This document shows positions 1-64,000 of a stretch of 64,000 bases of DNA, one piece after another. The DNA is from Rhodococcus sp. P1Y (lineage in GTDB: Bacteria > Actinomycetota > Actinomycetes > Mycobacteriales > Mycobacteriaceae), in NCBI RefSeq assembly GCF_003641205.1, contig NZ_CP032762.1, forward strand, positions 3,720,001 through 3,784,000. Direction: 5' to 3'. Made by a program: the position numbers and the translations under genes. Numbering within the stretch: position 1 is the first letter of the stretch; every line of letters starts with the position of its first letter. The notes below the pieces were generated by a model. That model did not search any database. It worked only from the letters and a program-made list of their open reading frames with translations, and was not told the origin of the DNA.

Positions 1-673
1 AGCTCTGATCACGGAGGCGTCGAGCGCAGTCGGTGCTCCCATCCTTGTCGGTTCCGTGCTGGTCAACGACGACAGGACTACGACCAACTCGGTAATCGTG
101 TGGAACGGCGCAGCCGGACCAGGGGAGCGCCACGACAAGAAGATCATCCAGCCGTTCGGCGAGTACCTGCCTTATCGGAGTTTTTTCAGGTTGTTCTCCG
201 AGTACGCGGATCGTGCCGGGTATTTCGTCCCGGGCACTGGCAATGGTGTTGTGCACGCTGACGGCACCGCGATCGGAATTGCTACGTGCTACGAGGTGGC
301 GTTCGATCGTGCGCTTTCCGAATCAGTTCGGTCGGGTGCGCAATTCATCGCGATTCCGACGAACAACGCGACATTCGGTGATACCGAAATGACCTATCAG
401 CAGCTTGCCATGTCACGGGTTCGTGCCGTCGAGCACGGCCGGTCGGTCGTGGTCGCTGCGACGAGCGGGATCAGCGCCACCGTTTCGGTCCGAGGGCAGG
501 TAATCCAGCAGTCCGATCTCTTCGTCCCCGAGACGCTTGTTCAGCAGATCCCACTCCGTTCCGACACGACCATCGCGACCGAGCTCGGAGGAATCCCAGA
601 AGCAGTTCTGTGTGTTTTCGCTGGACTGTTCGTACTACTCCGCGTGGTGGCGTCTCGTAAAACAAACCTATAG
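1..673 (+). CDS. lnt: Apolipoprotein N-acyltransferase, C-terminal part (5' end outside window)
   Basis: The reading frame is open from base 2, so this is the C-terminal part of a gene that began upstream. Lnt transfers the third acyl chain to the N-terminal cysteine of lipoproteins at the outer face of the membrane. The visible part is the nitrilase-fold domain: KKIIQPFGEYLPYR carries the conserved Lys and the PFGEYLP motif, CYEVAFD carries the catalytic Cys, and PTNNATFGDTEMTYQQ follows. A last hydrophobic helix (AVLCVFAGLFVLLRVV) precedes a basic tail, as in the family. In mycobacteria the acyltransferase is fused or adjacent to the polyprenol-phosphate-mannose synthase Ppm1, with RbpA next to it. 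Here the gene stops and the peptide synthetase locus follows instead. Confidence 0.88.
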   Translation, partial: ALITEASSAVGAPILVGSVLVNDDRTTTNSVIVWNGAAGPGERHDKKIIQPFGEYLPYRSFFRLFSEYADRAGYFVPGTGNGVVHADGTAIGIATCYEVAFDRALSESVRSGAQFIAIPTNNATFGDTEMTYQQLAMSRVRAVEHGRSVVVAATSGISATVSVRGQVIQQSDLFVPETLVQQIPLRSDTTIATELGGIPEAVLCVFAGLFVLLRVVASRKTNL

Positions 674-1283
674 TCCGTCCTAGGGCTCGATAACCGACCG
701 AATTATTGCTTACCGGGTTGGTTTTGGATTTCGGAGTGGCCGCGTGTCATTCGAGCGAAGTATTCCAGTCCAGATGGTTCCGCAGAGTGCGAGCTGTAAC
801 GGTCGGTGAAGTAGGCTCGATTCTTCAATAGTGATCCACGACAAAAGTTGCGGAAATCTATTGTATGTTTATGGATCGCGAACAGTAGTAGCGCGCAGAT
901 GTCGGGATCTGCGCGGTCGGTGGCGTGTACGCACGGGAGGGGTCGTCGATGATTGATGTCCTGGCTCGAAAATCGATCGTATCGAAAGCGAGAATGTGCG
1001 CGCTGAGCAGGGCTTCGACGTCCGAAACGGAGTCGGAGAACGAGTCGACACGACGTGCGGCTCCAATCCCTCGTGGGGAGTGCAACGAACCTACGTCAGA
1101 GGTTCGTTGCGGCCACCGGCCGAACCAATGACCTGTACGCGAATCAGAGCACAGATGCCATCGACTCATGCTCGGGGAACGGACTGCATTTTGATCGACA
1201 CTGCCTCGGGCGCCGCTCGCGACATGACCACCACACTGCAGCGGCATCCGGTGTCGTCGAATACCACTCAGAAAGGGCTGTGA
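674..1283. other. 610-bp leader / intergenic region of the NRPS
   Basis: There is no convincing gene here. The first 200 bases are AT-richer, including a stretch near 835-880 (tattgtatgtttatgg) that may hold the promoter, although I cannot assign clean -35/-10 boxes. The rest is GC-rich and contains a perfect 11-bp hairpin at 1082-1110. A short plus-strand frame ends in TGA directly against the NRPS ATG, but its composition looks random. If transcription starts near 880, the synthetase message has a leader of about 400 nt. Confidence 0.5.
1082..1110 (+). repeat. Perfect 11-bp inverted repeat in the NRPS leader
   Basis: GCAACGAACCT (1082-1092) and AGGTTCGTTGC (1100-1110) are perfect complements around a 7-nt loop. 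No U-run follows, so it is not a simple terminator. It could be an attenuator stem or a protein-binding dyad about 175 nt upstream of the synthetase start. Confidence 0.6.
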
Positions 1284-4200
1284 ATGCGAGCCGCGGTTTC
1301 AGGCGAGTCTCAAGGTTCACTTCCCCCAGGAGGTAGCACGTCCGAAGGTTTCCCGCTGTCGTCCGCACAGCGCGGAATGTGGTTTGCACAACAATTGGCT
1401 CCGCAGGTTCCGGTCTGCATTGCTCAGTACGTCGACCTTCGTGGCGACCTGGATGTCGAACTTCTACGTAAGTCGACTCGGCAGGCGGGTCACGAATTCC
1501 AGTCCGCGTTCATCCGACTGTCCGAGGTCGACGGCGAACCGGTTCAGGTCGTCGATCACAGCATCGACGACTCCGTGGATTACATGGATCTGCGCTCCGA
1601 GCCCGAGCCGATGGCTGCAGCAAAGGCATGGATCGATGAAAACTACACTCTGCCAGTAGATCTCACAAAAGACCGGCTGGTCAGCGTATGGATCATCCAC
1701 GTCGAGGACGATCGGTACCTGTGGTATAGCAAGATTCACCACGTCGCGCTGGACGGCTACGGAGCCATGACGATGGTCAATCGCACCGCCGAGCTCTACA
1801 CGGCCGAGCTCGAGGGACGCGACGCGCTTCCCGCCAAAGCGGCGGATCTGAAGAAGCTGTACGACCTGGACCAGGAATATCGATCATCCAGTCGATTCGA
1901 AACCGACCGCGAGTACTGGGCCGAGCACGTCGGCAACGCAGTCAGCGGTGGCACGTTGGCTTCGAACCCGGGACCGACGGTCGCGGCGAGCAAGCTCGAA
2001 AGCGCAGCCCTCGCCGACGATGTAGTCGACGCGTTGCAGGATTCGGACGCCACCAAGAGCGCGACCGCCGCCGCCGTCGTCATCGCCGCGTTCGCGTGTT
2101 ACCTCTCACGTATGACAGGTCAGGACGAGGTCCTGGTCAACATTCCGGTGTCGGCCCGGACAACCGCGCTACTGCGTCGCTCGGGTGGCATGCTGGTCAA
2201 CGTCGCACCGCTGTCGATTCGAGTCGACCCGCAGGGCACCGTCGGGGAATTGATTCAGCAGGTCCAGCTCGAGCTGATGGGGGCGCTGAGACACCAGCGA
2301 TTCAGTATCGAAGACATTCGCCGAGACCTGGCGAGCCGAGGTCTCGGTAGTGCGTTGATCGGCCCGATGGTGAACGTCATGTTGTTCCACCAGGAAATCA
2401 ACCTGGGTCCGATTGCCGGCGAATTCAACATTGTCACGTCGGGCCCGGTCGAGGATCTACTGGTAAACATCTACCAGAGCGGTACGCCCGCAAAGACATT
2501 CGTGGACTTTCGGGGAAATCCGAATCGCTACACCAACGACGATCTCGCGTCGCACCATGGCAGTTTCATCGAGGTTGTGCAGGCCTTCGTCGAGGCGAGC
2601 CCGCACGATGCAGTCGACGAAGTTCATGGCCCCAGTTCCGCGGTGGGAGTAAGGCGGCGCGCTGAGCGTGCCGAATTGGCTTACTGGACGTCCATTTTGG
2701 CCGACGCTCCCGACCCTGTTGCGTTTCCGGGAATCACGAGGCAACCCGAAAACTCGCGTGCGCGCGACCTGCGCACTGTTGTCAGCACAATCGACGGTGC
2801 GGTGCACCGCGATCTGCTCACAGCAGCGCATCGGCAAAATTCGAGCGTGTTGGTGGCAGTGCACTCCGCGCTTGCTGTTCTGCTCTCACGTTTGTCGAGC
2901 GAATCGGACGTGTCGATCGGCGTCCGAACGCGGTCCACGGGCGGAAACGTGGTCGTTCTCCGCGCATCGGTGGATGCTGCGGAGTCGTTCACAAGTCTCG
3001 TCGGACGCCTGCGAGATGTCGACTCGATTGCGCTTGCGCACGCGGGTACGTCGTTGGAGTCGGTTTCGGACAGCGTGAACGAGGTCTACCCCACTCGGTC
3101 CGGTCTCGTCCGCGTGCTGTTGTCGTTCGGGGTCGAATCTCCTTCGGCGGATCTGGACGACATCGATGTCGTGGTGAAGGTCGAGGAAACCTTCGACGCA
3201 CTCGGAGTCCCGGCAGGCTTGTCCGTCGGATTCACCTACGACTCGTCGTCCGCGGACGAGCACACGGTCCGTGCTCACAGCGATCGACTGACGGCCGTAC
3301 TCACAGCAGTTGCCACGGATGCAGCGGTGACCGTCGGCGACGTCGATATCATCACAGAGTCCGAGCGCGAGGTGCTGGTGCCGGTGCGCGGCGGTGCGTC
3401 GGTGGGTGGGCTGTTGTTGTCGGACGTGTTCGCCGATGCGGTAGGTCTGGCCGGCGTGGATTCCCTGGCGCTCGTTGTCGCCGACGCCGATGCGAGCGGC
3501 GGGTCCGCGCGCGGAACTCAATCGATGTCGTACGGCGAACTCGACGCTCGATCCTCGATGTTGGCCGAGTTGCTGGTGGCTCGTGGGGTCGGTGTCGGCT
3601 CGTTCGTTGCGTTGGGCCTGAGGCGTTCGGTGGAATATGTCGTGGCGGTGTGGGCGGTGGCGAAGGCCGGTGCGGCGTTCCTGCCCGTCGATCCGTCGTA
3701 TCCGGTGGACCGCGTGAGTCACATGTTGTCGGACTCGGGCGCTGTGGTGGGTGTGACGGTGTCGGAGTACGCGTCGGTTCTGGCGGACGCAGGCCCGTCG
3801 GTCGGTTGGGTCGAACTAGACAGCGTCGACCTGGTCTCGACGCGTGAAGAGGTTGTCACACTTCCGGTTCCGAGTCTCGACGATGCGGCCTACTTGATCT
3901 ACACCTCGGGTTCGACCGGTGTGCCCAAGGGCGTCGTCGTCACGCATCGGGGTCTGGCCGACATGGCGGAACTGGAGCGAACGAAGTTCGGGGTCGAGGT
4001 CGGTTCGAGAACGCTGTCGTTCGCGTCGACGAGTTTCGATGCGTCGGTGTTGGAATTGGTGTTGGCGTTCTGTGGTGGGGCGACGATGGTGATCGCGCCG
4101 ACGGATGTGTTCGGTGGGGTCGAGTTGGCGGAGGTGTTGGCACGGGAGTCGGTGTCGCATGCGTTCGTGACGCCTGCTGCGTTGGCGTCGGTGGACCCGT

Positions 4201-7200
4201 CGGGTCTCGATTCGCTTCGGGTGGTGGTGACCGGCGGTGACGCTGCTGGTTCGGAGTTGGTGGAGCGGTGGGCTGTCGGTCGGTCGATGTTCAACGCGTA
4301 CGGTCCTACCGAGGCGACCGTGTTCTCTTCGGTGAGTGCACCGATGACCCCTGCAGTGGCCATCGACATCGGCTCACCGATCACCGGTTCGCAGCAGCTG
4401 GTCCTCGACTCACGACTACGGCCCGTTCCTGTGGGTGTTGCGGGTGAGTTGTATCTGTCGGGTCCAGGTGTTGCTCGTGGGTATCACGCGCGGTTCGGGT
4501 TGACGGCGGAGCGTTTCGTTGCCGCACCGTTCGGTGTGGGTGAGCGTATGTACCGCACTGGAGATGTGGTGCGGTGGAACGGCTCCGGTGCCCTCGAGTA
4601 CGTGGGTCGTAGCGATTTCCAGGTCAAGGTGCGTGGGTTCCGTATCGAGTTGGGGGAGATCGATTCGGTTCTCGCCGCGCGTTCCGAGGTCGACTTCGTC
4701 ACGACGCTCGGTGTCGACGGACCTGCAGGCAACACGGTTCTCGTGGCATACGTGCTGCCGGTGACAGGCAGTGTCATCGACGTCGAGGCGCTGCGGGAGC
4801 ATGCGACCGCGGCACTTCCGTCTCACATGATTCCCTCGGCCTTCGTCGTGCTCGAGTCGATTCCGCTGACGCCTGCAGGCAAGCTCGACAGGAGAGCTCT
4901 GCCCGCACCGGACCTCGAACGTACGTCTGAGTTCCGTGCTCCTCGCACCGATCGTGAACGTCGAATCGCAGAGGTGTTCGCCGATCTCCTCGGCAATGCC
5001 AGGGTCGGAATCGACGACAGCTTCTTCGATCTCGGCGGAAACTCACTCGTGGCAACGCGTCTGATCGCTCGGGTCAATGCCGACCTCGGAACCGGGCTTC
5101 GAGTTCTGGATCTGTTCGAGGCTCCGACCGTCGAGGCACTGTCCGTCCGCGCGGAGCAGACTGCGGGATCGTCGACGAGGCCTCCACTGGTTGCAGGGGT
5201 GAGACCAGAGGTCCTGCCCCTGTCGCAAGCGCAGCAGCGAATGTGGTTCATCAACCAGTTCGACACATCGTCGCCCGCCTACAACATTCCCCTGGCGGTA
5301 CAGCTGACCGGTGAGCTCGACATCTCGGCGTTGGGCGCTGCCGTCGACGATGTCGTCGCCCGCCACGAGAGTCTGCGCACGACGTTCCCCACGGTGGGGG
5401 AGTTGCCGCGCCAGAACATCCACGACGTCGATCGGTCCGCATTCACGTTCGACGTTGTTTCACTCCCCGAAGGGGACATGTCTGCCCGGATAGCGGCAGA
5501 CGCATTGCATGGGTTCGACGTCACGGTGGATCGACCGTTTCGTGCCCGCCTCTACAACCTGATCACCGACGACGGCACATCGAATCGGTTCGTCCTGACG
5601 ATCGTCGTCCATCACATCGCCGCCGACGGCGCATCGATGGCTCCACTGGCCGTCGATGTCATGACGGCCTACTCCGCACGGGTAGACGGAAATGCGCCGA
5701 CCTGGGCGCCGCTCACGGTTCAGTACGCCGACTATGCCGTGTGGCAGCACTCGCTGATGGGCGATGAATCCGATCCGGAATCGCTGGTGTCGCGGCAGCT
5801 CGCATTTTGGTCGCAGACACTCGCCGATGTCCCTGACGTGTTGCCGCTGCCGATCGACCGGCCTCGCCCGCCGCAGCAGTCGATCGCCGGAAGTACACGA
5901 CACTTCGAGATTCCCGCGGATCTGCGTGCAGATCTCGCTCGCCTCGGCGCGGACAACGACGCCACTTTGTTCATGGTCGTACATTCGGCGCTGGCACTAC
6001 TTCTCGCGCGGCTCAGCGGTACCGAGGACATTGTCGTCGGCACGCCGATCGCCGGCCGCGGCGAAGCAGGCTTGGACAATCTCGTAGGAATGTTCGTCGG
6101 GACGATCGTGCTGCGTTCCACGGTTTCTCCCCACGTATCTTTCACCGACTTGCTCGCTGCGACACGCGCTCGCGATCTGGCGGCATTCGACAACACCGAC
6201 GTTCCGTTCGAGCGTCTCGTCGAAGAACTGGCGCCGTCACGTTCGACCGATCACTCGCCTCTGTTCCAGGTTCTGCTCGAATTCCAGAACAACGAGACCG
6301 TACATCTCGAACTGGCCGGATTGGCGGTCGACTTCAGCGAACTCGACACGGGGACAACCAAGTTCGATTTGCAGCTCCGTGTCGACGAGCAGGTATCGGC
6401 CACGGGCGCGTCCACGGCTGCATTCACGTACTCGACCGCGCTGTTCGATGCGTCGACCATCGACAACTTCGTCGGCCGGTTCCTGCGGTTGCTGAGGTCG
6501 GTCACCGAGTCGCCGGCAGCACCGCTGCGTGACATCGAGATCCTGTCGGTAGCCGAGCGTGAAACCGTTCTCCAGGAATGGAACTCGACTGAACATGCGC
6601 TTCCGTCGGTGGTCGGCGACGATCCCACACTAGGTTCGCTGTTCGACCTGCAGGTAGCGCGAAGCCCGTACTCCATCGCACTCGTTTTCGACGACGAGCA
6701 TGTCACCTACCGTGAACTCGACGAGCGGGCCAATCAACTCGCACGGCACCTCGTCTCCCTGGGAGTGGGGCCTGAATCCCACGTCGGATTGGCAATCCGC
6801 CGTTCGACGGACCTGCTGATCGGTATGTACGCGATCGTCAAGGCCGGTGGCGCGTACGTTCCGATCGATCCCGACCATCCGGTGGACCGGTCCTCGTACG
6901 TCCTCGACAGCGCCAAGCCCGTGTGCATCCTGACCACCAGTCGTGACTGGATCGACGTCTCGGTTGCGACGCCCGTACTGGCGATCGACCTGATCGACGT
7001 CTCGGATCGACCGACGGCGCCGCTGAGTGCGCGCGATCGTCTCGGAGTCGTCACCGGGCGCAACACTGCGTACGTCATCTACACCTCAGGATCGACCGGG
7101 CGCCCGAAGGGGGTCGCCGTCACGCACGAGGCGATCGTCAACAGGTTGCTGTGGATGCAAGACCAGTACAAGCTGGAACCGTCGGACAATGTCCTCCAGA

Positions 7201-10200
7201 AGACTCCGGCCACGTTCGACGTGTCGGTGTGGGAGTTCTTCTGGGCACTGCAGGTCGGCGCGAAGCTGGTCATCGCCGCACCGGACGGTCATCGTGACCC
7301 GGAGTACCTGTCGCGGTTGATACTTCGCGAGCGGATCACGACGCTGCACTTCGTGCCGTCGATGCTGTCGGTCTTCGTCGACGGCGCGCACCCGGAGGAC
7401 TGCGAATCGTTGCGGTTGGTCTTCTGCAGCGGTGAGGCATTGCCACCTGCGGCCGTCGATGCCTTCTCGAACTTCTCCGACGCGGCTCTGCACAACCTGT
7501 ACGGGCCGACCGAAGCCGCCGTGGATGTCACTTACTACCACTGCGCAACAACCGATTCGACATCGATCCCCATCGGTGCGCCGGTATGGAACACGCGCGT
7601 GTTCGTGCTGGACGCGTCACTGAAGCCTGCACCCATCGGGGCACCGGGCGAGCTGTACCTAGCGGGCGTGCAACTGGCCCGCGGGTACGTGGGACGCGGC
7701 GACCTCACGTCGGATCGGTTCGTCGCAGATCCTTACGGCGAGTCGGGTTCCCGCATGTATCGAACGGGAGACCTCGTTCGATGGCGCGCGGACGGCAACA
7801 TCGAATACATCGGTAGGACCGATTTCCAGGTCAAGCTGCGCGGGCTACGGATCGAGTTGTCGGAGATCGAAGCTGCGCTCCTTCGGCAGCCGTCCGTCGG
7901 ACAGGCTGTCGCGATCGTGCACCGCACTGTCTCGACAGGTGAGATCCTTGTCGCCTACGTGGTGCCGGCCAGGGACGTCGAGTTCGAGTCGGCCGCCGTA
8001 ATCGACTCCGTGGCAGCATCGCTCCCGTCCTACATGGTGCCTTCGCTCCTGGTGGAGTTGTCGGAGTTTCCCCTCAATGCAAGCGGCAAGCTCGACCGAA
8101 AGCTGCTGCCGGAACCGGTGTTCGGACTGTCGGACGACGAGATCATCGCGCCGTCGAACCCCATCGAGGAGATCATTGCCTCGGAGTTCGTCGACCTGCT
8201 CGGTGGCGATCCGGTCGGCGTGACCCAGAACTTCTTCGCGGTCGGCGGCAACTCGCTCGTTGCGATGAGGTTGGTCGCCAGAATCAACTCCGCGCTCGGT
8301 TCGACACTGACTGTGCGTGACCTGTTCGATGCGCCGACCGTGCGCGCGCTGGCATCGACCGTCGAGTCGCAGGGGTACCGAACCGACCCGAAACCGGCGC
8401 TCGTCCCGATCGAGCGCCCTTCGGCTGTGCCGGTGTCACTTGCACAGCAGCGCATGTGGTTCATCAATCAGTTCGACACCTCCTCCGCTGCGTACAACGT
8501 CGCCTTCGCGATGCGGATGACCGGCCGACTCGACCTCGATGCACTGCAGAGTGCTGTGGGTGATGTCATCGATCGGCATGAATCGCTGCGTACTGTCTTC
8601 CCCCTCACCGACGACGGTCCGGTCCAGTCGATACTCGAGTCGCACCAGGCGCTACCCGATCTCACGGCTGTGCGGGCGGAGTCCGAAGAGCAGGTCGCCG
8701 AGTTGGTCGCCGAGGTGGTCACCACCGGTTTCGATGTCTCGAGCAGCGTCCCTGTTCGAGCCCGCCTCATCGAGGTCGCCGAGAACGAGCACGTCCTTGC
8801 GTTCGTGGTCCACCACATCTCGTCCGACGGCTTCTCGACGGCTCCGCTTGCCCGCGATCTGATCGTGGCGTACAGCGCCCGAACTCTTGGCGAAGTTCCG
8901 ACCGCGGCTCCGCTCCCGGTGCAGTACGCGGACTACTCCCTGTGGCAGCGTTCGTTCCTCGGGTCCGAATCGGATCCGTCGTCGCTTATGTCTTCGCAGC
9001 TCGCGTTCTGGGTCGAGGCGTTGTCGGGTGCACCCGAGGTCATCGAACTGCCCGCGGACCGTCCACGTCCCACCGAGTCGTCGTTCAGTGGCGCCGTGGT
9101 GGAGTTCCACATCGGTGCCGATGTCCACCAGCGGATGGCAGCGGTGGCGTCGAGCCACGACTCCAGCGTCTTCATGATCGTGCACGCCTCGTTGACCGTT
9201 CTGTTGTCGACGCTGTCGGCTTCGACCGACATTTCCGTCGGCACTCCGATCTCCGGTCGCGGCGACGCAGCACTCGACGACCTCGTCGGCATGTTCGTCA
9301 ACACGCTCGTGCTTCGGACCGAGGTCGATCCAGCCGCCACATTCGAGGATCTGCTCACCCAAGTTCGATCTGCGGACCTGGCGGCCTTCACCCACGCGGA
9401 CATTCCCTTCGAGCGCATCGTCGACGCGCTCGATCCCGTTCGGTCCACCGCGCACACACCACTGTTCCAGGTGATGCTCGAGTTCCAGCACACCGATCGG
9501 CCGAACATCGAGCTTCCCGGTCTCAATGTCCAGGCGATGGAGCTGGCCGACGACATCGCCAATTTCGACCTGCAGTTGACCGTCTCCGAATCGTTCGACG
9601 CCGAGGGCGCACCCGTAGGGATCGACGCCTCGTTCCGTTACGCGACAGACCTTTTCGATCGATCCACCGTCGAGCAGTTCGCTGCGCGGTTCCAATCGAT
9701 TCTCGATACCGTTACTGCCGATCCCAGCGGAGCTGTCGGCGACGTCGATCTACTTTCGCCCGAGGAATACTCCGCGCTGACGCCGGTCCGAGGCCCCGAA
9801 CCGGGCGCGGAGCAGCTCCTGCCCGAGATACTGGCCGACGCGGTCCAGTCGGCGGGACCTTCTGCCTTGGCGTTGGTATTCGACGGCGGCGACATGACGT
9901 ACGGCGAGCTCGACTTTCGCTCGTCTCAGCTGGCACGCATGATCATCGACCACGGCGTCGGTCCGGGCGACGTCGTGGCACTTGCACTTCCGCGTGGAGC
10001 GGACGCGATCGTCGCAGTCTGGGCGACCGCGAAGGCCGGCGCAGCATTCCTACCGGTCGACCCGACCTACCCCACGGATCGAATCACCCACATGATCACT
10101 GATTCGGGTGCAGCACTGGGTCTTACGTCGATGGCCGACAACGCACAGCTCGCTGCGCTGTCGGATTCGATCGTGTGGGTCGTTCTCGACGATCCCCGGT

Positions 10201-13200
10201 TCTGCTCGGTCACCGCTGAGTTCTCCGCGGACCCGATCACGGACGCCGATCGAGTGGAACCGTTGCGGTCCGACGACGCGGCATACCTGATTTACACCTC
10301 CGGGTCCACCGGTGTTCCGAAGGGCGTCGTCGTCACGCACCGAGGTTTGGCCAACTTGGCCGCCGAAGAGCGGCAGCGATTCGAGGTTTCGCCGGGTTCG
10401 AGAACCCTTGCGTTCGCCTCGCCGAGCTTCGACGCCTCCATTCTCGAATTCATCTTGGCGTTCGGTGCCGGCGCGACGATGGTCATCGCACCGCCGGCGA
10501 TGTACGGCGGCCCTGACCTGGCTCGTCTGTTGAAAGACCAGGAAGTCACTCACGCGTTCGTGACGCCTGCGGCCCTCGCGTCGGTCGACCCCGCCGGGCT
10601 TTCAGCCCTCCGGATCATCGCGACGGGTGGCGACGCATGCCCGCCGGATCTGGTGTCGAAGTGGGCACCCGGACGAAAGATGTTCAACGCGTACGGACCC
10701 ACCGAGGCGACCATCTTCTCCTCGATCAGCGACGAGTTGAAGCCGGGTACGCCTGTCGACATCGGCGCTCCGACAATCGGATTCGCCGAGGTCGTACTCG
10801 ACAGCCGCATGAAGCCCGTTCCGGTCGGAGTACCTGGTGAGCTGTACCTGGCCGGCCCGGCGCTGGCACGCGGTTACCATGGTCGACTTTCCCTCACAGC
10901 GGAGCGATTCGTCGCGAACCCGTTCGGCAGCACCGGGTCGCGGATGTACCGCACCGGTGACGTGGTGCGATGGAACGCTTCGGGGGCACTGGAATTCGTC
11001 GGTCGTAGCGACTCGCAGGTCAAGGTTCGAGGGTTCCGAATCGAACTGGGTGAAATCGACAGCGTGCTCGCGGCACACCCCGCCATCGACTTCGTGACGA
11101 CTGCGGGGGTGAAGGGACCGGCCGGTAACACCATTCTGGTCGCGTGGTTCGTGCCCAAATCAGGATCAGCTGTGGATGGGGATGCACTGCGCGAGCATGT
11201 CGCGGCATCGCTTCCCGCCCACATGGTTCCCACTGCGTTCGTTCCCATGGCGTCCATTCCTCTCACGCCCGCGGGCAAGCTCGACCGTCGCGCACTTCCC
11301 GAGCCGACCTTCGAGTTGCGTTCGGAGACGTCGAGAGATGCCGATACACAGGTGGAGAAGCTCCTGGCCGGCCTGTTCGCAGAAGTACTCCGCCTCGACA
11401 GCGTCGGGATAGACGACTCGTTCTTCGCGCTGGGCGGCGACAGCATCATGTCGATTCAGCTGGTATCGCGGGCCAAGGCGGCGGGTCTCGTCCTGACGCC
11501 ACGGGATGTGTTCGAACGCAAGACCGTCGCCGCATTGGCCGAAGTGGCACTTGCGACCGACAGCGCGTCGGTGGCAGTCCTCGACGAATTGCCCGGTGGT
11601 GCAGTGGGTGACGTTCCGTTGACCCCCATCATTCGGTGGATGATCGAGCGCACTCACGTATTCGATCGGCACACGCAGACAGCGCTGTTGACACTTCCCA
11701 CCGGAATCGAACGGAACGTTCTGGAAGGCACGATCCAGACGGTCCTCGATCACCACGACATGCTCCGCGCCCGCCTGCGTCACGAACACGACGAGTGGAC
11801 GATGGATGTCCAGCCGGTCGGATCCGTCGCGGCGGCAGCCGTGCTGCACCGGGTGACCGTCGACGCCGCCACCGGGGAAGAGTTCTCCTCACTGGCAGCC
11901 GCCGAGCTCGACAGAGCAGCTGGACGACTCGACCCCGCAACGGGTTCGATGATGCAATTCGTCTGGTTCGCAACCGACGCCGATTCTGGGCGTCTGTTGA
12001 TCGTCGCGCACCACCTCGTCGTCGACGGTGTGTCCTGGCGCGTGCTCGTTCCCGACCTCGCTACGGCGTGGTCACAGATCAACGCCGGCGAACAGCCATC
12101 GTTGCTTCCGGTGGGAACTTCGATGCGTCGTTGGTCGCACGGGTTGCTCGAGACGGTCGATTCTCGCCGCGCTGAGCTGCCGTTGTGGGAGCAGACCTTG
12201 GCCGGGTCCGATCCCATGGTAGGAACACGTCGACTCGATTCGTCGATCGATGTCTATTCGACGACCTCGAAGGTCGAGATCGCGCTTCCCTCGGATGTGA
12301 CCGAGGCGCTGCTCACCACCGTCCCGGAGGTATTCCACGGGAGCGTCAACGACGGCCTGATGGCAGGACTCGCTCTTGCAGTCGGTGCCTGGCGACGTGC
12401 CAACGGAATCGACAGCACGGATGCACTCGTCAGCCTCGAAGCTCACGGCCGTGAAGACCATGTGGTTCCGGGCGCTGATCTCTCGCGGACGATCGGATGG
12501 TTCACGACGATCTATCCCGTCCGGATCGACCTCTTGGGAATCGATCTCGACGACGCGCTCGCCGGAGGCCCTGCAGCAGGCGAGTTGATCAAGTCGGTCA
12601 AGGAGCGGCTGCTTGCGGTGCCCGACCACGGCATCGGGTTCGGAATGCTGCGGTACCTCGACGATGACTCACGTGATCGCCTGTCGCAGTACGGTTCCCC
12701 TCAGATCAGTTTCAATTATCTCGGACGCTACAGCGCGGGCGTGCCCGAAAACCTCAGGGGCGTCGGCTGGTTGCCGGTCGATGACGACGGCATCGGCGAT
12801 GTGCAGAACCAGGACCTGCCGGTGTCGGCTGTCCTGGACATCAATGCCGTCACCGTCAGCGGTCGCGAAGGTGATTCGCTCGAGGCGTCGTTCGCTTACC
12901 CCTCGGGTGTTCTGGAACGCTCGGACGTCGAGTTGTTGGCTTCCCTCTGGGTGAAGGCTTTGACTGCGCTCGCCCGTCACTCGGGCAGTGACAATGCCGG
13001 CGGCTTCACTCCGTCGGACCTGGAACTTGTTGCGCTCGATCAGAAGTCGATTACCGACGTCGAGCGTCGGTACCCGAATCTGGTCGACATCTGGTCCATG
13101 TCGCCTCTGCAATCGGGCATGCTTTTTCACGCGGAACTGTCGGATCAGACAGTCGATGCATACATCGTTCAATTGGTTCTCGAACTCACCGGGACGGTGG

Positions 13201-16200
13201 ACGGACAGCGGCTGCGACGTGCTGCCCAGGTCCTGCTGAATCGACACTCGAATCTACGTACGGCGTTCGTGCACGATCTGGAAGGCGAAGCAATCCAGGT
13301 AGTCGCACGTGGCGTCGAGGTTCCCTGGACCGATGTCGACCTCAGCGGCCGGGGCGAGTCGGCCGGGGCGGCCGAGCTGGATCGGATCCTCGCGGCGGAC
13401 CGGTCGACGCGGTTCAACATGGCCGAGGCTCCGCTGTTGCGCTTCACGTTCATCCGAACGGGGGACTCGCACTGGCGTCTCGTGCTGACAAATCATCACA
13501 TTCTGATCGACGGCTGGTCGACGCCGTTGATCATTCGCGAACTGTTGACCTTGTATGCGACCGACGCCGACGACTCGGTTCTGCCGCGTGTTCCTGCGTA
13601 TCGCGACTATCTCGCGTGGATGAACAGGCGCGACGGTGCGAGCGCGCGTGCTGCATGGACGGCAGCCCTGACGGGGTTGTCCGAACCGACATTGCTGACA
13701 CCGATCGAGAGCCGTCGGCAGGAGTCCACGCGCGCTGGTCGCGGCTTGACCTTCCTCGACGCACGGGACACCGACCGTCTCAAGGCTGTCGCGCGCGACC
13801 GGGGAGTCACGGTCAATACGCTCGTGCAGGCTGCATGGGGAACGGTCCTGGCCACCCTGACCGGCCGCACCGACGTGTTGTTCGGCGCGACGGTATCGGG
13901 GCGCCCTCCTGAGATCAACGACATCGAGTCGATGATCGGGCTCTTCATCAATACGTTGCCGGTTCGGGTGACCCTGGACCCGAACGAGACGCTGGGCGAG
14001 TTCATCGGCCGTCTTCAGTCCGAGCAGGCGGGACTTCTCGACCACCATTACCTCGGTCTGACGGAAATACAGCGGGCCGTGGGCCCGGTCGTGGCGTTCG
14101 ACACGCTGACGGTCTTCGAGTCCTATCCCGTCGATCGGGCGGGATTGTCCGACGAGACGGACATTGCGGGGCTTCGCGTGTCCGGCATCGTCGACGGCAG
14201 CGACACCGCGCAGTACCCACTGACACTTGTCGCGATGGTCGACGACCGTCTGCATCTCGAGGCCAAGTACCTGCCCGAACTGTTCGACGCCGAGACGATA
14301 GATGGGATCCTGGCTCGGATCGTTCGGGTGCTCGAGGCATTTGCAACTCGACCTGAGCTCGAAGTCGCTCGCCTGCAACTACTCTCGGAGTCCGAGCGGA
14401 ATGCCTTGATGCCGGTGCGCGGTGGCGTATCGGTGGACGGTTCGTTGTTGTCGGACATATTCGCCTCCGCTGTGTCCGTCGCAGGCACCGATGGTATTGC
14501 GCTCGTCGCGCCCGAATTGGCACACGCCGAATCCGGTGCGGTCTCGATGACGTACGGCGAGCTCGATGCACGATCGACAGGTCTGGCAACTGTGCTGATC
14601 TCCCGGGGTGTCGGCGTCGGCTCCTACGTGGCAGTAGGACTGCGGCGTTCGGTGGAGTACGTGGTGGCGGTGTGGGCGGTGGCGAAGGCCGGTGCGGCGT
14701 TCCTGCCCGTCGATCCGTCGTACCCGTCGGACCGAATCGCGCACATGGTCTCCGATTCAGGTGCTGTGGTGGGTGTGACGGTGTCGGAGTACGCGTCGGT
14801 TCTGGCGGACGCAGGCCCGTCGGTCGATTGGGTCGAACTAGACAGCGTCGACCTGGTCTCGACGCGTGAAGAGGTTGTCACACTTCCGGTTCCGAGTCTC
14901 GACGATGCGGCCTACTTGATCTACACCTCGGGTTCGACCGGTGTGCCCAAGGGCGTCGTCGTAACTCATCGCGGTATCGCGAACTTCGCCGAGGACGAAC
15001 GGACTCGGTTCGGCATCACGACCGACTCGCGCGTTCTGTCGTTCGCGTCGACGAGTTTCGATGCGTCGGTGTTGGAATTGGTGTTGGCGTTCTGTGGTGG
15101 GGCGACGATGGTGATCGCGCCGACGGATGTGTTCGGTGGGGTCGAGTTGGCTGGGGTGTTGGCACGGGAGTCGGTGTCGCATGCGTTCGTGACGCCTGCT
15201 GCGTTGGCGTCGGTGGACCCGTCGGGTCTTGATTCGCTTCGGGTGGTGGTGACCGGTGGTGACGCTGCCGGTTCGGAGTTGGTGGAGCGGTGGGCTGTCG
15301 GTCGGTCGATGTTCAACGCGTACGGTCCTACCGAGGCGACCGTGTTCTCTTCGGTGAGTGCGCCGATGACCCCTGGAGTGGCCATCGACATCGGTTCACC
15401 GGTCCGCGGCTTTGCCGTCGTCGTGCTCGATGCGATGATGCGTCCCGTTCCTGTGGGTGTTGCGGGTGAGTTGTATTTGTCGGGTCCAGGTGTTGCTCGT
15501 GGGTATCACGCGCGGTTCGGGTTGACGGCGGAGCGTTTCGTTGCCGCACCGTTCGGTGTGGGTGAGCGTATGTACCGCACTGGAGATGTGGTGCGGTGGA
15601 ACGGCTCCGGTGCGCTCGAGTACGTGGGTCGTAGCGATTTCCAGGTCAAGGTGCGTGGGTTCCGTATCGAGTTGGGGGAGATCGATTCGGTTCTCGCCTC
15701 GCGTTCCGAGGTCGACTTCGTCACGACTCTCGGTGTCGACGGACCTGCAGGCAACACGGTTCTCGTGGCATACGTGCTGCCGGTGGCAGGCAGTGTCATC
15801 GACGTGGAGGCGCTGCGGGAGCATGCGGCCGCAGCACTTCCGTCTCACATGATTCCCTCGGCCTTCGTCGTGCTCGAGTCGATTCCGCTGACGCCTGCAG
15901 GCAAGCTCGACAGGAGAGCTCTGCCCGCACCACAGTTGCTCGGAGGCGCGGAGCATCGGGAACCGACGACGGAGTCCGAACGCGCCATCGCCGGGGTGTT
16001 CGCCGAGGTACTCGGGCTGGATTCGGTCGGGATCGACGACAATTTCTTCGATCTCGGCGGCGACTCGTTGAGTGCCACCCGTGTGACCTCTCGCGTGAAT
16101 TCCTCGCTGGGAACAGCGATCACCGTGAGGGCATTGTTCGAATCTCCGACAGTGGCCACGCTGGCGGTCCGCGCGCAGACCGAGGACGGTACTCACCCGC

Positions 16201-19200
16201 GGCCTGTCTTGGAGCCGGTCGTTCGACCGGATGTCGTGCCGCTGTCGCAGGCGCAGCAGCGAATGTGGTTCATCAACCAGTTCGACACATCGTCGCCCGC
16301 CTACAACATTCCGCTCGCGGTCCAGTTGACCGGCGAATTGGATGTTGCTGCTCTTGGCGCGGCTGTTGGGGACGTACTGGACCGACACGAGACGCTGCGG
16401 ACGACGTTCCCGATGGCGGGGGAGTCACCGCGTCAGCTGATCCATCCGTTCGAGGACTCGTTCACGTTCGTCGCAGTGCAGATCGGCGAGGCCGATTTGA
16501 CTACGCGGGTACTGACCGATGCAGCACGCGGTTTCGACGTCACTGTCGATTCGCCGTTCCGAGCGACGTTGTACCGGGTTTCGGAAGATCGTCACGTGCT
16601 GGCAATCGTCGTTCACCACATCGCTGCCGACGGCGCATCGATGGCTCCGTTGGCCGCAGACGTGATGGTGGCGTACTCGTCCCGGGTGGCGGGAACAGCG
16701 CCGCTGTGGCGGCCGCTCGACGTACAGTACGTCGACTACACGCTCTGGCAGCGATCCCTGCTCGGGGACGAGAGCGACCCCCAGTCGTTGGCTGCGCGTC
16801 AACTCGCGTTCTGGTCGAAAACACTCGCGGACGTACCGGATTCCCTGACGTTGCCGACCGATCGGCCTCGACCCGCACGGCCGTCGTTGCGCGGTGCCTC
16901 GGTTACGTTCGACGTACCTGCTCAGACCCATGCAGCTCTCGTCGGTGTGGCCCGTCGAGCGCAATCCACGATGTTCATGACCGTGCACGCCGTGTGGTCC
17001 ATGTTGCTGGCACGGCTGAGCGGCACCACCGACATAGTGGTCGGTACACCGATCGCGGGCCGCGGTGAAGCTGGCTTGGACGCGCTCGTCGGCATGTTCG
17101 TCGGAACCCTTGCACTCCGAACGGAGGTGTCCCCGCACGCCACGTTCGACGAACTGCTCGCCGCAACGCGCGCTGCAGATCTGGCTGCATTCGACAACAC
17201 GGACATTCCTTTCGAGCGGCTTGTCGACGTCCTGGCACCCTCGCGTGCGACCGACCGATCACCTCTGTTCCAGGTCCTGCTCGAATTCCAGAACAACGAA
17301 CCGGCGCACCTCGAGCTGCCCGGCCTGGATGTTCGGGGCCTCGAATTCGATGCAGGCGTCGCCAAGTTCGATCTGCAACTGACAGTGTCGGAACGTTACG
17401 ATTCCGACGGCGCGGCGGCGGGCATCTCCATGGCCCTGACGTACGCAACCGATCTGTTCGACGAGCGGACGGTTCGCGAGTTCGCGGATCGGTTCACCGC
17501 CCTCGTCGACGGTGTGGCGTCGGCGCCCGAAACGGCCGTAGGGGACATCGAGATTCTGTCGAAGTCCGAGCTCACGGCACTACGGACCGAGTTCAACCAC
17601 GCCGGTGTACGCCCGTCGGACGAGACCCTGACGGCTCGATTCAGCTCTGCAGCACTGCGATTCCCGGATCACACTGCGGTCGTGTTCGGCACCGAGCGAT
17701 ACACCTACGCTCGTCTGGAGGAGCGGGCCAATCAGTTGGCGCGGCATCTCGTGTCCGTGGGGGTTGGTCCCGAAACGCTCGTTGCGGTCGCCATGCCGCG
17801 CAACGCCGACCTGATCGTCGTGTTGCTGGCCGTGTTGAAGGCAGGCGGCGGATACCTTCCGGTCGATGTCACCTATCCGGCCGATCGACTCGCGTTCATG
17901 CTCGAAGACGCGCAACCAGTCTGTGTCGTCTCGACCGTCGCCGACATCGAATCCGTACCTGCACAAGGTGTTACGCCGGTGCTCGTCGACGAGCCGGAGA
18001 CTGCCGCGGCGATCGCCTCGCTCGCATCCGGGGCGCTGACAGCGTCGGAACTCAACGGCGAGTCGACGGCGGGGTCGATCGCCTACGTCATCTACACCTC
18101 GGGAAGCACCGGGCGACCGAAGGGCGTTCAGGTCACCCACCAAACCGTTGCGACGTTGTTCGAGAACACGATCGACAAGTTCGGGTTCGACGAGACGGAC
18201 GTCTGGACGATGTTCCACTCCTACGCCTTCGATTTCTCCGTATGGGAGCTGTGGGGTCCGTTGCTCCACGGCGGAACCCTCGTCGTCGTCGACTACTACA
18301 CCGCACGTTCACCCGAGTTGTTCCGTGAACTGCTCGTGAGCGAACAGGTCACCGTGCTCAATCAGACGCCGACCGCGTTCTACCAATTCGCCGAAGCGGA
18401 CCGGACTGCACCTTCCGAATCCGAGCGCCTCTCCCTGCGCTACATCGTGTTCGGCGGCGAAGCGCTCGACCTGGGGCAGCTCGGCCGTTGGTACGCACGT
18501 CACCCGGAGGATTCTCCGGTTCTGGTGAACATGTACGGCATCACCGAGACAACAGTCCACGTGAGTCATCTACCGCTGACCGAGGATTTCGCTGCGTCCG
18601 CGTCCGCAAGTGTCATCGGCCAGGCCATCCCCGGACTCGCCGTGTCGGTACGCGACGATCGACTACGCCTCGTTCCTCCCGGCGTGACGGGTGAGATGTA
18701 CGTATCGGGCGGGCAACTCTCGCGTGGTTACCTCGGTCGCACCGGGTTGTCGTCCACTCGCTTCGTGGCCGACCCCGACGGCGCATCCGGTGACCGGATG
18801 TACCGCACCGGCGACACAGCTCGGTGGAATCGAGACGGACAGCTCGAGTACCTCGGCCGCAGCGACATGCAGGTTCAGCTTCACGGTTTCCGGATCGAGC
18901 TGGGTGAGATCGAATCTGCTCTGCTCGACTCCGACGGAGTTGCGCAGGCCGTCGTCTCGGTCCGCGACGACGGCGCAGGAGATCGTCTTGTCGGCTATCT
19001 CGTTCCGGAAGTCGGCCGCACGCTCGACACCACCGCTGTTCTCGATCAGGTGTCCACGACTCTGACGTCGTACATGGTGCCCGCCGCGCTCGTTGTTCTT
19101 GCGGAGTTGCCGCTGACAGCGAACGGAAAACTCGACCGAAAAGCTCTGCCTGCGCCCGATTTCTCTTCTCGGGTCACGCAGAGCCGTGCGCCCGCCTCGG

Positions 19201-22200
19201 AGATCGAACAGAGCTTGTCGACACTGTTCGCCGAGGTTCTCGGACTGGACTCCGTCGGAGTGGACGACTCGTTCTTCGCGCTCGGCGGCGACAGCATCAT
19301 GTCCATTCAGCTGGTCTCCCGCGCGAAAGCAGCCGGCCTGGTCATCGCACCACGTGACGTCTTCGAGCGTAAGACGGTCGCAGGCCTCGCCGAAGTTGTG
19401 GCCCTCGCCGAAGACGCCGAGGTCGTCGTACTGGAAGAGCTCCCGGGCGGCGGAGTCGGTGAGTTGCCGCTGACACCGATCGTGCAGTGGATGCTCGAAC
19501 GGAGCGAGCAGTTCGGTCGCTACACCCAGACCGCGCTACTTCAGCTTCCGCCCGCAATCGAACGACCCGTGCTCGAGCGCACGGTGCAGGCCGTTCTCGA
19601 CACCCACGACATGCTGAGGGCACAGCTCTCCAAGGGCGTCGACGGTGAGTGGACCGAGAGCGTTGCGCCAGTCGGGTCGGTACCGGCATCGTCGGTCCTG
19701 CACCACGTGGACGTCGACGCCGTCGTCGGAGACGAGTTCTCGCAGATTGCAGCTCGCGAACTCGACGCGGCTGCGGACCGTCTCGATCCTGCCGTCGGCC
19801 GAATGGTTCAGATGGTGTGGTTCGAGAGTCCGGCAGGCGCAGGTCGACTGCTCGTCGTCGCTCATCACCTCGTCATCGACGGCGTCTCCTGGAGAATTTT
19901 GGTACCGGACCTGGCGACGGCGTGGTCGCAGATCGTTTCGGGTACCGAGCCGGTTCTCGCCGAAACCGGAACCTCGATGCGGCGCTGGGCGACCGGGCTC
20001 GTCGAGGTAGCTGCCACCCGTACCGACGAGATCGACCTCTGGACCGACATCCTTTCCGGCGACGATCCCGACATCGGTTCGCGCCCACTCGATCCCACGG
20101 TCGACGTGGATGCCACCGTGGAGCGAATCAGGGCATCGTTGCCGGCGTCGGTGACCGAGCACCTCCTCACCACGGTGCCGGAGAAGTTCCACGGCAGCGT
20201 CAACGACGGGCTGCTCGCAGGTCTTGCGCTCGCGCTCGTGGCGTGGAGGAACGAACGCGGATCCTCTGTGTCCGACGCACTCGTGAGCCTCGAGGGTCAC
20301 GGACGTGAAGACGGTGTCGTTCCCGGCGCCGACCTCGGGCGGACCATCGGCTGGTTCACCACCATCTTCCCGGTGCGGCTCGATCTTGTCGGAATCGACG
20401 TCGACGACGCTCTGGCCGGCGGCAACGCAGCAGGCGAGCTGATCAAGGCCGTCAAGGAACAGCTGCTGAAGATCCCCGATCACGGGATCGGATTCGGCAT
20501 GGCCAGGTACTCGACGCCGGTCGGACGCGAGGCCCTCGGCGGCTTTGCGAAGCCCCAGGTCAGCTTCAACTACCTGGGACGATTCTCCACCGGGTCGTCC
20601 GAGGGCATGGAGGACGTCGGTTGGATTCCGGTGTCGGACCTCACCCTTGGTGACGCGCAGAACCCGAACATGCCGGTTCCGGCACTGCTGGATATCAACG
20701 CAGTGACCAATACGACCGACGCGGGACCGGTTCTGGACGCAACGTTCGCGTTCCCCAGCGGCGTCCTGGCCGCGTCCGACGTGAATCGGTTGATCGAACT
20801 GTGGGTTCAGGCCTTGACCGCGCTCACCACGCACGCCGACGCATCCACCTCCGGTGGTTACACGCCGTCCGACCTCGATCTCGTCGATATCGATCAGTCC
20901 ACGATCACGGTGCTCGAGCAGCAGTTCCCCGGGCTCGACGACGTCTGGTCGATGTCGCCTCTGCAGTCTGGACTTCTGTTCCACGCACGTCTCGCGGGCG
21001 AGGTCACCGGCGAGGTCGACCTCGGTGTCGACGCCTACATGGTGCAGCTCGGACTGGAACTGCGCGGTGTGGTGGATGCGGACCGCATGAAGGCCGCGGC
21101 GCAGGCGCTGCTGGACCGGCATGCCAACCTTCGAACTGCGTTCGTACACAACGCAAGCGGCGAGTCCGTGCAGATCGTGCAGACAGGGATCGATGTTCCG
21201 TGGTCGCACGTGGACCTTCGGGGCTCAGAAGACCCGTCCTCCGACCTCGAGGCAGTTCTCGAGCAGGACAGGGCAGTGCGCTTCGTCCTCGACCGCGCGC
21301 CTTTGCTGCGGTTCACGTTGATCACCAAGGCGGAGGGTGAGTGGCGATTGCTGCTCACCAACCACCACATCCTGCTGGACGGATGGTCCACGCCGCTGCT
21401 GATCAAGGAACTGCTCACGTTGTACGCCACGGCAGGCGACGATTCGATGTTGCCCCGGGTACCGGCGTACCGCGACTACCTGAGCTGGATGCGTCGGCGC
21501 GACGCCTCTGTATCCAAAGCCGAGTGGACGAGGGCTCTCGCAGGTGTCGAAGAGCCGACACTGTTGGCGGATGCGGACCGCGGACGGCAGCTCCAGGGCA
21601 CGTCGGTCGAATCGACGCATTCACTCTCGCGCGAGGTCACTGCATCGCTGCGAGATCTGGCTGCTCAGCGAGGCGCCACGCTCAACACCATCGTGCAGAG
21701 CGCATGGGGTGTGGTGCTCGCAGCATTGACCGGTCGAGACGACGTCGTCTTCGGGGCGACAGTCTCGGGGCGGCCGCCGGAGATACCGGGTATCGAGTCC
21801 ATGATCGGGCTGTTCATCAATACGCTGCCCGTGCGGATTTCGCTCGACCCGGCCGAAGCGCTCGGCGACCTCGTCGACCGCGTTCAGTCGGAGCAGGCGT
21901 CGCTCCTCGATCACCATTACCTGGGCCTGACCGATATTCAGCGCGCAGCGGGTAACGGTGTTTCGTTCGATACCCTCACCGTGTTCGAGTCGTACCCGGT
22001 GGACCGGGCTGGACTGTCGGAGGAGACCGACATCGCCGGGCTCCGCGTCGCGGACGTTCTCGGCGCCGACGCCGCTCACTACCCGTTCACGTTGGTGGCG
22101 TCGGTGGACGATCGACTCCACCTCAAGGTCAAATACCTGCCGGAACTGTTCTCCGACAGCGATATCGAGCGAATCATCGCGCGCGTCGTCCGGGTCTTGG

Positions 22201-25200
22201 ATGCGGTCGTGACCGACGATCGCGTACCGCTTGCACGCGTTGGACTGCTCGATTCCGCCGAACGTGCGGCGCTCGCACCTGTCTTCGGACCCGAGGGCGG
22301 TAGTACGAAGCTTCTCGCGCACATCTTCGAGAACGCCGCCGTCGTCGCGTCCGGGCGGACGGCTGTCCGGTTCGGTGAAACTACGTTGAGCTACGACGAG
22401 TTGGACGATCGATCGAGTCGCCTCGCCCGAGTTCTGCTGGCGCGTGGTGTGTCTGTCGAGTCGTTCGTCGCTCTCGGACTGCCACGATCCATCGAATCGG
22501 TTGTCGCAGTGTGGGCTGTAGCGAAGACGGGAGCGGCGTTCGTTCCGGTGGATCCGGGCTACCCCCGAGATCGCATCGAACACATGGTCGCCGATTCCGG
22601 AGCCGAGTTCGGTATCGCTGTGAGCAGTCGCGTCGGCGATCTCCCGGATGCGCTGGCAGGTGGCAACGAGTGGCTCGTCCTGGACGACGCAGACGTGATC
22701 GCGGAACTCGAGGCCCAATCGCCACTCCCGTTGAAGGAGCACGAGCGTGTTTCCGGTCTGACGGTGCAGAGCACCGCCTACGCGATCTACACCTCGGGTT
22801 CGACCGGGCTGCCCAAGGGCGTCGTCGTCACACACTCGGGGCTGGAGAACTTCTCCCACGAACAGAACGAGCGCTACTCCATCACCCTGGAGTCGAAGAC
22901 CCTGCACGTCTCGTCGCCGAGTTTCGACGCATCGGTTCTCGAATACCTTCTGGCATTCGGTGCGGGCGCGACCATGGTCGTCGTGCCTCCGACTGTCTAC
23001 GGCGGCGAAGAGCTGCACGAGATCCTCTCTCGTGAGCAGGTGACCCACGCATTCATCACGCCGTCCGCGCTGGCATCGGTGAACCCCGTCGGTCTCGAGT
23101 CGTTCCAGCACGTCGTGGTCGGCGGCGAAGCAGTGCCGGCCGAACTTGTCGCGAAATGGGCACCGGGTCGACGTCTCTACAACGGGTACGGTCCGACCGA
23201 GACGACGATCATGTCGAACATCAGCGATCCGATCGACCCGGCAGGTCCGCTCACGATCGGTGGTCCGATCCGCGCGGTGCACGAGGTCGTGTTGGACAGG
23301 CGACTGCAGCCAGTTCCGATCGGCGTCCAGGGCGAGCTGTACCTCGCGGGCGCAGGCCTCGCCCGGGGTTACCACGACCGTCCCGGTCTGACTGCCGAGC
23401 GGTTCGTCGCCAACCCGTTCGGCGCACCGGGGGAGCGCATGTACCGCACAGGCGACGTCGTCCGATGGACCTCCGACTACACCGTCGAATACGTTGGCCG
23501 TAGCGACTTCCAGGTCAAGGTCCGCGGATTCCGCATCGAACTGGGCGAGATCGACGCCGTTCTCGCTACCCATCCGAGCGTCGACTTCGTGGCTACGATC
23601 GGAACCGACGGTCCTTCCGGCGCAACAGTTCTCGTTGCGTATGTCCGGTCGGCGGTCGTCGGTGAGTCGATCGACCACGCCGAACTCACGTCACACGCGT
23701 CGGCCACCCTGCCGGGCCACATGGTGCCGTCGGTGATCGTGCAGCTGGACAGCATTCCGTTGACCCCGGTCGGCAAGCTCGACCGACGAGCTCTCCCGAC
23801 GCCGGAGTTCTCTGTCGGGTTCGGCGATTATCTTCCGCCTCGTACGCCCGCGGAAACCGCGGTCGCGGAGATTTTCGCCGACACGCTCGGTGCCGATCGC
23901 ATGGGAGCTCTCGACAACTTCTTCGACCGCGGTGGGGATTCGCTGTCGGCGACGAGAGTGATCGCCAGGGTCAACGCGGCGCTCGGGACTCGTCTCGGTG
24001 TCCGCGCAATATTCGAGGCGCCGACGGTCGCTGCACTCGCCGGCCTCGCGGACGAGGCCGGGGAGGGCGAGCGTCGACCGGTTCTGCGCGCCGCACCCCG
24101 TCCGACGAGGATCCCGCTGTCGCTTGCGCAGCAGCGGATGTGGTTCATCAACAGGTTCGATCCGACGTCACCTGCGTACAACGTTCCACTCGTGGTGAAG
24201 CTGACAGGTTCCTTGGACACCTCGGCCCTTCGGTTCGCCGTATCGGACGTGCTGGAGCGTCACGAGTCCCTGCGCACGACGTTCCCGTCCACGGACCTCG
24301 GTCCGGAGCAGTACATCCACCACGCAGCGGACGTCCTACCCGAGATCGAGATCAGTGCCGTCGGCCAGGACGAGCTGGAGCCTCGGCTCGTGAAGTTCGC
24401 CGGCATCGGATTCGACGTCACGACGGAGATTCCGATCCGCCTGGCGCTGTACCGAATCGAGGGCACGCAGCAGACGACGCATGTGCTCGCAGTCGTCGTT
24501 CACCACATCGCAGCGGACGGGGCGTCCATGGCCCCCCTCGCTCGCGACGTCATGGTTGCGTACTCCGCGCGCACCGCCGGCGCAGAGCCGTCGTGGGCAC
24601 CGCTGGAGGTTCAGTATGCCGATTACACGATGTGGCAGCGCTCGCTCCTCGGTTCCGAGGACGACCCCACGAGCATTGCCGGTCGTCAGATCGGGTTCTG
24701 GCGTGAGGCTCTGGCCGGTGTGCCGGACCTCTTGCCGCTCCCGACCGATCGACAGCGACCGACCACGCAGGATTTCCGCGGTGGGCGAGTCAAATTCGAT
24801 ATCGACGCCGACCTTCACCAGCGAATCGCCACATTTGCGCGTGAACGCAATGCGACGATGTTCATGGTCGTGCACAGTGCATTCGCGGCAACCTTGGCGC
24901 GGCTGAGCGGCATCGACGACATTGCGATCACGACGCCGGTAGCAGGACGCGGTGAAGCCGCGCTCGACGATCTCGTAGGAATGTTCGTCAACACCCTCGT
25001 CCTGCGGACCATCGTGGACGCGGGCGAATCCTTCGATGCACTGCTCGCCCGTGTCGTCGAGTCGGATCTAGAGGCGTTCGGACACACCGAGATTCCGTTC
25101 GAACGGATCGTCGAGGTCGTCAACCCGGCACGGTCCACGTCGTACGCCCCGCTGTCGCAGGTCGCGCTGTCCTTCCAAAACAACACCAAGGCACAGCTCG

Positions 25201-28046
25201 AGCTTCCGGATCTGACGGTCGAAGGATTCGATTTCGACGCCCCGGTTGCCAAGCAGGATCTGCAACTGCTGCTGTCGGAGACGTTCGATGCCACTGGCAA
25301 CGCGGCAGGCATCGAAGGTGCTGTCGACTACGCAGTCTCGCTGTTCGACGCATCGACCGCGGCGTCGTTCGCGGATCGGTTCGTGAGGGTGCTCGACGCT
25401 GTTGTCGGAGATCCTGTCTCGCCCGTCGGCGACGTCGATATCCTCGGGCCGACGGAACACCCGCGTTTCGCTCCAGCCAGGGGCGACGAGGGTGCGGAGG
25501 AGAAGTCGTGGCCGCAGATCCTGGCTGCCGCGGCCGCGAACAATCCCGACGGCGTGGCCGTCGAATACGGCGATGTCGGACTGACTTACCGCGACCTCGA
25601 CGAGTGGTCGACGCGAATCGCGCGGATGCTGATCGATTTCGGTGTCGGACCCGAGACGTTCGTCGCGCTGGCACTGCCACGCTCGATCGAGTCGATTCTG
25701 TCGATCTGGTCCGTTGCCAAGACCGGGGCTGCATTCTTGCCTGTCGATCCGAACTATCCGACGGATCGCATCGCACACATGCTCGATGATTCCCGTGCGC
25801 CCATCGGAATCACCGTGCGCAGTCATCGGGGTGCACTACCCGATTCGATCACGTGGCTTGTGGTGGACGACGAGGACTTCACTGCGGACATCAAGCGATA
25901 CCCGACGGATCCGGTGTCCGATGCCGATCGCACGACACCGCTGCACTTGGACAATCCGGCGTACCTGATCTACACCTCGGGCTCTACCGGACGTCCGAAG
26001 GGTGTTGCGGTCCGCCATCGTGGACTCACGAACCTCGAGGACGAGGTCACGCTCCGGTTCCACCCCACCCGCGAGTCCCGGATCTCGCATATCGCGTCGC
26101 CGAGTTTCGACGCCTCGGTGTACGAGCTCACGATGGCATTCGGCGTGGGTGCCACGGTCGTTATCGTGCCTCCCGGAATTTTCGGCGGTGACGAGCTGGC
26201 AGATCTGCTCGAACGCAGCCGGGTGACCCACGCGTTCCTGACGCCTGCTGCACTGGCGTCCATCGACCACACACGGTTGGCGGACGTGGGTGTCCTCGCC
26301 GTGGGCGGCGAGGCATGTACGCCGGAACTCGTCTCACGGTGGGCACCGGGCCGAATGATGTTCAACGGCTACGGACCGACGGAGACCACCATTCAGGCAA
26401 GCGTCGGTGGCCCGTTGATGCCGGGCAAGATCATCGACGTCGGTAGTCCCGCAATAGGATTCAGGTTCCTGGTGCTCGACGCGCGACTGCGTCCTGTGCC
26501 GATGGGTGTGCCCGGTGAGCTCTACATCGCTGGACCCGGAACAGCGCGAGGATACGTCGATCGCTTCGGCCTGACCGCCGAACGCTTCGTCGCCGACCCG
26601 TACGGCGCGGAGGGCGAACGTATGTACCGCACGGGTGACGTCGTACGGTGGACCGGCGATCACACGATCGAATTCGTCGGTCGCAGTGACTTCCAGGTGA
26701 AGGTTCGCGGTTTCCGAATCGAACTCGGTGAGATCGATTCGGTTCTCACCGACCATCCTTCGCTGAACTTCGCAGCGACGGTGGGCCATACCGCACCGTC
26801 CGGGGACACCGTGCTGGTGTCGTACGTCCGAGTCGTGGACGGGCACGGAATCGATGTCGCCGAGGTTTCCGAGTACGTGGCGTCTATCCTGCCGCGGCAC
26901 ATGGTCCCCACGGCGATCGTCGTTCTCGACGAGATCCCGTTGACACCGGTGGGCAAACTCGATCGACGGGCTCTGCCTGTTCCCGAATTGACCGCCACTA
27001 CCGTGCCGTACCGCGCTGCTACGACCCCGACCGAACAGGCCGTCGTCGACGTCTTCGCCGACATCCTTGGCGTCGAACGCGTCGGTCTCGACGACAACTT
27101 CTTCGACCTGGGCGGAACATCGCTCGTCGCAACACGTGTCGTGCCTGCCCTCGAGGCAGCGACCGGTGTCCGGGTGCCGTTGCAGTCGCTGTTCCTCGAT
27201 CCGACCGCGGCCGGGCTCGCCGCACGGATCGACGGCCACGACGCCGACACCTCGACGGGACTCGACAGCGCCTTCGGCGTGGTGATTCCGTTGCGCGCTC
27301 AGGGGAGTGGCACTCCGTTGTTCTGCATCCATCCGGGAATCGGACTGTCGTGGGGATACTCGGGAATTGTCAGGCATCTGGCCGAAGACCGGCCCGTGTT
27401 CGGCCTCCAGCTGCCGACGATCACCGAGGGTGGTTCGTTCGACTCGATCCAAGCGCTTGCGCAGCGCTACGCGTCCGAGATCCGCCGGGTGCAACCGGAG
27501 GGTCCGTACAACGTGCTGGGCTGGTCGCTCGGCGGTGCTATCGCACACGCGGTCGCGGTCGAATTGCGGCGTGCAGGCCAAGACGTCGAGTCCGTGACCA
27601 TCATGGACAGCTACGTCGACGACTCGGCTGAGTCGCCTCAGGGACGACTCAGCGTCGAGGAGCTCTTGGCCGGACTCGGCCTCGACCTCGCTGAGTCCGA
27701 GACCGAATCGCCGTTGACGTACGAGGGCGCAGTCGAGTTGCTGAACGCATCGTTCGGGCAGGAAACCGGATTGACTCCGGCTCACCTGGAGCGCATCAAC
27801 GACGGATTCGCGAACTCGACGGCCATCATGAATCGGTTCGTTCCCGACGTGTTCGACGGAGACATTCTGTTCTTCTCTGCAACGCAAGGCTCCGGTGACG
27901 GAATCGAGCGCGACCCGGAGCAATGGAATGAATTCGTTACCGGTCAGGTCCGAATTGAACCCATCGATTGTGCGCACAATCAAATGATCGAGCCAGACGT
28001 TCTCGAGCACATCGGCTCCGTGCTCGAGAACTACCTGGGAAACTGA
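1284..28046 (+). CDS. Seven-module nonribosomal peptide synthetase (8,920 aa)
   Basis: One polypeptide assembles a predicted heptapeptide. Domain order is C1-half C-A1-T1 / C2-A2-T2 / C3-A3-T3-E3 / C4-A4-T4 / C5-A5-T5-E5 / C6-A6-T6 / C7-A7-T7-TE. Every C and E domain keeps HHxxxDG (residues 152, 1443, 2510, 3576 E, 4071, 5111, 6194 E, 6694, 7740). The seven carrier serines are near 1254, 2324, 3387, 4928, 6004, 7553 and 8613. TE serine is 8748 in GWSLGG, with a candidate His in DCAHNQM. C1 and TE resemble EntF, which implies an acyl or aroyl starter delivered in trans. C4 and C6 follow E domains and carry SPLQSGxLFH, as DCL domains do. The ATG is preceded by GAAAGGG at 1271-1277. No MbtH-like protein, starter ligase or phosphopantetheinyl transferase is visible in the window. 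The product is unknown. Confidence 0.97.
2679..3350 (+). other. Vestigial condensation half-domain inside module 1
   Basis: Residues about 467-690 ([12 protein letters not shown] through VGDVDI) align with the C-terminal subdomain of the later LCL condensation domains, which begin there with [11 protein letters not shown] and end with the same GD(V/I)(D/E)I linker. The N-terminal subdomain carrying HHxxxDG is absent. The segment lies between a complete C1 and A1, so it looks like the remnant of an LCL domain whose front half was lost or replaced. It may still serve as a C-A docking platform. Confidence 0.75.
3741..4912 (+). repeat. Duplicated adenylation segment, copy 1 (A1)
   Basis: This segment matches 14763-15934 at a constant offset of 11,022 bp (3,674 codons). 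By my reading 3741-3940 differs from 14763-14962 at a single base. Similarity continues with mostly silent changes, broken by variable stretches near 3941-4013 and 4375-4420. Codon use inside is unusual, with many TTG, GTG and GGT codons (for example ttggaattggtgttggcg), unlike the CTC/GTC-rich flanks. Confidence 0.9.
5200..8395 (+). other. NRPS module 2: C-A-T, predicted L-Ser
   Basis: C2 is an LCL type ([20 protein letters not shown] at 1443). A2 carries [25 protein letters not shown] and [11 protein letters not shown], giving code D-V-W-H-F-S-L-V-D-K. That is a well-known serine code, close to EntF's. T2 has VGGNSL with Ser 2324. Confidence 0.88.
8400..12990 (+). other. NRPS module 3: C-A-T-E, D-residue of unknown identity
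   Basis: C3 is an LCL type with HHISSDG at 2510. A3 gives code D-A-L-F-A-G-A-I-F-K, a relative of A1/A4 and not assignable with confidence. T3 has the GGDSI motif typical of carrier domains that feed an E domain (Ser 3387). E3 (about 3442-3880) has [11 protein letters not shown] with the active His pair at 3576. Confidence 0.85.
13060..16200 (+). other. NRPS module 4: DCL C-A-T, same code as module 1
   Basis: C4 has the DCL signature [13 protein letters not shown] and HHILIDG at 4071. A4 reads D-A-L-F-V-G-A-V-F-K, identical to A1, and its DNA is nearly identical to A1 over long blocks. T4 has LGGDSL with Ser 4928. Confidence 0.85.
14763..15934 (+). repeat. Duplicated adenylation segment, copy 2 (A4)
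   Basis: Second copy of the segment at 3741-4912. The 11,022-bp offset also holds for the carrier serine codons (5043 and 16065) and for a block at the start of the following C domains (5231 and 16253). This suggests that an A-T-C unit was duplicated or homogenised rather than A alone. Confidence 0.9.
16200..20850 (+). other. NRPS module 5: C-A-T-E, predicted D-(allo-)Thr
   Basis: C5 is an LCL type (HHIAADG at 5111). A5 has [26 protein letters not shown] and [11 protein letters not shown], giving code D-F-W-N-V-G-M-V-H-K, a classical threonine code. T5 (GGDSI, Ser 6004) is followed by E5 with HHLVIDG at 6194, so D-allo-Thr is expected. Confidence 0.87.
20910..24085 (+). other. NRPS module 6: DCL C-A-T, unassigned substrate
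   Basis: C6 has [13 protein letters not shown] and HHILLDG at 6694. A6 gives code D-A-L-F-V-G-G-I-M-K, which I cannot assign. T6 has RGGDSL, with Arg in place of the usual Leu before the GG (Ser 7553). Confidence 0.83.
24090..28046 (+). other. NRPS module 7: C-A-T-TE, unassigned substrate, chain release
   Basis: C7 is an LCL type with HHIAADG at 7740. A7 reads D-A-Y-F-A-G-G-I-Q-K, the most divergent of the A1-like group. T7 has LGGTSL (Ser 8613). The thioesterase (about 8678-8920) has [17 protein letters not shown] (Ser 8748), MDSYVDD and CAHNQM, and resembles the EntF TE. Hydrolysis or macrocyclisation, perhaps through the Ser2 or Thr5 hydroxyl, is possible. Confidence 0.85.
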
Positions 28047-28135
28047 GCGCCTTTGTGCACTGAAATCGGCATTGTGGGAATATCATTTGGGCGAAGAAGT
28101 GTAATAGTTCATCCGACAACGGTCTGGGGATGCGT

Positions 28136-28747
28136 GTGAAAAGAATGAAGTCAGTGGCGACAGCGGCAGTGACCCTGCTGGCGGCCACTTCGGTGACCAT
28201 TGCCTTGGGTGGGGGAACGGCAAATGCTGATCCTACGGAGTCGATCGGTTACGAAACCTCGGTCACACCGGAAGGTGCAGTCAGCACCGTGCTCGATGCA
28301 GGCGCGTTTCGCGTCGATGCAGATTCCGACACGGTCGACGTCGTCGGCAGTTCCGGAACCGTTTTGGCGAGCCTGCCACTGACGTATTCGGTGAACGGCG
28401 CAACCTATTCCATCGCGCCCGCCATTGTGGGGGAGAGGCAATTGCTGCTCACCCCGCAGCCCGCCGCCGCGCTGGTGAATCAGGTCGCAGGCCCTGTCAG
28501 CAAGCAGGCTGCGCTCGACAATGCAATTAATCAGATCGTGATCGGATACACCAACGGTGGTGCAATCGGCACTGCAGTCGGAGCCGGACTTGGCTTTGCC
28601 ATCGGTTGTGTGTCGATCTTCCCGAACTTCATCGCAGGCTGCATCATCGGCACCGCGATCGGCGTCGTTGCAGGCACGATCATCGGAACGGTCAACGCAA
28701 ATCCGAACGTTCAGCCGGCAGTGTTCGAGTACTTCGCAACTCCCTAG
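28136..28747 (+). CDS. Secreted Gly-rich protein of the actinobacterial DUF8020-like type
   Basis: This is a protein of about 203 aa with a signal peptide (basic start, then SVATAAVTLLAATSVTIAL, cleavage after TANA). A beta-type segment (ISYETSV-like, TVLDAGAFRVDADSDTVDVV, LPLTYSVNG) comes next, and then a Gly/Ala/Ile-rich membrane-like half with two cysteines (GCVSIF, AGCIIG). I recall this layout from exported Rhodococcus/Nocardia proteins grouped as DUF8020; the family name is from memory. Three starts are possible. ATG 28130 touches its own GGGG, while GTG 28136 has proper spacing from GGTCTGGGG (28121-28129); ATG 28145 is the third. It lies 89 bases after the synthetase stop on the same strand, so it may be co-transcribed. 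Function unknown; a role in export or self-protection is speculation. Confidence 0.75.
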   Translation: MKRMKSVATAAVTLLAATSVTIALGGGTANADPTESIGYETSVTPEGAVSTVLDAGAFRVDADSDTVDVVGSSGTVLASLPLTYSVNGATYSIAPAIVGERQLLLTPQPAAALVNQVAGPVSKQAALDNAINQIVIGYTNGGAIGTAVGAGLGFAIGCVSIFPNFIAGCIIGTAIGVVAGTIIGTVNANPNVQPAVFEYFATP

Positions 28748-28760
28748 CTGTCAGGAAACG

Positions 28761-28795
28761 AAGCCCGGCGGAACCTCAGACGTCCCGCCGGGCTT
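28761..28795. terminator. Bidirectional terminator between NRPS-side genes and pap operon
   Basis: AAGCCCGGCGG (28761-28771) pairs perfectly with CCGCCGGGCTT (28785-28795) around a 13-nt loop, with TGTTTT after it on the plus strand. It separates two convergent genes. The right arm lies inside the last codons of the minus-strand gene. Confidence 0.85.
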
Positions 28796-30839
28796 TGTTT
28801 TGCGTAGACCCGGCGAGCGCGCGACGCATCGAGACTGCTTTCACCATCGTTTCCTGAAATTCTTCTTCGGGATCGGACAGGGCGACGATCGCGCCGCCCA
28901 CACCGAACGTCACCTCGTGCTCGGTCGACACGATCGTGCGGATCACAATCGAGAAGTCGGCAGTCCCTGTCAGTGAGAAATAGCCCACCGCACCGGAATA
29001 CACACCGCGTGGCCCGTCTTCCAGCTTGTCGATGATTGCCATCGTCCTGATCTTCGGTGCACCCGTCATAGATCCGCCGGGGAAAGCCGCACTGATGCAG
29101 TCGACAGCGGAGGCGTCGTCACGCAGACGTCCGCGGACTGTGGATACCAACTGGTGGACCGGCGCGTAGGTCTCGATGTCGAACAACTTCGGTACGTGGA
29201 CCGACCCTGGTACACAGACGCGGGCCAGGTCGTTGCGTACCAGATCCACAATCATCAGGTTCTCGGCCTTGTCCTTCTCGTTGCCGACGAGATCGGCCTT
29301 GAGAAGTTCGTCTTCCTCCGGCGTGCCGCCGCGGGGACGCGTGCCCTTGATCGGCTTCGACTCCACCACTCGGTCCGCGTCGATCTTGAGAAAACGTTCG
29401 GGTGATGCGCTCGAAATCGACACGTCGGTGAATCCGAGGAACGCACTGTACGGAGTCGGGTTGATCTCTCGCAGATAGGTGTACGTCTCCAACGCGTCGA
29501 TGGGCCCGGGGAACGACGCGACGTTGGTCAGACACACCTCGTACGTTTCACCCGACCGAATCTCTGCGAGGCACTGCTCGATCAATCCGAGATACTTCTC
29601 GCGGACGTGGCGCAGTTGTAGATCCGCCTCGAACGCCGGGGCAAGCAAGGGGGTCGGCTGACGACGTGACGCAGTGGGGGTGTCCACCAAAGCGCCGATC
29701 GATGCTGCAACCGAGTCGAACCACGCGGCGGTCACCGGGTCCCCGTGCTCGAGAACGAGGGCCATCGCATAACACGTCTGCGCTTCGTGATCGAAAACCA
29801 GAGCGCGGTCGGCAAACACCATAGCCGCATCGGGAGTGGCGGCAGTGTGGACGAGCTGACCTCCGACGTCGGCCTTCAATTCGTAACCCAGATACCCGAT
29901 GTAGCCGAGAGCGAAAGCAAACGGCAGATCGTGTCGAGGCGGAACCGCACGTGTCTTCAGCTGTCGGTCGATGTATTCGAAGAAGGTCGAATCCACGGAC
30001 TCCGCTGATCCGTCGGCTCGCTCTACATGGACGCGTCTCTCGGCCACCCGGTACGTGATGTACTCCGCCAGCGGGCCGGAACAGTCGCCCATGATGGTGA
30101 ATCGGGAGCCGGCCTCCACAGCCGAACTTCCGTCGAGCCAGAAACTGTTCGCACCGGAAGCGAACAGGGCGGTGAACACCTGCTCGGTGTCGAATGTTCC
30201 CTCGATGCAAAGGGTTTCGAGCGAGTACGTCGACCTCGCCGGGGCGACGAACGAATGTTGCGCGGCGCGCGTCAAGTCACGGAAGTTGGCCAGGAGTTCG
30301 CGTCCGTACTCGGTGCTGATCGATTCAGGGTGGAACTGCACGCCCCACATCGGTCGGGTTCGGTGACGCACAGCCATGACGATGCCGTCCTCGGTCCACG
30401 CGCACGCTTCCAACTCGTCGGGCAGCTCGACAGCCGTCAACGAGTGGTATCGAACCACTGAGTACGGAGATGGGATTCCCGCGAACAGATCCGTTGCGTC
30501 GTGCGAGATGTCCGAGATGCGCCCGTGCATCGGGATCGGGGCTAGGTCGACCTCACCACCGAGGAGATGGCACATCGCCTGGTGGCCCAGGCACACGCCG
30601 AGAATCGGTAGATCGGTCTCCGTGATTGCTCGCGCGCTGATTCCCAGATCGTGAGGGGTACTCGGGCGACCTGGACCGGGCGATACGACGATGTTGTCGA
30701 ATGCAGCGAGATCGATCGATCCCCATTCGACGTCGTTGCGCACCACTACGGGTTCGACCCCGTTCACCTCTGACAACAAGCTGTAGAGGTTGTAAGTGAA
30801 CGAGTCGTAGTTGTCGATCAGCAGTGTGCGCACCGTCAT
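28776..30839 (-). CDS. papA: Aminodeoxychorismate synthase, fused amidotransferase/PabB type (PapA-like)
   Basis: The 687-aa protein has an N-terminal glutamine amidotransferase (NYDSFTYNL, SPGPGRP, nucleophile Cys in LGVCLGHQ, QFHPES) fused to a chorismate-binding domain (SASPERFL, PIKGTRPRG, DLVRNDLARV, GGSMTGAPK, YSGAVGY). Lys in PIKGT is the PabB hallmark, so the product should be 4-amino-4-deoxychorismate rather than anthranilate. The start is the ATG at 30839, preceded by AGGTGA; it lies 7 bases after the stop of the mutase gene, which favours translational coupling. Fused PabAB proteins serve folate synthesis, but next to a mutase they usually feed p-aminophenylalanine, as in chloramphenicol and pristinamycin pathways. 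The symbol is by analogy. Confidence 0.85.
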   Translation of the reverse strand: MTVRTLLIDNYDSFTYNLYSLLSEVNGVEPVVVRNDVEWGSIDLAAFDNIVVSPGPGRPSTPHDLGISARAITETDLPILGVCLGHQAMCHLLGGEVDLAPIPMHGRISDISHDATDLFAGIPSPYSVVRYHSLTAVELPDELEACAWTEDGIVMAVRHRTRPMWGVQFHPESISTEYGRELLANFRDLTRAAQHSFVAPARSTYSLETLCIEGTFDTEQVFTALFASGANSFWLDGSSAVEAGSRFTIMGDCSGPLAEYITYRVAERRVHVERADGSAESVDSTFFEYIDRQLKTRAVPPRHDLPFAFALGYIGYLGYELKADVGGQLVHTAATPDAAMVFADRALVFDHEAQTCYAMALVLEHGDPVTAAWFDSVAASIGALVDTPTASRRQPTPLLAPAFEADLQLRHVREKYLGLIEQCLAEIRSGETYEVCLTNVASFPGPIDALETYTYLREINPTPYSAFLGFTDVSISSASPERFLKIDADRVVESKPIKGTRPRGGTPEEDELLKADLVGNEKDKAENLMIVDLVRNDLARVCVPGSVHVPKLFDIETYAPVHQLVSTVRGRLRDDASAVDCISAAFPGGSMTGAPKIRTMAIIDKLEDGPRGVYSGAVGYFSLTGTADFSIVIRTIVSTEHEVTFGVGGAIVALSDPEEEFQETMVKAVSMRRALAGSTQNKARRDV

Positions 30840-30846
30840 CGCAAGA

Positions 30847-31164
30847 TCACCTGCCGCGTTCGCCGACAGAGGTACCCGCATCGATGATGAGATCTTCGAC
30901 TCGGCACGCCTCGCCGATCAACAACTCGTACACCCCGACGAGAAAGTCCTCGGACATTGCGTGTGTGCGCGCGAAGTCGCGCGCACGCTCTTGGACTACA
31001 CCGACACGATCGGGCTGCATCATCGGAATGTCGTACTCGCGTTTCACAAGTGCCACCCTGGAGCAGACTTCGATTCGATCTCGGATGTTCTCCAGCAGAC
31101 GTGCATCGATGGCGTCTAGCTCGGCTCGCAACGAGGTGAGTTGGGTATCGGGCTCTTCGGTCAC
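30847..31164 (-). CDS. papB: Chorismate mutase-type II protein, probable aminodeoxychorismate mutase (PapB-like)
   Basis: This 105-aa AroQ-fold helical protein has LRAELDAIDARLLENIRDRI, a Lys in ALVKREYDIPMMQPDR and a C-terminal helix ending in E. It would rearrange chorismate or, given its partner, 4-amino-4-deoxychorismate to 4-amino-4-deoxyprephenate. The GTG at 31164 is chosen because GAGGGGG lies 9 bases upstream; a longer frame to 31296 adds 44 residues without family character. It is the first gene of the operon with the PapA-like synthase. The dehydrogenase and aminotransferase needed to finish p-aminophenylalanine are not in the window. A plain chorismate mutase is the alternative. 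Confidence 0.75.
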   Translation of the reverse strand: MTEEPDTQLTSLRAELDAIDARLLENIRDRIEVCSRVALVKREYDIPMMQPDRVGVVQERARDFARTHAMSEDFLVGVYELLIGEACRVEDLIIDAGTSVGERGR

Positions 31165-31220
31165 GTGTAGTTGCCCCCTCGTTCCACAGTCGAATATCGC
31201 TTCCGATGTTTCGTCACGCG

Positions 31221-31249
31221 CACGAGTTGTAATCGTGATTTCACTCGTG
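31221..31249. promoter_or_regulatory. Dyad upstream of the mutase/synthase operon
   Basis: CACGAGT (31221-31227) and ACTCGTG (31243-31249) are inverted repeats 15 bases apart, in the AT-rich region about 60 bases upstream of the GTG at 31164. A regulator site is plausible; no regulator gene is nearby. Confidence 0.35.
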
Positions 31250-31404
31250 GTTGTTACCCGCGACGCGTAAACGAACTTGATCCACAATAATCGCACCGAG
31301 CCGAAGAATCTTCATCCTGACAATGACGAATCAATCACCGTTTGCTCGAATTTGACCGTCTCGGAATGGAAACAAACTCGAGTTCGCAAAAGCAAACAAA
31401 AAAT

Positions 31405-31439
31405 TGCACCGGGCGAATGTTTTGCATTCACCCGGTGCA
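31405..31439 (-). terminator. Rho-independent terminator of rbpA
   Basis: On the minus strand a 15-bp stem (31405-31419 with 31425-31439, one C/T mismatch) with loop TTTTG is followed by AATTTTTTGTTTGC. This is a classical strong terminator about 20 bases after the rbpA stop. Confidence 0.88.
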
Positions 31440-31459
31440 GTCAGCGATGTACTGCCGAA

Positions 31460-31798
31460 TCAGGCCCCGCGGCGCTTGACCTTGAGCAGATCCATACGCT
31501 CCTTCAGCAATTCCTCGAGCTCCTCCACGGAGCGACGCTCGAGCAGCATGTCCCAGTGGGTACGCGGTGGCTTGACCTTCTTCGCCTCGGGCGCAGTACC
31601 CTCCAGCAGGGACCCCTCCAGGCCGTTGCGGCACTGCCACGTTCCCGGAATCTCAGCGTCGTCCGCGAACGGAACGTCGAACTCCTCACCGTTGTCGCAG
31701 CGGTAACGCGCGACGCGGCGTGGTGCGAGGTCGTGGTCGCGGTCGGTCTCGTAGCTCACGGCGCCGAGACGGCTCCCTCTAAGTACGCGATCTGCCAT
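31460..31798 (-). CDS. rbpA: RNA polymerase-binding protein RbpA
   Basis: The 112-aa protein begins MADRVLRGSRLGAVSYETDR and is almost identical in pattern to the M. tuberculosis protein: YRCDNGEEFDVPFADDAEIPG, WQCRNGLEG, KKVKPPRTHWDMLLERRS, then a basic C-terminal helix. RbpA binds the beta subunit and sigma-A family factors, stabilises open complexes and moderates rifampicin sensitivity. The ATG at 31798 has a purine-rich GGGAGAGGA upstream; a longer frame to 31939 is not conserved. It is transcribed away from the divergent zinc-protein gene and has its own terminator. Confidence 0.97.
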   Translation of the reverse strand: MADRVLRGSRLGAVSYETDRDHDLAPRRVARYRCDNGEEFDVPFADDAEIPGTWQCRNGLEGSLLEGTAPEAKKVKPPRTHWDMLLERRSVEELEELLKERMDLLKVKRRGA

Positions 31799-31937
31799 TG
31801 TGTGGTCCTCTCCCTCTGTCGTACAAGTCATCAACGCTTCACCGGTGCGAATCGTTCCCGACCCGAATCGACGACACGGATGGATCCGCGCACACGCAGA
31901 GACGATTCTACCGTCACCCACCCGTAGGCTCGAGACC

Positions 31938-32270
31938 ATGTCAGGGAAGTCGCGTCGAGTCCACGCGTGCGCATGGTGTGGACGTGAGGTGGCAGATTCC
32001 GGAATGGGTAGGCGCAGGCGCTACTGCAGGCAATCATGCAGGCAGCGGGCGTACGAACACCGAAGCGCAGTCAAGGGCACATCCATCCCGGAGGACGCCG
32101 TCGTGCTCTCCGCCGACGAAGCATCCGCACTGATCGACCGAACATTCGAGGTCAGGTGTGCAGCCGAGGACGTCGCGACGGCGGTGTCCGAGGGCGCAGC
32201 CACAGATGAGCTGGTCCGTCTGTGCGCCGAGCTGATCAGCCGTGCCAAGGACGCCGAGCGACTGCGCTGA
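31938..32270 (+). CDS. Small zinc-ribbon-like protein (Rv2049c-like)
   Basis: The 110-aa protein starts MSGKSRRVHACAWCGREV and has a CAWC...YCRQSCRQRAYEHR cysteine/arginine block in residues 10-40, suggesting a zinc-binding, nucleic-acid-contacting head. An acidic helical tail follows (SADEASALIDRTFEVRCAAEDV, LVRLCAELISRAKDAERL). It is divergent from rbpA, the position its counterpart has in mycobacteria. Function unknown. The ATG at 31938 is chosen because upstream residues have no conserved character; no clear ribosome binding site is seen, so the message may be leaderless or nearly so. Confidence 0.8.
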   Translation: MSGKSRRVHACAWCGREVADSGMGRRRRYCRQSCRQRAYEHRSAVKGTSIPEDAVVLSADEASALIDRTFEVRCAAEDVATAVSEGAATDELVRLCAELISRAKDAERLR

Positions 32271-32275
32271 CGCCG

Positions 32276-33088
32276 TCACCGCGGCAGTGGCCACGTTCCG
32301 CCCGGATCCAGCACGACGGTGGATCTTCCGAGCAGTGTTGCTTCGGCCGCGAAGCTCTCTCCCGGATCGCGGAACAAGTGTGGACGCACCCGGGCAAGAC
32401 CGGCAGGCCAGAACGTTCCGTAATGGATCGGAATCGACATGCGAGCCTGCACGGCCGATGCGGCGGTCGCCGCGGAGCGGGGGTCCATGTGACCGCTGCC
32501 CAGACTCGGGCCCCACCCGCCCACGGGCAGAAGCGCTAGCTCGCAGGTCGGCACCCACTCCGACATGGCGTCGAACAACGCGGTGTCGCCTGCGAAGTAC
32601 ACGAGGGTAGAACCTTCGATCGTGTAGCCGAGCGCCTCGACATCACGAGCACCGTGGCGCCAACGACGACCGTCGTGTTCGGCGGGGACAGCGCTCACCC
32701 GTAGATTGCCGATCTCGACGCTGTCACCGACGGTCAGCTCGATCAGGGGACAGCCCAGTCGTCTGAGGGCGGGCAAGCGCCGAGGCGCACCGAGCGGAAG
32801 GACAATCGGTACCGACCTCGCGAGCAGCCTCAGCGACGGTAGATGAGTGTGGTCGGCATGAAGGTGCGAGAGCAGAACAGCATCGGGCGCGAGCACGGAA
32901 GCGGGAGGGCGTTCGCCCCGCCGTCGGACGAGGTGGCCCACACGGTTCGTCAACACCGGGTCGGTCAGCACCGTTGTTCGGTTCAGGGCGACCGCGACCG
33001 TCGCGTGCCCCCACCAGGCCACGCTGCCCTGTTCTACTCCATCGTGTTTCACTCGGCCGTCGGCCATGAGGTCTACGATTCCAGACAT
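32276..33088 (-). CDS. Metallo-beta-lactamase-fold hydrolase (UlaG/NAPE-PLD-like)
   Basis: A protein of about 270 aa. WWGHATVAV, LLSHLHADHTHLPS (the HxHxDH metal motif), PAEHDGRRW, VYFAGDTALFD and IPIHYGTF give the complete metal-ligand set of the UlaG-like branch of MBL-fold hydrolases. The substrate cannot be told from sequence; relatives act on phosphodiester or lactone bonds. ATG 33088 is chosen over ATG 33067 because AGGG lies upstream. It ends 5 bases from the convergent zinc-protein gene and starts 33 bases from the divergent phosphatase-like gene at 33122. Confidence 0.85.
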   Translation of the reverse strand: MSGIVDLMADGRVKHDGVEQGSVAWWGHATVAVALNRTTVLTDPVLTNRVGHLVRRRGERPPASVLAPDAVLLSHLHADHTHLPSLRLLARSVPIVLPLGAPRRLPALRRLGCPLIELTVGDSVEIGNLRVSAVPAEHDGRRWRHGARDVEALGYTIEGSTLVYFAGDTALFDAMSEWVPTCELALLPVGGWGPSLGSGHMDPRSAATAASAVQARMSIPIHYGTFWPAGLARVRPHLFRDPGESFAAEATLLGRSTVVLDPGGTWPLPR

Positions 33089-33121
33089 CGAGCAGACCCT
33101 GTCGGACTTTGGGGAGAGACC

Positions 33122-35089
33122 ATGGTGTGGCGGTTGGGCATCGAATACGCCGTTCTGACCATTGTCTCCACAGTCGTGCTGATCGTCGCCGATGTGCTGA
33201 TGCCAGGGTTTCACCTCGACCGCATCGACAGCGCCGGATTTCTAGGGACGTTTCCCAGCGCACTTGTTCTTGCCGTTGTCTTCGGCGCACTCAATGCGAT
33301 TCTGTGGCCGTTGTTCATGCGCGCGATGATGTGGGTAGGCCCTGCTCTGCTGTTTCTTACGGTGTTCGTGGTGAGCGGTGCTGTGATGCTGCTGAGCGTC
33401 ACAATTGCGCCGGTCGCGCACTTCGACGGTCCTGTCGACACGACGATTCTTGCGCTCGTGCTTTCGGCCACCACGTCCATCGTGTCCGGCGCGATCGCCG
33501 CACGGCGCGACAACACCTACCGAACGATGGTCGTGCGTAGGCATCGACGTTCACGTCCTTCCGGGCACGCTCGCAATGCCTCTCGCGGACTCGTATGTAT
33601 CCAGATCGACGGCCTGGGCCACGACGTACTGCGTAGGGCGATGTCCTCGGGTGTGGTTCCGACGATGGCGGGATTGGTCTCGTCGAACAGCCATTCGCTG
33701 GTTTCGTGGCGTACCGACTGGAGTAGTCAGACCGGCGCCAGTCAGCTGGGAATCCTGCACGGCTCCAACCACAATGTGCCGGCGTTCCGTTGGTACGACA
33801 AGGCGACAGGGACCGTTGCGGTGTTCAGCGACCCGGCGTGCAACGTCGAGCGGGAAGAGGAGCGCGCCCACCTGCGAGGGTTGTTGGCCACCGACGGAGC
33901 GAGCCGCGGCAACCTGTTCACCGGGGGGACCGATGACAATGTCCTTGTCGTCAGCCGGATGCGTGGAGCACGACTAGGAGGTGGGGGAGCGGGCTACGCC
34001 GGGTACTTCATCGACCCTGCCAACGCTGTTCGCACCACAGTGCGGCTCGTGGCCGAAGTGGTACGTGAACTACGACAGAGCATCTCGTCGAAACGGCACG
34101 GGGTCGAGCCTCGGGTACCACGCGGCGGTATCTATCCGCTCGTACGTGCGTTCACCACCGTGGTGGAAACCGATGTTGTGGTCGCGGCGGTCATCGGCGA
34201 CATCGTGAGGGGAAGGTCGATCATCTATGCCGATCTCGTCGGGTACGACGAGGTGGCGCATCATTCGGGCATCGAGCGCCCAGAGACTCTGGCGGTGCTC
34301 GGAAAGCTCGACGCCGAGGTGGCGATGATCCATGCGGTTACGCAAAGCAGCGACCGTCCCTACGATCTCGTTCTGCTGTCCGATCACGGCCAGAGCCAAG
34401 GCGCCACGTTCTCTAGTCGGTTCGGCGAGACCCTCGAGTCCTTCGTGCGGCGTGCATGTGCCGACTTGCCGGCCCACTCCACGTTCGAGCCGATGCACGG
34501 TGGGGGACCAGAGGGCGGTGCCTATGCCGCGGCGAGTGTGGGCATTACCAAAGCGAGCCAAGAAACAACCCGGCCGGACAAGGTGGTTGTTCTCGCGTCG
34601 GGGAACGTCGGCCTTGTCAGCTTCACCCGGTGTGAGGGCCGTGCAACACGGGAGTGGATCGAAACAGCGCACCCGGGCCTACTCCAGGCTTTGGTGGACC
34701 ACGCGGGTATCGGATTCGTTCTGGTCGCAACCGAGAATGGTCCGTCGGTGATCCTCGGTGCACGCGGAAGTGTATGCCTAGCAGACGGTTCAGTGGCGGG
34801 GGAAGATCCTCTCGCTGCGTTCGGTGACCGCGCACTCGACACGATTCGACGGACGGATCAGTTCGACAATGTTCCCGATCTGATGATCAACGGCACCTAC
34901 TGGCCGGAGACCGACGAGGTTGCTGCGTTCGAGGAACAGGTGGGCTCGCACGGCGGTCTGGGCGGTCCACAGTCGGCGCCGTTCCTGTTGCACCCCGTGA
35001 ACTTGCATGTTCCGCAGAACACAATCTTCGGAGCCGAGGAGATACACCGCATTCTCGCCGGATGGCGAGCTTCCCAGACCCTGCTCTAG
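33122..35089 (+). CDS. Membrane-anchored alkaline-phosphatase-superfamily protein with holin-like N-terminus
   Basis: The 655-aa protein starts with four hydrophobic segments (about residues 8-130: YAVLTIVSTVVLIVADVL, ALVLAVVFGALNAILWPL, LLFLTVFVVSGAVMLL, TILALVLSATTSIVSG) like small holin/YvlD-type proteins. A basic linker leads to an alkaline-phosphatase-fold domain: IQIDGLGHDVL (metal Asp), SSQTGASQLGILHG (nucleophile region), ADLVGYDEVAHHSG and LLSDHGQSQGATF (metal Asp/His). This suggests a phosphodiesterase or phosphatase held at the membrane. The ATG at 33122 has GGGGAGAG just upstream; a longer frame to 32843 overlaps the divergent gene and is rejected. Confidence 0.85.
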   Translation: MVWRLGIEYAVLTIVSTVVLIVADVLMPGFHLDRIDSAGFLGTFPSALVLAVVFGALNAILWPLFMRAMMWVGPALLFLTVFVVSGAVMLLSVTIAPVAHFDGPVDTTILALVLSATTSIVSGAIAARRDNTYRTMVVRRHRRSRPSGHARNASRGLVCIQIDGLGHDVLRRAMSSGVVPTMAGLVSSNSHSLVSWRTDWSSQTGASQLGILHGSNHNVPAFRWYDKATGTVAVFSDPACNVEREEERAHLRGLLATDGASRGNLFTGGTDDNVLVVSRMRGARLGGGGAGYAGYFIDPANAVRTTVRLVAEVVRELRQSISSKRHGVEPRVPRGGIYPLVRAFTTVVETDVVVAAVIGDIVRGRSIIYADLVGYDEVAHHSGIERPETLAVLGKLDAEVAMIHAVTQSSDRPYDLVLLSDHGQSQGATFSSRFGETLESFVRRACADLPAHSTFEPMHGGGPEGGAYAAASVGITKASQETTRPDKVVVLASGNVGLVSFTRCEGRATREWIETAHPGLLQALVDHAGIGFVLVATENGPSVILGARGSVCLADGSVAGEDPLAAFGDRALDTIRRTDQFDNVPDLMINGTYWPETDEVAAFEEQVGSHGGLGGPQSAPFLLHPVNLHVPQNTIFGAEEIHRILAGWRASQTLL

Positions 35090-35181
35090 CAGCGGATTCG
35101 GGCATACCGGTCGGCCCACGTGCACAATGGGTTCGACTGCGCGAACAGTGCGGTCCACGGCACGCGACGCAAAGGAATCTC

Positions 35182-35637
35182 ATGGCTTTCTGGGACCAGC
35201 TCAAGGCGAAGGCCGCCGAACTCAACGGACAACTGCAAACCAAGACCGTACAGTTCAAGAACAAGGAGTTCGCCAACGGCAGCATGGCGATGTGTGCGCT
35301 CATCGCCGCAGCCGACGGGACCATCGATCCGGCCGAGCGTCAGAAGACGGCAGCCTTGATCTCCAGCAATGAAGCCCTCAAAGTATTTCCCGCAGAAGAG
35401 CTTCGGCAGAAGTTCGATTGGTACTGCGACAAGCTGGCCGGCGATTTCGACTTCGGCAAGGTCGAAGCAACCGCCACGATCGGGAAGCTGAAGGGCAAGC
35501 CCGACCAGGCGCGCGCCGTCATCCAGATCGGCATCATCATCGGCGGCGCCGACGGAAACTTCGACGACCACGAGAAGACCGCTGTGCGGAACGCATGTTT
35601 CGCAGTGGGGATCGACCCGGTCGAATTCGAACTCTGA
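35182..35637 (+). CDS. TerB-family protein
   Basis: This 151-aa all-helical protein has two acidic loops (AAADGTIDPAERQ and GGADGNFDDHEKTAV) at the positions used for metal binding in TerB, the small cytoplasmic protein linked to tellurite resistance and general stress. AAAGGA lies six bases before the ATG at 35182. A longer frame from 35062 overlaps the phosphatase gene and is not TerB-like. No other ter genes are near, so a stand-alone stress role is more likely than tellurite resistance. Confidence 0.85.
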   Translation: MAFWDQLKAKAAELNGQLQTKTVQFKNKEFANGSMAMCALIAAADGTIDPAERQKTAALISSNEALKVFPAEELRQKFDWYCDKLAGDFDFGKVEATATIGKLKGKPDQARAVIQIGIIIGGADGNFDDHEKTAVRNACFAVGIDPVEFEL

Positions 35638-35663
35638 CGGTGGGAGCCGACTAGTCTGGACTG

Positions 35664-36185
35664 ATGACGGCAGACGAGGACCCAGGCCACCTCGAATGGA
35701 ACGGCAAGGCACGCAACGAAACTCCGACTCAGCAGCTCGACCGGAATTGGCTGGCACTGCTACAAGAGCTCAGAGTGGTCCAAACCGGTGTTCAATTACT
35801 GACTGGCTTCCTACTCACCTTGCCGTTCCAAGCCCGGTTCGACGATCTGTCGGCCGCCGGCCACATTGTGTACCTCCTGACGGTATCGGCATCGATCTTC
35901 GCGACAATCCTGCTCGTCGCGCCCGTGGGAATGCACCGACTTCTGTTCAGACAGCGGGCCATCGGTGTGCTGGTGCGAGTCGGAAACAGGCTCGCGATCG
36001 GTGGACTGGTCATGCTGGGTGTCACACTGACCGGAGCTGTTGCCTTGACGTTCGAGATCGTCCTGGGGGTCAGTGCCGCATTACCGGCTGCTGTGGCGGT
36101 GACACTTTTGCTTGTTGCCTTCTGGTTCGTCCTGCCTCGTGCCTATCGCAGCGGTACAGATCTCGGTCCTTCAGTTAGGAGCTGA
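35664..36185 (+). CDS. DUF6328 family membrane protein
   Basis: The 173-aa protein has a soluble start (ETPTQQLDRNWLALLQELRVVQTGVQ) and four hydrophobic segments (about 45-58, 68-90, 112-132, 138-160). LLQELRVVQTGVQLLTGFLLTLPFQ and APVGMHRLLFR are typical of the actinobacterial DUF6328 family. Function unknown. It follows the TerB gene by 26 bases and may be co-transcribed. Its stop codon is the first three bases of the 44-bp palindrome. Confidence 0.8.
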   Translation: MTADEDPGHLEWNGKARNETPTQQLDRNWLALLQELRVVQTGVQLLTGFLLTLPFQARFDDLSAAGHIVYLLTVSASIFATILLVAPVGMHRLLFRQRAIGVLVRVGNRLAIGGLVMLGVTLTGAVALTFEIVLGVSAALPAAVAVTLLLVAFWFVLPRAYRSGTDLGPSVRS

Positions 36186-36226
36186 GCCACCGTTGATACG
36201 TCACGTGACGTATCAACGGTGGCTCA
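36183..36226. repeat. Perfect 44-bp palindrome overlapping a stop codon
   Basis: Bases 36183-36204 and 36205-36226 are exact reverse complements with no spacer; the centre is TCACGTGA and the outer end is the TGA of the DUF6328 gene. The RNA could form a 20-bp hairpin. No U-run follows, so it would be an actinobacterial stem-only terminator or a protein-binding site. Confidence 0.9.
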
Positions 36227-36513
36227 CGTGTTGTCGTCGGTGAGGACCGCAACGGGCGCACGCAAATCACTCCAAGGCATCTAGCAGCGCTGTGTCAGCA
36301 CGGACGATTGCTGCGGCCTCGCGGTGCGACCAAACGCCCGGACGGCTACCGCGGCATCGGGGTGAGACCGAACGGCGGGAGCCGATGGGGTCGAGCAATT
36401 GGCCAACTGAACACCGACTACGCCGTATCGCGCGAACATGCGGTTCAGACGGCCCGCATACCGTCGTGCGCCCATCGCCGCAGCTCCCTGTTTTGCCGAT
36501 AATCTACATTATG
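36227..36513. other. Intergenic region, no gene recognised
   Basis: Short frames exist on both strands but none has family character or a ribosome binding site. The last 60 bases are AT-rich (gataatctacattatgtcaac). It may be decayed sequence linked to the broken gene that follows. Confidence 0.4.
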
Positions 36514-36807
36514 TCAACTCAAAGTTGCGTTAAGCGTTTTGCACGATCGCATCCAGTATTCCGCTAGCTCCGTGCGAATCGGCCGGTACCCGACTCCGTA
36601 CCGCATCAAGACCACTCCGGACGGAAGGACTTGGCTCTCCAACACGTGCAACCGCCGTGATGGCACCAGGAAGCCGTCCGAGGCATCGCGCTGAGCCGCG
36701 AGCACCGTGTCGAGCTCCGGGTCAACGCCCGCCTGGGTGAACCAGTCGTCTGTCGCTTCGATGACGCCGTCGATGGTGATGTTCTGGGTAATGACCAGCT
36801 TGCGCAT
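36514..36807 (-). pseudogene. Truncated RibD/dihydrofolate-reductase-like protein
   Basis: The first 46 residues (MRKLVITQNITIDGVIEATD, WFTQAG, LDTVLAAQRDASDGFLV) match the N-terminus of the RibD C-terminal/DHFR-like family, whose members are about 180-200 aa. After a degenerate RRLHVLESQVLPSG stretch the similarity ends and the frame stops at 97 aa. AAGGG lies before the ATG at 36807, so the start region is intact. I read it as a 3'-truncated gene; a short diverged protein is the alternative. Confidence 0.5.
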
Positions 36808-37042
36808 AGTCACCCTTACCACCGTGCTGCGCGGCGAACCACGCTTCTGAAAAATAGCCTGACTTACGCAGACGGGGTGCGGCCCCCACCAGCGTGCCCC
36901 GGCCAACGTCGTGGTGCCAGTGCTAGCTGCTCCCCCGTCAGCCACTGATGCCCGAGACGCCCACCGCCAGAATTCAATAGCCCACTCAGAATTGGCAAGC
37001 GCACCACTGGCGGCAACGGAACATTTGTGTCAGGCTGTTCTC

Positions 37043-37081
37043 ATGACTACCGGAAAGGCTGACACAGCCTCCATCGCGTGA
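37043..37081 (+). other. Possible 12-codon upstream ORF overlapping the DUF6745 start
   Basis: ATG at 37043 opens MTTGKADTASIA and its TGA (37079-37081) overlaps the GTG start at 37078 of the next gene. Since that GTG has no ribosome binding site of its own, translational coupling through this small frame is plausible. Confidence 0.4.
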
Positions 37082-38349
37082 GCGCCGTGCAGGTCCCCCC
37101 GACTTCTTCGTCGCACGGGACGTTAATCGAAGGCCCCCATTCAGATCTCGTCCGCAGTGTTGTATCCATGCGTGACAGCTACCTCGGTCACGGGATGCGC
37201 GCCGGACCATCGGATCGATACTCTGCCGAATCTGCTGTGGCACAGCTGTATCGATATGCCGACCTCCCCGTTCCTCGCTTCGCATGGGAATTGTCTCCGG
37301 CAGCTGCAGCGGCCCGCATCGCCAGGGACAAGCTGGCTTCCGCTGTTACCTTTGCCGTCGAGGGCCCGACCTGTGCATCGGCTCGCATCGCAACACTGCT
37401 CTCCATTTCACGCTCTCGAATGGACGCACGCATCCGGGTGCCGGTGAGCGAACGGCCACCACCGCGCTGGCCGATGACGATCCAGTCTCGGGCGCTGAGA
37501 GCAGCCCAAGGCCGCATAGCGGCTGCAGTACGAAATCAGCCACCCGAAACCTCGGTCCGAGAGGGCATCGGACTCAACCCGATCATTCGATCGACGGTAT
37601 GGGACTCATTGCACACCAGCCTGTTCGACGGCGTTGCAGCCGCCATCAAGACACTGATGCCGGCCCTCGTCGGCGGAATTCCCTGGTACGGCCAGCAAGA
37701 AGCACACCGCATCGCGTACTACGACATCTACCGCAGCCTCGGCCTCGCAACCTTCCAACCACAGGACAACGAACTGCTCGACTCGCTAGTCGACCTGACC
37801 GAATCGACGGGATGGTGGTGGGCGTTCGACGACGTCTGCGTTATGTCCGAACGACCAACCCAGCTGTACTCCGAACCCATTCCCGATCGAGTACACGGTG
37901 AACGACGGCTGCACCATCATGACGAACCGGCGATCCAATTCGCCGATGGCAGTGCGGTATACGTCCTTAACGGCACAATTGTGCCGGATTGGGTGGTGCT
38001 CGACCCGAGTATCGAACGCATTACTGTCGAACGCAACGTCGAGATCCGTCGCTCCGCAATCGAACGCATCGGGTGGGACAACTACATCGACGCTGCAGGA
38101 CTCGCCCTGGTCGACAACGCCGACGACCCAGGCAACGACGGCTGCACCCTGCAGCTGTTCGCCACACCCGCCGGCTGGGGTGGCGAAGGTCGAGTTCTTC
38201 TCGCTGTCAACGGGTCTCGCGAACGCGACGGCCGGCGCAGACGCTATGGCCTGTACGTTCCAGGTGAATTCTCCTCGGCCCTCGACGCCGCAGGCCGGAC
38301 CTACGGCCTCAGCGGAGAGAACTACGCCCAATTGCTCCGCCGTACCTGA
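37078..38349 (+). CDS. DUF6745 domain protein
   Basis: The 423-aa soluble protein carries in its C-terminal half the DUF6745 hallmarks: WYGQQEAHRIAYYD, STGWWWAFDDVCVMSERP, LHHHDEPAIQFADGSAVYVLNGT, ERNVEIRRSAIERIGWDNYI and RDGRRRRYGLYVP. The N-terminal half is Ala/Arg-rich and variable. No function is known; many members sit in variable regions of actinobacterial genomes. The GTG at 37078 is an uncertain start, and an ATG at 37168 is the next option. The following small gene begins 26 bases downstream and may be its partner. Confidence 0.75.
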   Translation: MSAVQVPPTSSSHGTLIEGPHSDLVRSVVSMRDSYLGHGMRAGPSDRYSAESAVAQLYRYADLPVPRFAWELSPAAAAARIARDKLASAVTFAVEGPTCASARIATLLSISRSRMDARIRVPVSERPPPRWPMTIQSRALRAAQGRIAAAVRNQPPETSVREGIGLNPIIRSTVWDSLHTSLFDGVAAAIKTLMPALVGGIPWYGQQEAHRIAYYDIYRSLGLATFQPQDNELLDSLVDLTESTGWWWAFDDVCVMSERPTQLYSEPIPDRVHGERRLHHHDEPAIQFADGSAVYVLNGTIVPDWVVLDPSIERITVERNVEIRRSAIERIGWDNYIDAAGLALVDNADDPGNDGCTLQLFATPAGWGGEGRVLLAVNGSRERDGRRRRYGLYVPGEFSSALDAAGRTYGLSGENYAQLLRRT

Positions 38350-38375
38350 ACCTACTCTCACACAAGGTGACTCAG

Positions 38376-38831
38376 ATGAACCAGAACATGACCCTGTCCG
38401 CATTGACAACAATGACCGGCCTCGATGTTTTCGACTATCTCGACAAGGAGATCTCGGTGCCGATCATCGACGGCATGCAAGCCCAAGGCGACCTCATCGT
38501 CGTTCCGTATGCGCTGCTCGAAGGCGTCGTTTCCACCGGAGTGTGGACGCGGATAGACGACGTGCCCCTGTCCGGAATCGAGTTGCTTCGCAGCGCAGCG
38601 GGCGGGAATCCGCACAGCCTCGTAGCCGACGGCGGTCGATGCACGTGGTCGACACCGGTGAGCGATTCGCGGCGTCTGGCGCTCGGAATTCTCGACAACA
38701 CGGTGACCGCTTACCTGATCCACCCCGAACACGGAGCCACCGGAATCGCCCCGGGTCGCTACGTTATCGGCAGGCAACGTGAGCGTGGCCGCGGTAGGTA
38801 CTTCGAGTCGACGCAGTTGGTCGCCGACTGA
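38376..38831 (+). CDS. Hypothetical protein, partner of the DUF6745 gene
   Basis: The 151-aa soluble protein (MNQNMTLSALTTMTGLDVFD start; GGNPHSLVADGGRCTWSTPV in the middle; HPEHGATGIAPGRYVIGRQRE near the end) has no family I recognise. ATG 38376 is chosen because AAGGTG (38364-38369) is well spaced. The tail is basic (RQRERGRGRYF). It follows the DUF6745 gene closely and is followed by a strong hairpin, so the two form a closed two-gene unit. Confidence 0.65.
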   Translation: MNQNMTLSALTTMTGLDVFDYLDKEISVPIIDGMQAQGDLIVVPYALLEGVVSTGVWTRIDDVPLSGIELLRSAAGGNPHSLVADGGRCTWSTPVSDSRRLALGILDNTVTAYLIHPEHGATGIAPGRYVIGRQRERGRGRYFESTQLVAD

Positions 38832-38872
38832 GTGGGACGCTGACCCGCGGGCGACAAGCACTGTTGCTGGGC

Positions 38873-38915
38873 GTGGTGACGGCCAGGTCGTTGAAAGCGA
38901 CCTGGCCGTCACCAC
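38873..38915. terminator. Perfect 18-bp hairpin after the DUF6745 unit
   Basis: 38873-38890 pairs exactly with 38898-38915 around loop TTGAAAG. The tail is not T-rich, as is common for actinobacterial terminators. It sits between convergent genes and can serve both. Confidence 0.75.
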
Positions 38916-38976
38916 AGTTGGATCGGTTAGCCAGCGCACCGGATAATAAGTATCGAATTTGTTCCGGCGAGCACGG

Positions 38977-39816
38977 TTAGGCGGGGAAATCCGCGCTACG
39001 AGTTAACGTTTCGTTCGACCGGATATCGCAAAGGTTGTGTTCCAGCGCGTCGATCACGGCGTCGTACCCGCTGTTGCCCAGGATCAGCCGGCGCGGCGGC
39101 GGGTCCTGCGCCATCGCTGCGATCACCGCACGGGCACCGCGATGCGGATCGCCCGGCTGCACCCCGTTCATGTCGACAAAAGCGGCACGGACCTGTTCCA
39201 ACATGTCGTGGTACTCCGGAATCGCCTCCGCGACGGGCTCGTCGGCGAATCCGGCGTAAGCGTTGGTGCGGAAAGCCCCTGGTTCGACCGCCAAGACGGA
39301 GACGCCTTGCCCGGCGACCTCCTGCCGCAGCGCGTCGGTGACGGCCTCGATCGCGTATTTCGTGGCGCTGTAGTAGCCGAATCCGACCGCCGCCAGAAGC
39401 CCAGCCACTGAGGACACATTCACGATCCACCCGCTTCCGCGGGTGCGCATACCTGGCAGCACTGCGCGCGTGACAGACAGTACGGCAAAGAAATTCAACT
39501 CGAACATCGCCCGTATCGAGGCTTCGCTCATTCCCTCGATTGATCCGTACCAGCCGCGGCCGGCGTTGTTGACCAGCACGTCGATACCACCGAAACGCTC
39601 TTCGGCTGTTCGCACCGCCTGCAGTACCTGTGCTGCGTCGGTGACATCCATCGGCACGACGAGAACACGGTCACCGTACTGATCGGCCCACGACGCCAGT
39701 TCCCCTGGACGCCGGGCAGTGAGTACTACGCGGTCCCCCGCATCCAGCGCCACCTCGGCGTACGCGATGCCGAAGCCTCCGGGTGTGCCACCGGTGATGA
39801 ACCATCGCTTGCTCAT
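38977..39816 (-). CDS. Short-chain dehydrogenase/reductase
   Basis: The 279-aa classical SDR has the cofactor motif TGGTPGGFG near the N-terminus, NNAG, catalytic Ser in VSSVAG and YxxxK in YYSATKYA, then EPGAFRT. Arg after the first strand (TARRPGE) favours NADP(H). The substrate is unknown. Its ATG overlaps the stop of the upstream SnoaL-like gene (ATGA), so both are translated together under the MerR-type promoter. Confidence 0.9.
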   Translation of the reverse strand: MSKRWFITGGTPGGFGIAYAEVALDAGDRVVLTARRPGELASWADQYGDRVLVVPMDVTDAAQVLQAVRTAEERFGGIDVLVNNAGRGWYGSIEGMSEASIRAMFELNFFAVLSVTRAVLPGMRTRGSGWIVNVSSVAGLLAAVGFGYYSATKYAIEAVTDALRQEVAGQGVSVLAVEPGAFRTNAYAGFADEPVAEAIPEYHDMLEQVRAAFVDMNGVQPGDPHRGARAVIAAMAQDPPPRRLILGNSGYDAVIDALEHNLCDIRSNETLTRSADFPA

Positions 39817-40157
39817 GGCTCGATCACCAGCCGATTGATCAGCGCGCCGTCCAGAGTGAAGCGGTAGTGCAGGTCGACGACTCCCCCGGGGAAATTGCCT
39901 TCCAGGTGCTGCGTGACGTCGACGGTCGTGCCGGTCGTGATCGCTCCGGTGAACTCGGTTGTGTAGGTGTACTCACTCTCGCTGACCGAGTCGGTCAGCC
40001 AGGCCGCGATCTCACCACGGCCCGAGTGGTCGTGGCCCTCATCGGTCACGACGGCATCTGTGGTGAACACGGCGAGCGCTGGAGCGCCTTCTCGGGCGTC
40101 GAGTGCAGTCATGAACTTCTTTACGTTGTCCGGGAGTCCATCCCATTCTGTGGTCAT
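39813..40157 (-). CDS. SnoaL-like/NTF2-fold protein
   Basis: The 114-aa cone-shaped-fold protein (FMTALDAREGAPALAVFTTDAVVTDEGHDHSGRGE opening, THEG-like DVTQHLEGNFPGG, LHYRFTLDGALINRLVI) belongs to the SnoaL/NTF2-like group, whose members bind or isomerise small hydrophobic molecules. Its start lies about 7 bases from the -10 box of the MerR-type promoter, so the transcript is probably leaderless. It is co-translated with the SDR. Confidence 0.8.
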   Translation of the reverse strand: MTTEWDGLPDNVKKFMTALDAREGAPALAVFTTDAVVTDEGHDHSGRGEIAAWLTDSVSESEYTYTTEFTGAITTGTTVDVTQHLEGNFPGGVVDLHYRFTLDGALINRLVIEP

Positions 40158-40163
40158 GACACC

Positions 40164-40194
40164 ACGGTGATGCTTTCCCTAAGGGGAATGTCAA
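40164..40194 (-). promoter_or_regulatory. MerR-type promoter of the SnoaL-SDR operon
   Basis: On the minus strand TTGACA (40194-40189) is followed by a 19-bp spacer holding TTCCCCTTAGGGAA and a weak CACCGT -10. The long spacer with a central dyad is the signature of MerR-activated promoters. Confidence 0.65.
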
Positions 40195-40244
40195 CACCGG
40201 ATCGGAACATTGATGTCCCTGCCCGACACTCGGTCCCGCTACGG

Positions 40245-40275
40245 TTGACCTTGTCCTAGGGGGAAAGCTCACAAT
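40245..40275 (+). promoter_or_regulatory. MerR-type promoter of the regulator gene
   Basis: TTGACC (40245-40250), 19-bp spacer with CCTAGGGGGAAAGC, then CACAAT (40270-40275). It shares TTGACnTT..CC...GGG.AAAGC with the opposite site, so the regulator probably controls both. Confidence 0.65.
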
Positions 40276-40322
40276 GGGCTTTCCGCAAACTGCGCGGACG
40301 GCGCAACGCACAGGAGGACGCC

Positions 40323-41150
40323 ATGGGCGCACAGGTCTCGATCGGTGACTTTGCAGTGATGACCAGTCTCAGCAGAAAAGCGCTACGGCACTATCACGAG
40401 ATCGGGATTCTCGAACCAACCCTCGTCGACGCGCACACCGGTTACCGCTTCTACGACACCAGCCAGGTCGATCACGCACACATCATCCGTCGATTCCGAT
40501 CGCTCGGCATGTCCATCCCGGACATCAAGGCACTGCTGAGTACAGAAGACGCCACTGCCCGCACCGGGATCCTCACGACTCATCTCGAACAGATGGAAGT
40601 ACAGCTGCAGCACACTCGCGACACTGTCGGTGCGCTACGCGAACTACTCTCCCCCGTACGCGCCCCGGCCGAGATCGAGCTGCGCCTCGAGCCTGCGCTC
40701 CCCGTGTGGTCCATCGGCGCCACTATCGAGGTCGACGAGATCGACAGCTGGTTCGCGGTGACGGTCAGCACGTTGCGAGATGCAGTTGCAGCGGCGACAA
40801 GCGTGGACTCCGAGGTCGTGCCGGGCGGCCTGTACGACCGGGCACTCTTCCTCGAATCGCGGGGCGAGGCCACTCTTTTCGTCGCAGCTCCGCCGTCAGC
40901 GGATCACCCGGATGGCGTCCGGGCACAGGTCTTACCGCAGGCCCAATTTGCGGTCCTCACCCACGCCGGCGGGCACAAGGGCATCGACCGCAGCTACGCG
41001 ACCCTGGGTACATACACAAACGAACATTTGATCAGCCATCAAGGACCGATCCGCGAACACTACATCGGCAGCACGGCATCAAATCCAACAACATTCACCA
41101 GCACGGAAATCTGCTGGCCCATCTTCAGCACCTCCCCATTCCCCGACTAA
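40323..41150 (+). CDS. MerR-family activator with GyrI-like effector domain
   Basis: 275 aa. The N-terminal winged helix-turn-helix (VSIGDFAVMTSLSRKALRHY, HTGYRFYDTSQ) is followed by a dimer helix (TTHLEQMEVQLQHTRDTVGAL). The C-terminal GyrI/BmrR-like ligand domain runs from about residue 115 to 270 (GGLYDRALF, GEATLFVAAPP, THAGGHKGIDRSYATLGTYTNEH, REHYI). Such proteins sense lipophilic or cationic compounds and twist 19-bp-spacer promoters into an active form. CAGGAGGAC lies before the ATG. It is divergent from the SnoaL-SDR operon. Confidence 0.9.
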   Translation: MGAQVSIGDFAVMTSLSRKALRHYHEIGILEPTLVDAHTGYRFYDTSQVDHAHIIRRFRSLGMSIPDIKALLSTEDATARTGILTTHLEQMEVQLQHTRDTVGALRELLSPVRAPAEIELRLEPALPVWSIGATIEVDEIDSWFAVTVSTLRDAVAAATSVDSEVVPGGLYDRALFLESRGEATLFVAAPPSADHPDGVRAQVLPQAQFAVLTHAGGHKGIDRSYATLGTYTNEHLISHQGPIREHYIGSTASNPTTFTSTEICWPIFSTSPFPD

Positions 41151-41645
41151 TCCCCCAAAGACGCAGCTGAGCTGGCCGATAAATTGAATCCTGTTTTCTC
41201 CCAGTGATTTACGTCTGCGTCATCTCTTCATGGCGACGCCGGATGGCTTGAGGCATGTGTAGGCTAGTTGGGAACAGCGGGGAGAAGGTTGGTCACAAGC
41301 CCCATGCGGAAAAGTTTGCCGAAGGAGTCGCTAGGGACAACGAAACCGGCGGCGGTGCCAGCGAGGGACATCAAGCCGGCGCGCCACCCTTGGCTCATAC
41401 TGCGGAGACGAGATAAAACATGTTCGGCCCGGGCGTGACAGCAAGTCCCAACTCGACCAGGGCAATACCGGTAGCTGCCGCCAGTGTGATCATCGATCTG
41501 CCCCCCCTGTTTCAGAGTAGGACTCCAATTTTGTTGCGCGATCAGCTGTCCGACCGCAGCAACTGTGTAGTCGCACCCCCAGCGATCGCAAAGAGGGAAT
41601 TCGACCATATTACCCCCGGGGGGTATATCTGATACTGTCGACAAC
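41151..41645. other. Intergenic region upstream of the copper genes
   Basis: No convincing gene. A minus-strand frame (41264 upward) overlaps the DUF6153 gene; its last 45 codons read protein-like (AGLMSLAGTAAGFVVPSDSFG) but I recognise no family, and a gene remnant is possible. The CsoR-like operator lies at the right end. Confidence 0.4.
41609..41628. promoter_or_regulatory. CsoR-like copper operator and promoter
   Basis: TACCCCCGGGGGGTA (41611-41625) with flanking AT bases is the GC-rich pseudo-palindrome recognised by CsoR-type repressors, which release DNA on binding Cu(I). A -10-like GATACT follows at 41631-41636, so transcription would start just before the ATG at 41646 (nearly leaderless). 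Confidence 0.7.
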
Positions 41646-42065
41646 ATGCGATTGCAGGTCCGATGCCGTCGGCGGGGCGCAGCCTCGGCGACCGGATTGC
41701 TGATCGTACTGACGATGTTCGGGGTGCTGTTGATGCACTCAGTGACACCGACCACGCCGATGGCTGGCCCGATGCCCTCGTCGATGAGCGGTGGCCATGC
41801 CTCGATGTCGCCGACGTCCGCTGTCGAGAGTGCGGTTCCGGTGGCGTTCGGCAAACATGACTGCCCTTCGGCGCATCAGATGATGCATCCCTGTGCGGGC
41901 ACCACAGTGTCGTGGCCTGCGCTGACGGTCCCAACGTTGAGCTTCGACATCGACCTCGCGCCGACGACAGCTTCCGGAATCGGTAGTCACACCGATTCAG
42001 CCCGCGGTCGTGCGCCGCCGTGGACGCTGTGGGAGTTGGACAGATCGGTGACCTTGCGAGTGTGA
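41646..42065 (+). CDS. DUF6153 family membrane-anchored protein
   Basis: 139 aa. A basic N-terminus and one hydrophobic helix (TGLLIVLTMFGVLLMHSV) are followed by a Met/Ser/His-rich outer part (MAGPMPSSMSGGHASMSP, KHDCPSAHQMMHPCAG) with two cysteines. Met/His/Cys-rich sequences of this kind bind copper, and DUF6153 genes commonly precede DUF305 genes in actinobacteria. The CsoR-like operator upstream supports copper control. Function not established. Confidence 0.8.
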   Translation: MRLQVRCRRRGAASATGLLIVLTMFGVLLMHSVTPTTPMAGPMPSSMSGGHASMSPTSAVESAVPVAFGKHDCPSAHQMMHPCAGTTVSWPALTVPTLSFDIDLAPTTASGIGSHTDSARGRAPPWTLWELDRSVTLRV

Positions 42066-42151
42066 CAGGGAGCCCGGTGAGCAAGCATGCGCACCGGCGG
42101 ATCGAAACACATCTATTTCCCTGAAATCAGTTCTCTTGCAAGGAGTATTCC

Positions 42152-42772
42152 ATGCGTACCAAACTAATGCTGTCGCTCGCTGCCGCCGCCATGAGCGCGC
42201 TCGTCGTCGCCGGCTGCAGCAACGACTCGACCGATTCATCGATGGACGGACCTTCCATGGACTCGTCCTCTCCTTCAACGTCGGAGTCTGAGAGCGCGGC
42301 GGCGGAGCTAAACGATGCCGATGTGATGTTCGCGCAGATGATGTACCCGCACCATGCGCAGGCCGTCGAGATGGCCGCGATGGCGAACGGCCGCACCGAT
42401 AACCCGGAGGTGCTGAAGTTGGCGTCGGCGATCGAAGCTGCACAGCAACCGGAGATGGATCGATTGACGGCGTGGCTCGCCGACTGGGGCCAGCCCGCAC
42501 CGTCGGCCGACATGGGCAAGATGAGCGGAATGGATCACAGCGCCGACAGCGGCATGATGACCCAGCAGGACATGGACGCGCTGATGGTGGCGTCGGGGCC
42601 CGAGTTCGACCGACAGTGGCTGACGATGATGATCGCCCACCACACCGGTGCCATCGCGATGGCGAACATCGAGATCGCCGACGGTTCCAATCCTGACGCT
42701 CAGCAGATGGCCCGTACGATCGTCGACACCCAGCAGCAGGAGATCGACACCATGCAGAGTCTGCTCGGCTGA
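42152..42772 (+). CDS. DUF305 lipoprotein, copper-linked
   Basis: The 206-aa protein has a lipoprotein signal (lipobox VVAGC, Cys22), a Ser/Met/Asp-rich linker and two DUF305 ferritin-like helical repeats with MMYPHHAQAVEMAAMA and MMIAHHTGAIAMANIE. DUF305 proteins (CopM-like) bind copper outside the membrane. A strong AAGGAG precedes the ATG. It is 86 bases behind the DUF6153 gene, in the same copper-controlled unit, and ends at a hairpin. Confidence 0.88.
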   Translation: MRTKLMLSLAAAAMSALVVAGCSNDSTDSSMDGPSMDSSSPSTSESESAAAELNDADVMFAQMMYPHHAQAVEMAAMANGRTDNPEVLKLASAIEAAQQPEMDRLTAWLADWGQPAPSADMGKMSGMDHSADSGMMTQQDMDALMVASGPEFDRQWLTMMIAHHTGAIAMANIEIADGSNPDAQQMARTIVDTQQQEIDTMQSLLG

Positions 42773-42791
42773 CCAGACCGACAATCGATCA

Positions 42792-42826
42792 AAGGCCGCA
42801 CCCTCAACTTTCGAGAGTGCGGCCTT
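42792..42826 (+). terminator. Terminator of the copper unit
   Basis: AAGGCCGCACCCTC pairs with GAGAGTGCGGCCTT (one mismatch) across a 7-nt loop, 20 bases after the DUF305 stop. There is no T-tail. Confidence 0.75.
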
Positions 42827-42940
42827 CGGTGCGTTCTACCGCGCTAGTGAAAATTCTCTCCGCACGTCAGACGGGAGTAACGTCCTAATATGACGTGACT
42901 GTAGGACGCCGCCCTCCTACCAACGCACAAGGGAGACACA

Positions 42941-43219
42941 ATGGCCAGGAAGCCGCCCTCCCGCTTCCTGTACCGGGATGGCGTCGGGAACGCCGCGTTG
43001 ATCGCCGGCATCGTCGCAGTGGTCTGTGCATTCATTCCGTTCGTCGGAGACTTCATCGCAGTCCCCGCGGGAGTGGTCGCGGTAGTAGCCGGATGGGTAG
43101 GACTCGGTCGGGACGTCGATGGCACTGCAAGCAATGGCCGTGAGGCTGTTATCGGCGCCGCACTCGGCGGCGTCGCACTCTTTACGGTATTCCTGACGTT
43201 CGCGACCTCGTCCCTGTAA
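42941..43219 (+). CDS. Small DUF4190-like membrane protein
   Basis: The 92-aa protein has a basic head (MARKPPSRFLYRDG), then two to three hydrophobic segments (NAALIAGIVAVVCAFIPFV, AVPAGVVAVVAGWVGLG, AVIGAALGGVALFTVFL). The repeated small-residue helices recall DUF4190 proteins. AAGGGAGAC lies before the ATG. Function unknown; it has its own short intergenic region and no close operon partner. Confidence 0.7.
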   Translation: MARKPPSRFLYRDGVGNAALIAGIVAVVCAFIPFVGDFIAVPAGVVAVVAGWVGLGRDVDGTASNGREAVIGAALGGVALFTVFLTFATSSL

Positions 43220-43366
43220 CCGCATAGCCACGGCCGACGTCACCGTTCGCAGGAGCGACCGAGCCAGGGCGCGTTTCACCACCCTCGAAACAAATGCCGA
43301 ACACCAGTGAGCCAACCCGGTGACCTGGTGTAGTGGTTGATGACTGAACCGCTCTGCGCGGACTAA

Positions 43367-44632
43367 CTACGGCCGCTTATGGTCTCTGTCGAGAGTGCCG
43401 GTGACGGTGTAATCTCGCAGTTCCCGCGACATGCAGGCGAGGATGACGACACCGATCAACGAACTCGCCGGACCGAGAGTCAGCCCGAACGTCGAATTCG
43501 TCAGCTGCGCAACGCTGCCGGCGCGGACGTTACCCAATTCCGGTCCCGCGATGTCCACGATGTGGTCGACCGCGCTGACGCGCCCCCGCAGCGAACCATC
43601 GACCGTGCTCTGAACGATCATTCCTCGCACGACCACGCACACCGTGTCGGCGGCACCCGCGACCAACAGCGCACTCGCCGCCACCGCGATGTGCGTGCTG
43701 ACAGCAAAGGCTCCCAGCGCGATCGACCACAGCGCGGCTGCCGCAAACATCAGCGCACCGAGTCTGTTCACCGCTGCGAAGTACCTCGACGAGAGGCTTG
43801 CCACCAAGCCGCCCACGGCGAGAGCCGAATACAGCAGACTCAACGTCACAGGGCTACCTCCCAGTCGGTCGGAATTGAACGATGGAAACAGTGCGGTTGG
43901 CATCGCCAGGACAGTGGCATTGAGATCCAGTAGGAGCGCCGATCGCAGTATCCGTGTTCGCCACGCGTAACGAAGCCCCGGAGCGAGACCACCTGTGTGA
44001 TGCCCAGCCCCACCCGAGCCTGACTTCTGCTCCTTCGGAATCCGCGCAGCCGCCGTCGCTGCGATAACGGCCAGAACGGTCGCGACGGCACACGACCAGA
44101 GCGGACCGGCATTCGACGTCGCCGTCACTCCACCGGCGAGGGGGCCGAGCACCACTCCGACGTAGTAGGATGCCAGAGTCAGCGCGAGCCCAGCGCCCAG
44201 CTGATCACGGCCAAGCAACGTGAAAACGAACGCCTTGCGTGCCGGCGCACCGAGGGAAGCCGACGCGGCCTGCACAGCCGATGTCGCCAAAACCAATGCG
44301 GCGGAGGTGCCGTCGTATACAGCGAAAGTCATGGATGCTGCGGCGACGACGTGGCCGACGGCGCCGGCGATCACGACCGTCCGACGGTCGACACGGTCCG
44401 CCAGCACTCCCCCGGCGCCGGCGAAGAGCACGATCGGGAGCAGGCGGGCAAGGCCCAGTAGGCCCACCCACAACGCACTCGACGTCAGCTCCCAGATGAT
44501 CAGCACTGCGGCGAACGTCGACATCTGCGAAGACACTGACAACAGGAGACCGCTGCACCAGAGCGACCGAAAGTGCTTGTTGACCAACGGATGAGCAACA
44601 CGTCTAGGCGACGAGGACTGGAAAGGGAGCAT
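43367..44632 (-). CDS. Major facilitator superfamily exporter (EntS/MFS_3-like)
   Basis: The 421-aa protein has about twelve membrane segments and the MFS motif A variant GGVLADRVDRRTVVI between segments 2 and 3; the second half repeats it weakly (SLRGRVSAVDHIV). The length and pattern fit the MFS_3 group that contains the enterobactin exporter EntS and macrolide exporters. The substrate is unknown. It is 15 kb from the synthetase, so a link to that product is only a possibility. AGGA precedes the ATG at 44632. Confidence 0.85.
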   Translation of the reverse strand: MLPFQSSSPRRVAHPLVNKHFRSLWCSGLLLSVSSQMSTFAAVLIIWELTSSALWVGLLGLARLLPIVLFAGAGGVLADRVDRRTVVIAGAVGHVVAAASMTFAVYDGTSAALVLATSAVQAASASLGAPARKAFVFTLLGRDQLGAGLALTLASYYVGVVLGPLAGGVTATSNAGPLWSCAVATVLAVIAATAAARIPKEQKSGSGGAGHHTGGLAPGLRYAWRTRILRSALLLDLNATVLAMPTALFPSFNSDRLGGSPVTLSLLYSALAVGGLVASLSSRYFAAVNRLGALMFAAAALWSIALGAFAVSTHIAVAASALLVAGAADTVCVVVRGMIVQSTVDGSLRGRVSAVDHIVDIAGPELGNVRAGSVAQLTNSTFGLTLGPASSLIGVVILACMSRELRDYTVTGTLDRDHKRP

Positions 44633-44874
44633 GACGGTCCTGATTCGCTGAGGCGACAGAGACCGACCCGTAGATGCGCAGCACCGAGACGAGGAGATCT
44701 CGGTGGTCGCTGAGGGTTTAGTTCAGTGGTGAAACGCGCCGAGTCGTCGGCGCTGCTGTGCACATTTGGATCGTCACCACTCAGGGAAGATATCATGGCG
44801 GTCGCCGGCTATCGCGGGCGGAACTTGTGGCGCCGAGATATGCTCCGCGGGTGGTCAGCAATCGAGCGCTCAGA

Positions 44875-45393
44875 ATGTCGCGGCTTCGAACTCTCATCGA
44901 TCACCCACGTACGGGCACAAGCGAGCGCGCAGCCGCGCAGCGCATGCTTGATCGCATCCTCGCGAAATCGCGGTCACCTCTGTCGTGTACCGATCGCAGC
45001 TACGGCACGCGCCATGCACGGGCTGGCCGTCACGCCGGCCTCACTCGAATCGCCGAGATGATCCGTCAGGACATCGTTCTCGCAAGAACTGTCTTCTCGA
45101 CCAACGCCGCGGCGGGCGACCTCGCGATAGAAGACCTTGTTGGCAACGCACCCGCGGAGATTCTGTTCGACGTCGACACTCGGTTCGGCAGCGAAATCGT
45201 CATTACTTTGAGTTCGGTGCCGCAGGAGTGGGGCTGGGTGCACGAGTACGGAGTTGCAACGGTGTCCCCCGCGCTTCGAGCCCTCGCCGACGAACTGGCC
45301 ACAGTCATGAACAGCTACAACCACGATGGGTCAGACGTCGACAAACGGTTCTTCGGAAAAGTTCGTGTTGGCAATGACACGCTGGCGTGGTGA
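44875..45393 (+). CDS. Hypothetical protein, LPD29-like C-terminus
   Basis: 172 aa from the ATG at 44875 (an in-frame GTG at 44758 is possible). A short helical head (HPRTGTSERAAAQRMLDRIL) is followed by a fold of the form TRIAEMIRQDIVLA...ILFDVDTRFGSEIVITLSSV...ALADELATVMNSYNHDGSDVDKRFFGKVRV. This recalls the LPD29/DUF2786-associated domain found in actinobacterial and phage proteins; the assignment is tentative. Its TGA overlaps the start of the next gene (GTGGTGA), so the two are coupled. Confidence 0.55.
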   Translation: MSRLRTLIDHPRTGTSERAAAQRMLDRILAKSRSPLSCTDRSYGTRHARAGRHAGLTRIAEMIRQDIVLARTVFSTNAAAGDLAIEDLVGNAPAEILFDVDTRFGSEIVITLSSVPQEWGWVHEYGVATVSPALRALADELATVMNSYNHDGSDVDKRFFGKVRVGNDTLAW

Positions 45394-46139
45394 CCGACGT
45401 CGAGGTTGTAGTTGCGCATGGTGATCGTGCCACGCTGCGCGTCGGCGAGATTTTCCTCAAGATCGACTCCGATCAGTCGAATACGGATATCGAAGTCGAA
45501 GCAATGCTTCGAGCCCCCGTGCCAACGCCGCAGGTTCTGTGGCGCAAGCCTCCCGTGCTCGCGCTGGCTGCGCTACCGGGACGAGCGCTCGCCCGCCTCG
45601 GAAGACCGTCGACAACGTCGTCGGCGGCGTGGGCCGCGGCGGGTGCGTCCGTTCGGACGCTGCATGACGCACCGTTGCCGCCGTGGCCAGGACGCAGTCT
45701 CGACGACATCGCCTCGGAGCTCGACCGCGAATGTGCATGGCTGACAGAGAGCGGAATAGTCGAGACCGGAGTGATTGCAGCGAACCGCACAATTGCCGAG
45801 GTTGCGCTCCGGTCGTGGACGCCTGTCTTCACGCACGGTGATCTCCAGGCGTCGCATGTGTTCGTCTCCGGTGATGACGTGTGCGGTGTTATCGACTGGT
45901 CCGAAGCAGCGCAAGGTGATCCCTTGTACGACCTCGCAACGATGACCCTAGGCCACCCGGAGCATCTCGTGGACGTCGTCGAAGGTTACGGCGATGACGT
46001 CGACCTCGACGTCGTCCGCGCGTGGTGGTCGTTGCGCAGTTTGAGGGGCGTGCGCTGGCTGGTCGAGCATGGGTTCGATCCCGCTGCGCCGGGTTGCGAA
46101 GTCGACGTGCTGAATCGACAAGCAATGCGCAATCGATGA
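45387..46139 (+). CDS. Aminoglycoside-phosphotransferase-fold kinase
   Basis: The 250-aa protein has the catalytic loop of the APH family (FTHGDLQASHVFV) and the metal Asp in GVIDWSEAAQGDPLYDLATM. The N-lobe is short (LRVGEIFLKIDSDQ supplies the Lys). Such proteins phosphorylate antibiotics, sugars or other small metabolites; specificity cannot be read. The start overlaps the preceding gene by a few bases, either GTG 45387 or GTG 45390. Confidence 0.8.
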   Translation: MVTDVEVVVAHGDRATLRVGEIFLKIDSDQSNTDIEVEAMLRAPVPTPQVLWRKPPVLALAALPGRALARLGRPSTTSSAAWAAAGASVRTLHDAPLPPWPGRSLDDIASELDRECAWLTESGIVETGVIAANRTIAEVALRSWTPVFTHGDLQASHVFVSGDDVCGVIDWSEAAQGDPLYDLATMTLGHPEHLVDVVEGYGDDVDLDVVRAWWSLRSLRGVRWLVEHGFDPAAPGCEVDVLNRQAMRNR

Positions 46140-46178
46140 CGATGAATCACTGAGGGAACCCCGGGCGCGCGGACACGA

Positions 46179-46754
46179 TCATCTACCCACGTGCGGCGGT
46201 CGCCGATCACTACCCAGCGCATCGTGCAATCCCTCGAGCAGACGCCCCAATAACAGTTGTAGTTGCTGCTTTTCTCTACCCGTGAGGTTGGCGAGCAGTT
46301 CGGCCTCGCGGCCGAGGACCTCGTCTACGAGGCGTTCAACGGTTCGATGGCCTGATTCGGTCAGTTCGACGTCGACCTGCCGCGATCCATCCGCACGGGG
46401 ATTCCGAGTGACCAAGCCCTGCTGCTGCGCCCTATCGACGCGTTGGGTGATTGCGCCGGCGGTGATGAGCGCCGTACTGGCAAGCTCACGTGTTCCAAGC
46501 CGGTACGGAGGACCACTGCGTCGAAGAGTCGAGAGCAGGTCCAGGGTCGCGGAGTCGGTACCGGACTGCCTCAGCAACCGTGTTCTGTCGTCACCGAATA
46601 GCTTGGCGACGTGGGCAATTCGAGTCACGATGGGAATCGAGTCGACCGGAGTGTTCGGGCGTTCACGGGTCCACGCAATAGCGATCGCGTCTATGGGGTC
46701 GCCTGGGTCGAGGTCGGGCATCCGTCGCTCCATCTCTTGGACGTTGTGTAGCAT
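46179..46754 (-). CDS. MarR-family transcriptional regulator
   Basis: The protein is up to 191 aa with the winged helix in the middle (SATLDLLSTLRRSGPPYRLG, ELASTALITAGAITQRVDRAQQQGLV, DGSRQVDVELTESGHRTVE). The ATG at 46754 lies one base from the palindrome GTTTAGGCCTAAAC, so either the message is leaderless or translation starts at ATG 46733 or 46721. It is divergent from an SDR gene that it probably represses together with itself. Confidence 0.87.
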   Translation of the reverse strand: MLHNVQEMERRMPDLDPGDPIDAIAIAWTRERPNTPVDSIPIVTRIAHVAKLFGDDRTRLLRQSGTDSATLDLLSTLRRSGPPYRLGTRELASTALITAGAITQRVDRAQQQGLVTRNPRADGSRQVDVELTESGHRTVERLVDEVLGREAELLANLTGREKQQLQLLLGRLLEGLHDALGSDRRPPHVGR

Positions 46755-46755
46755 C

Positions 46756-46769
46756 GTTTAGGCCTAAAC
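46756..46769. promoter_or_regulatory. Palindromic operator between marR and the SDR gene
   Basis: GTTTAGGCCTAAAC is a perfect 14-bp palindrome in the 42-bp divergent gap and is the obvious site for the MarR protein. It overlaps the likely start of the marR transcript, fitting autorepression. Confidence 0.7.
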
Positions 46770-46796
46770 AAAGCCTACAACGTCAAGGAGATCGAC

Positions 46797-47519
46797 ATGA
46801 CACGAACAGTCGTGGTGACCGGAGGCGGCACCGGCATCGGACGCGCTGTTGCGACCCGGTTCGCGGAAAAGGGTGCCCGGGTGTTGATTACAGGTCGGCG
46901 GCACTCCGTACTCGAGCGCGCCTCAGCCGACATCGCCGGCAACGTCGTTGCGGCACAGGTCGACGCATCAGACCCGGATGCCGTGAGTGCATTCGCAGAC
47001 GAAGTCGGGCCGGTCGACATACTGGTCAACAATGCCGGTGGCAATACCGACTTCGACCGAGCGCCGACGAGTTCGCTCAGCAGCGTTGCAGACTCATGGA
47101 GAGCGAATTTCGAGTCGAATGTGATTACCGCAGTGCTGATGACCACAAGCCTGCTTCCGGCAATGAACGACGGCGGCGCCATAGTGACCATCGGCTCGAT
47201 TGCAGCAGACAAGGGGTCGGGCCTGTACGGCGCAGCGAAGGCCGCAATTGCTTCGTGGAACATCGACCTTGCGCGGCGGATCGGCGCGCGATCGATCACC
47301 GCCAATGTCGTTGCAACCGGTTACATTGCCGACACCGAGTTCTTTCGAGACGTTCTCACACACGAGGCGAAGGACGGTCTTGCAGCATCGGCAATGACAA
47401 AACGCGCTGGGGCACCTGACGACATAGCCGACATGGTGGAATTCTTGGCCTCGAACCGTGCCCGCCAGATCACCGCCCAAACCTTCGCCGTAAACGGCGG
47501 CGAGTGGCCTTCTCGCTAG
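46797..47519 (+). CDS. Short-chain dehydrogenase/reductase
   Basis: 240 aa, classical SDR: TGGGTGIGRAVA cofactor loop, Arg in TGRRHS (NADPH preference), NNAGGNTD, catalytic Ser in TIGSIAA and YxxxK in LYGAAKAAI, then ATGYIADTEFF in place of the usual PG motif. AAGGAG lies before the ATG. It is divergently paired with the MarR regulator, suggesting induction by a small, probably toxic or aromatic, molecule. Confidence 0.9.
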   Translation: MTRTVVVTGGGTGIGRAVATRFAEKGARVLITGRRHSVLERASADIAGNVVAAQVDASDPDAVSAFADEVGPVDILVNNAGGNTDFDRAPTSSLSSVADSWRANFESNVITAVLMTTSLLPAMNDGGAIVTIGSIAADKGSGLYGAAKAAIASWNIDLARRIGARSITANVVATGYIADTEFFRDVLTHEAKDGLAASAMTKRAGAPDDIADMVEFLASNRARQITAQTFAVNGGEWPSR

Positions 47520-47588
47520 AAGTTTCCGTCGGTCGTGGAATACGCCCGAGGCAGCTCGAGGAGTCGCGTCAGTTCTACACTGTCCGGT

Positions 47589-48086
47589 GTGAAGGTCGAC
47601 AGCGCGCGGACCGTTGGGCTGAGTTGGCGGGCGCAAGCTTTCCTGTGGCCCGCCCTCTCATCGGCAGTCACGTTGATTGGCTTGGGCGGGTTCGCCCTTG
47701 CTCGTGACGGATTCAGGTATTGGCCGGGTCCTGTCGAATCGATAGCTTGGATAATTGTCGTCGTCCCAGCCATCGTTGGAATGTGTTCCCTGATTTTCGG
47801 TGGGGCCGCGGTCATGGCAGCGGTACTAGTGCGCGGTGTCGTTCGTGTACTGCGTCCGACGGCGTCGTTCGCATCGCGGACGGTGTGGTTGGCTGCCGTC
47901 ACAGGTAGCGGCGCAGCGGGTCTTGTCATCGGCTTCCACGCTCTGCTTCGGCAGTCGTGGACGATCGCCGACGCCGCCTACGGATACGCAACCGCGATCG
48001 GGGTGGTCGCCGCGTTCGCTTCGGCGCTCTACGCACGCCAACTTTTCGGCGAAGCTACGGACGATCCTGATGCCGCTGTCGTCTGA
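47589..48086 (+). CDS. Four-helix membrane protein of unknown function
   Basis: 165 aa from GTG 47589, or 183 aa from GTG 47535; neither has a clear ribosome binding site. Four hydrophobic segments are seen (FLWPALSSAVTLIGLGGFAL, SIAWIIVVVPAIVGMCSLIF, TVWLAAVTGSGAAGLVIGF, YATAIGVVAAFASALYA). No family recognised. Confidence 0.6.
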   Translation: MKVDSARTVGLSWRAQAFLWPALSSAVTLIGLGGFALARDGFRYWPGPVESIAWIIVVVPAIVGMCSLIFGGAAVMAAVLVRGVVRVLRPTASFASRTVWLAAVTGSGAAGLVIGFHALLRQSWTIADAAYGYATAIGVVAAFASALYARQLFGEATDDPDAAVV

Positions 48087-48136
48087 CGCCCGGCAGTCGT
48101 ACGAGTGAGTCCGCATCGCAGTCGGGTTACTCTGCG

Positions 48137-48793
48137 GTGGTGAAACCCAAGGGCATTGTGTTCTTCGATATCGACGGGACGCTTGTCCCGTCTGGCTCGA
48201 GCAGTAGCTTCCTTGCGGCCAGGTTGGGTCACCAACCCGAATTGGACCGTGCTGAAACGCTCTACGCGCAGGGTGAATTGACCAACCAGCAGGTCAGCGA
48301 AATCGATGCGCTCGGTTGGCGCGGCGTCAGTGCTATGTCCATCGACCAATGGCTCGAAAGCTTGCCGCTCATCGAGGGTATCGACACTGTGGTGTCGTGG
48401 TGCAGGGATAACGACGTAGAACCGGTGCTCGCCTCACTTGCGTGGTTGCCCGTGAGCAGGTGGATCGCAGAAAGACACGGCTTCACCGCAAACGGCGGGC
48501 CTAGAGTCGGCTTCGATGGATCCGTCTACGACGGCACCGTAGCCGAACACTTCGACGAGTTCGACAAGCGCGATCGTGCGCTTCGGTTCGCGGGAAAGAT
48601 GGGGGTACCCGTCGGCGGATGCTGCGCGGTCGGTGACAGCCGATCAGACATCCCACTCTTTCAGGCAGTCCCGGCATCGCTTGCCCTGAACGCCGACGCG
48701 GCGGCGCAAGATGCTGCATCCACAGCTATTATCGCGCAGGACCTCACCGAGATCTTGCCATGGTTGCGAGAGTGGTTGCAGCGCTTCGATTGA
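48137..48793 (+). CDS. HAD-superfamily phosphatase
   Basis: 218 aa. The nucleophile motif is FFDIDGTLVPSGS, motif II region is VEPVLASLAW (serine where a Ser/Thr is expected) and the acidic motif is AVGDSRSDIPLF, with a Lys between (DKRDRALRFAGKMG). The cap is small and helical (TLYAQGELTNQQVSEID), as in the PSPase-like group. Substrate unknown. Start is GTG 48137 or 48140. Confidence 0.85.
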   Translation: MVKPKGIVFFDIDGTLVPSGSSSSFLAARLGHQPELDRAETLYAQGELTNQQVSEIDALGWRGVSAMSIDQWLESLPLIEGIDTVVSWCRDNDVEPVLASLAWLPVSRWIAERHGFTANGGPRVGFDGSVYDGTVAEHFDEFDKRDRALRFAGKMGVPVGGCCAVGDSRSDIPLFQAVPASLALNADAAAQDAASTAIIAQDLTEILPWLREWLQRFD

Positions 48794-48827
48794 TGCTGGC
48801 AACATCGTTGTTCCCCTACTACAAGGC

Positions 48828-50525
48828 TCAACCGATGCCGTTGAAGTTTGTCGGCCTAACTCGGCGGTGCGCCCATGGGATCGTCCCCGTCTGCGCCCGC
48901 CCGGCCCCGTCGGAGGACTCTGCCGCCCCAGGTTCGGGGTGCACGGGTCTGGCCGGGTTACCGCCTGCCACTTGATCCGCCAGCTCCAACCCCGCGCCCG
49001 CGTATACATTGAACGCGATATCCACACCATGTTCCCTTGCCCACTGAACTTCGTCCTCGTACCGTGCGACAGCCGCGACCCTTCCGCTGAAACCCGATTC
49101 GCGAAGGCAGGCGAGCGCGGTGACGTTGGCGCCGTGTCGAGGCATAGCCAGAACTGCAATACGCACTGATTCGGAGCGCCGCAACTGATTCCAGAAATCG
49201 AGGTCCGTGGCGTCGCCTTCGATAACCCTGAGTCCCTCCGCTGCAAGTCGCTCGATTCTGGGCCCGTCGTAGTCGACGCCGACCACTCGTAGGGCGTAGT
49301 GACCAGTCAGGCGTTGATGCGCCGCGAACCCGACACGACCCATGCCGATGACGACGACTTCGGCGTCCCCTGCGTCCGCGGGCCTCTCTTCCGGGTGCAA
49401 CTTTCGTTCGTCCTGAACAGGAAGGCGTGCGGCGATCTTCTCGACCATCAGATGACCGCGTCCGTTGACGAGAGCAGACACGACGAAACTCAACGCAACG
49501 GCAATCGACATCTCGACCAACCACGAAGGCGCCAGCGTGCCGGACGACACTCCGACTGCCACGACGATCAGACCGCGTTCGGAGTAGTTCATCAGGCTCA
49601 AACCGGCAAGCAAGGCCGTTCGATGGCGCAGCTTCATCAAGGTGAACAGGACGAAGTACCACACTGCTTTGAACGGCAAGAACAGCAACATCAGCAGTGC
49701 TATACCGATACTGGGCAGGTCCGGTAGACCTGTCAGACCGATGGAAACGAAGAACCCGACGAGCAGTAGCTCCTTGATATGGAACAACGATCGCGACAGT
49801 TCGGACGCCGCAGGATGGGAAGCCAGAAGAACTCCGATCACCAGCGCACCCAGGTCACCCTTCAGGCCGAGCGCCGAAAAGAGCGCGTAGCCGGGGACGA
49901 ACGCCATCACTATCCCGAAGAGCGACTGCATTTCCCCGTGACCGAGCCCGGTCCAGATCTTCCGAAGAATCCGGGTCAACGGCCACAGACCCACCAGCGT
50001 GAGTGCCCAGATGCTCGGCAATGCACCGCTGGTAGCCGTCAGAAAGACCACCGCGATGATGTCTTGCATCACGAGGATTCCAACGGCCACCCGACCGTAC
50101 AGAGCGTGCGATTCACCTCGTTCTTCCAGGACCTTGACCACGAATACTGTGCTCGAGAATGACAGCGCGAAGGCAAGGAGCGCAATCGTTTCGACACTCT
50201 GCCCGGCAAGCATCGAGACCCCGACAAGGGCGAAGAGCCACATCGCGATAGTGCCGAGTACGACGTTGATCACCATGTGTGCCGACGTTGTCAGCCAGAC
50301 CTCGCGCCGCAGCAATATCCGTACGTCCAGTTTGAGGCCGATTGCGAACAGCAGCAGGGTGACGCCCAGGTCCGCCATCGTCTCGAGCTGCGGGACATGT
50401 TCGAGACCGAATGCGTTGATCACGAACCCCGCAGCCAGAAACCCGACCAGGGGAGGAAGCCGCACAGCCATGGCGAGACCGCCGAGTCCGAACGTGATGA
50501 CGAGATACGTTGCAACTACGGTCAT
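48828..50525 (-). CDS. CPA2 cation/proton antiporter with TrkA-N domain (KefB/YbaL-like)
   Basis: The 565-aa protein has about twelve membrane helices (residues 1-370, with GVTLLLFAIGLKLD and LSFSSTVFVVKVL), then a cytoplasmic Rossmann TrkA-N domain (VVVIGMGRVGFAA, VVGVDYDGPRIERL, IEGDATDLDFW). The C-terminal 40 residues are Pro/Gly/Arg-rich and variable. Such proteins exchange K+ or Na+ for H+ and are gated by nucleotide or glutathione binding. ATG 50525 with AAGGG upstream is preferred over 50570. It is divergent from helR. Confidence 0.9.
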   Translation of the reverse strand: MTVVATYLVITFGLGGLAMAVRLPPLVGFLAAGFVINAFGLEHVPQLETMADLGVTLLLFAIGLKLDVRILLRREVWLTTSAHMVINVVLGTIAMWLFALVGVSMLAGQSVETIALLAFALSFSSTVFVVKVLEERGESHALYGRVAVGILVMQDIIAVVFLTATSGALPSIWALTLVGLWPLTRILRKIWTGLGHGEMQSLFGIVMAFVPGYALFSALGLKGDLGALVIGVLLASHPAASELSRSLFHIKELLLVGFFVSIGLTGLPDLPSIGIALLMLLFLPFKAVWYFVLFTLMKLRHRTALLAGLSLMNYSERGLIVVAVGVSSGTLAPSWLVEMSIAVALSFVVSALVNGRGHLMVEKIAARLPVQDERKLHPEERPADAGDAEVVVIGMGRVGFAAHQRLTGHYALRVVGVDYDGPRIERLAAEGLRVIEGDATDLDFWNQLRRSESVRIAVLAMPRHGANVTALACLRESGFSGRVAAVARYEDEVQWAREHGVDIAFNVYAGAGLELADQVAGGNPARPVHPEPGAAESSDGAGRAQTGTIPWAHRRVRPTNFNGIG

Positions 50526-50687
50526 GCGCGCACCCTTGCCGTTCGTGATCGGGTCGTGGACGAAGTGCACGACGAGTCCAAGTGATACCGGACCCGGTTC
50601 AGTATTACGGCTGTGCGCAGATTTCTCAGTGCGTGGGCGAGCGGGGAGGTTACATACTTCCTACACTGCCAATCTATAGCGCACCCA

Positions 50688-50706
50688 GGGGCTTGTGGCA
50701 AGACCC
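50688..50706 (+). promoter_or_regulatory. Rifamycin-associated element (RAE) upstream of helR
   Basis: GGGGCTTGTGGCAAGACCC is a 19-bp inverted-repeat sequence that matches the published RAE pattern (GGGGCTTGCGGCAAG-type) found before rifamycin-inactivating genes in actinobacteria. It lies 61 bases before the helR ATG, where it would allow induction by rifamycins. Confidence 0.85.
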
Positions 50707-50767
50707 CATGGACGTCGCAAAATAGCTTCCGTCGACGCCTGGAACTACAGAAGCGGGGAAGCCTCAC

Positions 50768-52978
50768 ATGGCTGCACACGAATCGTTGGACAGATCGATC
50801 GTCGACGGGGCCGGCTCCGCCTTCGCATTGAGCGACAACCTCGTCGGTAAAGCCAGCGCAACGTTGATCGACGAGGACGAACTGTTCTTCGCTTCCGTCG
50901 CGCGCACCACCCAACGTTCCATTGCAGATGCCGCCGAGAGGCTTGCGAACGTCCGGCGGTCGACGGCACGAATGGGACAGGAGGTGATGGAACGAGACTT
51001 CGAAATCCACCGTTTGACCTCGCGTCTGCGTTCTCTTCGACGGTTTGGATTGGATCGGTGTCTCGGCCATGTGGTCGAGGCACGAAGCGGCGAGACCGTG
51101 TACATCGGAAGATCCGGGCTTCTCGACGACGATGGCAGCCAGCTTCTGATCGACTGGCGCTCCCCCGCCGCCGAACCGTTCTTCGGAGCTACGCACGCGC
51201 ATCCGATGGGGTTGGCTCGTCGCCGTCGATACCGCTGGAGCGGCGGAAAGATCGTCGACTACTGGGACGAGGTCTTCTACTCGGATGAGCAGGAATCGGC
51301 TACTGATCAGCGGCGCGCCGCACTCGATGATCAGTCGGCGTTCATTGCGAGTCTCGGGGGCAGCAGGTCTGGGCAGATGCGAGATGTTCTGGGGACGATT
51401 CAGGCCGACCAAGACGCAGTCATTCGAGCAGGATCAGCCGGTGCCCTTGTCGTCGACGGAGGCCCCGGTACCGGGAAAACCGTTGTGGCTCTGCACCGCA
51501 CGGCCTACTTGCTCTACTCGGACTCACGCGTCGGGCACAGCAACGGCGGAGTTCTATTCGTAGGACCGCACAAGCCATACCTCTCCTACGTAGGAAACGT
51601 CCTGCCAAGCCTGGGCGAGGAAGGTGTCCTGACCTGCACGTTGGGTGACCTCGTCGACGAGGGCGAGAACGCAAGGCCCGAAGCCGACGCCGGCGTTGCC
51701 CGACTCAAGTCGTCGATGGAGATGATGAACACGATCGACGCGGCCGTGCAGTTCTACGAGCAACCTCCGACGACGGCAATGACCGTGGAAACCGACTGGG
51801 CCGACCTGCGAGTGTCGCCCGAGGACTGGGCGGAGGCATTCGGTGCACGAGACCCGGACAAACGTCACAACGAGGCGAGAGAGCAAATACGCGACATGCT
51901 CGTCACCATTCTGCTGGACAAGTACGACGGCGAAGCGCCTCGGTCGACCATGCGAAAGGAACTGCTGGGCCACGACGACCTGCGTTCTGCGCTCGACAGT
52001 GCGTGGACACTGATCGAGGCTGCAGACCTGTTGGCTGATCTCTGGTCGGTGCCCGCGTACTTGCGCCACTGTGCCCCATGGCTTTCGAAAGACGAAGTAC
52101 TGGCACTACAACGATCCGATCCGCGGGCGTGGACTGCGGAGGACATCCCATTACTCGATGCTGCACGTCGCCGACTCGGCGATCCTGAATCTGATCGCGT
52201 TCTGCAGCGACGAGCCGCCGCGATCGAAGCGGAACGTCGTCGCATGGACGCAGTCGTGGACGAGATTCTCCAACTCGACGACGAAGACGGCTTGTACGCA
52301 CAGCTTCGACAGGACGGAATCCGGGAGGCCCTCGTCGACGGCGCTGCCCTTCCCACCATCGAATCCGACCGACTGGACGGACCCTTCGCGCACGTCGTCG
52401 TGGACGAAGCGCAGGAGCTGACCGATGCGGAATGGCAGATGCTGCTGCACCGATGTCCTTCTCGTAGTTTCACCGTCGTCGGTGACCGAGCGCAGGCACG
52501 ACACGGCTTCACCGAATCGTGGCAGGAACGACTGAACAGAATCGGGCTCGATCGAATCGAGTTGAAGTCGTTGACCGTCAACTACCGGACGCCACAGGAA
52601 ATCATGGCCGCGGCAGCACCGGTGATCAGGGCCGAACTTCCGGACGCGAACGTCCCGATGTCTGTGCGTTCCAGCGGGATTGCGGTCGTATACGAGCAGA
52701 CATCGGAACTGGACCGCATTCTGGGAGGTTGGCTCCGCGACAATGCCGATGGGATCGGATGCGTCATCGGTCTCCCGTCGTTCCAATCCACCGACCGGAT
52801 CAGGTCGTTGACCCCTCAGCTGTCCAAAGGTCTCGAGTTCGACCTAGTAGTCGTGGTCGACCCCGAGTCGTTCGGTCGAGGAATCGAAGGCGCAGTCGAT
52901 CGCTACGTCGCGATGACGCGTGCGACCCAGAAACTGGTCGTCCTCACCTCCGACCGAGGGCGAATGGTTCACGAGTGA
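50768..52978 (+). CDS. helR: HelR, RNA polymerase recycling ATPase (HelD-like)
   Basis: 736 aa. The N-terminal helical arm (about 1-110, with RTTQRSIADAAERLANVRRS) would enter the RNA polymerase channel. An SF1 helicase core follows: GGPGTGKT at about residue 231, VVDEAQELTDAEW, VVGDRAQARHG, NYRTPQEIM, LSKGLEFDLVVVVDP and RYVAMTRATQKLVVLTS. HelR-type proteins displace rifamycin-stalled polymerase and give rifampicin tolerance; the RAE upstream is the expected control. The stop overlaps the convergent glyoxalase-fold gene by 10 bases. Confidence 0.92.
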   Translation: MAAHESLDRSIVDGAGSAFALSDNLVGKASATLIDEDELFFASVARTTQRSIADAAERLANVRRSTARMGQEVMERDFEIHRLTSRLRSLRRFGLDRCLGHVVEARSGETVYIGRSGLLDDDGSQLLIDWRSPAAEPFFGATHAHPMGLARRRRYRWSGGKIVDYWDEVFYSDEQESATDQRRAALDDQSAFIASLGGSRSGQMRDVLGTIQADQDAVIRAGSAGALVVDGGPGTGKTVVALHRTAYLLYSDSRVGHSNGGVLFVGPHKPYLSYVGNVLPSLGEEGVLTCTLGDLVDEGENARPEADAGVARLKSSMEMMNTIDAAVQFYEQPPTTAMTVETDWADLRVSPEDWAEAFGARDPDKRHNEAREQIRDMLVTILLDKYDGEAPRSTMRKELLGHDDLRSALDSAWTLIEAADLLADLWSVPAYLRHCAPWLSKDEVLALQRSDPRAWTAEDIPLLDAARRRLGDPESDRVLQRRAAAIEAERRRMDAVVDEILQLDDEDGLYAQLRQDGIREALVDGAALPTIESDRLDGPFAHVVVDEAQELTDAEWQMLLHRCPSRSFTVVGDRAQARHGFTESWQERLNRIGLDRIELKSLTVNYRTPQEIMAAAAPVIRAELPDANVPMSVRSSGIAVVYEQTSELDRILGGWLRDNADGIGCVIGLPSFQSTDRIRSLTPQLSKGLEFDLVVVVDPESFGRGIEGAVDRYVAMTRATQKLVVLTSDRGRMVHE

Positions 52979-53322
52979 TCGTGAACTATATTGACGACGG
53001 TGCCGTCGGGTGAGCGGACCAGGAACCTACGCACGCCCCACGGCTCCGTCGTCAGCGCGTGAACGATGTCGTAGCTGCGAGCCACCGCCTCCTCGTATGC
53101 GGCTTCGACATCGTCGACCATCACCGACATTGCCGAGTCTTCAGGCGAAGTTTCGTCGCCCGTGACAAGTTGAACGCTCGCGCCGGAGCTGGGTTCGGTG
53201 AACCTCGCCACCCATCCGAGGTTGAACTCTTCTTCCGATAGCCCGAGAAATTCTTGGTAGAAGGCCTTCGCGCCATCGATATTCGATACCGGCAGATTGG
53301 TCACGATCTTCGTAGCTCGCAT
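52969..53322 (-). CDS. Glyoxalase/VOC-fold protein
   Basis: The 117-aa VOC-fold protein contains two beta-alpha-beta-beta-beta units (TKIVTNLPVSNIDGAKAFYQ, LGWVARFTEPSSGASVQLV; SVMVDDVEAAYEEAVAR, GVRRFLVRSPDGTVVNIV). The expected metal ligands are only partly present, so it may be a binding protein rather than an enzyme. ATG 53322 with GTGGAGA upstream is chosen. It is divergent from the ArsR-type gene and shares its operator region. Confidence 0.87.
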   Translation of the reverse strand: MRATKIVTNLPVSNIDGAKAFYQEFLGLSEEEFNLGWVARFTEPSSGASVQLVTGDETSPEDSAMSVMVDDVEAAYEEAVARSYDIVHALTTEPWGVRRFLVRSPDGTVVNIVHDHS

Positions 53323-53409
53323 TGATTCTCCACTCGTCGGCGACAAGTGCGCATTGTTCTCCTCCATGCCGAGCAGGACAAGACGGCCATCCCCCGACAC
53401 CATCTCCGC

Positions 53410-53447
53410 AAGCTTTATTGCGCAACAATCATTGCGCAATAAAGCTT
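53410..53447. promoter_or_regulatory. 38-bp palindromic operator between VOC and ArsR-type genes
   Basis: AAGCTTTATTGCGCAA (53410-53425) and TTGCGCAATAAAGCTT (53432-53447) are perfect inverted repeats around CAATCA, and each contains the smaller palindrome TTGCGCAA. It lies 20 bases before the regulator ATG and is the likely site for it, controlling both genes. Confidence 0.8.
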
Positions 53448-53466
53448 TCGTAGTTAGGGTTCTCCT

Positions 53467-54045
53467 ATGCAATCCCCCCGCCCGGTCGCCGACGTTTCGC
53501 AACTCAAGGCCTTGACGCACCCCCTTCGGGTCAGAATTCTCTATGCACTGCGCGCCGAGGGCACAGCCACCGCGAGCCGCCTCGGGCAGATCGTCGACGA
53601 GTCACCTGCCTCGGTCAGCTATCACGTGCGGAAGTTGTGCGACGCAGGTTTCGTCATGGAGGCTCCCGACCTCGGATCCGATGCGCGAGAACGGTGGTGG
53701 CGTGTTCCCGTAGAGGGATTTTCATGGTCGGCAACGGATTTCGCGGGGACTCCCGAAGGCGTCGCTACGAGCAAGGCAGCAAAGCAGGTACTGGTCGACA
53801 ACCAGTTTCTGCGGCAGCGAGAATACGAAGCGTCCGCCGAGAGCTGGGGAGAGACCTGGAGCTCGGCCGCCCACAGTAGTGATTGCGTGCTTCGGTTGAC
53901 CCCCGAGGAGACCGGCACGATGATGCGCGAAGTTCAGGACGTGCTCGACAAGTGGCGAGAGATGTCGGACGACCGCAGCGAGACGAAAGTCGACGGCGGC
54001 GAACACGTCATGGTGTTCGCACACGGCTTCCCGTTCAACCCGTGA
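53467..54045 (+). CDS. ArsR-family winged-helix regulator
   Basis: 192 aa. The N-terminal domain (LKALTHPLRVRILYAL, GTATASRLGQIVDESPASVSYHVRKLCDAGFV) is a typical ArsR/HTH_20 DNA-binding fold, and the wing carries RERWWRVP. The C-terminal half (about 95-190) is helical with no metal-binding cysteine cluster, so the signal is probably an organic ligand or protein state. It likely represses itself and the divergent VOC gene through the 38-bp palindrome. Confidence 0.88.
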   Translation: MQSPRPVADVSQLKALTHPLRVRILYALRAEGTATASRLGQIVDESPASVSYHVRKLCDAGFVMEAPDLGSDARERWWRVPVEGFSWSATDFAGTPEGVATSKAAKQVLVDNQFLRQREYEASAESWGETWSSAAHSSDCVLRLTPEETGTMMREVQDVLDKWREMSDDRSETKVDGGEHVMVFAHGFPFNP

Positions 54046-54101
54046 TCGACGAACAACCCCGCGACGGTCAGCAATCAGGACCGACAGGAGGAACAGACGC
54101 G

Positions 54102-54311
54102 ATGATCCATATTCCGGTCGAATTGTTCATCTTCTTACAGCAACTCGACGTGAACGAACATCTCAGGCACGAAACACGCCGTCGACTAGCCGACGCGCGC
54201 ACACGAGCTGCGGAGGACCGACTTGCGCTCGAACGTGCGTGGCGGACACTGGATGCAGCCCTCGCCGCCGAATCACGCTCGCGCTCCGAACTTTTGACCT
54301 TGACGTCGTAG
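54102..54311 (+). CDS. Small coiled-coil hypothetical protein
   Basis: 69 aa starting MIHIPVELFIFLQQLDVNEH and continuing as one long Arg/Glu/Ala helix (RRRLADARTRAAEDRLALERAW). An AGGAGG at ideal spacing supports it as a real gene. It follows the ArsR-type gene by 56 bases. No family recognised. Confidence 0.6.
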   Translation: MIHIPVELFIFLQQLDVNEHLRHETRRRLADARTRAAEDRLALERAWRTLDAALAAESRSRSELLTLTS

Positions 54312-54336
54312 CTCGGGTTCGCTGTCGAGCGACGTG

Positions 54337-54573
54337 CTATTCGGTAGTCGAGGTGCTGCCGCGGCGGCGGGCCTTCAGTCGGAGAAATTTGACGGCGACG
54401 GCCCCGAGAACGGCGAGCCAACCCACTGACAGCACACAGAGTCCAACCGTCGTCGCCGACGCGGCCTTCCCGTGGTCCGCATAGACGTAACCAACTCCGG
54501 CCCAGATTGCCGCCACGACGGCGAAAAGCCCCATTGCCGCCAACACCGCTCGTACCGTTCGATTGGTACGCAT
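54337..54573 (-). CDS. Small two-helix membrane protein
   Basis: 78 aa from ATG 54573. Two membrane helices (AVLAAMGLFAVVAAIWAGVGYVY and TTVGLCVLSVGWLAVLGAVAVKF) and a basic C-terminus (LRLKARRRG). GGTGAT lies upstream. No known family; divergent from the HugZ-like gene. Confidence 0.6.
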   Translation of the reverse strand: MRTNRTVRAVLAAMGLFAVVAAIWAGVGYVYADHGKAASATTVGLCVLSVGWLAVLGAVAVKFLRLKARRRGSTSTTE

Positions 54574-54670
54574 CGCCCTGATCACCGATATCGCATGCCC
54601 CCAGGCGGCCGTGCTGAAACGAGAACCGGTGGTTGCCCTCACCACAGTCCTACTCCGTAGACTTCCGAGC

Positions 54671-55465
54671 ATGGCACTCGATCACGGCGACCCAGGTGAC
54701 GCACCGTCCACCCCTCCCCCGCTCACCGAACTCGAACCGGTCAGGCGACCGTCGGCCGCTGAAGAGTCGCGCACTGTCGCAGCCTCGACGAACATTGCAA
54801 CGCTCGCAAGCTTGACCGCCGACGGCGATCCATGGGCGTCGTACATCACCTATGGCCTGCTCGGTGGATCCCCGGTTCTCTGCGTCTCGCGAATGGCTGA
54901 GCACGGCCGAAACCTACTCCAGGATTCAAGGGCCAGCGTCTCGATCGTGGCACCCGAGTCAGCGTCGGACCCGTTGGCGGTATCGAGGGTGACCCTCGCC
55001 GGTTCGGTGGAATCACCGATCGGCGAAGAACTGGCCGCGGCGAGGGCTGCCCACCTCGAGGCTGTGCCCGCGGCGAAGTACTACATCGACTACAGCGACT
55101 TCTCGCTGTGGGTCCTGCGGGTGAAGCGAGCGCGGTGGGTCGGCGGCTACGGCCGCATGGATTCGGCGTCCGCGCACGACTATGCCGCTGCATCGGCAGA
55201 CCCGATCTCCCCCAACGCGGCCGGTGCACTTGCGCACCTCAACGCGGACCACGCATCGGCCCTGCTGGACATGGCGCAGACGCTCGGAGGCTACCCGGAC
55301 GCAACCGTCGCGACCTGCACATCGGCAGACCGCTACGGCCTCGATCTGTCCGTCACGACGCCGCGGGGAAACGCGGCGACGCGAGTCGGGTACCCAAGCC
55401 CGATCGACGATATCGCCGAGCTTCGTTCTGCAACAGTCGAGCTCGCTAGGCGAGCCAGAACCTGA
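54671..55465 (+). CDS. HugZ-like protein: PNPOx-fold plus DUF2470
   Basis: The 264-aa protein has an N-terminal split-barrel (about 30-165: TNIATLASLTADGDPWASYITY, PVLCVSRMAEHGRNL) and a C-terminal DUF2470 domain (AALAHLNADHASALLDMAQTLGG, YGLDLSVTTPRG). This is the arrangement of HugZ haem oxygenases and related flavin-binding proteins. Haem degradation, F420/FMN binding or storage are all possible. The ATG at 54671 lacks a strong ribosome binding site; the longer frame overlaps the divergent gene. Confidence 0.85.
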   Translation: MALDHGDPGDAPSTPPPLTELEPVRRPSAAEESRTVAASTNIATLASLTADGDPWASYITYGLLGGSPVLCVSRMAEHGRNLLQDSRASVSIVAPESASDPLAVSRVTLAGSVESPIGEELAAARAAHLEAVPAAKYYIDYSDFSLWVLRVKRARWVGGYGRMDSASAHDYAAASADPISPNAAGALAHLNADHASALLDMAQTLGGYPDATVATCTSADRYGLDLSVTTPRGNAATRVGYPSPIDDIAELRSATVELARRART

Positions 55466-55511
55466 CGGCTGCCTCCGCCGTCCGGAATCGGCAGGGGCCA
55501 CGAACCGAAGG

Positions 55512-56330
55512 TCAGCGACGCAGTTCGTGAGTCAGGGTCTCCAACTCGTCGCCACCGGCCATTTCCTTCGTCAGATCATCGAGACTGATCTCGTCATAGG
55601 TGCAATCGAGCTTCTGCCGGCCACGGTTGAGCAGAACGAAATGATCACCCACCATGTACGCATGGTGCGGGTTGTGCGTAATGAACACCACCCCGAAACC
55701 CTGCTCCTTCGCCGCGGAGATATACCGCAACACCATCCCGGACTGCTTCACACCCAGGGCAGCGGTCGGCTCGTCGAGGATCAACACCCGCGCACCGAAG
55801 AAAATCGCGCGCGCAATCGCCACACACTGACGCTGACCACCGGACAACGACCCGATCGGCGCATCGACATCCGGAAGATCGATACCCATCTTGTGCAACT
55901 CCTCGATGGTCGTCGCACGCATCGCATTGACATCGAGTGCTTTGAAGATGCCCTTCTTCGTCAGTTCCTGACCGAGAAAGAAGTTCCGCCACACCGGCAT
56001 CAACGACACCACAGCAAGATCCTGATACACCGTGGCGATGCCCTTACCCAGAGCATCCTTCGGGGAATCGAACTTCGTGTCGACACCGTCGACGAGCAGT
56101 TCACCTTCGCTCTGCTGATGCAGACCGGCCATGATCTTGATCAACGTCGACTTACCGGCACCGTTGTCACCGAGCACACCGGTCACCTCACCGGCTCCGA
56201 CCCGCAAGTTGATCCCCGACAGCGCAATGATGTTGCCGTAGGACTTACCGATGTTCTTCAACTCGATCAACGGAGTCTTACCACCACCCGAGGGAGCAGG
56301 CTCGACGGGTGTTTCAGCGTGAGTAGTCAT
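55512..56330 (-). CDS. Sugar ABC importer ATPase (single-domain)
   Basis: 272 aa with one nucleotide-binding domain: Walker A GDNGAGKS, Q-loop VYQDLAV, signature LSGGQRQ, Walker B VLILDEPTAAL and switch His in FITHNPHHAY. Carbohydrate-2 family importers such as RbsA have two fused domains; this one, like FrcA, has one and would form a homodimer. It is the last gene of the binding protein-permease-ATPase operon, 3 bases after the permease. Cargo unknown. Confidence 0.92.
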   Translation of the reverse strand: MTTHAETPVEPAPSGGGKTPLIELKNIGKSYGNIIALSGINLRVGAGEVTGVLGDNGAGKSTLIKIMAGLHQQSEGELLVDGVDTKFDSPKDALGKGIATVYQDLAVVSLMPVWRNFFLGQELTKKGIFKALDVNAMRATTIEELHKMGIDLPDVDAPIGSLSGGQRQCVAIARAIFFGARVLILDEPTAALGVKQSGMVLRYISAAKEQGFGVVFITHNPHHAYMVGDHFVLLNRGRQKLDCTYDEISLDDLTKEMAGGDELETLTHELRR

Positions 56331-56333
56331 AAG

Positions 56334-57392
56334 TCACCTTTTCGCCGCGTAGGAGCGGAAGGAATTGTTGGCGATGACCGCGAACAGCAGCATCGCGCCG
56401 AGGAAGAACTTGAACCAATCCGGGTTCCACCCGGCATAGACGATGCCCTGATTGGCCATACCGAAGATGAACGCACCGATCATCGCACCGACCGTGGTAC
56501 CGAAACCGCCTGTGAGCAGACACCCACCGATGACCGCCGCAATGATGTACAGGAACTCGTTACCCACACCCTGACCCGACTGGACCGTATTGAACGCGAA
56601 CAGCAGGTGCATGCCCACGAACCAGGCACAGAACCCGACGAACATGAACAACCCGATCTTGACCTTCGTCACCGGAACACCGATCGCACGAGCCGAATCC
56701 TGATTACCACCGACCGCGAAAATCCAGTTACCGATCCGAGTCTTCATCAACACATACGTCGAGATCGCGGTGAACAGCAGCCACCACACCACCGTGATAC
56801 GGATCGAGACATCCCCGACCTGGAACGACGACGCGAACACCTTCTTCGCCGAATCGAAACCAGCCATGTCCGAGATCGACGGCGTCGCAACCTGACCGGT
56901 CACCAACTTCGTCACCGCCAGATTGATACCGGTCAACATCAGAAACGTCGACAGAGTGATCAAGAACGACGGGATCTTCGTTTTCATCACCAGATAACCG
57001 TTGAAGAAACCGACCGCCAGAGCGAGCACCAACGCCAACGCCGAACCCAGCCACACATTCAGATGCAGGTTGTAGGCGATCATCGACGCCATGATCGAAG
57101 AGAACGTGACCGCGACACCGGTCGAGAGATCGAACTCGCCACCGATCATCAACAACGACACACCGATCGCCATGATCCCGATCGTCGACGATGCATACAA
57201 CACCGTCGCCAACGCCTCGGGAGACCGGAACGGTGGAGCGACGATGCAGAAGAAAACGAAAATGACGATCGCACCGAACAACGCGCCGATCTCCGGACGA
57301 ACCAGCAACCGCTGAAACGGCTTCTGCTTCTTCACCCGCTCATCGGTGACAACAGTATGTTTCGACAAATCCAAATCGGCCTGTGTACTCAT
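56334..57392 (-). CDS. Sugar ABC importer permease (RbsC-like)
   Basis: The 352-aa BPD_transp_2 permease has about ten membrane helices (IGALFGAIVIFVFFCIVAPP, TIGIMAIGVSLLMIGGEFDLS, LALVLALAVGFFNGYLV) and GGEFDLSTG, the conserved block of ribose/fructose-type permeases. ATG 57392 with GGAAGGA upstream is chosen over a 53-residue longer frame. Confidence 0.93.
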   Translation of the reverse strand: MSTQADLDLSKHTVVTDERVKKQKPFQRLLVRPEIGALFGAIVIFVFFCIVAPPFRSPEALATVLYASSTIGIMAIGVSLLMIGGEFDLSTGVAVTFSSIMASMIAYNLHLNVWLGSALALVLALAVGFFNGYLVMKTKIPSFLITLSTFLMLTGINLAVTKLVTGQVATPSISDMAGFDSAKKVFASSFQVGDVSIRITVVWWLLFTAISTYVLMKTRIGNWIFAVGGNQDSARAIGVPVTKVKIGLFMFVGFCAWFVGMHLLFAFNTVQSGQGVGNEFLYIIAAVIGGCLLTGGFGTTVGAMIGAFIFGMANQGIVYAGWNPDWFKFFLGAMLLFAVIANNSFRSYAAKR

Positions 57393-57418
57393 TGTGAAAT
57401 CCTTCCGTGCTGGGGACA

Positions 57419-57453
57419 CGGGCGGCCCGGTGACGTGGTGACCGGGCCGCCCG
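57419..57453 (-). other. Intercistronic hairpin between binding-protein and permease genes
   Basis: A perfect 13-bp GC stem (57419-57431 with 57441-57453, 9-nt loop) lies just after the binding-protein stop. No T-run follows. It probably stabilises the upstream message or partly terminates, giving more binding protein than permease. Confidence 0.75.
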
Positions 57454-57459
57454 CGAGTC

Positions 57460-58497
57460 CTAGCGAGTCCCGTTCTTGGCGTACTCGGCGATGGCGTCGA
57501 TATTGGACGAGTCGATGAAGGCGGGTCCGGTGAGGACCGGTGTGCCTCCACCGATGGTGTTTCCGTTGTTCAGGTACAGCCACAGCGAGTCGACCGCGAG
57601 GTATCCCTGCAGGTAAGGCTGCTGGTCGATCGCCCATTCCACGTCGCCCGCCTTGATGGCGTCGACGAGGGCCGAGTTGGTGTCGAACGTGACGACGGTG
57701 GCGTCACTTCCCGCATTGGCCTTGGACTGCACTGCGGTGAGCGCAATCGGCGCGCCGAGCGCGACGATGTGATCGATGCTGGGATCCTGCTGTAGCTTCG
57801 CGGTGATCGTCGCCTCGACCGAGGGCATGTCTTTACTGTTGACGTTGAGGATCTCGGTGGTCCCGCCGGTGAATCCGGTCTTCACTCCGGCGCAACGTGA
57901 TTCGAGAGCAACCTGCCCCTGTTCCTGAATGATGCAGAGAGTCTTCTTCGCACCGTCTGCAGTCAGCCGTGCGCCTGCTGCCTCACCGGCGATGGTCTCG
58001 TCCTGGCCGAAGTACTGCTGGACGCCTTGCTCTTTCCAGGTGTCGTACCCGGAGTTGAACGCGACGACGGGAATACCCGCTGCAGTTGCGGCTTCGACGG
58101 CCGGGGCCATGGCGTCGGGCTTCGCGAGGGTGACGGCGATACCGTCGACCTTGGAGTCGATCGCGCTCTGCACGAGGTTGGCCTGGTTGGGAGCTTCCGG
58201 GTCGGCAGAGTACCGAAGTTCGATGTTGTCCTTCGCCGCAGCAGCTTCGGCGCCTTTGCGGATCAGGTCCCAGAAAGTATCGCCGGGAACCTCGTGGGTG
58301 ATCATCGCGATGGTCGCACGTGGGGTGTCCGCGGTTCCTGCATTGGATCCCCCACCTGTGCTCTCCGGAGCACCACCCGTGCTGGAGCAACCCGCGGCGA
58401 CGGTGGCGCACAACGCCAGCCCGAGGGCAGCGCCTGAACGTAGCTTGCGGATCGAACCTGTACGGCCTGTGCCGCGACGAATCGTAGGAAGTGTCAT
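57460..58497 (-). CDS. Sugar ABC importer substrate-binding lipoprotein
   Basis: 345 aa. Signal peptide with lipobox TVAAGC, a Gly/Ser linker, then a type-I periplasmic binding fold (IAMITHEVPGDTFWDLIRKG, SKVDGIAVTLAKPDAMAP, GIPVVAFNSGYD, IVALGAPIALTAV, GDVEWAIDQQPYLQGY). It belongs to the ribose/fructose/inositol binding protein group. ATG 58497 is chosen because the signal peptide starts there. It is first in the operon, behind a near-consensus promoter. Confidence 0.92.
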   Translation of the reverse strand: MTLPTIRRGTGRTGSIRKLRSGAALGLALCATVAAGCSSTGGAPESTGGGSNAGTADTPRATIAMITHEVPGDTFWDLIRKGAEAAAAKDNIELRYSADPEAPNQANLVQSAIDSKVDGIAVTLAKPDAMAPAVEAATAAGIPVVAFNSGYDTWKEQGVQQYFGQDETIAGEAAGARLTADGAKKTLCIIQEQGQVALESRCAGVKTGFTGGTTEILNVNSKDMPSVEATITAKLQQDPSIDHIVALGAPIALTAVQSKANAGSDATVVTFDTNSALVDAIKAGDVEWAIDQQPYLQGYLAVDSLWLYLNNGNTIGGGTPVLTGPAFIDSSNIDAIAEYAKNGTR

Positions 58498-58563
58498 CAA
58501 ATCTCTTTCTCGACTCCGGGCCCTTGGATGGGCCGGCGGTGGATCAATCGACGTAGCGATCAA

Positions 58564-58592
58564 TATGTAATCCACATCACAGGCAATGTCAA
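58564..58592 (-). promoter_or_regulatory. Promoter of the sugar ABC operon
   Basis: On the minus strand TTGACA (58592-58587), a 17-bp spacer, then TACATA (58569-58564): close to the housekeeping-sigma consensus. The AT-rich upstream DNA contains TGTCA repeats (around 58600-58626) that may bind a regulator. Confidence 0.75.
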
Positions 58593-58662
58593 GCATTTGT
58601 CCTGACATTAAGAATTTTGCCGTGACAATTTGCCGCGTAGAGAACGCTGTCCGGCGATTCAA

Positions 58663-60006
58663 TCAGCCTCCGAACAGCAGAAACAGTCCTCCGAACGTGA
58701 AAAACACCATCAGCACCATCAGCGAAAGCTGACCAGTCAATCGGTGCCTAGGAGGGAGAAGACGTAATGACGCGTCGTGGGCGGCGGCCACTCCGAGCAC
58801 GTGTCCGCCGAGCACGCAGAGGACTTTGGCGGTCGCCACGACGCCTGGATGCAGCGAGAGCGCATAGGACACTTCCCATCCCTGCTGACCGAAGACGTCC
58901 CACCCCGAATCGAACGGATCGAACAGCAGGATCACTGTCGCCTGGCCCTTTTCGACGAGATACGTCAAGTAGTGCGCCAGGATGTACCCGATCACGATCG
59001 GCACCAAGGAATGCGCCAAAAGACCAGGAAGAGCGGCTCGCTTCGATCGGGTCAGTCCGCCCGTCGCGCGACTGGCACACCAGAACGACACTCCGACGAA
59101 GCAGATCATCACCGTCAAGCCCAGCGTTCTCCACAACACCCCGCCCGCGACCGACGACGTTGTGGAGTCGACCAGATTGCGCCACGCGGTAATTTGCGAC
59201 GCGCTGTCGAACGCAGTCGATCCCAGGAGGACAGCCACGACTGCCACGGTTCCCGGGAGGACGGGAAGAGACCGAAGACCATCGAGGGGGTTGCGCAATA
59301 CCAGGGTGCGCTGCGCAGGCGTCCGTTCGGTTGTGCTGCGGGCCAACGGTGCCATCCGCGACAGGGTGTCGCTGAATTTTTCGAATGGATCGGCGCGCTC
59401 GAACCAGCTGTCTCCGAACACAACTGCGCCGAGGAAGGTGATCAGGACGTAGGCCACACACCACAGTCGGATAGCGGAAACCTGTCCAGGATCCAAGTAC
59501 GCGAGTTCGATCCAAGCGAACGCGAAAAGCCCCGCGACTGCGGGCCATGTGCCTAGACCGTCAGGATATCGGGCGAACCCGGATGCCGGGCTGCGACCGA
59601 CCGCGGCCGACGCCAGACTGTGCAGTGTGCGTAGCGGCGAGATCAACCGCCATACAGGCCCGACGAGCGCAGACAGGACCGGAACCCCCACCCATAGCAG
59701 GACATAGAACACCCCGGGAAGCGCACTCGACGCATCCTGGGGGCCGATGAACGACAGAACGGCGACATAGGCGAAGAAGGCGAGACCGAGTGCCCGGATC
59801 GCAGCACGAGTCCAGCGCGAGTCCGCCAGCCGAACGATGTTGCCGGACAGAGTGAACCATCGGTGACTCGGATCCAGACGCGGCTTACGCCAAGCAAAGA
59901 TCAGAACCGCGAACGAGATCGACAACGCCCACGCGCCACCGATGAGCACCGAGGTGACGGGAATGGGCAGGTCTGTCGACCCTCCGAGACCGTGAGCGAG
60001 ATTCAC
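58663..60006 (-). CDS. Polytopic membrane protein, last gene of the four-gene operon
   Basis: 447 aa with about ten to eleven membrane segments. Conserved-looking polar blocks include GPVWRLISPLRTLH, WIELAYLDPG, VVFGDSWFERADPFEKFSDTL, FDPFDSGWDVFG and GGHVLGVAAAHD, the last with paired histidines. Homologues have sometimes been labelled fenitrothion hydrolase; I would not rely on that. The start is GTG 60006, overlapping the cupredoxin-like gene stop (GTGA). Function unknown. Confidence 0.75.
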   Translation of the reverse strand: MNLAHGLGGSTDLPIPVTSVLIGGAWALSISFAVLIFAWRKPRLDPSHRWFTLSGNIVRLADSRWTRAAIRALGLAFFAYVAVLSFIGPQDASSALPGVFYVLLWVGVPVLSALVGPVWRLISPLRTLHSLASAAVGRSPASGFARYPDGLGTWPAVAGLFAFAWIELAYLDPGQVSAIRLWCVAYVLITFLGAVVFGDSWFERADPFEKFSDTLSRMAPLARSTTERTPAQRTLVLRNPLDGLRSLPVLPGTVAVVAVLLGSTAFDSASQITAWRNLVDSTTSSVAGGVLWRTLGLTVMICFVGVSFWCASRATGGLTRSKRAALPGLLAHSLVPIVIGYILAHYLTYLVEKGQATVILLFDPFDSGWDVFGQQGWEVSYALSLHPGVVATAKVLCVLGGHVLGVAAAHDASLRLLPPRHRLTGQLSLMVLMVFFTFGGLFLLFGG

Positions 60007-60419
60007 GGCCTGACGACAAGGTTCGCCACGGTCTTCCCACTGTGGTGCAACTCGATTGCGACCGTTCCCGGGACATCGACGGTGAATTCGAATATCTGTC
60101 CGGACGCGGCCGTCACGTCGAACGAGTGTTCCGGGACGGAATGAATATGCAATTCGTCCTCTGCGTCACTGTCCACGCGAAGCGTCACAAGCTCTCCGAC
60201 AACGGCATCGAACCGCTCGTTGACCGGGCTCACCGTTCCCGCCTCGATAGCAACGTCGAGGACGAGCCCGGGCTCGGACGCCTCGGACGGGGACTGCGGT
60301 GTCGACGTGGCGGCGCTGCTGGCCGAGTCCACATCGCCTCCTGGTTCGCTCGTCGAACATGCTGGAGCAATGCCCAGAGTCGCCGCGACCAGCAATGCAG
60401 CGATGGAACGGGACCTCAT
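60003..60419 (-). CDS. Exported cupredoxin-like (EfeO-type) lipoprotein
   Basis: The 138-aa protein has a signal peptide with a probable lipoprotein Cys (GIAPACSTS), a Ser/Pro linker, then about 85 residues of cupredoxin-like beta fold (FDAVVGELVTLRVDSDAEDELHIHSVPEHSFDVT, FEFTVDVPGTVAIELHHSGKTVANLVV). HIH and HH could ligate copper or iron, although the classical Cys ligand is missing. Its ATG directly follows the stop of the 64-aa gene. Confidence 0.8.
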   Translation of the reverse strand: MRSRSIAALLVAATLGIAPACSTSEPGGDVDSASSAATSTPQSPSEASEPGLVLDVAIEAGTVSPVNERFDAVVGELVTLRVDSDAEDELHIHSVPEHSFDVTAASGQIFEFTVDVPGTVAIELHHSGKTVANLVVRP

Positions 60420-60614
60420 TCAGATCTCCTCGGGAGTGGACGAGCCGTCGCTCGAATCATTCTGCGCCGCTGCGTCTTCGCTTCGTTCGGCTCGTCGATC
60501 GCGGGCTACCACGAACAGTACGACACCGACGATCAGGAAGGCCGGAATCAGTGCGGGCAGTGCAAGGACGACCGAGTGGTCGGCCAGGTAGACAGTATCG
60601 AGCGGCGGAGTCAT
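60420..60614 (-). CDS. Single-helix membrane protein (64 aa)
   Basis: One membrane helix (VVLALPALIPAFLIVGVVLFVVA) and a charged acidic tail (RRAERSEDAAAQNDSSDGSS). Its ATG overlaps the stop of the large membrane gene (ATGA) and its TGA abuts the next ATG, so it is certainly translated as part of the operon. It may be a small subunit of a complex. Confidence 0.75.
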   Translation of the reverse strand: MTPPLDTVYLADHSVVLALPALIPAFLIVGVVLFVVARDRRAERSEDAAAQNDSSDGSSTPEEI

Positions 60615-62509
60615 GTTCGGCTCGGAACCTTGTTCGTCGCATTGGTGCGCAACGCATTCCGAGGGGTGGCCCCGGAGATCCGCACCGTGCCCCACGACAA
60701 CGCCCAGACAAGCAGCAATGTGCAGACGAGCACGACGAGAGATGCTGCAGCGAAGAGCCAGGTTGGATGATCGAAGTTTCGTTCGCGCTGAAGCAGCGTG
60801 ATCTCCGAGACGAGATCTCGTGTGAACGACGGTTCCGCGGACACTTCTTCGGCTCCGATGCCTTCGTCGGCTGCCATGAAAATAGGCGCAGCAGTGAGGG
60901 TGCGACCGTCGTGCAGGCGCAGAACCGTCTTCCAGGTGCCGTCCACAGGCACAGGCTTCGTCGAGCGGTACGTACCCTCCCCCGTTCGTTCGAGGCTGTC
61001 CACGACCAGTCCGCGCAGCGTCGGCCCACCGCCCTGCCACGCGAGAATCGAGACCCACTCGGGATCGTCGCTCACCAGGTTCGGCGGATCGATCGTCACC
61101 TCGGCAGTGACCATGCGGAATCCGTCGACCGGATCAGCTTCTTGCAGGCGCACGGAGGCCGTTGCATCGATGGGAACATCGAACGTCAGACCGTTGGTCA
61201 CAGTGCCTGCCAGCGCGACGAGCATCGCGAGCACCACGGTGCGCCTGATCGCGGGCCTCGGTAAGCCGTCTCCGCTCAACGCCTGCGCGAACAATCCAGC
61301 GGCAAGCCCGGTGGTCACGCCGACCGGGATGGTCATCCACAGAATGTCGACCCACATGCTCGACGTCCACGGAAAGAGATAGACCGCGTCTACCCAGAGC
61401 GATTCGCCCCACGCACCGATGGTTCCGACGCCGAGGCCGGCTACGGCGCCGAACAGCAGTCGGCGTCGGACGAACGGAGCGAACGCAACTACCTCGACGA
61501 CGATTGCTGCCCCGAGATACAGAGCGAATACGTTGTGCGGTTCCCCGAAGATCGGGCCGACGAGCAGCGCGGTGATCTCACGAACGACCGCCGCGAACGC
61601 GACTGCGAACAAGGCAGCGCCTCGTCCGACCATGAGGCGTGCAGCGACCAAAGCGAATGCGCCGGCTCCGACGATGAGCATCGGTTGGAAGATCAGCTGA
61701 AACTGTTCGATACCGAAGTCGTATTCGATCTGGAAGACCGACAGACCGATGAGTAGGCCACCGAATGCCGATCCGCGAATCATCCAGGTCAGAATCGGGC
61801 TCTGCGACCATCTCGGATCGGGGCCGTCGGCGTCGGAACCCATCGCGATTCGCCCCTCGTGCTCGAGCAGAATCACGCCGATCAAGGACAGCCCGGCGCC
61901 ACCGATGAGCATCAGATGGGTTGGACCCCACAGGGTGACATCCTGTCCGAAGATGCGGTGCCAGATGTCGTCGAGCGGGAAGCCGATGAGGGCGTACAGT
62001 CCCGCACCAGCGATCAGGACACCGCCCGTCGGTACGTACCAGGTCCTGGTCAGCTTGATCGCCGCACGCCCCGGCTTCTCGTCGAGGGGCAGAATCATCG
62101 CAAGGGTGCCTGCAATGAACAGGAAGAACAGGCCGACCAGAATGAAGTAGTGCGCCGGGTTGGCGAGCGGGCCCTCGTCACGACCTTGGCCGATGTGAAG
62201 GCTGACATCCCAGATGAAACCCAGGAATGCCGTCAGAATTGTCGAGATGAACAGCACCAGGGGTAACGCGGCCCACCCCGGGAGGTTCGTCTTCGACCCG
62301 GCGAAGTCGGCAAGTCGGCCCAACCAGGTGATACGGCGCGTGCGATGCAGAAAGGCGAGGTACAGCAGCCCCAGAGAGATGACGCCTGCCGCGGCGCTCA
62401 TCGCAAAGACCTGGTCCAGAGCAGCACCGCCGCCCTGGCCCCCACTACCCTGGGCGACGAGGACGTCAGCCGCGTTGAGGTTACTGCGAGTAACACTTAT
62501 CTCGGACAT
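60611..62509 (-). CDS. Large membrane protein with FixH/YtkA-like outer domain
   Basis: 632 aa. About twelve membrane helices (to about residue 435) carry many membrane-edge polar residues: FIWDVSLHIGQGRDEGPLAN, NPAHYFILVG, DDIWHRIFGQDVTLWGPTHL, QIEYDFGIEQFQL and GEPHNVFALYLG. An outer beta domain (about 440-570: GFRMVTAEVTIDPPNLV, DGTWKTVLRLHDGRTL) recalls FixH/YtkA-like domains, and one last helix follows. The repeated His/Asp pattern suggests metal or quinol chemistry. First gene of a four-gene coupled operon. Function unknown. Confidence 0.75.
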   Translation of the reverse strand: MSEISVTRSNLNAADVLVAQGSGGQGGGAALDQVFAMSAAAGVISLGLLYLAFLHRTRRITWLGRLADFAGSKTNLPGWAALPLVLFISTILTAFLGFIWDVSLHIGQGRDEGPLANPAHYFILVGLFFLFIAGTLAMILPLDEKPGRAAIKLTRTWYVPTGGVLIAGAGLYALIGFPLDDIWHRIFGQDVTLWGPTHLMLIGGAGLSLIGVILLEHEGRIAMGSDADGPDPRWSQSPILTWMIRGSAFGGLLIGLSVFQIEYDFGIEQFQLIFQPMLIVGAGAFALVAARLMVGRGAALFAVAFAAVVREITALLVGPIFGEPHNVFALYLGAAIVVEVVAFAPFVRRRLLFGAVAGLGVGTIGAWGESLWVDAVYLFPWTSSMWVDILWMTIPVGVTTGLAAGLFAQALSGDGLPRPAIRRTVVLAMLVALAGTVTNGLTFDVPIDATASVRLQEADPVDGFRMVTAEVTIDPPNLVSDDPEWVSILAWQGGGPTLRGLVVDSLERTGEGTYRSTKPVPVDGTWKTVLRLHDGRTLTAAPIFMAADEGIGAEEVSAEPSFTRDLVSEITLLQRERNFDHPTWLFAAASLVVLVCTLLLVWALSWGTVRISGATPRNALRTNATNKVPSRT

Positions 62510-62786
62510 GGTCAGAGTATGAACCGGACTGTGCCGATTTACCAGAGTTTCAAAAAAAATTCACCGCGCCGAGGGCGTTCACCGAGACGGATCTGAAGCG
62601 ATACAGACGGCGTCGGCCTGCACTCCTGACCCCGAACGGGACTCTCTCCTCGGTCCTACCGCAGGTCAATCGAGGTCGGTACGCGGCTGGGCGTCGAAAC
62701 CGATCATGACATGGGAACCTTGCGAAGACACCTGAATGCTCGGCGACTACCGTTGCAGCTACATCTCAATCTTTAGGGAGCAGGTA

Positions 62787-64000
62787 ATGAGCATCCAACC
62801 GGTCGAATCGAAGCGTCATCGTGTCGTTGTCATCGGTTCCGGGTTCGGAGGTCTGTTCGGCGTCAAGGCGCTCAAGAAGGCCGACGTCGACATCACGCTG
62901 GTAGCGAAGACCACCCACCACCTCTTTCAGCCCCTGCTGTACCAGGTTGCCACCGGCATCCTGTCCGTAGGTGAGATCGCCCCCACCACGCGCGTGATTC
63001 TGCGCAAGCAGAAGAACGCCGAAGTCTTGATGGGAGAGGTCCTCAACATCGACCTCGACGCCAAAACCGTCACCTCGAAGCTGCTCGAACGCATCACGGT
63101 GACCCCGTTCGACAGCCTCATCGTCGCTGCAGGTGCGCAGCAGTCGTACTTCGGCAACGATCACTTCGCCGAGTTTGCACCGGGAATGAAGACGATCGAC
63201 GACGCGCTCGAGCTCAGAGGTCGCATCCTCGGCGCGTTCGAACAGGCCGAGCTGTCCGACGATCAAGAAGAACGCGACCGCTTGATGACGTTCGTCGTCG
63301 TCGGCGCAGGCCCGACGGGTGTCGAACTGGCCGGTCAGATCGCCGAGCTCGCCGATCGCACGCTGGACGGCGCTTTCCGGAACATCGATCCGCGCGACGC
63401 ACGCGTCATCCTGCTCGATGCTGCTCCCGCTGTACTTCCCCCGATGGGCGAGAAGCTCGGCAAGAAGGCAGCTGACCGCCTCGAGAAGCTGGGCGTCGAA
63501 ATCCAGCTCAACGCAATGGTCACCGACGTGGACAACGACGGACTGACCGTCAAAGAGAAGGACGGAACCACCCGTCGCATCGAAGCTCAGTGCAAGGTGT
63601 GGTCGGCCGGTGTGCAGGGAAGCCCGCTCGGCAAGCAACTCGCCGACCAGTCCGGGTCCGAAACCGACCGGGCAGGTCGTGTCATCGTCGAACCGGATCT
63701 GACGGTCAAGGGTCACCCGAACGTGTTCGTCGTAGGCGACCTCATGCTGGTCAAGGACGTCCCGGGCATGGCGCAGGGCGCGATCCAGGGTGCCACCTAC
63801 GCGGCCAAGCAGATCAAGGCCACGCTCAAAGGTGAGGATCCGAGCCAGCGTCAGCCCTTCAAGTATTTCGACAAGGGCTCGATGGCCACGGTGTCTCGTT
63901 TCAACGCTGTGGCAAAAGTGGGCAAGCTCGAATTCGGCGGCTTCATCGCTTGGTTGATGTGGCTGGCGCTTCACCTGTACTACCTCGTCGGATATCGCAG
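62787..64000 (+). CDS. ndh: Type II NADH dehydrogenase (3' end outside window)
   Basis: 404 codons are visible without a stop. The FAD site VVVIGSGFGGLFGVKAL, QPLLYQVATGILS, the NADH site TFVVVGAGPTGVELAGQIAEL, VWSAGVQGSPLG and VFVVGDLM are typical of NDH-2, which oxidises NADH and reduces menaquinone without pumping protons. The end (FIAWLMWLALHLYYLVGY) is the start of the membrane-binding C-terminal helices. AGGGAGCAGG precedes the ATG. It is divergent from the four-gene membrane operon. Confidence 0.95.
   Translation, partial: MSIQPVESKRHRVVVIGSGFGGLFGVKALKKADVDITLVAKTTHHLFQPLLYQVATGILSVGEIAPTTRVILRKQKNAEVLMGEVLNIDLDAKTVTSKLLERITVTPFDSLIVAAGAQQSYFGNDHFAEFAPGMKTIDDALELRGRILGAFEQAELSDDQEERDRLMTFVVVGAGPTGVELAGQIAELADRTLDGAFRNIDPRDARVILLDAAPAVLPPMGEKLGKKAADRLEKLGVEIQLNAMVTDVDNDGLTVKEKDGTTRRIEAQCKVWSAGVQGSPLGKQLADQSGSETDRAGRVIVEPDLTVKGHPNVFVVGDLMLVKDVPGMAQGAIQGATYAAKQIKATLKGEDPSQRQPFKYFDKGSMATVSRFNAVAKVGKLEFGGFIAWLMWLALHLYYLVGYR

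Follow-up and report, generated by a model that had tools for sequence, protein, structure and literature searches.

The closest described counterparts of the synthetase analysed here are those of the humimycins A and B, which are said to be IupU of R. equi and a gene of R. erythropolis, reportedly after Chu et al. in 2016; the two residues that set humimycin B apart (Tyr and Ile) we take to stand at positions 4 and 6. Humimycin A is given, in the part of PMC12024397 that describes it, as beta-hydroxymyristoyl-Tyr-Ser-D-Tyr-Phe-D-Thr-Val-Val, with humimycin B differing by one Tyr and one Ile, and both are presented there as linear acids obtained by solid-phase synthesis. In the sections of Ceniceros et al. 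that deal with these genes (PMC5550956), iupU is identified as the humimycin A non-ribosomal peptide synthetase (NRPS), and humimycin NRPSs are described as having a C-starter domain and as lying in clusters with a conserved amidohydrolase, an N-acyltransferase and an MbtH protein. The compounds were made by synthesis after prediction from sequence (passages of PMC5550956 and PMC7502451); PMC7502451 also names humimycins once among products isolated from Rhodococcus, and the passages seen describe no isolation.

The NRPS reported here is a real lipoheptapeptide synthetase, intact and conserved, and most likely of the humimycin type, with both relatives and a precedent; we put at about 0.7 the probability that it corresponds, in the Rhodococcoides (R. 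fascians) group, to the humimycin synthetase. The sequence-only reading had assigned it no known product, a view that fails because the predicted acyl-X1-Ser-D-X3-X4-D-Thr-X6-X7 is the humimycin plan: backbone, cap, positions of the epimerization (E) domains and the amidohydrolase and N-acyltransferase neighbours all agree with the humimycin NRPS as described in parts of PMC5550956 and PMC12024397. Like the humimycin synthetases, it has a C-starter domain and is predicted to build a heptapeptide with Ser2, D-Thr5, a D-residue at position 3 and aromatic-type residues at 1, 3 and 4, and the two neighbouring genes recur in the humimycin clusters. Unlike them, it has different pocket residues in A1, A3, A4 and A6 (the R. 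globerulus gene standing in for IupU), lacks a nearby MbtH gene and has a papA-papB pair alongside. The main ground for the assignment is the neighbour setting that this locus shares with R. globerulus, and our confidence is slightly lowered by limits in gene order and in tree support. The present chain has seven modules, the third and fifth of which include an E domain, the humimycin layout itself being deduced from the D-residues (PMC12024397) and from PMC5550956, in the parts of both that bear on it; paralogues with different codes can have the same plan.

In the proposed scheme, C1 would take a fatty acyl group in trans and place it on residue 1, the seven modules would assemble acyl-Aro1-Ser2-D-Aro3-Aro4-D-(allo)Thr5-X6-X7, the E domains would invert residues 3 and 5 with the downstream DCL domains accepting the D-residues, and the thioesterase would free the product as a linear acid or a lactone, macrolactone release being possible. 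The adjacent papA-papB pair may supply p-aminophenylalanine for the aromatic positions. We infer the lipid cap, the release mode, any antibiotic role (through MurJ) and expression of the NRPS. The synthetase itself is ordinary in kind, and the new part is the testable link to p-aminophenylalanine.

Architecture of the synthetase and its predicted peptide

The window, that is the whole stretch of 64,000 nucleotides analysed (G000:C1:3720001-3784000; 62.5% GC), belongs to a genome of 5.87 Mb in one contig. The NRPS frame runs on the plus strand from an ATG at 1284 to a stop at 28046 and encodes 8,920 residues with no internal stop, in keeping with the single intact chain of seven modules read earlier; a frameshift artefact, which that reading had named as a possible objection, is unlikely because frames of 8,788-8,978 aa are open at the matching place in 15 other genus genomes. 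Residues 1-700 match, at 55-79%, proteins of R. fascians, R. kyotonense, R. yunnanensis and other Rhodococcoides or Rhodococcus strains, and these named relatives place the source genome in the Rhodococcoides (R. fascians) group.

Pfam recognises condensation, AMP-binding, carrier and thioesterase domains in the protein, and a motif scan counts nine HHxxxDG, seven A3 and seven carrier motifs, which bears out the seven complete modules proposed from the letters. Condensation-type domains, some of them partial Pfam matches, lie at 1350-2435, 2670-3377, 5211-6566, 8427-9779, 11610-12983, 13092-14408, 16230-17573, 19461-20615, 20946-22274 and 24108-25457. With approximate bounds, and all on the plus strand, A1-T1 (3396..5153) is followed by module 2 (LCL-type C-A-T, 5211..8363), module 3 (LCL-type C-A-T, 8427..11558) with its E domain (11610..12983; HHLVVDG, EAHGRE, NYLGR), module 4 (DCL-type C-A-T, 13092..16178), module 5 (LCL-type C-A-T, 16230..19409) with its E domain (19461..20843; HHLVIDG, EGHGRE, NYLGR), module 6 (DCL-type C-A-T, 20946..24053) and module 7 (LCL-type C-A-T, 24108..27233). 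The motifs EGHGRE/EAHGRE and NYLGR, which we take to mark E domains, are confined to modules 3 and 5, and the SPLQSG(M/L)LFH-type motif, which we take to mark DCL domains, occurs exclusively behind each E domain; the placing of both domain types in the sequence-only reading was thus correct. That reading did not include the truncated second C domain of module 1 or the neighbouring pap-like genes.

Using the code columns of GrsA, we read the nine-position codes as DALFVGAVF (A1), DVWHFSLVD (A2), DALFAGAIF (A3), DALFVGAVF (A4), DFWNVGMVH (A5), DALFVGGIM (A6) and DAYFAGGIQ (A7). Those of A2 and A5 we take to be the standard Ser and Thr codes, and together with the E domains in modules 3 and 5 they predict the backbone acyl-X1-Ser-D-X3-X4-D-Thr-X6-X7, so that the earlier colinear prediction with Ser2 and Thr5 stands. 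By comparison with humimycin, the codes of A1, A3 and A4 are of aromatic type, and residues 1, 3 and 4 are presumably aromatic and residues 6 and 7 hydrophobic, the substrate of module 6 being uncertain. The code of A1, A3 and A4 ends in F in all 48 of the domains in the 16 seven-module clade genes read (16/16), a count that leaves out copies not read whole, the five-module gene of G011 and the partial gene of G021. In the outgroup genes, the last positions of A1 and A3 are both V, and that of A4 is G, M, M and V (R. globerulus 8,921, R. jostii 8,997, R. opacus 9,006 and Antrihabitans 8,990). Codes A1, A3, A4 and A6 differ from those of R. globerulus, the first three being alike but F-ending and A6 unlike; A7, at a humimycin Val position, is one residue off the R. 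globerulus code DAFFAGGIQ. The A6 code recurs unchanged in A4 of the R. jostii 8,997 gene. Of 36 other A domains that motifs reveal in the fetched stretches of the window's own genome, a single one has a DALF code (DALFVGAVA), and a literature look-up of six A-domain code strings found none of them.

A1 and A4 (3642-5290 and 14664-16312) share 88% identity, and modules 1 and 4 have exact DNA repeats as long as 136 bp in common, which points to recent recombination within the gene.

The adjacent pap genes

Two minus-strand genes converge on the NRPS. One (28776..30881) encodes a PapA-like fused GATase-PabB 4-amino-4-deoxychorismate synthase (TIGR00553, 364.7 bits against a cut-off of 328.4) with PIKGT and GATase motifs; the other (30847..31167) encodes a PapB-like 4-amino-4-deoxychorismate mutase (CM_2) that scores under the cut-off for TIGR01803 (64.9 against 73.35 bits) and matches PapB of the chloramphenicol-type cluster of G029 at 48%; JGI gives some of its relatives the name 4-amino-4-deoxychorismate mutase. 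It has no significant match to the other chorismate mutase of its own genome (E 0.11). PIKGT, which we take to be the aminodeoxychorismate synthase motif, stands where the TrpE-like protein of the same genome has PIAGT. A papC gene was found at G000:C1:2786374-2787225 (E 3.4e-87) by a search with a two-row PapC alignment, although the Pfam PDH_N search of the same genome missed it; the family searches (MbtH, chorismate-binding, chorismate mutase and PDH) covered this genome only. From its PapA-like, PapB-like and PapC-like genes, the genome appears to encode the full p-aminophenylalanine set up to transamination. Near 0.687 Mb of the same genome (L177:1180-3075) lies a chorismate-binding and GATase fusion that we read as having the PhzE order.

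Such a pap set makes p-aminophenylalanine in the dnacin and chloramphenicol systems, according to parts of PMC7570522 and PMC6148955. As in the PapABC pathway of chloramphenicol, pristinamycin and dnacin, a PIKGT synthase and a PapB-like mutase are adjacent and a PapC-like dehydrogenase is present in the genome; unlike in those systems, papC lies about 0.96 Mb from papA, some 5 kb past a large NRPS gene of another cluster. That cluster (G000:C1:2696001-2796000; L233-L237) has 24 A domains by motif, and papC follows its last NRPS gene. The best papC match has an E value of 2.8e-71 or lower in all 20 genomes searched, and papC and papB lie no more than a few kb apart in 10 of the 11 searched genomes that lack the locus of this clade, the contigs of the other (G067) ending there.

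We consider it tentative, and rather doubtful, that the product of the R. fascians clade is a relative of the humimycins with p-aminophenylalanine at positions 1, 3 and/or 4 (a natural lipopeptide with up to three anilines), the adjacent PapA-PapB and the distant PapC providing this residue and the pocket Phe marking it as substrate. Close orthologues of PapA (at least 73%) and PapB (at least 60%), at most 100 bases apart, occur in the same 30 of the 37 genus genomes as the NRPS, and PapA adjoins the NRPS in all eight clade loci whose downstream end was read, this one included. The remaining seven genomes hold more distant versions, PapA-like in six (53-58%) and PapB in three (45-48%); the co-occurrence does not amount to 37 independent points, and few events of loss or gain may lie behind the seven.

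There is an even chance, compatible with the main reading, that papA-papB have nothing to do with the NRPS, PapA being perhaps a folate enzyme and the pair lying near rbpA by position only. PapA is the sole bearer of PIKGT among the four chorismate-binding proteins found in the genome, and a row rbpA-papB-papA lies beside an NRPS start in two outgroup genomes (G331 and G067). One copy of papB is present in 10 of 11 outgroup genomes; 12 papB loci were read away from the present NRPS, and at 10 of them an NRPS or CmlP-like gene, often of another type, lies no further than about 11 kb off, while two (in Antrihabitans and G042) have none by motif. The position of papC near another NRPS cluster also suits this explanation. 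Against it stand PapB and PapC, for which no folate role is known, and the shared occurrence of the close orthologues with the NRPS, few independent events though this may represent. As a standard for a p-aminophenylalanine code, the CmlP-like A domain of G029 was tried and set aside: its code (approximately DASMQSAVC) bears no likeness to DALFxGA(V/I)F, which counts against p-aminophenylalanine and favours unrelated pap genes, although it is one divergent enzyme. A literature search, its results judged by title and abstract, found no report of p-aminophenylalanine in connection with a Rhodococcus NRPS cluster. The low standing that we give to p-aminophenylalanine in the peptide reflects the outgroup papB genes at other NRPS loci, the possible positional linkage, the folate role open to PapA, the code mismatch and the A6 code shared with A4 of the R. 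jostii gene.

If p-aminophenylalanine is used, then predicting substrates from codes only, as was done for the synthetic humimycins, would mislead in this clade, whose real molecules could have another charge and another activity.

Two further pap loci were read. The chloramphenicol-type cluster (G029:C15, L230:18057 to L231:7157) holds a class II DAHP synthase, PapB, a PapC-like protein, PapA, a CmlA-like hydroxylase and a CmlP-like A-PCP-reductase, and in Antrihabitans (G065:C24, L257:13358-17762) papB-papA-papC is followed by an AurF-type N-oxygenase gene.

Gene neighbourhood and paralogous synthetases

Directly upstream of the NRPS and codirectional with it are an Amidohydro_3 gene (PF07969; L021:16526-18127) and, after it, the gene for the Lnt apolipoprotein N-acyltransferase (517 aa; TIGR00546, 278.4 bits against a cut-off of 132.9), which starts upstream of the window (L021:18120) and whose C-terminal part occupies 2..673 on the plus strand; Lnt is presumably the N-acyltransferase meant in PMC5550956. 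An RbpA ORF on the minus strand (31460..31939; PF13397, conserved domain from residue 51) serves as a further marker, and RbpA likewise accompanies an NRPS of this sort in R. globerulus, R. jostii, R. opacus and R. triatomae. In R. globerulus (G061), which we take to be a member of the R. erythropolis group, an amidohydrolase (63%), Lnt (69%) and RbpA (91%) precede an 8.9-kaa Ser2/Thr5 synthetase, the amidohydrolase, Lnt and NRPS genes being codirectional. R. triatomae has the same gene order with an NRPS of five A domains, and in R. jostii and R. opacus RbpA is the one marker found next to such an NRPS. The position of RbpA differs, being 3.4 kb past the NRPS here and between Lnt and the NRPS in R. 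globerulus. Per-domain identity to the R. globerulus protein is 45-61% (33% for the half C domain), and A3 and A4 of the present NRPS match its A1 best. The family search of this genome found three MbtH genes, every one more than 1 Mb from the NRPS; MbtH is a companion of the cluster and no feature of the synthetase itself.

Directly after the NRPS (28130..28747, plus strand) comes a gene for a 205-aa protein with a signal-like N-terminus and no Pfam or NCBIfam match; it is kept behind the NRPS in all eight clade loci read (this one and seven others), and a 37% version lies behind the Antrihabitans gene.

Two trees, one of C1 (19 rows) and one of the rest of the protein (18 rows, G292_8998 being omitted as six A3 motifs were found in it), were built without an outside root. 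The eight rows of the R. fascians clade form a single, fully supported branch, and neither tree shows this clade to group with R. globerulus; in the 18-row tree it stands beside a paralogous 8.9-kaa group that includes a second R. globerulus gene, and not with R. globerulus/R. jostii. Unrooted trees of this kind do not settle orthology, and the R. equi and R. erythropolis genes lie outside the comparison, with R. globerulus in their place.

It is conceivable, although we think it unlikely, that the gene encodes a separate lipoheptapeptide synthetase, a paralogue in the manner of the R. erythropolis NRPS-5 family, which shares with the humimycin synthetase only the module plan and makes another lipopeptide such as a surfactant. 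More than one synthetase of 8.9-9.0 kaa with equal A-domain spacing is present in R. jostii, R. opacus and R. globerulus, and in the 18-row tree one such group adjoins the R. fascians clade, both of which speak for this explanation; the present NRPS has the same module spacing, starter and extra half C domain as the NRPS-5 family described in part of PMC5550956. The codes of the group differ, however, with Ser at position 4 and DAFTDVG(V/I)Q at position 7 in four of five rows, and the stretches read at the group's loci showed none of the Lnt, amidohydrolase and RbpA markers. A gene that may belong to the NRPS-5 family, that of 8,974 aa in R. globerulus, differs from the present NRPS in codes 1, 4 and 7 and likewise has no Lnt, amidohydrolase or RbpA match in the stretches read. 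In R. opacus (G064:C1; L147-L149), two synthetases of 8.9-9.0 kaa stand in tandem.

Within the genus, 30 of 37 genomes (this one included) contain the NRPS gene, by a match over residues 1-688 or more at an identity of at least 56%; the others (G002, G005, G015, G016, G023, G034 and G036) give weaker matches only. Such a conserved locus offers many strains in which to seek the true product. Several further copies are interrupted by contig ends or breaks in draft assemblies. R. fascians NBRC 12155 (= LMG 3623; G011:C4, L286/L287) has a five-module gene that lacks the Ser module and one aromatic module, possibly lost through recombination between similar A domains; a protein of 6,783 aa from R. 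fascians, represented by six member sequences, is consistent with this five-module gene.

Starter domain and thioesterase

The sequence-only reading had likened C1 and the thioesterase to EntF and proposed an acyl or aroyl starter. For the thioesterase (type I, GWSLGG; 27285..28043, plus strand; PF00975) the likeness holds, the EntF model being the best NCBIfam match (88.8 bits, against 71.7 bits for Pks13). For C1 (1350..2618, plus strand; HHVALDG at residue 152) it holds in part: the EntF and MxcG models do match, but in sequence comparison RzmA (214.7 bits), CDA (168.7) and ObiF1 (163.9) all outscore EntF (135.4). The fold search agrees: with an AlphaFold model of residues 1-700 (mean pLDDT 74.6), the starter domain of rhizomide RzmA takes ranks 1-3, followed by ObiF1 and more RzmA entries, with the first domain of CDA at rank 7 and the first EntF entry at rank 22. 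As the nearest solved relatives of C1 are the lipo-starters of RzmA and CDA, with EntF behind, a fatty acyl cap appears likelier than an aroyl cap, by similarity alone; the acyl half of the earlier proposal is kept and the aroyl half weakened. No acyl-CoA ligase was seen among the annotated genes beside the NRPS. EntF is thus a system whose model detects both C1 and the thioesterase, but from which the NRPS differs in its acyl-type starter and its seven modules.

That C1 accepts an aroyl group, such as DHB or p-aminobenzoate from the neighbouring synthase, and yields an aryl-capped peptide or catecholate siderophore is highly improbable: the matches to EntF and MxcG and the chorismate-using enzyme pair next door would fit, but C1 is closer to the lipo-starters in sequence and fold, the p-aminobenzoate pathway needs no PapB-like mutase, and neither an aryl-AMP ligase or ArCP nor a siderophore gene set or aroyl supply genes were seen among the annotated genes beside the NRPS, an annotation that does not cover every ORF.

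Behind C1 lies a second, N-truncated condensation domain (2670..3377, plus strand; residues 463-698, about 236 residues), a C-terminal half that matches positions 193-455 of PF00668 and lacks HHxxxDG. Its pLDDT is 71-94 in ten-residue blocks of the AlphaFold model. The half domain may be what is left of an elongation C domain in front of which a starter domain was added. Counted from the first HHxxxDG, the first A3 motif lies 682-739 residues away in all 19 synthetases compared, this one included; the corresponding spacing in the second module is 475-500.
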